A stretch of 64,000 bases of DNA from Whitmania pigra (taxonomy: Eukaryota; Annelida; Clitellata; Hirudinida; Haemopidae): the NCBI GenBank assembly GCA_021613335.1, contig JAJTWR010000231.1, forward strand, positions 1,011,501 through 1,075,500, given 5' to 3'. This document shows positions 1 through 64,000 of the stretch, piece after piece. A program made the position numbers and the translations under genes. Position 1 is the stretch's first letter. Each line of letters starts with the position of its first letter. Below the pieces are notes generated by a model that searched no databases, was not told where the DNA came from, and worked only from the letters and a program-made list of their open reading frames with translations.

Positions 1-187
1 AAACTGCTCCTCATTGGGGGAGGAAGGAGGACCTCAGTTCAAATGGTCCTTCAGTGGTTCAGTGCTTTTTGCTGTCACTGTATTCACAACAGTGGGTTCG
101 TTTTTTTCTTGACGGATGTTAAAAATGTTTTGTTTTGTTTTTTACAACAGCGTTATTATAGTAAATTTTATCGACTTCAAATTTTAG
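1..187. other. K2P intron with a short SINE-like stretch
   Basis: This is intronic sequence upstream of the K2P pore exon. Around 31-55 it contains TTCAAATGG followed by CCTT, which resembles the B-box end of the tRNA-like sequence at 28884-28970. An open frame continues upstream of the exon acceptor, but the channel homology begins only at 188, so no coding use is claimed here. Confidence 0.4.
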
Positions 188-1092
188 GTTATGGAAATAT
201 TGCACCGAAAACATTTTGGGGTCGACTAGTCTGCATCGTGTATGCGTTCATAGGCATTCCACTGATGCTAGTTTTTCTTGCAAACATTGGAGGGGTCATG
301 GCGGATGTGTTTCGATTTGTGTATTCAAACCTTTGCTGCTGCGGATGCTTTAATTTGAGAAAGACATCCAACTCCGAGTCAAAGCTGAATCTGACCGAAC
401 AAACTCAGCGTGACACGGAAGATGCGAATGATTTCGACGAGGACGAAGATCAGTTAGGTGTCCCTTTAACTGTAACTCTGGTCGTTGTTGCTGGTTACCT
501 GTTCATGGGGTCGCTGTTGTTTGGTACTTGGGAAAAGTGGACGATGTTGCAATCTGCTTATTACTGCTTCATTACCATCTCGACGATAGGATTCGGGGAT
601 GTGGTGCCTGGAACAGACAACATAAACAGCGCAACGGGACAACTGACTATGATTGGCGCTGCGCTTTATTTAATCTTTGGCATGGCCATCATGTCGATGG
701 CTTTCAACCTCATACAGGAGGAAATGGTCAGCAAATTTATCTGGATATCTGAGAAGTTGGGTGGGTGATCAAAGCAATTTAAATAGGGAAACATTAAACA
801 TTAAACCATTTTGGGTTTGTTTCAATTTATTTGCTTTCGCTTTTTGTTTTTTCTGTATATATAACGGCTTGTTTGTTTGTTTGATTCAATAAACTCATAA
901 ACCAAATATATATATATTGATGCTGAAAATTTTCCAGGACTATCCAAGAAAGACGATGACGAGGAAGAAATTGCATCTAATTCAAAGGTGCCTCATCCTG
1001 GCACTCAAGAACCCAGCACCAGCAGCTTCAAGGATGCAAATTCTTTAACAAAATTTGCGACGGCTGCAATTTCTCAGCCAACGAAGAAATAA
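188..1092 (+). CDS. Two-pore-domain (K2P) potassium channel, 3' part
   Basis: This is the C-terminal half of a K2P leak channel, a plasma-membrane protein that sets resting potential. Coding exons are 188-760 and 938-1092 (TAA at 1090). The first exon opens inside pore 1 at the GYGN selectivity motif. A hydrophobic M2 helix (VCIVYAFIGIPLMLVFLANI), a Cys-rich then acidic loop, M3, the second pore motif TIGFGD and M4 follow. The two separate pore signatures, GYGN and GFGD, in one subunit define the family. The short hydrophilic tail is rich in Ser and Lys and has no domain I recognise. M1 and the start of pore 1 lie to the left: an acceptor AG at 186-187 precedes the exon and the upstream exons are outside the window. 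A possible poly(A) signal AATAAA is at 1176-1181. TWIK/TREK subfamily is not resolved. Confidence 0.9.
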
Positions 1093-1436
1093 AAAGACGC
1101 GAATGACAAACCACAGAAAATCAAATTCCAAAGATTAAATTCATGCTACTTTTTTGCACGATCAAATTCTAAGGAAATAAAAATGTTTTAGTAAAATCTA
1201 AAGTCGGCGTCTGTCTCAATCAATTATCTTATACAAAATATCAGAAAAATTTTCGCCTTGAAATTCATTGGAAAATGTCTGCTGAACATTTGGACGACCA
1301 GACGTAGTTTTGGACGTGCATTCAGACCTTATCGTAAAGTTATTCCTTAATCCCATAATGAAATTAAAATTTCCACCTGTTCATTTTAATTAAACGTTCG
1401 AATGGAGCGATTACTTGGGATGTTTGTTGTACTGCA
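1093..1436. other. K2P 3' UTR and spacer
   Basis: The stretch holds the probable 3' UTR with AATAAA at 1176. I see no other gene or repeat here. Confidence 0.5.
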
Positions 1437-2071
1437 GACCCGTGAGAATAGCCCAGCAACAAAATAGCTCAGGACGAAATAGCCCCGTCAAAATAGCGGT
1501 AAAATTGGTTCATTGTGGATTTGTTGCATGTTCACATGACGTGATGATAAGGTGATTCACTTTGCGTGGCTCGAATATGTTGTACGTCAATCGATAACAT
1601 AGATTAAATTCCAATTCAAACCCTTCATTGTACACATTGCAACGGGAACTCGGGGAAGGATCAACAGAAATTAAACGATCAAAGGAACCTTCGTGACTTA
1701 ATGAGTGTCTGGTAAATTAACTTTGTGCAGATTGCACACGTTGATTGTCAATTGATAATTTATATTAAATACCAACTTGAAAAGTCCATGTAAAGTGAGG
1801 AAGTAGCCGGAATCCTAATAATATTTTAAACGATAAATCTTCCACTTAATGAAATTCCCTGATACAAATTAAACTCAAAACGGTCACAAAAGCATTCAAA
1901 CCACTAACTTCAAATTAAATTCGGAGTCAGTTATCGGTTAATGTATTCAACTCACAAAATTTTTTATAATACATTAATACATTATTTTGTCACTGGGCTA
2001 TTTTGACGGGGCTATATTGACGGGGCTGTTTTTTACGGGGCTGTTTTGGTGGCGGGCTGTTATGGCGGGTC
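1437..2071. mobile_element. TIR DNA-transposon-like element (MITE)
   Basis: The ends are imperfect inverted repeats. The left end reads GACCCGTGAGAATAGCCC, and the reverse complement of the right end reads GACCCGCCATAACAGCCC. Both ends carry further subterminal copies of an AATAGCCCCGTC-type motif, facing inward. A 7-base direct repeat TTGTTGT at 1424-1430 and 2075-2081 could be the target-site duplication, which would make the element 1431-2074. The interior is AT-rich and holds no open frame of note, so this looks like a non-autonomous element of about 640 bp. The superfamily is not assigned. Confidence 0.75.
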
Positions 2072-2830
2072 ACCTTGTTGTGCATTTGGAGAATACATAT
2101 TCGTCATAAGCAATGAAACCTTCTGGCATGCTAAAATCCTTCGATAATTTTGTTCAAATTAAAATTAGAATTAGAATTCAAACGCCTTTTGAGAATTTAG
2201 GTCACAGCGACTCGTCGTCATTTTCGAGCCTCATCACGTATTCCTCTCCAATCAAGATAAATCCGGTCGTTTCCTTGGCATGTTTGCATTCTTGAACTAG
2301 TTTTGTTGAATTTTTATCGAAACTATTTTTCTCCGTCGATGCTATTTGTCACCAATGAATTGCCAAATGAGTTTTTTAAAGTATTATTCAACTTATCAAT
2401 TATTCGAATAATCGATCGACTAATTTAATATCTCCTGGATCATAAATAAACTCTTGTAAATAAATAATAGCAGATTACGAACACACCCGACATATTGAAC
2501 TCATGAGCGCTTGTAATCTTCAATTTGTAGAACAATCGGAAAAACAAACAAAGCCAAAAGAAAGTTCCATCAATATCTCATCGGTCTGTCTGAGAAGAGA
2601 ACCTCTGCACGTGCATTGTGTTGTGCACGTGCATTGTGCATGCTAGTGACGAGAGAGACATCCGGGGGAGAGCGAGGATGAAATAGGAGGCTGCCAACGA
2701 ATTTCTCCTACCGTGTTCTCAGTCGGTTGGGCATCTTGGGAAGTGCATCCAGGGTGATGATAATAATTATGATTAAGTGTTTCTGAACATGGACAATATA
2801 ATATTAAATGAAGTAAAATCCTTCTCAGAA
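2072..2830. other. Spacer and probable tolloid 5' region
   Basis: No conserved coding sequence is seen. A short direct repeat of a GTGCACGTGCATTGTG-like unit occurs at about 2609-2641. The region just before 2831 is probably the tolloid 5' UTR. An upstream in-frame ATG at 2789 would add 14 residues before the hydrophobic signal. Confidence 0.4.
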
Positions 2831-5800
2831 ATGTCGAAGGTGCAAGGGAGGCTGGCATTGTTTCTGAGGCTGTTTTTGGTCGCCTCGATTTTTATCGACT
2901 TCGCAGTGTTCCAAGAAATTGCCGACCCCTGCCAGGCCCGTGAGTTCAGTCGTTTTTGTTTTTTTTTTAATGTTTTCATTCGCACAAGTTTTTAAAACAT
3001 TCGATAATATAAAAAAAAAACTGCTTTTGCTATTTTGCTGTACGGCTATTCGAATTCAGAATTCATTCCGAACTTAAGCGTTACGACTTGTATTTTTCCA
3101 CACGTCGGGTGGGATTTTTGTGTCAAAATTACGACCACGCCCAAAGCTAAAAGCGTCGAGTGCACGGAATCAAGCAGGACGCATATAATAAAGTTAAAGT
3201 TTCAAGAGGATTCCAAGTTCTTCGCTTGTAAATCATTGTAAATCATTGTAAATCATTGAGACCAACTGAACTGCTCCCGTGTGTTGTGACAAGAAGCAAG
3301 CAATTGCATAAATCAACGAGGATGTAAGAACATGTCTGTTGAACAATCATTTCCTTTTCTCAAAACAAACCTTGGAAACGTTTGGAGCGTATGGATCTCC
3401 TGCACAACACGTGGATCGAGTCGATTTTCCTTTCAATTCATTACAACCTCAGCGTCATCAGAGATAACCGATGTTCAATTCGTCTGCTTAAAGTCTGTGC
3501 AAATGACCGCGATTTTCCTGTTTGTTAAGTAAAAAGGCGTCTGCATTATTGGTGACGTTAATGAAAAATTATAAATAAAAATACAAACATTAATTGAATT
3601 ACATTAAATAGATTTAAATGTTCTCAGTATATTATTATTTCCAAAAAGCTGTAATTTTTTTTCCATTAATATCACTAAAAGGGCACTGAAAACCGTCTGG
3701 CACGCATCCTTCGTTAAATTAATGTGACCGCTAAAAATGAGGTCTAATCGTAAAGTAGTGAGCAGAGTAAAAAAATGAAAAATTACAAACAATAAGTGGT
3801 TAATGCTGAAGTAATATTTCGTCAAAAAATTATAATTATACTTAATTACAATTGCACAATGTGATCGAAATTGCAAGTATTTCCACTTGATGATCCACGA
3901 TGATGATGATGATGATAATGATAATGGTAGTGGTGAGGATAATGATGATGATGCTGCTGCCGCTGCTGCTGGCTCTGCTGATGATGATGATGATGACGAT
4001 GATGATGGCAATGATGACGACGATGATGACGACGATGATGATGCTGCTCCTGCTGCTGATGATGATGATGACGATGATGATGATGGCTATGATGATGGTG
4101 ATGATGATGTAGATGATGTTGCTGTTCATTCATGACTTAAGCTGCCTTCATGGGAGACATAGCCCTCACGGAGGAGGATCTGATCTGGCTGGAAAAGCTC
4201 TCAAGTTCCTCCAACTCCACGTCGCAGTCGAACATGAAGAACATCCTCAACAGGTGTCGCCTCTTTATTTCCATTTGCTGTCGTTAAGTATGACGTATTA
4301 ATAATCGTCGTCATCCTCATCATCATCATCATCATCATAATTCACTTAACGTAAGGACTTTTTTTTTTTAATTTTAACGGCAGAATTATTCTTATCTATT
4401 TTTAAAAAATTTGCCTTTTAAAAATACTTCTCGAGATAACTTACGATGATGGATAGTCCAAAATAATGGCCTCAATGTAAACACACGACAAGATACATAG
4501 TCTCAAACTTGTCTCAAAAACTATTTATTGCGTGTTATTAAGAAGAAGAAGAAGAAGATTAAAACATTGTAATTCTGAGTCTACGTACATTTACATTTAC
4601 TGTTTCAATAAATGCTATTTGTTTGGCTCAAAACAAGGAACAGAAAAGCACGTCGAATTCGACAGAGGCAGAGGAGAGCAGCAACATCGAGGATGGAAAG
4701 ACTCTGGGAACACGGAATAATTCCTTACGAAATCGACGCCAACTTTAGCGGTAGATTTTCAGTTTCTGTTTTTTTGTCTTTGCTTTGGTTTTCGTTACGC
4801 TAGAATGTGACGATAGAGTAAGCGATAAACAACGATTGTGGAACCACTGTTGAATTTTCCAGGTGCAACTAAAGGCCTGTTCGAGAAAGCAATGCGAAGC
4901 TGGGAGGAGCATACTTGCATAACTTTCGTCGAACGGACGCACGAACACGTCAATTATATCGTCTTTACTCAGAAGCCCTGTGGGTATGTTGTTTCGAGGA
5001 TAAAATACTAATAATTAATATACAATTTAAAAATATATTTAATAATAGAAATACAATAATATTAACGATGAAAAGCGAAACTAATTTGTTTTCCCCAACA
5101 ACAGATGTTGTTCTTTTGTCGGCAAAAAGGGCAGCGGTCCTCAGGCAATTTCCATAGGAAAAAACTGCGATAAATTTGGAATCGTCCTCCACGAGCTCGG
5201 TCACGTGATTGGCTTTTGGCACGAACACACGAGACCCGATCGAGAGATTTACGTACAAATTAATTACGCAAACATCATTCCTGGTAATTGGCCAACATTT
5301 TTTGATCACTCCATTTAAAAGATAATGAAAATATTTCCGTAATGAAACATTGATGACATGTTGATCATACAACTATTGACTATAAATAGGGCAAGAAAAC
5401 AACTTCAACACTGTTGCCCCCGATGAAGTAGATTCGTTGAACGAATCCTATGACTTCGAGAGCATCATGCATTACGCCAAGAACACTTTCTCGAGGTACC
5501 CGAACCTGGAGTCCATCGTGCCCAGGAGAGAAGTTTATTCGGGCAAAAATTCGCTTGAAGTTGGCCAGAGACTTCAGTTGAGCGTTGGAGACATTTCTCA
5601 GACCAACAAGTTATACAGATGTCCTCGTAAGTCGTCTGCCTAAAACTTAGCAGTTCGTCCGTTATTGTAGAATGCTTTCTTCGTTCGCTGCGATGACTAC
5701 ATTTGACCAGTATTACTTGTATTCTAGGTTGTGGTGAGACTTTGCAACAAACCAGCGGTACATTCGCTGCTCCAAATTTCGACTTGGATAAATTGAACGA

Positions 5801-8800
5801 CACGAGAGGTTATTACAGATCGGAATTCTGTCAGTGGAGAATCAGCGGAACTCACGGACAAATCATCGTTCTGAGTATCGAGGCCTATGAAATTCCGAAG
5901 GGAACGAATTGCTACAACAGCTACATTGAAATCAGAGATGGTCATTATCACAGGTCACCTCTTTTGGGTAAGTATTAAGTGTGTATGAAGTAATGCTTTG
6001 ACATTTGAAAAAATGTTTTTCTGGCTGCATTAACATGAACTATAACAATTCCCATTTATTTCCCCATCGCTTCTTCAAATATCATATAAATAATATATAC
6101 TCAGATAATATATAACACACTATATATATATATATATATATATATGTATAAATATTAATATTAAATATATTATAAATATATTAAATATTTCATAATAATA
6201 TAAATATTTACATCAAATATGTAATATTTAATATTTAATATGATATTTGTATTTGATGAAAAGCTTGTCATTTTTTATCAACTAGTGAAGTACAAAGACT
6301 GAGGCGTTTAAAAATAAAACCCTTTGTAGTACGATTTAACGAAACTGAAAGTTGATTGACAAGGTATTCAAATATAAGTAGGAATTTTAGATACCAAATG
6401 GAAATCATCAATTGGACACCTTCTCTATAACCAACTTTTACTCGCTTAATTTAACTTTTTAAGAGTTCCGTGAGAGTAATTGCAAGCCAACCTAAAAAAA
6501 GCATGTTTTCAACATGTGACCTTAACCATAAAAAATATTCATTCTCTAATATTTCTTAACTTAATTAATTTAATTTAAGAGTTTAATTGCTTTGCTCTTC
6601 GCTGTACACACTGTTGCTGGCACTTTTTAACAATTTTTCTTCTGGCTGTCTCGGATTAAGCGTCGAGCTCAAAAAATTGAAACTTCATGCTGAGAGCGTG
6701 AGATTTGAGTACATTCATTTCAATATCAAGTGAAGTACATGAGGCGTCATTCAGTGATAATTCCGATCGATTCATCCCCCTTGTCTACTCACTGCAAATA
6801 ATTTCAAAGGTACCACCAAATAATTAAAAGATTATCTTCGTAAATACTTGAAAGAAAGGTGCATTTGCTGCATTATTTAATTTTTAATCATTCTCAAAAA
6901 CGCGTTTTCACTTTATTAAGCATTGGCTTAATAATTTTGATATTTATTAGTTTCTAATTCTCCTCTGTACGATGAATAGGGTATGATATTTTTTATATAT
7001 TAGTGCAACTCTAAAATCAAGGATTTTGGAATAGTGTAGAACATTATACAACATTATTTTCGGCATTATGCCTCAAAATTTTACATGTTTTTGCAATTTA
7101 CTTTTGGACTTTTACAAATCTTTTTTTCTAAAAATGCTTGTAAACCTTTTTGCTAAAAATTTTTGTGACAATTATATTATATTCTCAACTATTTATAACT
7201 AATAAATCCCATGTCCTTTCTCGAGAAGCATGTATATGTTTTAATTAATTTCAGGCAAAATTTGTGGAAGCGAATACAATGTGACGACTTTCAAATCTAC
7301 TGGAAGAAGAATGTGGATTGAGTATCGAATCACCGCTGGTCACATGGAAAAACAGCCCGGTTTCATTGCAAAATACGAAGGTGAAGTGCGTTGAATGAAA
7401 TAATTACATTAACTAAACTAAATTAAACATTTAACTTAAAGTCATACATTGTAAAGCTGACAATTCAATAATACGTTCAGTATTTTAACAAAATGCCATT
7501 TAGTTTTGCTCTTGTTGAAAGACATTTTATGTCAACGTTTAATGCAGCTTGACACTTGCGTTTGCAGCAATTCCTTCTAACCGTGATTAATATCCTACCA
7601 CGACGACAACTCCTTACATGTAAAAAGGATAAAATTCACTCTTTAAGGCTTCAACTTGACAACACAACAACACGTGATGGCCATTACCGCCTTGCAAACG
7701 GCAGAACACTTAAATATCTCAAAAATAAAAATCAACATGGGGTAGAATATTATGCACGTATTATTTGAAATATTTATAGTTTTGATAGTAAAACTCTGAA
7801 ATGAGAATGAATAAATCCATGTAAGTCTTGAAATAGTTGCAAGATTTTAAATTTAATGGCATCCAAAATTACTCTAGCAATTTGAATTCTAGTTTTAATG
7901 TAGTCATAATGTAATAGTCCGCATACATTTTTCGATAATTGTTTCACCATTAGTATTCGGAATTTAGAAATTTATATAAATTTAGAAGTAGTAATAAGTA
8001 TTCAGATCCTACATAGATTTAAGCAATTCAATTATGATTTAATGAAGTATTGGGGCTAAGTGCGCAACAGCTTTTGTATGCGATGTTTTTGCGTAGAAAA
8101 ATGAATTGCGGGTTGGTGGAACACATAAAAACATTATTTTATATGTCCTCAATGTTCTGCTATGACACAAAACTGACTTGAATTACTTTCTTTTCCAACA
8201 TTTTCCAACTCTTCACTCGACCTCACAAGAATTGTTTATCCCTTTCATAGTATTAAGTTACGTCAACCTCCTACGTCCAATGCGACCCTAAAGCATTTTG
8301 AATTTCTTATTATGTTTCACGTTCGTAGTCAAGTTGTTTTTTCCTTGTCATTATTTATTAGCTTTCCATGTGACATTCCAGCTAATGCTACCAGCATGAA
8401 ACGAAAGCACTTAACTTTGCAACACTAAATTTCCCACGGGGTGTAATCTTCTTAAGAACGATTTTTTTTGCATGGATTTTTAACTTTAAACACATTTTCG
8501 CGATTTCAGACACTATTGACACGAGGCTATTCTTTTTTTTTTGCGCGCGAATTGGTTAAGTGATGTTTTTATAATGTTAACCTTCAGATTTTTTTAATTA
8601 TGCTAAATTCCGAAAAGCTTATTAGCCTAGTTCTTAGCTTTTAACATCTTCTGAATATCTTCAGCGTTTAGTGAGAAAATTGTTGGAAGCAACTTACAAA
8701 TATTGTAATTTTTATTATTTTTTATGCAGCTAAGTGCGGTGGTGAAATAAAAAAAGAATTCGGTACTATAACGAGTCCTGCGCATCCTGATCCATACCCG

Positions 8801-9604
8801 CTCAACAAAAGCTGTCTGTGGGTGATAGAAGTCCCAGAAAAATATAACGTCACTTTGACTTTTCAGTCTTTTGAGGTCAGACTTTCATTTTTTATTTCTT
8901 GTATTTGTCGCGCGACATCGACGAAATAAGCTCAATTAACTTTTGTACAACACGCCAATGATTTTGTTTAGCATCTCCAAACCATGACTTCAGCATTATT
9001 TGCAGCTGGAAAAGCACGACACTTGCGTTTACGATTACGTGGAGGTGAGAGACGGTCAGGATGAGACTTCCCCTCTCCTCGGAAGATTTTGCGGCTACCA
9101 TATTCCTCGTAGTGTTCAGTCCACCACCAACAAACTGCTGGTCAAATTCGTTTCTGATTCGTCCATCAGCAAAGAGGGATTTGCGGCCAATTTCATCAAA
9201 GGTTGAAATTTTATAGAATACCGGAAATTAAAAATTAATTTTAAAAAATTAGTTTAGACATTACATGATCCTGTTGCAGCAATGTCTTTATGTGGTCGAG
9301 ATCGCGCATTTTTATTCTCCCCGTTGAAGCCGTTGATAAATCATTATGAACTCCTCTTTGTTTCAGAAACGAATGAATGTGCAACAGGAGAACACGACTG
9401 CGAACAAAACTGCACCAACACGATCGGTGGATTCAGGTGCGAATGCGACATCGGATTCGAACTAAACGCCGATGGAAGGACTTGCAGAAGTTTGTGAAAC
9501 ACGTGTTGCTAACGATGTGAAGTTTTCATTTTTATCAGCTTTCTATAATTGAATAATTTTATGAACGTTTAGGTTGTGCTTGAAAATATTGTGCAATAAA
9601 TGCG

Positions 9605-9638
<34 letters not shown>

Positions 9639-12090
9639 TATTATTATTTATTATTATTATATTATTATTATTATATATTATATTTCTATACAAACAAGAA
9701 ATATTTCTCAGCCGCCTGTGGAGGACACTTAAGCGAAATGAACGGTACATTCCACAGTCCCGGATACCCTGAAACCTATCCCCCGAACAAAAGCTGCACC
9801 TGGCAAATTGTAGCTCCTGAAGAATATCAAATTACAATTGTCTTCAAGGATTTTGATGTTGAAGGAAGCAACGTTAGTTTTCAGTTCCAATGGCTCAAAT
9901 CTGATTTCGCTTGATTTAAGTTTTTATTATTTGCTGTCGAGTGTGCCGTAGAAACAGGAGATCACCTTGGTTACCAATATAGGATTTAAATAAAACCTAA
10001 CAGGTTATTTATTTGATTAAAGTCCGTTGCATGACTAGGATGAAATGGATTAGATACCCAACACTGTGGGATTACATGCTTATTAACTAGCCATGAATGC
10101 CAAAATAATTGCCATATTCATTTTAGCAAGACTGCGAATATGATTTTGTGCAAATCATTAGCGGAGAAGATGAGGATGAAGATGTCTTGGAGACGTTTTG
10201 TGGATCGAACACACCACAATCTATTACCTCGAGAAGCAATTCGTTGAAAGTCGTTTTCAACAGCGATCAAACAGTACAAAGAAAAGGCTTCGATGCCTAT
10301 TACTACACAGGTTGAATGGATGATTGCTAATTGAACTTTTCATCTTAATGTGTCGTGTAAGAATTGTATTTTAAATTCTAAAAGCGAATTTTTCACGTCG
10401 CAGATAAAGACGAATGTGCGCAGAACAACGGCGGATGTCAACATATTTGTACGAACACTGCTGGAAGTTACGAGTGCTCCTGTAACAACGGATACACGTT
10501 GCACAAAAACTTGCACGATTGCAAGGAATGTACGCATCCTTTAAATGCTTTGCTTTAAAATAATCGCCCCAGTCGTCATCTTTTTTCGCGCAACTAGGTC
10601 CGTAATCGTTGGAAATATTTGCAGCCAGTTGCCAATACAATTTAACCGAGCCGTTTAGAACCATAGCCAGTCCCAATTATCCTGACGCATATCCTAGTAA
10701 GAAAAAATGCACTTGGCTTTTCTCAACCTCGCCAGGACATAAAATCAAACTGGTTCGTGGCTTCACAAATACCGTTCGTGTAATATTCACAAGTTGTGAC
10801 ATGCGCTCTGCAGGAGTTCCTCTATTTCGAACTGGAAGCTCACGTCGACTGCTTGTACGACAGGATTGAACTTTACGACGGCAAAGACGAGAACAGTACT
10901 CTTATTGGAAAGTTGTGCAACGTTGTCCTTCCATCCACAATCATGTCAACTGGTCACGTGATGTTCATGGCTTTCATGTCCGACGCTTCTGTACAGAGGA
11001 AAGGATTTGAGGCTGTGCCTTCGACTGGTGATATTTTTAGCTAATTTTCTCTGTGTGCTTTTTCCACTCATTTCTTCAACTCTTCTTTTTTGTGCCATCG
11101 TTATTTGTTCGTTGCTGTCGATGTTAGAAATATTTAAATAATTGCTTACAATGTTTTGGAGGTGAACCTGTAAGGACAATGAGTCTCATAAATCATGTGG
11201 TGGTCAGTTACAGCGTATTTTGCATGAATTTTTATCCTGAGTTTTAAACTTTCTGGAGAAAATAGGCTGGCAAAGCTGACATAAATCGTAAATTTATTTA
11301 TTCAATTGGAATTGCTAGGCCGTGTAAATAGGTTTGAGCGATTAAAACTTAAATTTATATGATTATGAACAGGCAAATGGAATAGATAAACCTAATACAC
11401 TTTCTCAATTTGTTGGGCATTTTGCATATTAATTAGATTAAGCAATTATCGAATATTTGCTCAATGTACAGAGTGCGGCGGAGCTCTAAAAGCTTCAAAA
11501 TCTCCTTCGAAATTCTTTTCTCACTCACAATTCGGGGACCAGAGTTACGACAATAAAGAAAATTGCGAATGGCTGATTACCTCCGAAAATGAACAGTACA
11601 GGGTTCATCTGAGGTTCACCTTCTTTGAACTCGAACAAGCAGATGGCTGTGGGTGAGTAGTCTATCAGAAAGCGCATGAAAATGGAATTCTTGGCTTTAA
11701 ATGAGTTTGTATCCTCAGATATGATTACGTGGACATATATGATGGTCTAACGACAAATAGCACGCATAACTTTCATTTGTGTGGAAACCAGGTTCGATTA
11801 CAATTTTCAATCCCTTTGTTGCACCAAATAATGGATGAAAAACTTGTTGATAACAGATTCCAGGAGATATCATATCAAATGGAACCAGCCTGTTGATTCA
11901 GTTTAAATCTGACGACACAATTGTTTGGAAAGGTTTTGAAATCATGTATTTTCAGAGCAATCTCATGCTGGATGAGCCAATGAAATCTGATAGTTGGAAA
12001 AGACCAAAGAGAGCCCATAAGCGCAACAAAGCTAAAAATTCTACTAGAATAAAGAAGAAATCAAAGAATTTCATAAAATTGCAGCCTTAG
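2831..12090 (+). CDS. tld/BMP1: Tolloid/BMP1-like procollagen C-proteinase
   Basis: Secreted astacin-family zinc metalloprotease. In animals, family members cleave Chordin/Sog to free BMPs and process procollagen. The 19 exons are 2831-2939, 4142-4253, 4644-4750, 4863-4983, 5105-5283, 5390-5626, 5728-5967, 7255-7380, 8730-8875, 9006-9201, 9367-9489, 9712-9872, 10127-10310, 10404-10529, 10625-10752, 10814-11027, 11472-11652, 11719-11791 and 11857-12090. They sum to 998 residues, against 986 for human mTLD. The domain order is signal peptide, prodomain ending in convertase site RQRQRR (after residue 85), astacin domain with [11 protein letters not shown] (179-189) and Met-turn SIMHY, then CUB1, CUB2, EGF1, CUB3, EGF2, CUB4, CUB5 and a Lys/Arg-rich tail of about 40 residues. 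Both EGFs have the calcium-binding DE/NEC start. I chose ATG 2831 because it sits directly before the hydrophobic signal; ATG 2789 is an alternative. No break is seen. Confidence 0.96.
3897..4126. repeat. (GAT)n-type trinucleotide tract in tolloid intron 1
   Basis: This is about 230 bases of GAT/GAC/GCT triplets. It produces long open frames on both strands that encode poly-Asp, poly-Met, poly-His or poly-Ile. It ends about 15 bases before the acceptor AG of tolloid exon 2 (4140-4141), where a pyrimidine tract would normally lie. A second short (ATC)n tract is at about 4308-4337. Confidence 0.95.
5968..8729. other. Two long tolloid introns flanking CUB1 exon 2
   Basis: Both introns, 5968-7254 and 7381-8729, are AT-rich and hold no coding sequence I recognise. 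A (TA)n run sits at about 6121-6146, followed by ATATTTAA-like low-complexity sequence to 6245. Confidence 0.7.
9602..9682. repeat. (ATT)n microsatellite in tolloid intron
   Basis: The tract is a run of ATT/TTA triplets with small interruptions. It ends about 30 bases before the CUB3 exon acceptor and is non-coding. Confidence 0.95.
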
Positions 12091-12540
12091 GACTTTTTAT
12101 ATTGAGAAATTGAGTCATCATTTTCACAAAATTGTTCCAACTTGCTTGCAATAATGGCCTTGTATTTGTTCTGCTAGCAATCGATTTTGCTTTTTCTTTG
12201 TTTACATCAGCAAACCAGATATTAATTTATTGTCAGGCAAACAATGCTTTTTCCTGGAATATTTTATACACGCGCAAAGTTGGACGATTGACTCATATAC
12301 ATTTTGTTTTCTGAAAGCGGCACATTTGATTTGCGAATAAGCGATTGGTGGCCAATATTTAAATTATAGTTTGGGATTCCAATAACCTCAGGAAAGCCAA
12401 TGACTTCGAGTCGAGATTTCGCTTTTTACAAAATGTTATCAATTTAAATAATGCAAAAATCTTCATCGTAATAAAGTATTCCCCTGTACCGCGACGGGAC
12501 AATTTTTTGAACTGCTGCACAATCTTCCTTAAGATTTGGC
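12091..12540. other. Tolloid 3' UTR and spacer
   Basis: AT-rich sequence after the tolloid stop. I see no gene or clear repeat in it. Confidence 0.5.
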
Positions 12541-12720
12541 GTGCAGGTTAGCCGAATGGGTTACGTGCCTGCATACGGCGGTAACGGCAACAGTCGTAAT
12601 GTGTAGTGTTCGAATCCCAGCCTGCACTGCCGCCAGCGCCCTTGGGAAGGAGCGCTATATAAATGGTTCCAAGAAGCGCCTCTGACGCTATGCATATGGC
12701 GCTATATAAATGAAGTTACA
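12541..12720 (+). mobile_element. tRNA-derived SINE, copy 1
   Basis: The head looks like a class II tRNA (Leu/Ser type). A perfect 7-bp acceptor stem pairs GTGCAGG (12541-12547) with CCTGCAC (12621-12627). An A-box-like TTAGCCGAATGGGTTA and a B-box-like GTGTTCGAATCCC lie between. The body reads CCCTTGGGAAGGAGCG, then two GCGCTATATAAATG tails resembling the 3' ends of L2-type LINEs. A close copy lies at 62540-62700 and a diverged one at about 26738-26930. As it carries a body and tail beyond the tRNA part, it is not a functional tRNA gene. Confidence 0.88.
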
Positions 12721-12807
12721 AGATGGAACTGCTGAAGTCGAGAACTTTACAATAAACATATGATGCCAATGAGCAACATTATTAATCATTACTTCTTGCG
12801 CGAGGGC

Positions 12808-13130
12808 TTACGCTTTCCTCACTAAGATCGGATTGTCAAGCCGAGAGAGAACAAAGGCTATGACAAGGATTCTGGATCTGGCATATGAGAAGCCAGAAGA
12901 AGTCTTAACAGGCCACTACACGAAACCGGGGAAAGCCGTCGGTCTCCGGTATGAATGATCCACCGAACGACGGGGCCAAACCATTGGCCGAGAGACGCGG
13001 TGTTGTCGGGAGAAATGGGCCGACCGCGGACTCGCGAAGCAACATGAACTGCGGTCCAAACCGCGGCTTCGAAAAGGCCCGCGGTCGAGTCCCGAAAATT
13101 TCTATCTCCGGCTGCCGCTACAAAGAAATC
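12808..13130 (+). mobile_element. Retroelement 3' fragment, deleted copy
   Basis: The sequence matches the reverse strand of 63345-63690 nearly base for base, including the end of the coding region (YAFLTKIGLSSRERTKAMTR) and the 3' non-coding part. Relative to that copy it lacks 26 bases after ACAAGGAT, which shifts the frame, so this copy cannot encode the intact C-terminus. Similarity stops after about 13130 (TACAAAGAAAT). GC content is clearly higher than in the flanks. It starts about 90 bases after the SINE. Confidence 0.85.
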
Positions 13131-14813
13131 CGAGGTCAGTCTGTTAGGGCCTAGGCGGTACTCATTACAAATACTCTGACAGGCTGGGATGCTTCCGCCA
13201 AGTGTCGGCCACTTGACACTCGCCAAATGTACCATCCGCTCTCCATTATCCAGACTAAAGCACAGAGTCCAGCGGCTTGATTTACATCAAATATAAATTA
13301 TGCTGTGACTTTAAAAATCATTGCGTGGCATTTGGAAACTGCTGCGCGTAGTTTTCTTGTCTTGCCGCGCAGTGTAGACGGAACGTTGACCACCACTTAA
13401 CTTATTTTCTTACCACCAGCTCCGGATTTAGGGATAGTCGGGGTGTGCCATGCGCATATACATACCTACTTGCGACATAGTATTGTACAATGTACATACA
13501 TGATACTATTAGCACCACCAATTAGCCAGAAAACATTTTTTTGCATAGTTCTTGAACCACCTGCACTGAAGCCTCCACTCACGTAAATCTGGTCCAGCTT
13601 ACCACCAATAACACTCCTGTTGCTTGGGTGAGTTGCCTTGAATGAAACGTTTTGCTTGATCGCAGTATGCCTGTGACTACTAACGGAATTATTCTTAAGA
13701 CTGAATTTTAAAATGAACATACCCTTCATGAGATTGTAAAGCTTTAAAAAACAATTTTGATAAGATTTTTTTCAAAACCTCCCTGTACTGGAGTAGATGA
13801 TCTAGTAGACTACTAGAGTAGTAGAAGCTTGGATTGAGAATAAATGATTTACGACAGTTGGCTTGTCAATTTGCTGAGGCAATAATTAAACAAATGTTTA
13901 TAAAATGTTATTATAATTTGGATTAATCTGACATCATTTGTTTAAAAATATTGAAATGTAATTGATTATGTTAGCTTCTAATTGATGATAATGAGAAATG
14001 ATGAAACACATTTTAATATTTAGTTTGGGTCAAAGCATAAGCAAAATATTTTATCATATCAAACTAATTATCTTTTGTTCCAGTTAAAGACAGTGTTCCA
14101 TTCGGGACAATTATTTCATAGGTTGGAACATTTGAGAGTCCTAGAATTTTGTTTTTACATTTGCAAATTAAACTTAGTGATTTATTATTTATTTTGTTTG
14201 CACCTATAATATGATATGATAAAATGTATTCACTCGGTATTGCATAATTTGTGAATGGAGCTACAGAAGTCATTTTAGCAAAACTGTTCCGTACAGATCA
14301 ATTCTTCCTTACATCTTTTTAAACCATTCCATACTTAATCGAATGCAACGTCATTGCAAATTCTAATTTCTCCAATCTATTTCTGAAATTTGGACAAAGG
14401 CAATTGAACGTCACAGAGGCTCTGGTACATCTGTTGCATCGGTTATTCTGAGCAGAGGACCTGAATGAGGGTTTTTCAAATTTTGCACCGTTTATTCGTG
14501 TTGTTCTAATGTTTATTATCTTCGCTTTAAACGAATAACGACTAAAATTATTCACCAGTTTTAAAATCTCAACAGTTATTAATAATTAGAAATTTAAATT
14601 TTATTATTTTTACAACATTGTTAGAGTCATTTGAATAAAAATTTTGTTTATGGATACTTCAGCAGTCATAATTTTTATTTAATTTGTTGCTACTTTTACA
14701 GTGTGTAACTCCCTTTGTTTTGATACATTTGTTCCCGCTCCAAATAATAGGATTTTTATTGGCGGTGCGGTTTCATTTGGTTGGTGACGGGTTCTGGACT
14801 CCATCCTGCTGAT
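13131..14813. other. Spacer before SUZ12
   Basis: AT-rich DNA. Several anonymous reverse-strand open frames of 69-88 codons (13466-13729, 14064-14273, 14319-14555) show no domain I recognise. In-frame TAG at 14748 precedes the SUZ12 start. Confidence 0.4.
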
Positions 14814-19182
<4,369 letters not shown>

Positions 19183-20757
19183 TGAATACCGGTTGTGCCT
19201 TGTACTGATTAATTTGCAGTATCCACAGATGTCCAGCATGTTTCCAGAAACTAAACTTAAGCATAATTGACGTTCAAACCATCGTCGTTATTGTCTCTAC
19301 ACGTGATGTGTGGTAATTGTTTAAAATTTAATGAGCCATGTGCACGATTAATTTATTTAGGTCTTCACCTATTTTTATTCAAATGCATGAAATGAAAGAC
19401 CTCTTCTGCTAAGGTGTTGTCTGAGCCAACATGGATAAAAATAGATTATTTTTGTCGAATTAATGGTTCAAATATAAAAGTTTGACCCTAAAAAATTTGT
19501 TCAAAGCAGGAAAATAATAGGGATCATGTTGTGTTCATTGTTATTTCATTTTGTTGATAGCTTAACATTGTATTAGTTCATATGTCCACACAGATAGATT
19601 TAAAAATTGCTTTTGGGGGTTCAAATAATTTATTTGTTCATGTTATTTTTTACTTGCAAACAATATTTGATATAAAAGCTTAATTAATCACTTTATTTAA
19701 TTAGTTGTTTATCTTGTATAAGCAATTTTGCTTAAAAATTGTAAATTTGTTTGAGGATCTACATTTAATTTTTTTTTTATTTTTAATTATTTTATGGGGT
19801 TTAACTCGTAGATCTTCCCTCCCCCTAAGCGTATAAATGCGCGTCTCCACATTTAAATTATTGCAGTGTGGCCTGGTCTTCTAATTAATCAACTTAAATA
19901 CTTTCCGCGCTGAAGCTCCACACTTATCCCTCAAAAATTAAAAATTCATCAAATTAGCTGTTGCTTGATCTTTTGCTTATGTAATTGAATGCAATTGTAG
20001 AGCCATTGCAGTCTCCGATGCCAGGATGTAAGGCATTACCTCATCTATATTAGTCTCATAAATATAAGCAATGATTCCAGTTACTGTATTGAAGGGGCAT
20101 TGATTCGCGGACGTCTTTGGTTACTCTCAATCTACACCAATAATTTACCACTGACTTTTGAAGATGGTGTATAATAGTTTAGCTAGGGGAGCGTATCTAA
20201 TGTTGTTGAGGGGGAGAGGCAGGCAGCAACTTATTAAAGTTGTATACCAATTCATGTATTTGGGGGTGGGCAACCAGCTATGTATCTGACGGTGTTGTAT
20301 AGCGACATGTCGATCCCTAAGAACTAGCCCTTGAGTTTTTAAGTTGTACATATATTTTTTCGATCGTCGAGCTCAATAAAGAAAAAATGCGCTGCCACAG
20401 GTAGTTTTGAGGCTCCTCGTGAAAACGCTTTTTGGACAAATCTGGATTGCGCTCTAAGCCTCGAAAACTTATCTTAGGCCGCAATTTGCATTTTTGAACA
20501 AACCTTATAATTTTGTGCAAAATCTCCAATGTGACTCATTTTTTTCTGTGTCACACTCATCGTTTCTCCTAACTCCGAAAATAAAGTTAATTGAAATGAC
20601 TTATTTTCATATTGTAACCGTTAATTCATTTTGAAATTAAGTGAATAAATGTATGGTTTTCAAAAATTCGAAGCCATTCTTACAAACGTAAATATAAATA
20701 TTGTTGGATTATCGGCCTACGTTACTCAAAATTTGATTGCCGCCAGCCAAGTAAATT
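19183..20757. other. SUZ12 3' UTR and spacer
   Basis: AT-rich sequence with poly-T runs. A reverse-strand open frame of 70 codons at 20317-20529 has no family I recognise. Nothing else can be supported. Confidence 0.4.
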
Positions 20758-23232
20758 ATGGAGGACATAGTTGCAAATACCTCTGACATCTATTTTACTA
20801 TTGAAAAAGCATTAGATATGCAATTAGGAGCCCAACCTTTACCATTTCCCGGAATGGACAGTTAGTTACTTTCTGGTGCTACGATCCATAAACCTAAGTT
20901 ATGATTCGTTGTTTCTTATGCTATTACGTAGAAGGGATCCTTAACATGCAATATAAGTCAAGTGATTGGTTACTTTGGTAGTGCTGTGGCTTAACACTAA
21001 TTAAGTTAAGGGCAATTTCCTCATAATTATTAAAACTTTACTTTTGTTACCAACATTTTGTAAGACCAGTTAATTTTAAATTAGTTTAGATATTTATTAT
21101 GTTCATCTACATGTGAACTCATATTTGTTGCAAATTGAGAGCAATCTCATTTGAGTGATTTTTGTTTTAGAATCTGGAGCTGCTATATGTTCTTTTTTTT
21201 TGACAAATTCATGTGGACGAGGTGCAAATTGTCCTTACCGACATGTAAGAGGTGATCGGTCAGTAGTTTGCAAACATTGGCTGAGAGGGCTTTGCAAAAA
21301 AGGAGACAATTGCGAGTTTCTGCATGAATTTGATATGGAAAAAATGCCTGAATGTTACTTTTATTCACGATTTGGTGAATGTGGCAACAAGGATTGCCCT
21401 TTTCTACACATTGATCCAGAACACAAAGTCAAACCTTGTCCATGGTATGACAGAGGTTTCTGTAGGCATGGTAGGTGTTACTTTCAATTTTTGTTAAGTT
21501 AATCGTTGTTATTAAATTATTTCATTTTCATTGAAATTTGTGTTATATAAAACATTGACTAAATACTAATATAACCTAAATGATTCTACAAGGTATTAAT
21601 TTAAATTTAATATTCTTATAAGATACTAGCTGTTCTACCCGGCGCTGTTCGGGTCGAAGCAGAATAGTTTATGTGAGAATATATATAATTATATTGGAGA
21701 ATTTATTTTACATACCAATTATGATAGGTTAGTCTTTCTCGTGATGAGGTTTATGCTTTTCTGGGGTTTTTCGGCTCATCTTGATGCTTCTCTTACTCGA
21801 TTTTGTTCTCTTCATGCATTGGCATTGTCGGCCGCGTTGAGGAATCTTTGGACGACTCATTGATCTTCAATGTCTTCTTTTCTTGGTGTTCTGGCTTTAT
21901 CAAATCAGAAACTTCTATTGGAATGGATCAAAATGAATTAAAGATATTTTGCTTATTTATGTCCAAAGTTGCAATGGTAAAAATAGACCGAATGTCTGAA
22001 TTAATCCGATGAAAATGCCATAAATTACTTTATGAATAGTAGCATATTGTACGATATGCTTAGAGCACTGCAAATAAACTTCAATTATATTTTTTTATGA
22101 GGTTATAATTAAATTGTGGCAACCATTTTATCAAATCAAGTGCTATACATACTTATCCATGCACCCATATGGTGTAATGGGTAATACACTCCATTATTTT
22201 ATTCATCATAAACTCTTTGAACACACAGAGACATTTGATTTTGTATATATAGATTAACATAAATTCAATAAATTACAGGCGCTTCCTGCAAAAATCGTCA
22301 TGTGAGAAGAGTGCTATGCACAAATTATTTGTGTGGCTTTTGCATTGAAGGACCAAGCTGTAAATATGTTCAGTGAGTATCGTTGCAAATCTTTTAAATC
22401 ATCCACATTTATTATCATTTGTCATATACTTTTTAAAGAGTTGATAATAGTAGTGGAAACTGTTGTGTCCGCATGCACTAAGCACACTATTCAAGTTCTG
22501 AAGTTTTGCCTGTTTCTGAGTTTGTTTCCATTGTATTAAAAGTTATTCAGATTTGTTTGATTCCAAATTTTCTGCTGTCGAGTTTAACTTACAAATACAA
22601 CAGAACGACGTTATCTCGACGTTGTTTAACCTGCCAACCCTATTAAGTCGACTTTTTTTTAAAGTGGAAATGTCTAATTCCTTCTTTTTCATAGCATTTT
22701 CCATTTTTTTATGTTGATTCTTTTATTCTTTTTTTTCAATGTAAGTTAAGACTTTGTTTTTTGCAGTCCAAGATTTGAGCTTCCTATCTTTGACAACAAT
22801 TCTCAGAGTTTAAAAAAAAGCTCGATAACATGTCATCATTGTGGTGAAGTGGGACACAAGGCAGCATCATGTCCTCTCCTCGTGCCTTCGATAAGAGACG
22901 GCTCTTCGGCCAATGACACCCCACGACCCATCCCAAAACATGACCTAAGACCCTTAGATCAAGTCACCTGTTATAAAGTGGGTAAATCAGTGTCTATAAA
23001 TTAGAGGAAACATTAATTTTATTTCATTATTAGCTTATTAATGTGATATTCATTAATGTTTTTTGTAACTTGTATAGGTTTGTATAGATGTTATTTTGTA
23101 ATCTGTATGTTATAAACATTGTAAATAAGCTTCATCGTATTTCTGCAGTGTGGAGAGAAGGGTCACTATGCCAACAAATGTACTCGGGGCCATTTGGCTT
23201 TCCTCTCCAAGAAATCCAATGAATTGCAATGA
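20758..23232 (+). CDS. CPSF4: CPSF 30-kDa subunit, CCCH zinc-finger protein
   Basis: CPSF4 recognises the AAUAAA signal within the nuclear cleavage and polyadenylation complex. Exons are 20758-20860, 21171-21470, 22279-22372, 22767-22977 and 23149-23232, for 263 residues (human 269). The N-terminus ends in QLGAQPLPFPGMD, as in vertebrates. Five CCCH fingers follow, including VVCKHWLRGLCKKGDNCEFL and MPECYFYSRFGECGNKDC; finger 4 is split by intron 2. The C-terminal half carries two CCHC zinc knuckles, CHHCGEVGHKAASCP and CYKCGEKGHYANKC; the intron before the last exon lies inside the second. Mammalian CPSF4 has one knuckle and fly Clipper two, so this is the two-knuckle form. The ATG fits the conserved N-terminus exactly. 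The protein ends HLAFLSKKSNELQ. Confidence 0.96.
21615..21700 (+). repeat. Dispersed repeat end with CCCGG...CGGGT hairpin
   Basis: ACTAGCTGTTCTACCCGGCG followed by CTGTTCGGGT resembles the ACTAGCTG...CCCGGCGTTGCCCGGGT ends seen at many invertebrate repeats. A related stretch is at 44230-44265. It lies within CPSF4 intron 2. The element class is not known from this sequence. Confidence 0.5.
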
Positions 23233-23794
23233 AGCTGTACACCATCACTTGTGGATGTTTTGACTGTTTTATACTTTTTGTGATTAACCAGTTCTCTTTC
23301 TCCATTGCTTGACTGAAAATAGTTTGATTGCATAAGGCACGGGCAAAAATTGACATTATACTTAAATTCAGTTGTTATCACAATCAAAAGGGGCAAAGAA
23401 ACTTTTAGATATGTTCATTTTAAAAGAAAAATTTATCCAGAAAAACTGCATAACTGGCCGGATTATGTTGCTATGTTACTGAAACAGTTTTGATACTTAA
23501 TTAAATGAAGCAGGTTGCCTTAAAACCTAGATTTGTCAAGCAAGTTGTGTTCAAAAATATTATGAATTGATAAGCTAACTAAATCAATGATACATTTTGT
23601 GTTGGGTGAGGAGTGCATGATTTGAAAAGCACTAAATAACTGCTACACTCTTGTTACATATTTGAATTTATGTACCCCAATGTAATATGTTCAGCCACAT
23701 AAAGAAGAAAATGCGTTTTGCCCTGATAGAATTTTAATTTGTGTTGGTACAGACAAGTTGAAAATGTTTATCCAAAGGGATAAATAATTTAGTG
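23233..23794. other. CPSF4 3' UTR and spacer
   Basis: AT-rich with no further coding exon. Open frames here are on the reverse strand of the CPSF4 tail and UTR and are not supported. Confidence 0.5.
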
Positions 23795-24075
23795 GAGAAA
23801 CAGCCCACTGAATTTAGACCACACGCAAAATAAAATCATCTCATGTTTTGCAAGGGTTTTCCCCTCCTGAATTTTGGCTATAAGTACAAAATGTCATCGC
23901 CTCAAGCTGTGCAAGGCTTTCCCCTCCTTGGAAAATGCTGATATGACATCCAAATAATTAAGATGAGGTTGATATTCAGTCTATGTTTGCTTTCAACAAA
24001 GAAATAGCCCCAATAGCTACCGGTGAGTGTTGGCTAGACGAGGAGAAGTCTCTCCTTGGGAGATGTTGAAGTTTT
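23795..24075 (+). repeat. Dispersed repeat, copy 1 (partner at 48299-48560)
   Basis: The blocks GGAGAAACAGCCC, a TTAGACCACACGCAAAA-like stretch, TTTTGCAAGGG, TCCTGAATTTTGGCTA, CTCAAGCTGTGC, CTTGGAAAATGCTGA and ATAGCCCC recur in the same order at 48299-48560. The 3' part (about 24004-24075) has tRNA-like elements: GTGAGTGTTGGCTAGACG as an A box and TTTTGAACCCGG as a B box. This suggests a SINE or tRNA-derived module. It lies in the CPSF4-Ras spacer. Confidence 0.7.
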
Positions 24076-24805
24076 GAACCCGGTTCTATATTTGTATTGG
24101 CGTATTTTAATAGCGCATGTAGATACGAAACGATAAATACGACTATATTAATTTGCCTTCGGTTCATGGTTTCATTCAATGCTAAATTCTTCGAAGCTAG
24201 AATGTTATATTTGATGCATGTATTAGCTGTTACCCATTTTAAACTAGAACTAAATCAGAAAAGCCGCTCAAGAGTGATATGTGGGACTGATACTGTTAAA
24301 CTCTGATTGGGAAATTATAATAATGCAAAAATAATATAAGGTTATGCTTGGGTAGTATGTATATATACTATATATAGTTTCACACATCTAAAACTTCGAG
24401 AAACATGAAGTTCAAGTAGTCATACTGACGGCGTTAATTATAATTTTTAGCCAAAGTTAAATAAAGTTGCAGGTTCTGTTTTTTTTTTATATTGTTACTA
24501 AATAACAAAATATTAATGCAATATATATTATCATTAACAAATCTTTTTCCAAGCATATTTTTGCGATTAAGAATTCATATTTTATTTTAAATTTTTAAAT
24601 AAACATATTTACTAGATTTGTGACCGTTTTATTATTTATGTTTGTAAATTTAGGTAATTTTAATTTTTACAAGAATATAATTATAAACCCGAGTTAAGTG
24701 TCACATAAATAATGTATTCATTCCAGCCAGTTGCTTGCACGCTAATTATACGGTGTTTGTGACGGATTTTTTTTGGGCGTTGCTTTATTGTTTCGACGTT
24801 TTGAT
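24076..24805. other. Spacer upstream of Ras
   Basis: AT-rich, with a TATATATACTATATATA palindrome at about 24358-24376 and poly-T runs. It presumably holds the Ras 5' UTR and promoter. No coding sequence is seen. Confidence 0.4.
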
Positions 24806-28407
<3,602 letters not shown>

Positions 28408-28883
28408 AGATGTAAATACTTAGACATGATTTGTATGAAAATAATTGCTTTAGAAATCCTATTTCCTGCTAGAAATTGCACTTCTTTCTGTGACTTTCTG
28501 AAAGCTCTGAGAAAGCTTTCAACTTCAAATTATTAACTTATTTTTGATTAATTTTATTTCCCACAATGGTCTGGATGGAGACAGATTTTTAAAGCTTGTT
28601 GCTTCTGCTAAGTATGATATCCTGAACACTTTGCTTATAAATTAAATGTTCAATGTTCTTTTTTATCTGAGAGACTGAAAGTGGAGGGCATCCTTTCTAG
28701 GGTTGCCTAATTTATTAGGAGTTTACAGACAATTTTTTTTGATAGATTTTGTTCAATCATGTGTTATAGCCTTTCATAATCATATAATTTGATTTCTCCA
28801 GAATTTGTAATTCTGACATTTTGCAAAGACTGCAATGAACCACTGGTTGATAGCAATCTTAGAGTTAATGGATGAACATCTGC
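28408..28883. other. Ras 3' UTR and spacer
   Basis: AT-rich sequence after the Ras stop. I see no other gene. Confidence 0.5.
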
Positions 28884-28956
28884 GTCCATTGCATGAACCA
28901 TCCGAGTGGTAGAGAAAAGCTCTGACTTGGTTTATGTGATTCAGGTTCAAATGGAC
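28884..28956 (+). repeat. tRNA-like sequence (SINE head or tRNA pseudogene)
   Basis: The segment is 73 bases with a perfect 7-bp terminal stem, GTCCATT (28884-28890) with AATGGAC (28950-28956). TCCGAGTGGTAGAG resembles a D-arm/A box and CAGGTTCAAAT a T-arm/B box. The D-arm appears displaced by an insertion, and I could not fold a convincing anticodon arm, so a working tRNA is unlikely. Confidence 0.45.
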
Positions 28957-29289
28957 CTTATCACTGTTCTATATATTTATATCGAAGCTTGGCAGACAAA
29001 TTTCTAAGCCTTTATCCTTTGCTTGGGTGCTTCAAAGTCGATGTGATGTCTCATCAAGTGAATTTCTGGACTTGTTGGGTGGCTTTTGCTATGACTTAAA
29101 ACCTATTTCAATTTGAACTCTCCTTCTGAAGAGTTCTTTTCACATTCCTCAATTGAGATTTAGTCTGAATTGAATATATGTTTTAATGTTCTGTAGTGAT
29201 GAAGGTTGGTCGTTCTCTATGCAATGACTTGCAGGCTGTAGCGGAAATGAAACTCATTCTGGATAATCTTTGATGATTTCGAACGCAAA

Positions 29290-29790
29290 ATGAGTGAAAG
29301 GGAGGCGATTTACATTGATGTGTCCACGGGCGGTTTTGCTTCCTGGTGGGGATCACCGACGCTGCGTGCATTATTATTTATTTTTATTATTTTACTAGTT
29401 AATATAGTGTCCTCGGAAATTAGGTGTATTTTTCTGGTGAGAAGATGTGGTTACTGTTTTGATGGCGCCTACAAGCTTATTAAAGTCTAAGATGGTTAGG
29501 TCATAGAACTCCAGAAACCAAGGCTTTATTCGTGACTATAAATTACTTGTGGACAATGCCCCATTGGTCACCTGCGCTTGTATTCAAAATCCTCCTAGGT
29601 CACGACCTGTCTCCCTGAGCGCATCCCTAGAAGCTATGGCATAGATCGGTGACTATGGGTTCCGTTGTTAAATTATCGGATTGACGTGCGGGATGGCAGG
29701 TCCATCAACCGTTGGCCCGAGAATCTGTACCAGACCTACCACAACAATAACGAACACTTGCTGATCCATTCGGGCCTGCTTTAAAAACTT
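29290..29790 (+). other. Coding-like patch of unknown nature
   Basis: An open frame at 29290-29490 gives 66 residues, starting MSEREAIYIDVSTGG, with one strongly hydrophobic helix (LRALLFIFIILLVNIVSS). Further on, about 29660-29786, a frame gives NYRIDVRDGRSINRWPENL and closes at TAA after HSGLL, with stops on both sides. The whole patch is richer in GC than its flanks. I do not recognise either peptide, and I found no splice pattern joining them. It could be a small membrane-protein gene, a decayed element or chance. Confidence 0.25.
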
Positions 29791-30386
29791 TTCGCTGAAG
29801 TTGTAATGGTCTTGAATTTCTTTTAGAACGCCTCCCAACATAATGAAACTAATCCATTGTCATTTTCGTATATGGTCAAATAAGTAAAACCCATCTTAAT
29901 ATCACATAATTAGATCGAGTTAATAAAAGTGTGGTAAAAAATACATTAATATAACCATGAATATTGATGAATGAGAAATGTATTTATTAGAGATAGTGAA
30001 CCAACTCAAATCATTTTAATTTGTTTGATATTTAATCCATTTAAAATATTTTTGCAGACGTTACTATAAAACCTTTCCCCAAATTAATTACAGTTACAAA
30101 ATGTTTTAATTACTGACACCATATGACCAATTATTACTTAGATGGCAACATTTTACACCATCAATTGACGCAGTCCAAAATTACACGTCGGCTCGTGGTT
30201 CTCGTTGGTGTTTGCCCGTCTGTTTGCTACGACTTAACAGAGTAGTTATATATGTGGTTGTTTTTGGATTTGATTGCACCATTTAAATTTTCTTTAACCA
30301 ATTACATGCCTTTTGTGTCCTATTTGGGATTTATTATGAAATGTTGTAGTTACGAAAGTAATAGTTAATTTTCACTATAGATCAAA
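29791..30386. other. Spacer upstream of SEC22B
   Basis: AT-rich sequence, presumably with the SEC22B promoter and 5' UTR. No motif can be assigned. Confidence 0.4.
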
Positions 30387-31332
30387 ATGATTCTAATGAC
30401 GATGATTGCAAGAATCGGCGATGGTTTGCCGTTGGCTGCCTCGCAACAAGATGATCATTTCGGGCCCAATTTACTGGAATACCAAAGCCAAGCCAAACAG
30501 CTATTCAAAAAAATGAATTCATCATCGCCATCGAAAGGAAGTTTAGAAACGAAACCTTATTTGTTTCACTACCTCATTGAGAGAAACGTTTGCTATCTCG
30601 TTCTCTGCGACAGTGGATTTTCTAAGAGACAAGCTTTCCAGTATTTAGAAGACTTGCAATTGGAATTTTCAAATCTTTATGGGCAAAAGGTGAATCTTAT
30701 GGCATTTACAAATAGTTGCAATACAACTGTTTTCTTTATGAGGTAGTAGTAATGGTTACAATATTTAAGGATGTCAATGTATTTTCATTTGCAAGCACCT
30801 ACTTTTTTTTCTCAATTTGAATGTGATTGCTTTGCTTGTAGTACTGAGCAAAATATTTCATAGAGGTTTAAGTCATTTAAATTAAGAATTTGAAGGTTGT
30901 CTTCATTTGGTCATTTGAAGGGAAATAAAAGATATTGCTGTCGAATAAAAATAAAAATTGCTAACTAAACTTGAAACATTCAACATTCAGGTTCAAAATG
31001 TGGTTAGGCCATACAGCTTCATTGAATTTGATACATTCATTCAAAAAACCAAAAAGTCTTACGTGGATTCGAGGACCAGACGTAACTTGGGGACAATCAA
31101 CAATGAACTTCAAGATGTGCAGAGAATAATGGTACAAAATATTGATGATGTTCTGCAACGTGGCGAGGCTCTTTCTGCTCTCGATGATAAAGCTAGCAAT
31201 TTGGCCTCTCTGTCACAAAAGTATAAGAAGGATGCCCATTTCTTGAACCTCAAGTCTTCTTATGCCAAGATTGCTGCAATTGTAGTTATCATTGTAATTT
31301 TTCTGCTTTTCATCAAATTTTGGATTTTTTGA
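30387..31332 (+). CDS. SEC22B: Vesicle-trafficking R-SNARE SEC22B
   Basis: SEC22B is an ER-Golgi R-SNARE anchored by its tail in the ER/ERGIC. The two exons, 30387-30689 and 30991-31332, give 214 residues (human 215). The longin domain begins at the N-terminus with [18 protein letters not shown], a sequence typical of SEC22, and includes [15 protein letters not shown]. The SNARE motif runs from [18 protein letters not shown] through [12 protein letters not shown], with the zero-layer Arg in LQRGE. A C-terminal membrane anchor ([20 protein letters not shown]) ends the protein. Reading past the donor at 30690 gives an unrelated tail that stops soon, so splicing is required. Possible poly(A) signal AATAAA at 31673. 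Confidence 0.96.
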
Positions 31333-32019
31333 ACTCTGATAAGATTTTGTTGTGGCTATCTCATTTTCTGCTATCATATGTGTGCAAGATATAGTCATGA
31401 TGGTTGTTGTGAAAATGTATGTACATGCTTACATAGTCTAAAAAACCATTAATTCCATATTGGTTCAAATGAAGGCTAACTCAAACATGAAGTTTTTGTT
31501 TTTATTTTAACCAAGGGAGTTTCTTTTGCAAAGTTTATTATAAAGTAATTTTCCTTAACTTTGTACCGGACGTAACATTGACTCTACATGAACTTCGTGA
31601 AAAATCACTTAAGACATTTAGTTAGGATAGTTATATAATAATGTAGTGTTACTTGTATGTAATATCATGGCAAATAAATGTAACAAATAATGCTGTAGTA
31701 TGATCTGATAGCTGATGCTATGCAATTATAGTGAGTGTTGGTGGAAAGCAATTCCAAATGTTGTGAGTTCGATACAGATGCAGAACAAAGTACAATTTAT
31801 CCAGTGATAAAATGTCCAATGATTGAAAAGGATCTGTTTTAGAACAGTTTTTAGGTTATTGAGGTCACATGATTTTGAGTTCAATTTCGCTTATACATTT
31901 GGCCTGGTGAAAACGAATGAAAAACTTGGGTTACTCTCCACTGTGCCATAGTTGCAAGCAGAGTTGATGTAGACTTTTTAGGTTATCATGTTTTCGATTT
32001 TTATACAGGACTTCAGAAC
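31333..32019. other. SEC22B 3' UTR and spacer
   Basis: Possible poly(A) signal at 31673. At about 31720-31790 a loose tRNA-like pattern (TGAGTGTTGGTGG, then GAGTTCGATAC) may be another SINE remnant. No gene is seen. Confidence 0.4.
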
Positions 32020-32408
32020 TCATTCGATGCAACAGTAATAGCAGCTCAATGGTTCGTACGTATCCCTTATCCTTTTGTGGGCTTGGTAGTGAACTCTTCG
32101 GAAACTTCCGAAGTTGGTTTCAGCTTCCGTTTTTTTGGAATCAGCCTGGGCTTTCGATTTCTTAAGAGTTCCATCCCACTTCGAAAATGTGGCGTAACCG
32201 CGTGGTCTGCAAATTTTTTCTTTTATGAACGCGCTTCCCGCATCTAGGACGCTTCCCCTAGACAGACTTCCTCTCGCGCTTTGTTTTGATCCCCGCCAAT
32301 CTTGAGCCATATTGTTTAAGGTAGGTGGTGCTCTATCGTTGCTTGCCTTGCTCGAATACGACAAACGTGACCTTATGCCCTTCAACATTTCTTGAGACTT
32401 CACGAGGT
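32020..32408 (-). CDS. Unrecognised protein, probable last exon
   Basis: The exon is open for 129 codons to TGA at 32020. It is preceded by a good acceptor (ATATTTACAG ending at 32409) and has higher GC and more balanced third positions than its surroundings, which suggests real coding. The product is basic and rich in Ser, Lys and Arg (SKQSARGSLSRGSV, TLKKSKAQADSKK, FRRVHYQAHKRIRDTY) and ends SCYYCCIE, a Cys cluster that could be lipid-modified or bind metal. I know no family for it. Upstream exons, at higher coordinates, were not found. Confidence 0.5.
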
Positions 32409-33254
32409 CTGTAAATATCCATGAAATTCAATCAAAAGAGGTCGAGGAAGACTCCAGATTGCTAACCTCAAATGGGTAAGCACCTTCCAAATTAATTAAG
32501 CTGTTGCGATTTTTTCAAGATTTTGTTTTGCTTGCTCCGGTATGTTACGTCGGCTCTGCGTCACCAGAAAGCAATATGCTTTTCCAAACTCACTAGCCTT
32601 GGGCTGCAGTTGTTTCCATGAGTGGTAAAATACTAAAAATTAATTGATATCCTTTTTGTTCATGATTTTCAGATAGATTTGCATCCTGAATGCCAAACTA
32701 ATTTAAAGCTTCTGTGATAAAAGGCAAATTACTTTGACGTTACATAATCTTGGTGTGGACGGGCCGGCTCTGCAACGAACATGAAGTCACGACATAATTT
32801 GGCCCCACAATTCCCTCCAAGTACACAGAAAGCCTAAGAAATCGTCCTCTAGCGGCCTGCACGAAACCTCAAAAGCATTCATTTCTACCTGCACCTTGCA
32901 AAACATTTATAAGCTAATCGTTTCAAATCACATGCTCATTCATGTCCCCAAAACTTTCTTTAATCTCAAATAACACAAAATTACACTTTGGTGCCATGCA
33001 CACGATTCAAATCAAAAGGGGACAAGTAAAGAATGTCTTGTATTGACATGCATTTCATTTATTTTGAGAACAAAATTAGAATTTCAACAACTTTATGGAA
33101 GCAGTCATTTAAACATTTGCAAGGAACCATAATCTGCACCGAGGTTTATTTCGATACGTTGCATGATTAAGAGGGTGTAAAACTCAATGCTGTTAAAATG
33201 ATTAATTAAATATGTTAGTGAAAATTTTGAGCAAGGTTAGGGCACTGGTCAAAA
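32409..33254. other. Spacer between unknown exon and cyclin T copy A
   Basis: No coding sequence is recognised. It should contain the 3' UTR of cyclin T copy A and perhaps an upstream exon of the 32.0-kb gene. Confidence 0.4.
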
Positions 33255-36200
33255 CTATGGGGGAAAAGAGGTTGGGTTTAAATCAGAAGGCAGAGTCATC
33301 GAGAGTGAAGTCAAATTAGAGTGAACATCATCATGCCTTCCTCTGTCATGGCGTGACTTCTTCGAAGATGAGGATTGCTCGGACTTTCTTTTTTTTGGAT
33401 GTTCATTGCTTGATTCACTCAAATTTGATATCTCAGGCCCCATAGGGACATTAAACTGGGTTTGTTGGTAAAAGTTGCCATGCATATCTTTACCAATTTT
33501 CATTGTCAATCGCTCCTTGATGGGTTCAGAGTTAATTGTATTTTCTATCATTTTATCATCTGGCTTTGGAATTTCTTTTATTCTGAGCTTGAATTCTTCT
33601 GTAGAGTTTGATGAAACAAGTGATGGTAATTTAATCTTCACAGGAAGGACCTTTTTGGAATGTTCCTCTTTGAAATCTCTATTATGTTTGGATTTCTTTT
33701 TATGTTTGTGCTCACTTTCCTCATAATGTTTTGATTTTTCTTTTTTATGCTCTTTCGGCAATTTTTCTTTTACATACTCATCCCTCTTAGAGTCGTTATG
33801 GTATGAAATGGCAAAAGGTATGGGATCTGAAACCTTAGGAGGTATAAACTGTTTACTGTCGATAACTGAGGTCATTTGAGAATAGTTATTGTAATGTTTG
33901 TAAGGGCCTTCTAATTTTTGAATAGAATTAACTTGATGGGGATGAGAGGTTAAAGGCCAAGTTTGTTGCTCAATTTTTGTTTTCTTCTGGTCGTGCAGGG
34001 CAGGTAAAGCATGAGGTTTTTCAGTCTTGATTTTAGTTTCGGGCGGAAGAGGTACTGTAAAACCAGACTGAGTTGATGGTACTCTAGCTGGAATTTCTAT
34101 CTGCGATAACTTTAGGGGATCTTGAGCAGATCTATTTGAGTTATCCATATGGTCAAATGATTTTGCAACTGGCTTCAATTTCTTTATCTCAGCAGCTACT
34201 GATGTAACTGCAGATTTGTTATCACAGTGCTTGAGAGACATGCTTCCATTTTGATGCTCAGACATTGCCAATGCAGAACTACCTGGCCTTCTTTGCGAAG
34301 TTGCATGTGAAATCGGAGTTATGTGGGCAGATGAAGATGATCTTTGATCACTGTGACCATCCTTTGTAGCAGGCTAATACAATAATGAAAAAAATCATAT
34401 AAATAATAATGTTTTTGTTGTGAAACATATAGAAATATCAAATTGCCATTCATTTTTGTAAATTTGTTGAATAGCTTAGTTTTAATAAATTGCTGTTTTA
34501 TATCATAAAGCCTTTAAAGCAACAAGCTTCTACTCTTCCACACTAATGATAATAGTTAACCAATAAGTTAGAAAATATAACTAATATTCAAGCATTAAAA
34601 ACAATGTTACATTTAAATATAAATTTAGTTAACAATTGCTCTCAAAATAGATGTCAATGATAACCACCATTTGCTAACCTTTATGGATTTCTTCTTAAAG
34701 AATTTAGTCTGGTATGTATTGATAGATGCTGATAATTCATTTGATAATGCTGAAAACCGAATATTGCAAAAGAGTTGTTTGATGGAAGGCAGTGATTTAT
34801 GGAAATTACCTTGAAGTTTTTCCACTGTTATGTTTGAATCTATACGCTTGAACCACTCCTTTCCATCCTCGGGAGTTTGTATCTGATGACCAAACATTTG
34901 CAAACTGACTGACAAATTGCATATCCACATTTCCATAAATTGACCAACCTCTAGACCTGCCCACTTCCATGCTGTCATAATACAAGCACAAGCTACAATG
35001 GTCGATGGATGTTGGATGCACATCATAGTTGTGAACAAACTGATGGTATAATTGAAAGTTCAGCATTCAAATGATGTGTCTGCGATGAAATTAAAATACC
35101 TTGCAGACGCAAGTAAATATGAGGAGTGTGAAATCTCTTTCGAAGCTGAAAATAATAACATTAAATAATCTTAAATATAAAGAAAACAAAATAAATAAAC
35201 AACTCACATATGCAAGCAAAACCATTGCAAACAACATAACATGCCATCCCCTCTGGAAAGAAATGTAAAAGATGGTACCTTTCATATATGAGCATGTCAT
35301 CAAGATGAGAGAGTGAGGATGCTCAACTACTGTCTCGAATCCTGATCACGAGGCATTCCGCACATAATAATCATTAAATAGTTAGACCTTCGTGACTTGT
35401 GAATTCCAAAAACCTCACCTAGTGTTCCGAGAAGTATCTGTTCATTATCATAGATCTCTTCCATCATGTCTTGAATCCCCTGTGTTGTCATTATGAATTC
35501 CCAATATTGTGCTCCTTATCTCAAAAACACTCACACATTGTCACCTTATACAAACCTTATTCTTGCTGTCACTGGATATGCTATCCTTGTAAATTTGATA
35601 GAGGGCTGTCTTTGCAACATGTTCAACTTTACGATGTTGATCCTCAATTTTTGCTGCTAAGAAGAGACAGGCAGCTGACATAGTCTGACAATGAATATTT
35701 AGAAGCATGCTGTATTAGCCCAACAGGAATGCAAATTAAACCATGCACAATTGTAATTCTACGACCAGATTCCCGTAACACTCATGCACTTCTTACAAGA
35801 TCTCTATATTCTAAATTCTAAAACCAAAGGCTCTAGTGGATCAAACTCAAACACAATCATTAAAAGAAGAACCATTATGCAGTGATTGTTTACATATCAC
35901 TTCACAGCTTTTGACTTGTGATAAATGAAATATGAAATACACTTTACAGAGAGTGTAATTTGCTCAACAGTAACTATGGTGTCTTAGAAAAAGCATTTAA
36001 AGTAAAAAAACAATGAGTAAAAACACGACTAATTCAGATGTCAATAAAATGCATTATGAAGACAGATGAAGAACTGATATTCACAAAGCACATGAAATTA
36101 GATGGCAGATACAACAATTAGAACGAACAATTAATATATTTAATCGTGTGGCAGTTTCTCGAATACTTAATTTGCAAAGAAACACTCCTGATTCTCCAGC

Positions 36201-36668
36201 AAAATACTGTAAAGCTTTTGACTTATAACTTAAATAAAAATTACATCGTAATTATCAATGAGAAGCAACCTTGTATGGAAACTTTGAGAAAGCTCGCTTT
36301 GTGTAAAATCGATGCATGTACACAATGCCTGTGTTTATACACAACTGATTCCTAAAATAAACATGATACACTTCAAACAAACTATAAATAATATAGTGAA
36401 ACACAACAATTTATCCATGAGGCTAATATCCTCTATGTTTGCTTCGACAATATGGTAATATGGCAATCTAGATTGCATGAATTTTCAGACTAGCTTCTAA
36501 TAAACAAGGCCAAAAAACTAACAAGTTGAGTTTTTCGCCTAGTTCTTGGATCATCAAAGCCGAATTGTATCTTAAATTCATTTCCTCTCCCCTAGATAAA
36601 CCGTCGAATTTGTTGGGTGTCGTCTTCAACTCTTCATCGCTAAATATCCATCTACGAACGGCTTCCAT
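33255..36668 (-). CDS. CCNT: Cyclin T (P-TEFb cyclin), copy A
   Basis: Cyclin T is the regulatory partner of CDK9 in P-TEFb, which releases paused RNA polymerase II. Exons from the 5' end are 36523-36668, 36270-36351, 35556-35684, 35419-35479, 35279-35341, 35100-35145, 34949-35039, 34810-34882, 34679-34749 and 33255-34373, for 626 residues. The N-terminus is MEAVRRWIFSDEEL, like human RWYFTREQL. Cyclin-box blocks seen are INTGIVYMHRFYTKRAF, SAACLFLAAKIEDQHRKVEH, HPHSLIL and STIVACACIMTAWKW. The long last exon encodes a Lys/His-rich stretch (HKKEKSKHYEES, HKHKKKSKHN), then VKIKLPSL-type repeats, comparable with the His-rich C-terminal half of cyclin T. An upstream in-frame ATG at 36716 is less likely. 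Copy B lies 3 kb upstream of the start. Confidence 0.92.
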
Positions 36669-37452
36669 TGAAATGGCAGAATTATCGCAACAATGTTTTC
36701 CAAAGATGGCAGTCAAATACTCTGCTTAAATTAAAAATGCTTTTACTTATCTATAAATATGCGACCTCAATTTTACCAAATCATAAAATAATAATTAATA
36801 AGCACCTCAAACCTCAGGGATTTCAAAAAAGAATAAATATTCACGTAAAAAAGCCTGGATACAACATTACCGTTTTCAATTTATTAACCAAACAAAACCC
36901 TAGCTAAATCAAATCAGGTACTGAAGCAAGTCGAGACTAGACGCAGACTCTTTCGCAAAATTTCAGTTCCTATGCTTTGAACCTAACTAGCTTGGTAAAG
37001 CTAGCAAAGGGTGCGCCTAAATCTTATAACACCCCCACCCTAAAAAATTCGACCTTCCCAAATACTTAGAAACTAGATCACGGTGTTCCATCTAGGGTGG
37101 GATAAACTCATTCCTTGAGCAAGCCAGCCCCCAATATGGGCACCATACCACCTCATGTAACGTTACAAACTGTTTAAGTGCTCATGCATGCAACTTAAAG
37201 GACTGCCATACCCCAACCGATTTTGGAAACAGTTCCACCTATGCCCCACCACAAAATAAAATTGGGCAAAATAATAAATATCCATATAAGTTAAAATTCA
37301 ACAATACCTACAAAGCTCAAACATAGCAAGTTTTAGTTCACTAGATATAACATAAAAAAAAACAAATTCAATTAGGATCCCACTACAATGCAACAGAACA
37401 AGTTTTTCAGGTAATTTGGGACAAGATAATCATTTATTAAAAGACTAATTTC
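36669..37452. other. Spacer between cyclin T copy A and UQCRH
   Basis: AT-rich with a C-rich patch at about 37023-37040 (ACACCCCCACCC). No gene is seen; it should hold the promoter of cyclin T copy A. Confidence 0.4.
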
Positions 37453-38023
37453 TCATTTCAGATGCTTGAACAAAGACTTTGAAACCTGTAATAAAATAAT
37501 GAAAATAAAAAAATGATTTGAAATGTAAATAAAATGTAGGACTCGTATCAATAAAGTAGCTTACACAATGATCAACACAGTGAATGAAATCATAAAGCTC
37601 TTGTGTGCAGGTCTCTGTGGTTTTAGATTTGCTATTGACCCTGTCAGTGCATCTTTGAAGTTCTTCCTTGAAATTAAGACAATGATTGTCCTTCCCACAT
37701 TCTTCTTTCAAAGAATCCTGGGGATCCTGCCCATTAAACATAATACGTAAATAATGAGAAGCCAGAGGCAAAACTGAATACAATAACAGTCACACAGGCT
37801 CATGCTTTATAAGATCAGAAAAAGCTGAGGTTTAGCAAGTGAAGCTTTATTGTTTGCTGGAATGATTTTTTGAACGAGATTTAGAATGCACAAACAAATC
37901 CTCATTACAAAATCCATAAATATAGAGTATTTTGAAAATCATATTGACATGGCCTACACCTCTACCTAAAGTGTAGATAAACTGAATAAAATTACAACTT
38001 ACAACCAGTTCTTGTTCATCAGC
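37453..38023 (-). CDS. UQCRH: Complex III hinge protein (cytochrome bc1 subunit 6), 5' end not found
   Basis: UQCRH is the acidic intermembrane-space subunit of mitochondrial complex III that helps dock cytochrome c. Three exons are seen: 38003-38023 (21 bases, ADEQELV), 37565-37726 (DPQDSLKEECGKDNHC to FIHCVDHC) and 37453-37485 (VSKSLFKHLK and stop). Together they match human ELVDPLTTVREQC...[21 protein letters not shown]. The paired Cys of the two helical hairpins are conserved (EEC, NHC, QRC, ETC, DHC). The exon carrying the start Met and the acidic tract was not identified. The gene lies between the two cyclin T copies on the same strand. Confidence 0.88.
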
Positions 38024-39602
38024 CTGTAACGAGTAAAATGCATTGTTAAAAATCAGACAAACCACGGCTTATTCATTTCATACTTCATTAAATGGCATTA
38101 CACTCTAAACCTAGAAATAACTTCATATTAGACTAAATATTTATCTTTACAAATCACCAACAGAAGTGTAACAGCATATACATTAAAACGCGCTACATAA
38201 TTAATCCTCCATAAAATCTCTGCACACTTATATAACTTAATGTTTCAACGCGAAAATCAATATTTAGAACAAGTCCAACCATCTCGAGAAGGACACAGAC
38301 AGGAAGCTGTTTGAAGGTAAACATAGAATGTACGCACTGTCCTAGTAAGCAAATAAAATCGTTCAAAACTATCTATTTTTATACGGCATTAAAGTTAAGT
38401 CTATGCTTGATAATATATACAAATTATATAATATATACAAATAATATACTACGTATATAATAATATATATACGTATTTCTTTCTGCTAGACATGCCTATT
38501 TCTAAGGATTGATGAATCTACATCCCAAATATCCCAATATATAATGGCAAATACAATGAGAGATAAAAATTACGGGATATAAATTCTTATTAAACTAAAT
38601 TAATTTATTTAAGTAGTAGATGAAGACAAAATGAGCATTTTGAGTATTTCAATAATTAATATTTATTACATCAAAACACTAACTTATGGGTAAGTGTGAT
38701 TTGATTAGAAGAGAACTTGGGCAGGGCATTATGGGTGCTGAACTATATAACGAAGCAGGCTTTATAACGAATAACGAACTGGATTTTATAACGAATTCTT
38801 ATGGTGGAAAACTGTGCGCCCATTAAAATGCAAAAATTACATGCTGTCACAATATGAGAAATCAGGATAAATGAAGGATTACTCACTTAAATAGTTAATC
38901 AAAAGCAACACAACCAACTTCCTAAGTTGAACGCCGTAAATCCGCGGATCAACAGAATTCCGGATGCATACTTATCAACCAAAACTCCGAAATTATATAA
39001 TTGAAATAATTACAAAATTGAAGCCTTACCTAAATCAAGCAAAAATTATATTAATGGCCGACTTCCTCACACATAAAATGAGTCTAATTATCAGACTTAT
39101 TCCTGGTTAATATTTAGTTTTATTCACTTCGTCACCCGAATATGTTACCCATCACATTTAAGCCATAAGGTCTAAAAGAGCTTCAAGATAATTAGTTAAT
39201 TTGAATATTTTACGGCTGTGCAACTGACTAAATAGGAGAACAACCATAAAATCAATGAGCAATTTATGCTTCAACAATTTAAACTTCTGAGAAATTGGTT
39301 TTTGAGACATCTAAAAGTGACATAGTTTATCACAACATTTTCTTAAAATATACACTAAAAATCAATACAAAAAATCCACATAAAGTAAGAAATGCTTGGT
39401 TCAAAAGTTTTATAAGTTTGTTTACATCTGGGATGTTTCAATAACAAAATTTAAGAATCCACGTGAGTTACTTCCCATACAATAATCCACATAAAGTCAT
39501 AGGCACAGTTAATGCATTGCATAATTGGTTAAATATCAGTGTTTTTTTTATTTACATATAATTAAATGATGATAAAACAGTCACCTATGGATTAAAATTA
39601 AC
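38024..39602. other. Spacer: UQCRH 5' region and cyclin T B 3' flank
   Basis: The missing first exon of UQCRH should lie here. An AT-rich TATATA tract is at about 38408-38475. No other gene is seen. Confidence 0.4.
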
Positions 39603-42600
39603 TCATGATCGGGGATAACTTATCGACTGTAAAGGAGGAGGGGCAACATCAGAAGGAAAAGGGGGCCGTTCTACAGCAGATGGTAGAGGTGGAAATATTG
39701 CTGGTAAGCTGGCACGTTCGGTATCTTGTCGAGGTCTCTTTAATGATGGACAATATTGCTCGTGCTTTCTCTTTCTATTTGATTCGTTTAAATGTGAAAT
39801 GCCTTCGGCCTGTTTTTGCTGATAAAAGTTGCCATGAAAGTCTTTACTAATTTTCACAGTAAGACGCTCTTTGCTGCTCTCTGAAAAAGATGTGTTATTT
39901 AATTTATCTACACATTCCGATTCCTGAGCCTCTTCCATTGCCGTTTTTAAAGGTTGTGTCGGATTTGGAAAAACTGGAGGCAGCTTGATCCTAATTGGAG
40001 CAACCTTTCTATGATCCTCTTGAACCTCTTTATTATGCTTTGATTTTTTGTGTTTCTCCTCAGGATGCTTTGATTTCTCTTTTTTATGTTTTTTTCTCTT
40101 TTTGTCCTTTATGTAATCTTCAGTCTCAAGCTCAGAATTGAGTGATGGAATAGACTTTTCATGAGTAGGTTGCATTGGAGAACTGACCTTAGCACCATCA
40201 AAAGAAGGAGGAATTTGAGAAGCAATTCCATTTCCAACATGTTTATGTGAGTCATCTGATTTCAAAATGGAGCTGACAGGCTGAGAGCAAGAAAATGAAT
40301 GGCAAGATTGATGTTCATCTTTTGGAAGTTTCTGTTGTTCAAGTGGCACTGTAATGGTCTGATGTTTCTCAGTCTTAGATTTAGTGTCAGATGGAAGAAG
40401 AGCTGTGAAACCAGATTGCACTAAAGAGGCTCCGGTCATAACTTCAGGTGGTAATAAGTTGTGAGGCTGACGAACAGATGTATTTGAATCATCAGTTTTG
40501 TTTGAAGATATTGTGACTGGCTTCCTGGCATTTGCCTCAGAATGTACTGCAGATTTGTTATCACTATACTTGAAAGGTAAACTTCCATTTTGTTGTTCTG
40601 ATATTGACATAGCAGAATAGGCAGATTTTTTCTGAAAATTTGCATTTTGCACCATCTTCACTAAAGGAGTTGACCCCACATTTGGTCTATTAACTAATTC
40701 ATTTTGGCCTTCCGAAGTCTGATCAAAAAAAGCCAGTAAAGTTGTAATTCAACACAGTCATTGATGCGATCATAATGTTATAATAATACCTTAACCGGCA
40801 TCCTTTTCATAAATTTTGTAGGGAATATGTTAATGTGAGCCATTAAATCATCCGATAATTCTAAAAAAGTGTATGGACGTTTTATAAAAAGGCTCAAGGT
40901 CTAGCCTTCAGCTGTGGAACACTACCTTTAAGTTTTGCGAATGTTAATTTTTGGTCTATTCTTTTGTACCACTCTTCTTCATTTAAAATGGCTTCATTCT
41001 GTCAATTATATTAAAACTTTTATTTTAAGATCAACTTGGCTCTTCACACTGGTTAGTAGTTTAAGCATTGATAGATGACTTATTAAAAATAATTAAATAT
41101 CAATTATCGTTCAGAGCATGCAATTTAACTCAGAGGGTTGCATTCATGTGAATGATGGCAAAAGCAAGAGTTGCCATGTGCTGGGTTCACACCCTTATGC
41201 TCCTGCTGCTATGGATACACTTATTCACAATGTCTTTCATTAAATAAATAAATATTTCATAACAATTACAGTATTAATTCACTATTGACAATGTACAAGA
41301 ATTAGGCAAACCTCTAGCCCCATCCACTTCCTGGCTACCATGATACAAGCACAAGCCACGGTCGTTGGAGGATATTTGATACACATCATTGTAGAAAATA
41401 AGCTTTAAAAAATCAGGTTTTAACTCTAGTGTTTCTTTAGCAAATTGATAAAAAAAATACCTTGCAGATGCCACCAAGTAGGAAGAGCGTGAAATCTCTT
41501 TTGAAACTGAAATAAGCATTACACAATTATAATAAATGCTTAGAAATGAAGAAAAATCTTCCTTTATAACAATTACATGAATTAATCAATAATTAATAAA
41601 GGAATTACATGATTATGAACAATTTAAATGACATTTTTAATGTGTAAACAGCTGCATAGTATCTTGACACAATATGTTTCACATCAATATGATTAACAAA
41701 ATACCTGTCGACAATGAGCATGCATTTAAAATGAACGAGTGAGGGAGATCCACTGTTGTATCAAATCCTGAAATTACAAGTAACACTAAAGCTTTAAAGC
41801 AACTTCATTTGGTGATAAAGATAGTCTGATGTAAGCTTTTTCATCATCTAATTAATAAGCACACTGCCTCACTTACCGAACGTGCTAAGCAAGATGTCTT
41901 CGTCAACAATTATATCCTCCATCATATCAAGAATTCTCTGATTATTGAAAATATAAGTAATTATGTCCTCATTCCTTTGAATAACACACAAATAATGCAA
42001 TTTACAAATAATACAATGCCAACCTCTTCTCGAAGTTCTTTAGGAAGATTTTCTCTGCAGATCAAATGACAAGCCCCAGTGGCAACTCTCTCGACTGTTT
42101 GATACTGATACAAGATTCTTGCAGAAACCATGAGGCATGTTGGTGACATTGTCTAAATTAAAAGCACATTATAAAATATTTTTTTGTTAAACATTTTTTT
42201 ATTTTTATTTTGTGCTAGAGGATGCTGAAAGCCATTGTATATACCGATTCAGCTTCAAAAAAGTTAATTGCCTTAAAATGCAATTCGGTCAATTTTATAA
42301 TTATAAAAAGTTGTAATTGAACTTTTATCGCTCTACATGCCTTCAAAAATAAAGTAATGAGTAACATGGTTGATTGTTGTAATGTCATTTTTAGATCTGG
42401 TTATGGATCATTTAATCATGGGATATTGTATTTAGCTGCTCTTTTGAGTACATTATGTATCCATTGTGAAGGCAATTTGTAATAGCCATTTATATATATA
42501 TATATATATAGTGGAGCTACCCACAGGGTTGTGAATGTGACACATTACGATTGTTGACATTACTGTCGCATGCAGGAACTCCGCCCATTCAGCCAACCCG

Positions 42601-43338
42601 CATGTCAAAGTAACTAACATCTTAATATAAAGAGCTTGACATTTTGAAGTATTTGGGACAATTTGGTATGGTAACATTCATTTTAAAGTGATATTTGTCA
42701 TCACAACAATTTGACCTTAACATAAAGCAGTAGCAATGCAATAAAAAATTTAAAACCGGAGAACAAAAATTTGTGTCAAGTTCTTTTTTTAATGGTCCTG
42801 GTATTTTTGACTCATTGATTGTTGTGCTTGACAATCATATGTCCTAATTTGAAAATATTCAAAGTCAAATTAAAATCAAAACCCACCTTATAAGAAAACT
42901 TTGCAAAGGACTGCTTAGTATAAAACCTATGCATGTACACAATAGCAGTGTTTATACTGAGTTGATCCCTGCAATATCAACGAATTGATATGAGTCAATG
43001 GCATTGCTAACTGCATTTAATTGGAGACAAGTAAAATGTAAAAACCTGTCCTTCTGTCAAGTTCACAGAAGTCAGTTAAAGTCAAGATTGATTCACAATG
43101 AAAAGCAATATTACACCCAACGTTTCGAGCAAACAAGTTTAAACATTACTCATTCTTACAAGGCTTTTCCATAAATTAGTTACAAAACTAACAAGTGAAG
43201 CCTATCGCCAAGCTCTTGTATCAATAAGGCTGACTTGTATCTCATCTTCAACTCTTCGTGCTCTGACAATCCACTCAATCTATTTGGCGTATCCTTCAAC
43301 TCTTCATTACTGAACAGCCAATTGCTTGAGATATCCAT
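39603..43338 (-). CDS. CCNT-like: Cyclin T paralogue, copy B
   Basis: Tandem paralogue of the gene at 33255-36668. Exons from the 5' end are 43193-43338, 42887-42968, 42024-42152, 41877-41937, 41705-41767, 41461-41506, 41312-41402, 40926-40998, 40790-40860 and 39603-40718, for 625 residues. The first nine exons have exactly the lengths of those in copy A (146, 82, 129, 61, 63, 46, 91, 73, 71). Blocks match: MDISSNWLFSNEEL, INTAIVYMHRFYTKQSF, TVACACIMVARKW, SEQQNGSLPFKYSDNKSAV, HKKEKSKH. The third exon is much less conserved: LFLAAKIEDQHRK in copy A is LMVSARILYQYQT here, changing the Lys and the acidic pair of the cyclin-box core. The tail ends in a Pro-rich FPSDVAPPPLQ, recalling the PPPLP end of human cyclin T1. 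An upstream ATG at 43428 is possible. Confidence 0.9.
42492..42511. repeat. (TA)n microsatellite in cyclin T B intron
   Basis: A pure TA run in the intron between the second and third exons of copy B. Confidence 0.9.
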
Positions 43339-45362
43339 GAAAATTCCGTGCGAACTACGAGGCAATACAGTTTTCTCTATACGCAACCTGAATGAGCGAT
43401 AAATACCACTTCGTTGTATTTTCAACACAAATAAAAAACCATAAATATACTACACGTTATAAACTATCACTATACTTCAAACATGACTATATTTTATAAT
43501 TTAAAAATTTATAAAATATTACAATATAACTCTAGAGTGGAATTCAATAATGGATTAAAAGGATTAAGATGAAAAACATAAGCAAAGGCCTGGCGAATAG
43601 GAAGAAATGGCAAGGGGCGAATAAAACATTCACATTATAACAAATTTCAGCGTGAATTTAAGCTAAAAATGAACAGAGTTAAATTTATATTAAATTTATG
43701 CCTAGAATATTCTATAGCTAATTCATAGTAAAAATATTGATGACATGAAGAAAGAATTTACTTAATTTCCTTTGCGAGTTAGTGGGGTACTACAATTGAC
43801 TAGCTAGAGAAATAAATTATTAGGATTAGTTAAAGCTAAAGTCACGAAACTCATTAGCTAATATTACTTTTTTGACAAATTCACTCAAATTATGGCATTA
43901 ATGAAACTTTAAAAAGTTAATAAATGGTTCCACAAAGTGCCATGTTTATTTATTTGTAGAGGTTGATTTGGCATTTTGTGAATCAAAGTCAGAAATTGAA
44001 TTCAACATTCAATATTTAAAAAATATTATGATAATAACAATTAATAATTTTAAAATAAAATTGCTTTCATACAAAATTTTTTACCTTGCCTATTATCATC
44101 CTACTACGAATTTAAAAAAATTGTCTAAAATCAAGAATTAAGAATTATTGGATTGTAAGGGAAAAAGCTAGTTAGTTACAATTAAAAATTTTATCCACAG
44201 AGTTTCAGCAACTGTTTTATTTTATCCGAAACTGTCTGAAATCCCGGAGTTGCCCGGGTAACGCACTATTCAAACGTACCTTAACTCAAGAAAACAAGTT
44301 AATAATTTTTTGTTGTTGGTTACTAAGACAAATAAATATTGTAAAGAATAAGATGAATTAACTAAATACGCATTATTAATTTTTTTTATATTTATTTTTC
44401 AGAATAACATTTGAGAATTTAGGAATTAGAGCATGTGAAAATACAAATAAGTGACAAAAATCAAAATTAAATGTGAATCAACATCCACTGTTATTCCAAG
44501 GGTCCATCCCAAAAGAGTTACCTGAAGTCCACCGATATGCGATTACGAGTCAAATAAGCATTTTTGACAGCGCGTAAGTTTCACCGAATTATACGGTGTA
44601 ATATCCAGACTTTTGACTGCAATAACTGAAGAGGCTTAGGAAAACAATGGTGTTATTCGATCAAATAGTTTGTTAACCAAATAGCTAATTTTCTATAAAT
44701 TAAAAAATCTAGAAGATTTAATGTAATTTTTTAAAACTTCTCAATTTGTTAACTTGTCAACAACAGGCCAGATCGAACGTTTTACCAAGTTACTAATAAA
44801 AACTGTTTTAGCAAAACCACTTGATTTTTCACTTCCAAGTCATTTAAATTTTTTAAAATTGTTTATTAAAATAAACGGATTTAACGTCCCGGCAAGATAT
44901 CACAATGTTTGTGCTACAATGTTACACCACAATACCTCCGACCACAATATTGGCCCGGATTTATCGCAGTCCGGAAATTGTTGGGACGTTTGACTCGGGA
45001 AGAAGTTTGTCCGCATCGGAAGTAAGTGCCGCTCACGAGGATAGTTAGTTAGCGGATATTAGAGTGAGTTGGAAGTAAATTGACAACGTGATATTGAAAC
45101 AATATATTCGAATCATATTTTACATGTAAATCCTTGTTTTTAAAAAGAAAATACATAAAAATTAATAACTTTATCAAGAGTATAAAATGCGTAATTTGAA
45201 CAAAACAAGACGGCATTTTAAAACAATTTGGACTAGCACGACTTTGAAAACAAAACTAAAGGAATGATGATAGAAATTGGTGATTGAATGTTTTAAAGGT
45301 GGTGACATTCGATCTAGACGAGAAGAAAGAATGGAAAACAATCGACAACTTTCGCGAAGTCG
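43339..45362. other. Spacer between cyclin T B and Otp
   Basis: AT-rich, with no gene recognised. A repeat end resembling the one at 21615 lies at 44230-44265 (CCCGGAGTTGCCCGGGTAAC). Confidence 0.45.
44230..44265 (+). repeat. Dispersed repeat end, second copy
   Basis: CCCGGAGTTGCCCGGGTAAC can form a short hairpin. Together with the preceding ACTGTCTGAAAT it parallels ACTAGCTGTTCTACCCGGCG at 21625. Same orientation as that copy. Confidence 0.45.
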
Positions 45363-47181
45363 TCACCGGAACCCGACGACGCCAGACGATGCCGTGTGTT
45401 CGAGGGCTTTCTTCCTGAGGGTGGCTATGCTGGATCCCCTCCAGATGTCGCCGATGTCTTGAATGCCACACGACTGCGAGATGTTATTCGGAGTGTCGCA
45501 GTTCCTGTTGATCATGCAAGGGTAGGATGTCGAGTGAATAAATGTAGACGATGGCGGATACATGTTCGATGCACAAGTGCTGCCAATGATTGGAGATGCG
45601 GAATCGTTATAGGAGTTGCCCGTGCTCAGTGGAACCGCATTGGCGAGTGCCATGTTGCCGCAAGTAGAGGTAGGAAACGTGGAACCCATAAAAGCCTGCC
45701 TCGATATGTTCGGTGATAAAGGACTGAAATGCTGCTCCGCTACGGGCATCATGCGATGGTTCATCGGGTGATTCAGAGGTGAAGTCATTGCCGACCATGG
45801 GCTGCAGGAGTCTGAGAACGGATAGAAGGAATCGTTGATGGTCGGAGAAGCAACGAAGGGTGACAAACAAGTGGAGGGCAGAAGAGCTCCTGGTGTCCTG
45901 AACACGTTTGTCATCTTCTTCCTCTTCTTCCACTTTGCTCGTCTGTTTTGGAACCACACCTGTTTTTGCGAACGATGGTTATTACTTGATTGTTTTGATA
46001 ATGCTTCAAGCTAATTACTGAGCGTCCGCAATGGCGGGACGGTGGATTCTAGAGGAATGGTCTTATGAAAAATTCTAGCGGAGCTACGCATCAGGTGGAG
46101 AGTTGCGAACTCGTAGGGGGCTCTTCAACATTTCCATGGTCGCCCGAGGCGATGTCCATTGTTTACTGAGGTTGATTCCTCGTTACGTTTGCTCACGGCA
46201 CGCTCCTCGGCCATTCATCATCCGGTAATGTTTCCTAGAACTTCCAACACGTCTCAGAATGGAAACATGTTAATTCAGGAATTCCTCTGCCATCGCAAAT
46301 CATATCTCACGTTCATCTACGACAACATTATAACTTGAATCTTCTCATTTACAAAATATCGCATGGGATTTTTTGGACCTTAAACTGCTCACAAACTAGT
46401 CTTGCTTATTTGAAGTCGTTGGATCTGACTCGATAATAAGGTATTAAATAAGAAAGTAACCGAACTTTTTTTATTCACATAATAATATTAATAATAATAG
46501 CTATAGAGTATACTAATGCATTTCAGACGTCAAATGTTTAGTTCCCCAATCTTCGTTATTTGTCATAATTTACTAAGTTATATACGTACTAAATCACGTC
46601 GAAGAGGGTGAATAAGAGAATGCTTTACCCACCTGAACCCTGGATTCTGTGAGGCCTATCCTGATGGCCAGTTCTTCCCTCATGAAGATGTCAGGGTAGT
46701 GTGTCTTGCTAAAGGCTCGCTCGAGTTCATTCAATTGTGCCGGGGTGAATCTCGTTCTGTGCCTCTTCTGTTTATTTGAGGAAGATTTGTTAGATTCGCC
46801 GTTGACTTCTTTCTTGTGCGTTTGATTCAAAGGGCTTTTATCGTTTTGTTGAGCGACGCTATGTAGTTGTAGATGTTGCTGACCGGAGCAGTTGTTGTTG
46901 CTGTTGTTGTTGTTGTTGTTGATGATGACGGGAACATTTCTGTTAGGCACGACTTGGTTGATGTTTGTTCGTCGATTGCTGATGGTGTTGTTGGGCTGCT
47001 TGACATGGCTGAGAACGTTGTTGTTGTTGTTGTTGTTGCTGGTGACGATACCGTCTTTGATGTGACTGTCCTTTAGTGGAGATTCAGAGGGAGGATAGCC
47101 AAACATGGAGGATTCGATGGAGTTGAGGAGAGAGCCACCATCTGGGCAGAAGTAATTTTGGTTTGGGCGAGAAGAGAACAT
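45363..47181 (-). CDS. Otp: Homeobox transcription factor orthopedia
   Basis: Paired-like homeodomain protein; in other animals it specifies neuroendocrine and peptidergic neurons. Two coding exons, 46633-47181 and 45363-45959, give 381 residues. The start ATG follows an in-frame TAA. The N-terminal part has Asn runs (NNNNNNN twice) and Gln-rich sequence. The homeodomain reads [42 protein letters not shown] then [15 protein letters not shown]; the intron falls between SRVQ and VWFQ, a common site in paired-like genes. Right after it comes [12 protein letters not shown], as in vertebrate Otp. At the C-terminus [18 protein letters not shown] is the OAR motif. [11 protein letters not shown] plus TNVFR separates Otp from Rx, Arx and Prx. 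Confidence 0.96.
45960..46632. other. Otp intron
   Basis: The intron splits the homeodomain. No repeat or coding sequence is seen in it. Confidence 0.8.
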
Positions 47182-48298
47182 GCCGAATTAGGATTGCTTG
47201 AAAGAACTGTTCGGAATGTTTAAATGGAGTTCTACCTGAAGCTTTGAAATTATGTACAATTTCAATTAAGGTTCTTTAATGCTGGACTTGGATGCATTTT
47301 GACTACCTCTTTCTCTCGTTAACAAAATGGCGATTCATTTGCACCTGTAAATTAAAGATGGGATATAGAACGCCTTGAGTCAATTAGTCACTTTTAACTT
47401 TTAAGAACCTCGTTCCTAACGACACGTGGTAATGATCAAAATTTTAAATGATCGAATCGCATTCGACTTCCTATTTCATTATTCTATGGAATGCAATGCT
47501 TCTTAGTTGAAAAAAAAAACAAATTTTGCTTGAAAAAAGAGCGCGGATCATTAAATGTCGTTCAATAAAATTTTAGTGACCTGTTTTCGCCTGATAAAGA
47601 AAAACTTACTTGGAAACACGCCACTCATAAAACTCAATCAGACAATTAATGTGATAAAACGACAATTACATTTCGTTTTATAGTTTCCATGTTCGGATGG
47701 ATGGAAACGGTGGCCAATAACGTTCAAGTCTCCACCCATTCTCTTTTCCCATTGGCCTCGTCATTTTTGACGGTGCTAGGCATAGCACAAAGATGGCTTA
47801 ATTTCGACGTCTTTGACCATATTCGATTTACAAACATCTGGTTGTCCATCATTTCTTGAACGTCAAAATGGCGCCAAGTCAAAAATTCTCCTCTTGTTGA
47901 CGATAGGAGAAAAAAGATGGAATGAGAGAACAAAATGGAGTAGGTTTGGAAAATGCCTTCAATGGCAACTTAGAATCAAAGTCAGCTTAATTATTCTACA
48001 AATGGAAGCGTCATCTAAAAAGTTTTGTTATTAATTATGATATCAAATACTGCATAAAAATTAATGTAATTTTCTAAAGACAATTCATATTGGAAATATT
48101 GAATAATTGCAGAAATTTGTTACCGAATGTATCTACTGAATGTCTGTAGACTTGACCACGAAAGTCATTTAATGACTTTTTTCTTTACTTTATCAAAATT
48201 GAACTAACTGGATAAATCCAGAAGGAAGTGTAAACCCAAATAGTGCGAATGCAACTAATAGGGTAGGGCACAAATAGGTACATCGATCATGGGCCAGG

Positions 48299-48560
48299 TC
48301 TCTGGGTACCTAATTGGGGGGGGGGGGGGGGGGAGAAACGGCTCCCCTGGTTTTAGACTAGACGCAAAAAGTCATCTCGTAGGGTTTGCCTCTTCCTGAA
48401 TTTTGACTAGAAGCCAAAAAGGTCTATTTCTCAAGTTATGCGAGGGTTTCCCTTGGAAAAAGCTGAAATGACGTCCTTGCTCAGTGTCCCTTCTCGATAG
48501 CCCTGCTAATGGGGAGGGTCCTCAACATTTTTGGAAAGTCCCTGCAAGATGGTAACTAAA
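48299..48560 (+). repeat. Dispersed repeat, copy 2 (partner at 23795-24075)
   Basis: GGGAGAAACGGC, AGACTAGACGCAAAA, TCCTGAATTTTGACTAGA, CTCAAGTTATGCGAGGG, TTTCCCTTGGAAAAAGCTGA and ATAGCCC occur in the same order as in the 23.8-kb copy. A run of 18 G (48316-48333) sits at the 5' end of this copy only. Confidence 0.7.
48316..48333 (+). repeat. Homopolymer run of 18 G
   Basis: A pure G run next to the dispersed repeat. It could form a G-quadruplex; its exact length is unsafe in any assembly. Confidence 0.9.
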
Positions 48561-48913
48561 TCTCTGAATGCAAGTTCTTATATCAGAAAATCATCAGCAA
48601 AAATATCATTATCATCATCCCAAGTACTATTACAATCATCGAGTTAAATAGGGTCATTAAGATGCAGAGAAATATCACTCGATGAACCCAGACTTCAAAC
48701 GTCCAAGCAGGATGGACCGCAATCTGCGACATATGCATCTCATGCCTCCCCAGCGACTCATCACTAGCGACCTTGACCTCATGAATCTTTGTCACGTGAC
48801 ATCATCGCCACGATGGTGGTTCTCTTAATTTGATGTTTTGATTACAGTAATATGAGAGTCAGACTGAAGAAAAGAAGCGAAGAGAAGAACGCAGAGGAAT
48901 GATGTTGTGGATG

Positions 48914-49009
48914 GTTGATGTTGTTGAAGGTTATTGTTGTAGATGGTTCATGTTGTTGAAGGTTATTGTTGAGGGTGGTTGATGTTGTTGAAGGTTATTG
49001 TTGTAGATG
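48914..49009. repeat. 32-bp tandem repeat, 3 copies
   Basis: The unit starts GTTGATGTTGTTGAAGGTTA and repeats three times at a period of 32 with few changes. It lies in the Otp 5' flank. Confidence 0.85.
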
Positions 49010-52000
49010 GCTGATGTTATGAAAGGGAGATGATGTGGAAGAGAAAGAGAGCTGCTCAAGAACGTCTGAGTTTCTTGTTGTTGGGGAGAATTTTATGAGT
49101 TGACGGTTTCATCAGAAGCGAGGATTGACTCATCCATCTCCATTAGGACAGCAACAACAGCATCAACAACAGCAACAACAACAACAACAACCTAGAGTCA
49201 CGTGCATGTGACGTGTTCCTGCCAACTTTTAATTGGTTGAGTATGATCGATCACTGTCATGACAAGCCTGTTACGCACCTCCATTGTTGCAACGACAAAA
49301 CTTAATCAGCCACCCCATCAACATCTTCGTCATCACCATCCCACCACCATTAAAGGTACTATGGCCTCTCCACATAACGCAGAGATTGGCCATGATTTAT
49401 TCGCACGTACACGATTTCTATGGATACTGTTTACCTAGGTTTGAAAACATCCAATGCGATAAACAGAATTTTTTAAATCATTCGAGGACTCTGGCAATCC
49501 TTGGTATGGACTTTTGAAGTTTATTTTCCAACTAGGATCCTCTTTTCTTTCAGGTCGTAAATCGTTGTTTGGCGTTGGAGGACATTTTGTTAACAGGTTT
49601 GCAAATTACTGGCGGAGCGCATAAATTTATTCAACGCCATCGGCGCAGTCTTCCTCCTCCTCTCCACCATCAATCACTCCAGTGCACCCTAATTTTCCAC
49701 TGAAATGTCTCCACTTGTTTTGATGCCGCTTGAAATCACAAACAAATAACACTTCGTTCGTTCGTTCGTTCATTCGTTCATTCGTTCATCCATTCGTTCA
49801 GCCATCCATTCATTTATTTAAGCAGTTCATCCTTCATCGGAATTGCACAAATGCTGCTTTCCTTGATTGAATTTTTCATGCACTCGGATTAAAATCTTGT
49901 TTGAATCGAGCTGACTGATGACTTCCCATTAATTGATCGATCCTCTGTGACGTCATCAAACCTCATCCTGCAGTCACTTTCACTTTCGGTTCTTTCAAAA
50001 GGTTTTCGCGAGAGGGACTGTTACTTCTGCAAAGTTGCTTTGAATATCCCGCAGCGATTGATTTTAGATGGACGGACGGATGGATGGATGGATTGGCGGA
50101 TAAACGGACAGAAGGTTGGATTGAAAAACAGGACGGGGTCGGAAAAATGGCGGACAACAGTTCTTCATACACTTGGAGCGATCAAAAGTGTCTCCTCGGT
50201 GCGCTAAAAGCCTTCCTCACGTGCGATTGATTTACATGAACGTCGTCTGCGTAAATATGTAATCTTTGGTGGCGATAATTGCTGGTTAGAGACACGTGTC
50301 TGTTTGTTTATTAGGACGTATCAGTGGCAGGCATAATTGTCGTGAATTCAACACGTGATGTTTACATTTACAAGGGAGTCGAATGAATTATTTTTTCCAC
50401 TTAAACGAGGCTAATACCTGGTCATCTGATTGGCCATTGCGGACGGAAAATTGTCGCAGGGGGAGGGGAGATATTTTATTGCGTTGTCAATGAATGCTTT
50501 GGCGTTATTATCGTGGCAGATAAAGTCATTAAAGTAAAAATGACATGATTGTGATAGTGATGACAATGGTAATGATAATCATCATGGCGACCTCTGCCAG
50601 GGAGAGGTATTCATTCATCCCGGTGGATGTTGAATGATATGATCTGAACCTGAGGGACGGATTCACTTCTTCCAACCTCTGCCGTGGAGGTCCAATTAAG
50701 GACTCGATTGCCTCATTAATTAGCCACCCGAGATCGAACCCTTTTATGCATCAGTGGCCTCGTCGCGTGACGTTCACGCTCCATTGAACGCGAGAGTTTA
50801 AAGGTCACTCGATCAATTAATGACGTCGTGCTCGTGTCATTAATTTAAAAAAAAACTTTTATCCGCTCCGGCGGGCCTTCGATTCGTTCTTTTCTTTTGA
50901 CAATCGATGGAAAACATTTACAGCGCATCGCATCAAGGATCGCGTTCAGGATTTCGATTCCTCTCCGAGTTGAACGCCACCTTCTCAGACAACGACCTGG
51001 AACTGGATGGAACGTCGGAGTGAGATTTATACGAAAGCAGGATGGATGGATGGACGGACAACTACAGAAACAATGACAACAACAACAACTAATCTCCATC
51101 ATACGTCCGTTTAAAGTAGTCAGAAAAGGATTATTTAAGCACACCAGCTCCATCGAGTCTAATTGAAAAAATTATCTCTCGATGCCAGTCGTGCACGTAA
51201 AAACGTACATCAATAATTTGTACACAGACTTCGTACGAGGCAGGTAAGCGACATAAAAGCAAACCATTAGGAGTCTGTTATTCGATTGACAGTTTCGACG
51301 CATTAAAGGGACGCTTGCATTAGCGGGGATTCATACATCAATCTCTAGGACATCCTTCCCTCGTTCATAACCGCAGTTACTAACATCGTTACTATTATTC
51401 TTTATTATTATTATTACTACTATTGTTGTTATTTTATTATTGCTGGTCAGGTTATCACCACCTTAATTTATGATTAATACTATTATTGATATTATTATTA
51501 ATATTGTTATCGTCATTGCTATTTATCTTGTGATGATGGTGACCCTGTTCGTCTTAAGTTAAATTTTGCTGATAACTTTGGATTTGTCAATCAAAGATAA
51601 TTAATAAAACGAACTTCTCCAGCTCAACGCTGACATTGACATCGTCATCGCCAGTACAATTACAGCCGCCATCATCGGCATCATCGTCACAATAACGTAG
51701 GCTTTAATTTATCCACTTCCGGTGCTAGCAGACGACGTCGGTGATGCTAGAAGCAGCGCCGGAGTATCCAGGATGGTTGACAATCCAAGAGGAGGAATAT
51801 TTATAAAGTTTGCGAGGTGCGCGGGGCTAATTGGATAATGGCCTTATGACAACAGAGGAAGTTCATACCATTCCAACGGTCCAGCGTGCTTGTTGATTGT
51901 TTCGTGAGATAATTTTTTGCCATGTTTCCATCTCCTTCGTGAAGGAAGATGACAACGGCATCGAATGTAAACATCGACTGAATGTACTTTTTTACTCGAT

Positions 52001-52689
52001 TTTACATTCGGTCGTTTAGATTCATCCACTGGTGAATAAGACAATCGACTTCTTCATCTCCAGGGCTAGAGCAGCAACAGCGACTGATATCAAAATAATT
52101 TAATCAATTAATTGATTGATATAATTTTACTTTTAATTTAAACGACTCTTAAACAAGTGATATTAGAGTGACCATCATTATTGTAGTATATACCAGTGCA
52201 AGTTAGCCGCAACAGGAGTAAATGGACGACATATGGTGGCTTATAAATCTTCCAATGGGACTGGTCAGGATGCCGAGGTGGATTAGTGCCTCTAATGTGT
52301 TGTCATCATCTCATTACAAAGTCATCGTCGTCGTCGTCATCACTTCATCGATAATCAAAAGGAATTTTTTGTTACGTTCCTGTGAAATACGCCTAAGTCG
52401 GAACAAGAAAAAAGAAATTTATTTAATTATTGATTCAACAATAAAGTATTTAATCTGTAATTGTTTTATAGTATTATTGGTTAAATTAATATCATTACAT
52501 TCGCTTACTATAATAGAAAATTATTGTAAATAATCATTTTTCGGCCATTAGATGCATATCCATGCATGTGCAACAATGTTTCCAAGCTCCCGTTTGTGTG
52601 ACCATATCTTATAATGATAACAATATAATTAATATAATTAATGATAACAACAACGATAAATAATAATGGTAATAACAACAAAAACAACG

Positions 52690-52710
52690 ACGACGACGAC
52701 GATGATGATG

Positions 52711-52761
<51 letters not shown>

Positions 52762-52778
52762 TAATAATAATAATAATT
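52690..52778. repeat. (ACG)n/(ATG)n/(AAT)n microsatellite
   Basis: Triplet runs CGA, then TGA, then a long AAT tract. The poly-Ile frame on the reverse strand is an artefact. Confidence 0.95.
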
Positions 52779-54134
52779 CATATCAATGTTGTTGCATCTC
52801 GTAATACCTGCAATATTTAAAAATTCGATTATTAATCTGAATACTTCATTGAAATCCATCGGATGTGTATGAAGATACTTTGTTCCCAACGATTTGCATT
52901 TTAATATTTAAAACCCTCTTTTGGTTTGGAATATAATTAATTCATTGCTTATTAATTTTTAATTGTATTATTGTCTGACTGCAGAGCTCGAACGATGTCC
53001 TGGGACTTTCTCTTCAAAGTATCACCAGATGGCTTAGAAGGATTCACTTCTCAATGAATTGTTCCTTCTAACTTATTCAAAGGTCATTCATGAGTAACAC
53101 GACTATTCTTCAAATTTGTTTTAATTGGTGCTACCTTTTCTAAAATAGTCATAACTAATTAATCTTCTGTATTTTCATTTAGATAAAATTGTTAGTTAAG
53201 TTAGTTCACCCTTTTACTAAGAATGGTAAAAAATTTTAAAATCTTTCTTTAAAAATCTGCTTTGAGATTAAACACAAAAACTAAAAGTTTGTATAAGTCC
53301 ATCCTGACACAAAGGTAACAAAGATGTACGCCAGCAGCCATAAATGCATAACAAATATATAACAATTACTCGTTCTCATTTGTTCCTTGTGAAATCTCAA
53401 GGCTAGTGATAGAGCGGTTCGTTTTTCGCTAATATTAAGGCAAATTAAATGACTTTCATAATTTATATTATTTATTATAATGCTGTAAATTTGCATTAAT
53501 TATATTACACCTGCCTCTTCAAAGTGATTCGAGTGGTTACAAGAGTTAAAAAGTTGTCTAATTAATATTTATTTAATTATATGGACAGTTTTACTACATA
53601 AAGATTTGTCAGTAAATGTTATTGAAATAGAAGACATACCTGTTTAAATTTAATGATCTACTACGATCCGCAATATAAACAAAGACACGAGGCTTTACCT
53701 ATTATTTGAATCTTATTCCTTGGTTCGCATGTAAGTTCCGGTTCTTTGTCTGTTAAAGATTTTCATATCGATTGAAATTTATAGGGTATTGCAACGGGTA
53801 TCTTAAAATTTTGTTTGTATTCGTGAAATTCTTTGTGTGTTGATAGCATGTAAATCATCATCAGTAATAAACACCTGTAAGTAGTTAATTAAGGTGGTAA
53901 TTAGACGTTTCAATGCCAAGGTCAAAGAAAGCCAGCGATGGTTACAGTTTCAATAAAGATGCAATTAATTTTATCTTAATGTTCTTCAGCAGACGAATTT
54001 ATATTGAGAGAAACTCATAAATTAAACTTTAATTATTTGGTACTAATGTACATTACAGTTTATTGTTTTTGAATATTTTATTAAGGACCCATGCTTGGTA
54101 GATATATTAGAAATAACTTCTAATTGAATTTAGA

Positions 54135-56885
54135 ATGGAAGAGGCTTGTGGAGTATTTGGATGCATAGCTTCTGATTCTTGGCCCACCTCTCTTGATGTT
54201 GGCCAAAAAGTTGTCCATGGACTGATGGGTCTTCAACATAGGTTATTTTCAAAATTAGTAATTGCGTAATTACCACAGTTATATCATAATCACATAATTC
54301 GATACGCATGATGTTTTAGAGGTCAAGAAAGTGCAGGCATTGTCACAAGTTTTGGATCGGATCCCTCTGATCTCTACCAACATAAGGGAATGGGCATGGT
54401 TGATAATGTGTTCAAAGAAACCTTTAATTGCCTTAAGGGAAACATTGCTCTAGGTAAGGTGATGATTTAATTTTTAAACAGTCTTATTTGGGAAACTAAA
54501 ACTTATGATTCAATGGTATATTATGATATTGATTGCATTTCTCTAACTTACAGGTCATGTTAGGTATTCAACAGCTGGATCATCAAGTCTCATCAACTGT
54601 CAACCTTTTGTCTCTGAAACAAGTCATGGCAAATTTGCTGTGGCACATAATGGTCAACTCATTAATGCTCAATCACTCGATCAAGAGGTTACATTAATTT
54701 CTCAATTAACTGGAATTATTAATTCACTTGAATACTCGTACTAACTCACTACGTTAAATTGACCTATAAATTAAAATATAAATCATGAATACTGCACAGG
54801 AATGATTTGTTGATGCATTTTATGTAACTTTTAATTAGCTCAGGAAGCTAGGCTTTAATCCAGTTAGTAGTTCTGACACTGAGATTATATCTTGGTTGTT
54901 GTCTCAATCTCCATGTCAACAAGAGGAAGCTGATGAACCAAATTGGGTTGCAAGGTATTTCAAATAGATTGTAATTTTAACATTAATTTATTTGAGTAAA
55001 TTTGGTGCTAAATGTGTAAAACAGCGAAATTAAGACAATTTGACTACGGAAATATGTTCAATAAATCATACTTTTTGTCTTGACAATCATGATATAAATA
55101 AGGAATAAATAAATAAATAAGCAAGTTTGGGCATGTTAACCTTGAATCATAAGGCATCAGCTATTCAAACTATTCAATTGGCCATACATCTTTTCATGTT
55201 TCCTATATGACAGAATACAAAATTTCATGAAGCTTTCTCAACTTTCATACTCCTTTGTGATCATGTACAAAGACAAGCTCATAGCAGTTAGGGATCCATT
55301 TGGCAACAGGCCTCTTTGTATTGGAAGGATATGTAACAGTCAGGGGCAGGGTAAGTATTAATAATGTGAGTTTTACTCTAGTCGATCAGAGTTATTGATT
55401 GACATAAGATGTGTGATCCTCAGGCTGGGTGGTCTCTTCTGAATCTTGTTCATTCCCATCAGTTGGTGCAAAGTTCCACAGCTTTGTCAAGCCAGGTCAG
55501 CCATTTTTTATTTTAATAAATTTATAGAGGCTTTTTTAACCTTGCATTAGTTTTTTTAGTAAATCGATTGTTTTTATTTAAGGTGAAATTGTGGAAATAA
55601 AACGTTCTGGAATTCAGTCTTTATGTTTTGTTGGGAGACCAAATTCGAAGCCTCCAGCATTTTGTATATTTGAATATGTTTACTTTGCAAGGCCTGATAG
55701 TTTTTATGAAGGTTTGTCTCAATTAACTAGCTAAAAAAAAAGTAATATTTAAAAAAATATTTAAACTAGTTTAATGAAAACCAATTTTAATTGCACATTG
55801 TTTTGTTATAATTTATGCAACATTTGAATAATCACAGGACAGTCAGTTTATTTGGCAAGAGAAACATGTGGCAAGAGATTAGCCATCGAATTCCCTGTTC
55901 CTGACGCTGATATCGTCAGTAACATTCCTGAGTCAGCTACATTTGCTGCCATAGGGTACAGCAAACAGGTAGAAATGTTTGCTTTCCTATTAAATATTGT
56001 TTAAAACATAAATATTTAAGAATTTGAGGATTTTCATGTGTCAAGTGAAGTGCATTTGTTGGATACTCATAAAATCTTAGAATTTGAAAGTTTTCTTTAT
56101 GATAAGTAATATAAAATTGAAAAAAGGTTAGATGAGGATTACCATGAGAGCTGAGAAAAATTTTAGTAACAGTCTCTCACATATATTATTGTATTTGAAA
56201 CTTCAGCTAGGCGTAAAGTACCAACATGTATTTTACAAAAATGGACACATTGGTCGTTCATTCATCCGTCCTACTCCCGAATCGAGAAGGCTTGCAATTG
56301 CCATGAAGTTTGGTGTTTTGACTGATAATGTCAGAGGGAAAAAGATTGTTTTGGTGGATGACTCTATTGTCAGAGGAAGCACTATAGAGCCAGTGATCAA
56401 AATGCTCAAAGAGGCAGGGGCACTCCAGGTAATTTTTCTATGCTGAGCATTTACGAAAATCAGATTCAATTGCTCTACTCTTTTTGTTTCGATTAAAGTA
56501 TAATCAAACTCTCTTGCTCGGATTCAGGTTCATGTGCGCATTGCTTCTCCGCCCATCAAGCATCCCTGTTACATGGGCATCAATATATCATCCAAGGAAG
56601 AGCTCATTGCTAACAAAATGTCACTTGAAGAATTTGAGACATCTATTGGTTATTACAAATACTTTCAGGATGATGTTTATTTGTGACTTGGAGTTAATGT
56701 TTACCTCAATGGTAAAATTTCTTTGATATATACGTGCGTGTTAAATTATAGATGCTGACAGTGTTAGATACTTGAGTCTTGAAGGCCTTGTGGATAGCGT
56801 GACACCGGCCGAGCCTGCCCAAAGCGATGGAGGGTACTGCACTGCATGCCTCACTGGTCAGTATCCTGTGGAACTGGAATGGTAA
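54135..56885 (+). CDS. PPAT: Amidophosphoribosyltransferase, copy A
   Basis: Catalyses the first committed step of de novo purine synthesis: PRPP plus glutamine to 5-phosphoribosylamine, in the cytosol. Exons are 54135-54241, 54320-54453, 54554-54687, 54839-54954, 55214-55350, 55424-55495, 55583-55711, 55838-55968, 56207-56428, 56528-56648 and 56752-56885, for 478 residues. After a four-residue propeptide (MEEA) comes nucleophile Cys5 in [23 protein letters not shown] and AHNGQLIN complete the glutaminase domain; the PRPP motif is [15 protein letters not shown]. Four Cys matching the Fe4S4 ligands are present ([29 protein letters not shown]). Human PPAT has a longer insert before HCTACLTG that is absent here. 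ESATFAAI replaces the usual ESATPAA. Poly(A) signal AATAAA at 57449. Copy B follows 2 kb downstream. Confidence 0.96.
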
Positions 56886-58916
56886 AGGAGTTTCATTAGT
56901 GCAACTGCACTACACCATCGTGACATATAAATCAAATTGATCTTACATGCATTGTGTGTTATGAAATTTTATCTTTTTGCTCAGGAAGTTTTAACGTATT
57001 TTTATTTTCTTATGTTATACGTTCCTTCAACCAGCAGCTCGTGATGCTCTCAACTTTTTTATATAAATCATATAGCTTATGGCCTCTAGTTTAATTTTTC
57101 AGTATTTCAAAGAGTATTGTGATTTTTAAGATCTCTGAATAATTATAAAATCCTTCTTATATACAATCCTGTCTTGTATTATAAGCAAGCTATAAAATAG
57201 TAACAGGTTTTTATTCTGAAAGTTACTGATATCCTTAAATCTTAATTACTTAATAGATTTGTTAACCCAGTTACAGTGCTAGACCTATTTTCTTCAGTGT
57301 TATTTCAACTTTTATGTTTGCACTTTTTTTTTTATTGATGGTTATTATTTCTAAAGTATGTGTGTATTTTTGTTAACTAAAATGATTGAATTTCTCCTTT
57401 TGGAGCTGTATTTTTTTGTGGCATTTGCTTGATTATTAATATGTCATCAATAAACACCTGTTGCTGAAGACTTTTTGAAAAGTTGTATTAAGGACATGGA
57501 AATTAAAAAATTAGCTTATATTCTTATAATCTTAGTAGCATTCATAATTGAATATGGCTTAACTTTAGACAAGCTAGTCACTTACACAGATTACGTTTAC
57601 TTCAATTCCAGCCCTATATAAATGGTAGATCGATTAACAAGTGCCTTCACATCCTGTTCGGATACGTAAGGCACTCAAAAAATCGGCTAAATACAATTAC
57701 AAAGATTAGAAACCACTAGCTAGGCCTCTCAGGAAGAGAAACTATTTGTAGCTTTTTTGATGGTTTGGCATAAATAAAGGCCTTTGCTAGTGCATAGAGA
57801 ATGTTTACCACATCGGAAGTGCATCAAATATTGGTAAAACATGATATTTCAAATATGAGGCCGGTCAATAAAGGTTTTTCTTTTTTAGAACAGTGAAATA
57901 GCTCATAACTCCAACATTTCCTATGTCCATACACAATAAAATTGTCATTCCTCAAAACTATTGCAAAATAACATGGTTTATTTCGTGGTTTAATTATTAC
58001 AAAAAAATGTACTGGATCATTCAGAATGTAAGACATCACGACATCGTTTTGCGCGGGGTTGTTCCTATGAGGCAAGGCTACAAAATATGCTAATGAAACT
58101 CCTCCCTCGCGAATATTAAGTATAAAAATTATCAAGGGCAAAGAATCGAAACTATTATATCTTTTTGTAAATGATGTGGAAAAAATTTTTGACAATGGCT
58201 TATAATCAATTTATCTAATTTTTTTAATTTCTTAGCATTTAATGTGATTATTAACTAAATACAACAAGCAGCAACTCATACGGTAAAAGTAAAAGCCTCA
58301 TTGTGTAAAAACAGAGGCAAAGAAAAATTTCGATTTATAGTTTTTAAGCTAGTAAACTTTGAAAAAATTAGATCCAATTATTAAATTAATATTTAGTATT
58401 AATTATTTTAATTTGATGTGACACATGTTTAGCAATTTGAATGTAACATAATGTTTAAATTAAATAAAACAATTAAGTAATACAAAGTCTAAGCTAAACA
58501 TGTATGTAAATTAAAACTTAATCGATATTTGAAATAAATAAATGCACGTGTGGTACACTGCGTGCTACTTCCAGTGATTGTCTTTCGTGGTTTAATTATT
58601 ACAAAAGCATTTAATTTAAGTGTCCAAAATTAGAAGATCTGATAAGATTGATAAATAGGTTTGTTCTACTAATTATGTTAACATTGGATTAATGGGACCA
58701 TTAAAACTATTAGATAATAGTTTATAATAGATATCTGTGGAGGTTGGAAGTTAAAATAGTGACAGCTAACAGTTAATTGTCAAGGAATAGTTTTGTTAGG
58801 CATTTTACTGCCTTTAGACTTTGTGCATTTATTGGTTATCAAGTTATGAGATGTTTATAAAATGGTTCTAACCGGTTTTTTAACTAAATATTTTTGTTTA
58901 ATTTCAGCTTTTTTTA
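56886..58916. other. Spacer between the PPAT copies
   Basis: Contains the PPAT A 3' UTR (AATAAA at 57449), a SINE tail at about 57600-57705, and two direct copies of a 24-base sequence at 57981-58004 and 58583-58606. An open reverse frame at 57824-58195 (123 codons) has no family I recognise. Confidence 0.5.
57600..57705 (+). mobile_element. SINE tail fragment
   Basis: CCTATATAAATGG, then GGATACGTAAGGCACTCAAA and a TAAATACAATTACAA tail match the 3' end of the diverged SINE in Ras intron 5 (GGATATGTAAGGCACTCAAA at about 26882). Only the tail is present. Confidence 0.6.
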
Positions 58917-61900
58917 ATGGAGGAGGCTTGTGGAATATTTGGATGTGTGGCTTCTGACCCATGGCCCACTTCTCTTGATGTTGGTCAAAAAGTTGTCCAT
59001 GGGTTGATGGGTCTGCAGCATAGGTAGTATTCATAGGCGTTATTCTAAACTTCGACCCTAATTTACTTATCAAATAATATCTTTATTATGATCAAACACC
59101 TCTGTTACAGAGGCCAAGAGAGTGCAGGGATTGTCACAGGTTTTGGATTGGATCCATATGATCTATTCCAGCACAAGGGAATGGGCATGGTAAATCATGT
59201 ATTTAGGGAAGCTGATGGGCCTTTTAATGGAAATCTAGCTTTAGGTAAGATAAGCATTTAAATCTTTATGGTTTTTAGCTAAATATTATTAAATGATGCA
59301 TTTTTATTGAGGTCATGTGAGGTATTCAACAGCTGGATCTTCAAGCATTGTCAACTGCCAGCCTTTTGTTGTAGAAACTCTCCATGGCAAGATTGCTGTT
59401 GCTCATAATGGACAGCTCATCAACACTGTGCCACTAAAGCAAAAAGTGTGTTGTACAGTTAAAGCAATGAATAAATCAAACTGAGTTATGCATGCATGTG
59501 ATGCTTGGAAGAATTGTATTCCAGCCACAAAAGAATGCAGAGAAAAGAATTATTTTAGAACTCTTGCTTAATCATACATATATGTGTAATTAAATATTTG
59601 GTAAAATATGAAAATAATTTAAATGAAAAATTACATATTAATATAATTATGTAATTATTATTTTAATTAATTTATAAAATAATTATAAATAATTGCACAT
59701 TAGTATGATTATTTATTCATTAATATTAATTATATTGTTAAATACATCTAGCTATTGAAGCAAGGAATTGGTCTCACAACCAGTTCTGATACTGAACTCA
59801 TCACTCTTTTGCTGTGTCAACCACCATCCCTTGAAGATGAAGTCGACGAACCAAATTGGGTTGAAAGGTTGCCCCTGCTGTCATTTGCAGGATCGTGATG
59901 ATCAGTCAAATATAAATTTTAAATTATATTTTATCAGAAATTCAGCCATAAATTTCAATGAATATGGTTTGATTTATTTACTATCAGAGATAATCATTTA
60001 CTTACCATCTATGATCCTGAAGTTTAGGCAATGATGCAAGCCAGATGAACATGATGCTCTATTGTTGTTTTCAGGAACGATGCGATATAAACTAATCGGC
60101 TCCATGAGCTGGAATTTTAATGTGATATAATTTAAATATTACATAAAAGCCACAATTTTTTAATCACTTTTTAATCATTTAAATCTGTATTTTAATAAAT
60201 GGCAGGATACAAAATTTCATGAAGCTTTCTCAACTTTCATACTCCTTTGTGTTCATGTACAAAGACAAGCTCATAGCAGTTAGGGATCCATTTGGCAACA
60301 GGCCTCTTTGTATTGGAAGGATATGTAACAATGAAGGGCAAGGTTAGTGTAATGAATTTTAAGTGATTAAAAGTCTATTGTAACTTTGGCAGTAACTATT
60401 TTTAGGTTGGGTGGTCTCTTCTGAATCATGTTCTTTTCCATCAGTTGGTGCAAAGTTCCACTCCTATGTGAGAGCAGGTTGATGCTGGGTTTTGGTGTAT
60501 TTATTTCAATACTTTTGAATATTTAGTTAATAAAACCTGAGTTATGTTAATTAACCTCAAGGCGAGATTGTCGAAATAAAAAGTTCTGGCATTCAGTCCT
60601 TAAGTCTTGTTGGGAGACCAGAATTGAAGCCTCCAGCATTTTGTATATTTGAGTATGTTTACTTTGCAAGGCCTGACAGTCTTTACGAAGGTTTGTTTTA
60701 ATAGTTTTGCATGTTATTTGTTTATAAATAGAGTTTCTTTTGTTTATCAGAGTATAGTTTTGTTTTCATTATTGAGGCCCAAACATTGGATTCTAAAAGA
60801 ATATAATTCCATTTTAATTTAGTAAACACTGTACAAGACATCATTGATATTATTTATAACTATATTTGCAAAGCTTTTCTTAGCTTATTTATGATCACAG
60901 GGCAGTCTGTTTATTCGGCAAGGCTGAGATGTGGAAGGAGGTTAGCAATCGAATTTCCTGTTGCTGATGCTGATATTATTAGCACCATACCTGAATCAGC
61001 AACCCCTGCTGCCATTGGTTACAGTGATGAAGTTTGAACTTTTGATGTTAATTGCTGGGATACCTGTGCAAAATTCGTATAATGATTATTATGTAATGGC
61101 TGTCAAATGCAAAGTGATGTGTTTAAAATAAATACTCTCATGCTTTGATAATACCAGAATACTTTTATTGTTAAATGACATAGATTATTATTATATATAA
61201 GTATATAATCTATTGTGAGGCTTCTGTTAATCAGCTAATGTTAATTAGATTTTATTGATATTTTTCAATCAGTTTACTCCAAATTTAAAAAATCTTGTTT
61301 AAATTTAAACGATGCGCTAGTATTTTTTTATTAATCATGTAATATTTTGTTACACACATACTTTATAGTTGGGCATAAAGTATCGATCCGTTCTCTTCAA
61401 GAATGGTCATATTGGTAGAACATTCATTCGACCCACGCCAGAGTCAAGAAAACTTGCAGTTGCCATGAAATTTGGAGTTCTTGCCGACAACGTTGTGGGT
61501 AAGAAGATAGTGTTGGTCGATGATTCTATTGTCAGGGGAAGCACCATTGAACCTGTGGTGAAATTGCTTAAAGAAGCTGGTGCTGCACAGGTAACCATAA
61601 TAAAGTTTATAAATAAATGGTTTTCCATGAAGTTTTCCCATTGGAGAACTGAAACTGAAATATCAATATGTTTTTTCTATTTTATTATTTAGTGATTGTG
61701 AAATTTTTGAGAAAGTCTAAAATTAAATGAGCAAAGCAAAAGCTATGTTGAGTGTTATTTGCTTGTTTGCCCCAGGTTCATGTGCGTATAGCTTCTCCCC
61801 CCATTAAGCATCCCTGCTACATGGGTATCAATATGCCCACCAAAAAGGAGCTCATTGCAAACAAGATGTCTCTTGAAGAACTAGAAGTCCATGTGGGTCA

Positions 61901-62416
61901 GTTATTTTTTTAGGATTATTTTATAAGATTTTTTTATATTATGTTATTATTATTAGGCTTAATTAACTATTTTAAATTTTATGATTCTGAATTTGGTGAT
62001 TGTTACTAAATTACATTATTATTTGTTCATAATTTAGACTCTTAAAAAATATGTATATCTTATACTTTTGAGAGTTTTTAAGATTATTTTATTAAAATAG
62101 TAAGAAAGATTCTTCAATAATGTTTTGTTAATTTAGAATGAATTCAGTAAGGATGTTCTACAACAATATGATAATAATAGTGGGAAATGTTTATATATTT
62201 TGCAAGATTTTGATAAGCATTACTGTTAAGAATTAAATATAATGTAAAGGATGTATGTCCACCAATTTTTTCTAAATTTCAGGTGCTGATAGTATCAGAT
62301 ACTTGAGTATTGAAGGTTTGGTGGAAAGTGTAGCACCAATTGAACCTGGTCAAAGTGATGGTGGATACTGTACTGCCTGCCTCACTGGTAAATATCCCAT
62401 GGAACTTGACTGGTAA
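58917..62416 (+). CDS. PPAT-like: Amidophosphoribosyltransferase, copy B
   Basis: Tandem paralogue of copy A. Exons are 58917-59023, 59111-59244, 59312-59445, 59752-59867, 60206-60342, 60406-60477, 60562-60690, 60901-61031, 61369-61590, 61776-61896 and 62283-62416. All 11 lengths equal those of copy A (107, 134, 134, 116, 137, 72, 129, 131, 222, 121, 134), giving 478 residues. Nucleophile Cys5 ([10 protein letters not shown]), [30 protein letters not shown] and the four Fe-S Cys are kept, and ESATPAA is canonical, so the enzyme looks active. Exon 5 is almost identical to that of copy A although the other exons differ more. The exon 8 donor is GTTTGA, and reading through it meets TGA at the second codon (61035). 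AATAAA at 62486. Confidence 0.94.
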
Positions 62417-62539
62417 AATGAAAGATCTGTGTTAAACTGTTGATGCTATGGAAGTCTTAATAGATTGCATGTCTAAATATTTGCAAATAAATTATCAACT
62501 CTACTTAACATAGAAAGTCTTGACACTACATATCGGAGC

Positions 62540-62700
62540 GTGCAGGATGGCCGAATGGGTTAAGTTCCTGCATTTGTAATTAGTCATGTTCGAAACCCAA
62601 CCAGCACTCAAACAAGCTCCCTTGGGAAGGAGCGCTATATAAATGGTTACCAAAAGCGCCTCTGACGCTATGCATATCACCGCTATATAAATTAATTACA
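62540..62700 (+). mobile_element. tRNA-derived SINE, copy 3
   Basis: Same family as 12541-12720: GTGCAGGATGGCCGAATGGG as head with A box, ATGTTCGAAACCC as B box, CCCTTGGGAAGGAGCGCTAT and CGCCTCTGACGCTATGCATA as body, and an AATTACAATTACAATA tail. The 3' acceptor strand is CCAGCAC, one base off a perfect stem. Confidence 0.88.
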
Positions 62701-63106
62701 ATTACAATATCTGTCCAAACATTGTCCGTCCTGGATTAACAAAAATGATAAAGGTCATTTTAAATAATTTAACTTAAAAGAGGTTATTCGATGCATTATA
62801 GCTTATTTTATTTTGATTGGAGATGTGGAGCCAGAGTTGTTGGGTGCCCCAGTTAATTTGGAATCATGTAAATTCTTAAGAATGTGGTTTGTAACCTTCG
62901 ATTTGGTCATTATTTGTATGTGGCACTCATTTACTTACTAAGTTACTAAGTACTCCGCCTTGGAGCTCCGACAGGGATCCTCAGAGGAGTTTCCCCCGTC
63001 TTCAAACGTTTCGGCCCTTTGAATCTCCTTACGTTTTCGGTGATCAGCCGGATGTCCCTGTCGGTTTGGTCTTGCTGGACCCAACTCTTACCGCCGGCTT
63101 TGAAAG
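62701..63106. other. Spacer and probable retroelement 3' flank
   Basis: AT-rich to about 62930, then GC-richer sequence that may still belong to the element. No gene is seen. Confidence 0.4.
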
Positions 63107-63312
63107 GTGCTCGTTGGCCTTGTTATGCCGGTCACTGCTGCCTGGACTGGAGCGACTGCAAAAGCTCTCAATGGCTCCTTCATGTCGCATGCTGTCTGTT
63201 TGTCGCCTGCAAACTTCGACTATGTGGGGCTCTCATTGGCCTTGTTATGTCGATCGCCTCCACACCAGTTTGCCTACAGCGGTCATGCAAGCTCTCAGTG
63301 GGTTCTTCACAC
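63107..63312. repeat. Two-copy tandem repeat, period about 120
   Basis: GTGCTCGTTGGCCTTGTTAT at 63107 recurs as GGGCTCTCATTGGCCTTGTT at 63227. GCAAAAGCTCTCAATGGCTC likewise recurs as GCAAGCTCTCAGTGGGTTC. It lies in the 3' flank of the reverse-strand retroelement, so is probably part of its 3' UTR. Confidence 0.75.
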
Positions 63313-63344
63313 CGCCTTAATATATGCAAACTGGGCCTTATAAT

Positions 63345-64000
63345 TTCTTTGTAGCGGCAGCCGGAGATAGAAATTTTCGGGACTCGATCGCGGGCCTTTT
63401 CGAAGCCGCGGTTTGGACCGCAGTTCATGTTGCTTCGCGAGTCCGCGGTCGGCCCATTTCTCCCGACAACACCGCGTCTCTTCGCCAATGGTTTGGCCCC
63501 GTCGTTCGGTGGATCATTCATACCGGAGACCGACGGCTTTCCCCGGTTTCCTGTAGTGGCCTCTTAAGACTTTTTCTGGCTTCTCATATGCCAGATCCAG
63601 AATGAAGCCGCTTCAGCGGCCTCAGACATCCTTGTCATAGCCTTTGTTCTCTCCCGGCTTGACAATCCGATCTTAGTGAGGAAAGCGTAAGTCGACTTGC
63701 CGACCACGCCCCTTGCGCCAATCTCGATGGGGTAGAGGTCTGTGCGGTATCCTCTTGCTTCCAGGTCCATCGTTAGATCTGCATACTTGTCTGCTTTGAG
63801 CGCATTGCTGTATTGCAGCCTGTCCTCCCACGGAACCGTCAGCTTCACCAGAATGATGGCATCCGTCGACGGCGCTACGAGCACTAGATCCGGCCTCTTG
63901 CCACTTTCTATCAGCACCTGGGGGTAGTGCCTCATCCCTTCTAAGTCGGCTGCGATGGTCCAGTCGTTTGCCTCTGCAAGAATGTCTCGCCTGGGGGTTG
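63345..64000 (-). mobile_element. Retroelement C-terminal coding end and 3' UTR, truncated by window
   Basis: On the reverse strand an open frame enters from beyond 64000 and ends at 63564, about 145 codons. Blocks are ILAEANDWTIAADLEG, SGKRPDLVLVAP, ILVKLTVPWEDRLQ, KYADLTMDLEARGY, YPIEIGARGVVGKS and AFLTKIGLSS. A RPD...VKLTVPWED plus YPIEIGARG signature is, to my recollection, typical of the C-terminal end of reverse-transcriptase elements in aquatic invertebrates and fish. RPDxVL followed by a VKL strand resembles a PD-(D/E)XK-type nuclease core, but the acidic residue before K is V here. The 3' UTR from 63563 down to 63345 matches 12895-13130. Clade not assigned. Confidence 0.8.

Follow-up and report, generated by a model that had tools for sequence, protein, structure and literature searches.

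The third intron base is not limited to purines in the annelid Whitmania pigra, where T follows GT at 48 of 149 filtered donors. A small minority of this genome's U1 snRNA genes, all of full length, have an A at position 6, opposite donor +3. The shift in donors is confirmed as real and as wider than the stretch of DNA in which it was first seen; read alongside the U1 genes, it suggests, at the level of sequence, that the rule marking introns has been widened and that the RNA reading it has changed to match. In well-studied animals T at +3 makes up a few percent of donors, and U1 is usually considered too constrained to track donor change. Changed donors have been described beside unchanged U1 recognition ends in a tunicate (PMC13326754) and in yeasts (PMC10581693), as far as the excerpted texts of both papers go. 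One genome holding both a donor shift and matching U1 genes makes a role of the U1 repertoire in setting the donor code directly testable. In a genome of this kind, gene finders built around GTR donors would put roughly one intron in three in the wrong place.

The window, meaning the whole stretch analysed, comprises 64,000 nt of assembly GCA_021613335.1 (contig JAJTWR010000231.1, positions 1,011,501-1,075,500, forward strand). An earlier note had assigned GTT donors to about 31 of its 86 coding introns, naming 13 by position. We placed donors by spliced protein-to-DNA alignment under a model that accepts GT only (GC being penalised) and is blind to +3; each donor was then forbidden in turn, and passed the placement filter if this cost 8 half-bits of score or more and if 8 or more of the flanking residues (20 at most) were identical. 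Left out before the count were five partial U1-70K rows (full ones being substituted), TMEM50A, whose alignment was not credible, everything in the tolloid gene that lies 5' of 4700, the first intron of cyclin T copy B, which was doubtful, and one GC intron placed in an intronless U1-70K copy. This left 184 rows, 35 of which fail the filter, giving the 149 filtered introns of the window and 16 other contigs.

Donors with T at +3 and the paired PPAT genes of the window, with the score lost on forbidding each donor; "named" marks donors given by position in the earlier note
Feature	Donor	Position	Strand	Drop (half-bits)	Identical residues	Named	Remark
Tolloid/BMP1-like gene	GTTGAA	9202..9207	+	42	10/19	named	
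Tolloid/BMP1-like gene	GTTTGT	9490..9495	+	26.5	10/20	named	
Tolloid/BMP1-like gene	GTTGAA	10311..10316	+	28	11/20	named	
Tolloid/BMP1-like gene	GTTCGT	10753..10758	+	12.5	8/20	named	
Tolloid/BMP1-like gene	GTTCGA	11792..11797	+	38.5	5/20	named	fails filter on identity
SUZ12	GTTTTT	15501..15506	+	6		named	fails filter on score
SUZ12	GTTTGT	16057..16062	+	4.5		named	fails filter on score
SUZ12	GTTATT	18435..18440	+	42.5	9/20	named	
SUZ12	GTTAGA	18693..18698	+	38.5	13/20		
CPSF4	GTTAGT	20861..20866	+	43.5	18/20		intron part fully complementary to A6 U1 5' end
Ras	GTTTTA	26474..26479	+	65	20/20	named	
Ras	GTTAGT	27888..27893	+	24.5	16/20		
Cyclin T copy A, intron 7	GTTGGT	34943..34948	-	24.5	9/20		
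Cyclin T copy A	GTTGCT	36264..36269	-	17	8/20		
Cyclin T copy A, intron 1	GTTAGT	36517..36522	-	19	10/20		
Cyclin T copy B, intron 1	GTTAGT	43187..43192	-	14	12/20		place matches copy A
PPAT copy A, gene		54135..56882	+				10 introns; exons 2 to 10 equal in length to copy B
PPAT copy A, intron 1	GTTATT	54242..54247	+	27.5	15/20	named	copy B GTAGTA
PPAT copy A, exon 7	GTTTGT	55712..55717	+	28	14/20	named	
PPAT copy A, last intron	GTTATT	56649..56654	+	24.5	10/20	named	copy B GTCAGT
PPAT copy B, gene		58917..62416	+				10 introns; clean 478-residue protein
PPAT copy B	GTTGCC	59868..59873	+	16	8/20		copy A GTATTT
PPAT copy B	GTTAGT	60343..60348	+	18.5	12/15		copy A GTAAGT
PPAT copy B	GTTGAT	60478..60483	+	27	12/20		copy A GTCAGC
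PPAT copy B, exon 7	GTTTGT	60691..60696	+	19	15/20	named	same in copy A
PPAT copy B	GTTTGA	61032..61037	+	28	10/20		copy A GTAGAA

All 13 named donors were recovered by the +3-blind alignment and ten also pass the filter, those at 11792, 15501 and 16057 being reproduced without being forced. The count held as well, with GTT at 32 of 79 window introns before filtering and 21 of 57 after it. The window is somewhat richer in +3T than the 16 other contigs, where the filtered share is 27 of 92 (29%, 95% CI 20-40%), the unfiltered share 29 of 105, and the share with two U1-70K genes removed 19 of 80. That tandem paralogues share GTT donors was borne out for PPAT exon 7 (55712, 60691) and cyclin T intron 1 (36522, 43192), while at cyclin T intron 7 the copy B donor (41311) is poorly constrained, with a drop of 2.0. 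The denial that these donors are frame-fitting errors was sound: the placements hold, and the shift recurs on the 16 other contigs.

Among the 149 filtered introns, GTTAGT occurs 14 times, GTAAGT 15 times and GTGAGT 10 times, and A stands at +4 in 60% of donors. The +3T sites show no compensation elsewhere, the strength of the rest of the site being 3.90 for T, 3.71 for A and 4.09 for G (T against purines, p=0.89), as if U at +3 were simply acceptable. This, with the recurrence of the shift outside the window, supports the earlier proposal of relaxed or altered donor recognition in the lineage. Between paralogues, G at -1 is held, with 2 of 32 sites discordant against 11.3 expected. The U12-type form GTATCC is found at 0 of 149 donors, ATATCC lying outside the aligner's donor model. 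A loss of GT/AG ends of the Fritillaria type was not seen: GT/AG models, with GC penalised and other ends disallowed, yield full PPAT copy B and PRPF8 proteins, the former matching Capitella PPAT from end to end at 59% identity (the best full-length match among the best 120 of 8000 scored). In a PPAT tree the protein sits on a long branch that joins no group, the COX1 matches that could be placed look bacterial, and a chaetognath origin, also considered, was not borne out.

Inspection of the U1 genes, which the earlier note had proposed, revealed mostly ordinary copies together with a class whose change at position 6 matches +3T. At least 42 U1 genes were confirmed in the genome with the Rfam model RF00003 (gathering threshold 69.5 bits; 42 of 2270 candidates scored), and six of the 42 start with AUACUAACCUGG, which places an A at position 6 (hereafter A6). 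These six are full length (positions 1-166) and score 132-148 bits, above the gathering threshold. Scanning the genome with a 20-base pattern returned 60 sites, as against 2 for the reversed pattern used as a control; 59 are U1-like, 41 of them being among the 42 model copies. Their 5' ends divide into AAACTTACCTGG (31), a type with C-to-U at position 9 (20), A6 (6), ATACTTACCTGG (1) and AAACTTACCTTG (1). Since the scan covers the whole genome, there is no additional A6 site of that form, and the A6 share of U1-like sites, 6 of 59, lies below the share of +3T donors.

The bodies of the A6 genes look intact. All six contain GATCA..AAGG, ATTGCAC and ATTTYTG, the first two of which we take to be the loops that bind U1-70K and U1A, and they retain the cloverleaf fold, the binding loops and the Sm site; in a consensus fold of 21 U1s including all six, 14 of 43 pairs show compensatory change. 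Upstream, ACACC or ATACC occurs 45-66 bases before 40 of the 42 U1 genes (39 at -56 or -57) and before all six A6 genes, versus 0 of 41 in a control stretch farther upstream; from its position this element is a putative PSE. In a tree of U1 bodies, 14 of whose 32 inner branches are weak, the A6 end appears in four clades, the starred branches requiring at least three changes, and the label shows hardly any clustering (26 of 500 shuffles were equally low). The position-9 end is spread over three clades, and in one cluster, C332, four U1 genes have four different 5' ends.

The A at position 6 is complementary to U at donor +3, and the predicted mean energy of the best duplex for +3T donors moves from -5.44 kcal/mol without the A6 class to -7.58 with it, the corresponding values for A and G donors being -8.24 and -8.54. 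A6 is the top-pairing U1 class for 39 of the 48 +3T donors, which is largely so by construction. These matches suggest the A6 class as a candidate reader of +3U donors.

We lean slightly toward a divided U1 pool, with A6 U1 pairing with +3U donors, as what underlies the shift. The third intron base would have been freed from A or G, with U becoming a regular third choice at roughly 30% of the introns checked; most U1 genes would keep the ACUUACC core and read GURAGU donors, and the minor full-length class, with ACUAACC, would pair with GUUAGU-type donors and so regain the +3 pair. The A6 genes would be transcribed into RNA that enters snRNPs and serves +3U donors, and having this RNA may have allowed such donors to spread. 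A stronger version, which we consider quite possible though clearly below an even chance, is a two-reader donor code, in which parallel U1 snRNPs serve GURAGU and GUUAGU and the A6 end arose repeatedly or passed between U1 clusters. If it is true, a base held fixed in animal U1s and nearly fixed in donors is now two-state. Against a dedicated reader of T stand the 11 of 149 filtered introns with C at +3, which A6 cannot pair.

Those same +3C donors belong to the chief competing account, in which pairing at +3 has come to matter less in general, be it because of U1 proteins, the U5/U6 hand-off or weak selection, the base at +3 moves toward the composition of the intron so that T and C both become commoner, and A6 is incidental; we regard this as quite possible, if clearly below an even chance. 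The change is not visibly specific to T: the T:C ratio at +3 (48:11) is statistically indistinguishable from the intron background at +7/+8 (129:43; p=0.38), and GTTAGT, seen 14 times with 12.9 expected under position independence, is not in excess, so that no separate donor class is visible. Turnover between R and T at +3 is near random, 11 of 28 paralogous sites being discordant against 12.7 expected. A at +4 accompanies +3T in 24 of 48 donors and +3C in 9 of 11, a trend only (p=0.09) toward tolerance of a bad +4 with T, and the rest of the site is not significantly stronger in +3C donors (p=0.13). General relaxation, on the other hand, leaves unexplained why the same position-6 change sits in four U1 body clades with the remainder kept; and C, which no U1 class pairs, is rarer than T, though in keeping with composition, its predicted best duplex (-6.87 kcal/mol) being weaker than those of A or G donors.

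Genes for U1 proteins also occur in extra copies, which would fit a general relaxation: three for U1-70K, five U1A-like and three for U1C. The U1C genes, singled out earlier for inspection, include a divergent extra copy with a changed N-terminal loop beside the other two. As a sign specific to U1 we reject this multiplication, since several copies lack introns and eight single-match copies exist of VCP alone; general retrocopying may explain them. Apparently intronless gene copies are numerous in this genome.

That abundance, and the fact that U1 pseudogenes are common in animals, would favour a different view, that the A6 genes are unexpressed or pseudogenes and that something else lies behind the donor shift. 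We think this unlikely, given that each of the six is complete in length and retains its fold, loops, Sm site and upstream element. Damaged snRNA copies in this genome look different, the U6-like and U2 ones having deletions or lost 5' ends; among eight U2 copies read as a control, the main class carries GTAGTA and the C75 class GTAGTT, the others being truncated or broken.

A change on the U6 side (in the ACAGA box, or through loss of METTL16 or SNRNP27) is very improbable as the cause, even if such switches are documented at +4 in the yeast text consulted (PMC10581693). The U6 model search gave four matches (48 of 15330 candidates scored), and the one intact U6 among them is ordinary, keeping TACAGAGAA and its ACAGAGA. 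METTL16, also proposed for inspection in the earlier note, is present and aligns over 293 of 293 residues of the typed query, SNRNP27 is present with a C-terminus 62% identical, and the preference for A at +4 persists. A U6-like locus, L018, with ACAAAGA, which could pair with +3U, was set aside as a pseudogene lacking part of the internal stem-loop; two others, L019 and L020, look damaged. Least credible of all is an artefact of introns misplaced on abundant GT words, for while misplaced donors would show a similar +3T, T making up 42-44% of the bases at +7/+8 in these introns, the median loss on forbidding a donor that passed the filter is 24 half-bits (23 where +3 is T), a stricter filter leaves +3T at 24 of 73, PRPF8 has it at 4 of 10 (86-90% identity), and the PPAT copies agree in exon lengths.

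Variant U1s as such are already known, and no animal case of one matching a donor shift was found in the open-licence full-text literature. The U1C1/U1C2 variant U1s of Schmidtea mediterranea (PMC6312358) carry a C-to-U change akin to that of the 20 position-9 sites here; it faces -1 rather than +3, and the text examined reports no donor shift. Human vU1.3/4 and vU1.8 (PMC13172311) are expressed U1 paralogues, one of them with a C-to-T in the recognition domain, and their knockout affects splicing; their expression is below a quarter of that of U1, the change could permit AT donors, and no matching genome-wide donor class appears in the text examined. The diplonemid S. specki (PMC12621601) likewise has an additional U1 whose 5' end is altered, which has been discussed as adapting it to degenerate donors, but it is a protist, a C run replaces the conserved end, and pairing with the donor logo is, in the portion consulted, comparable to that of normal U1. 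In Fritillaria borealis (PMC13326754), also an animal, donor rules are relaxed and splicing factors duplicated; the excerpted text assigns the change to U2AF and m6A, however, and gives the same 5' end for both of the U1 versions. The copepod Eurytemora affinis (PMC5714493) commonly uses unusual GA and GG donors (about 12% of introns), yet its sole intact U1, as described in the part seen, has an ordinary 5' end. Finally, the +4 switches of Saccharomycotina (PMC10581693) are likewise lineage shifts in donor preference, linked in the sections examined to METTL16 and SNRNP27K, with a pseudouridine-to-adenosine change at U1 position 5 raised as a possible compensation; there ACUUACC is invariant in all U1 candidates, whereas in Whitmania pigra ACUAACC exists.

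In well-studied animals, T at the third intron base of the donor (+3T, with GTT at the intron start) is rare. Over 149 filtered Whitmania pigra introns the +3 base is A in 58, C in 11, G in 32 and T in 48. The earlier note had read the donors of the window as a sign of relaxed or altered recognition, and the shift is confirmed there (+3T in 21/57 filtered introns, 32/79 unfiltered) and holds on 16 other contigs (27/92 filtered, 29/105 unfiltered), which supports that reading. The outside sample comprised genes for enolase, aldolase, RACK1, METTL16, LUC7L, U1-70K, U1A, VCP, EEF2, PRPF8 and GAPDH; PRPF8, at 86–90% identity to the typed human protein, has +3T in 4 of 10 introns, and the 11 introns of VCP include three each of +3T and +3C. 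When the first set of introns was filtered more strictly, 24/73 had +3T. Acceptors in the 149 introns are CAG (96), TAG (42), AAG (10) and GAG (1), an AAG share that seems high against the usual baseline, such that the 3' splice rule may be loose too.

The surrounding assembly spans 178 Mb in 381 contigs, and the AT-rich window is filled with animal genes: tolloid/BMP1, SUZ12, CPSF4, Ras, SEC22, UQCRH, two cyclin T genes, an Otp-like homeobox gene (named by eye; the other names come from alignment to typed references) and two PPAT genes. Searches of the window for Rfam families at gathering score and for tRNAs returned none. It also holds a dispersed repeat and, adjoining it, an open reading frame (see table). 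Introns of both PPAT genes were placed by hand ahead of any aligner run; the placement yields a clean 478-residue protein for copy B, and exons 2 to 10 are identical in length between the copies. A spliced aligner written for the donor check (GT as sole donor rule, GC penalised, AG acceptors) found 20 introns with the Capitella PPAT protein, in agreement with the hand placement and, run on PPAT and the other window genes, recovered all 13 donors named earlier. Each donor was then forbidden in turn and the score loss recorded, separating forced from loose placements; with a filter requiring a score drop of at least 8 and at least 8 identical flanking residues of up to 20, ten of the named donors pass and three fail, as do 35 of 184 introns overall. 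Left out before the count were five partial U1-70K rows, the TMEM50A alignment, the tolloid 5' part before 4700, the doubtful intron 1 of cyclin T copy B and the GC intron of the intronless U1-70K copy.

The serious rival to the divided U1 pool put first below is that recognition is generally relaxed at +3, with U1 variants incidental, and the behaviour of the base itself speaks for it. At +3 the T:C ratio is no different from the ratio deeper in the intron (p=0.38), and R and T are exchanged between paralogous introns in 11/28 pairs where 12.7 are expected at random. From these two results it follows that R and T are almost interchangeable at +3, with no sign in the 149 introns of T being favoured over C beyond composition. 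Between paralogues, -1G is held (2/32 discordant, 11.3 expected) and +4 to +8 are intermediate (9–11 discordant against 13–16 expected). The remaining positions of T donors are no stronger than those of A or G donors, and overall -1G stands at 77%, +4A at 60%, +5G at 71% and +6T at 62%. The leading hexamers are GTAAGT (15), GTTAGT (14), GTGAGT (10) and GTTTGT (7), with GTCAGT at 3; the -AGT forms fit positional independence (15.6, 12.9, 8.6 and 3.0 expected for A, T, G and C at +3), a fit that for GTTAGT again favours general relaxation. The sole hint of a T/C difference is +4A, in 24/48 T donors vs 9/11 C donors (p=0.09).

For the U1 gene family the Rfam model gives at least 42 copies (42 of 2270 candidates scored), falling into five classes by their first 12 bases. 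A degenerate 20-base pattern, leaving positions 2, 5, 6 and 9 free and position 11 half free, finds 60 sites genome-wide (reversed control, 2): AAACTTACCTGG at 31, a position-9 C-to-U end at 20, A at position 6 (A6; ACUAACC) at 6, two forms seen once each, and a site that looks unrelated. Position 5, though left free, is invariant among the 59 U1-like sites, 18 of which are known from the 5' pattern alone. Position 6 faces donor +3 and position 9 faces -1; -1A occurs in 20/149 introns.

Features of the window and of the wider assembly (C-numbers, contigs; L- and G-numbers, loci)
Feature	Location	Remark
U1 first 12 bases, AAACTTACCTGG		18 of 42 model-listed copies
U1 first 12 bases, ATACTTACTTGG		16 of 42 model-listed copies
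U1 first 12 bases, ATACTAACCTGG		6 of 42 model-listed copies
U1 first 12 bases, ATACTTACCTGG		1 of 42 model-listed copies
U1 first 12 bases, AAACTTACCTTG		1 of 42 model-listed copies
Six A6 U1 genes	C110, C184, C332, C369	three on C369
Position-9 C-to-U ends	C350:118392-124835 (G000), C71, C110, C332	17/20 sites in one tandem array
Second U2 class	L059 (C75:3178)	GTAGTT replaces GTAGTA at branch-point recognition site
U1-70K, two intron-bearing genes	L042/L062 (C43), L063/L045 (C332)	
U1C genes	L030, L031 (C89:1520358 and 1522376), L067 (C235)	one intron-bearing, two intronless
VCP, eight ~770-codon copies	C11:717158 plus seven more on C11 and C177	each one uninterrupted match, 78% identity
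VCP, intron-bearing gene	C11:658788-661778	
COX1-like genes, four	C115, C49, C360, C47	no stops in standard code
Dispersed repeat	window 12861-13286, ~63321-63602	common translated stretch, opposite strands
Open reading frame	window 63567-63998	resembles retroelement protein end (by eye)
PPAT introns, acceptor examples	window starts 55496, 60478, 59245	

The variant genes appear sound. They align to the model over their full length and keep the U1-70K loop, U1A loop and Sm site, with double compensatory changes in 14/43 consensus pairs (21 U1s, all six A6 genes included). ACACC or ATACC lies in the PSE region of 40/42 U1 genes, 39 at -56 or -57, and of every A6 gene (control stretch, 0/41). 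On a tree of U1 bodies built without the first 12 bases, in which many inner branches are weak, the A6 end needs four changes (well-supported branches force at least three) and the position-9 end needs three; the cluster on C332 has four U1 genes with four different 5' ends. Either A6 was gained several times over, or gene bodies have been homogenised inside clusters and the ends have stayed distinct; both readings point to A6 genes being in use, short of proof.

Predicted duplexes with the best U1 5' end, computed on naked RNA lacking both pseudouridine and U1C, average -8.24 kcal/mol for A donors, -8.54 for G and -6.87 for C; for T donors the mean is -5.44 without the A6 class and -7.58 with it. 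With moderate confidence, we place first a divided U1 pool in which the A6 class would serve +3U donors.

As for the rest of the machinery, the intact U6 found keeps ACAGAGA; the matches listed include one gene apiece for METTL16, SNRNP27 and PRPF8 and one or two for LUC7L, alongside three U1-70K, five U1A-like and three U1C genes. The intron-bearing U1-70K genes have +3T in 8/12 introns vs 19/80 in other outside genes (p=0.005, the paralogues being non-independent), perhaps a feedback on U1 supply. The two intronless U1C genes lie side by side and point in opposite directions. In one of them the N-terminal loop is strongly altered, with 10 of the protein's first 34 residues, including T11, Y12, T14 and H15, differing from the typed human sequence (the intron-bearing copy has two differences). 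This loop sits near the U1–donor duplex. Since intronless copies occur for other genes too, the finding is not counted as U1-specific. The genome seems rich in retrocopies, several EIF4A copies being single-match like those of VCP. The COX1-like genes, two in 59–60% GC stretches, are probably bacterial associates or contaminants; no mitochondrial COX1 was recognised in the assembly.

In the open-licence literature searched, we came across neither an animal U1 carrying A at position 6 nor a +3U donor class described as common. Donors have changed with U1 ends unchanged in Fritillaria (PMC13326754) and Eurytemora (PMC5714493), yeasts have moved +4 while keeping ACUUACC (PMC10581693), and a diplonemid has one odd U1 (PMC12621601). 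U1 variants with changes in the recognition motif are described for humans (PMC13172311) and planarians (PMC6312358), and the position-9 C-to-U change seen here is of the same kind as that of the neoblast-enriched planarian variants.
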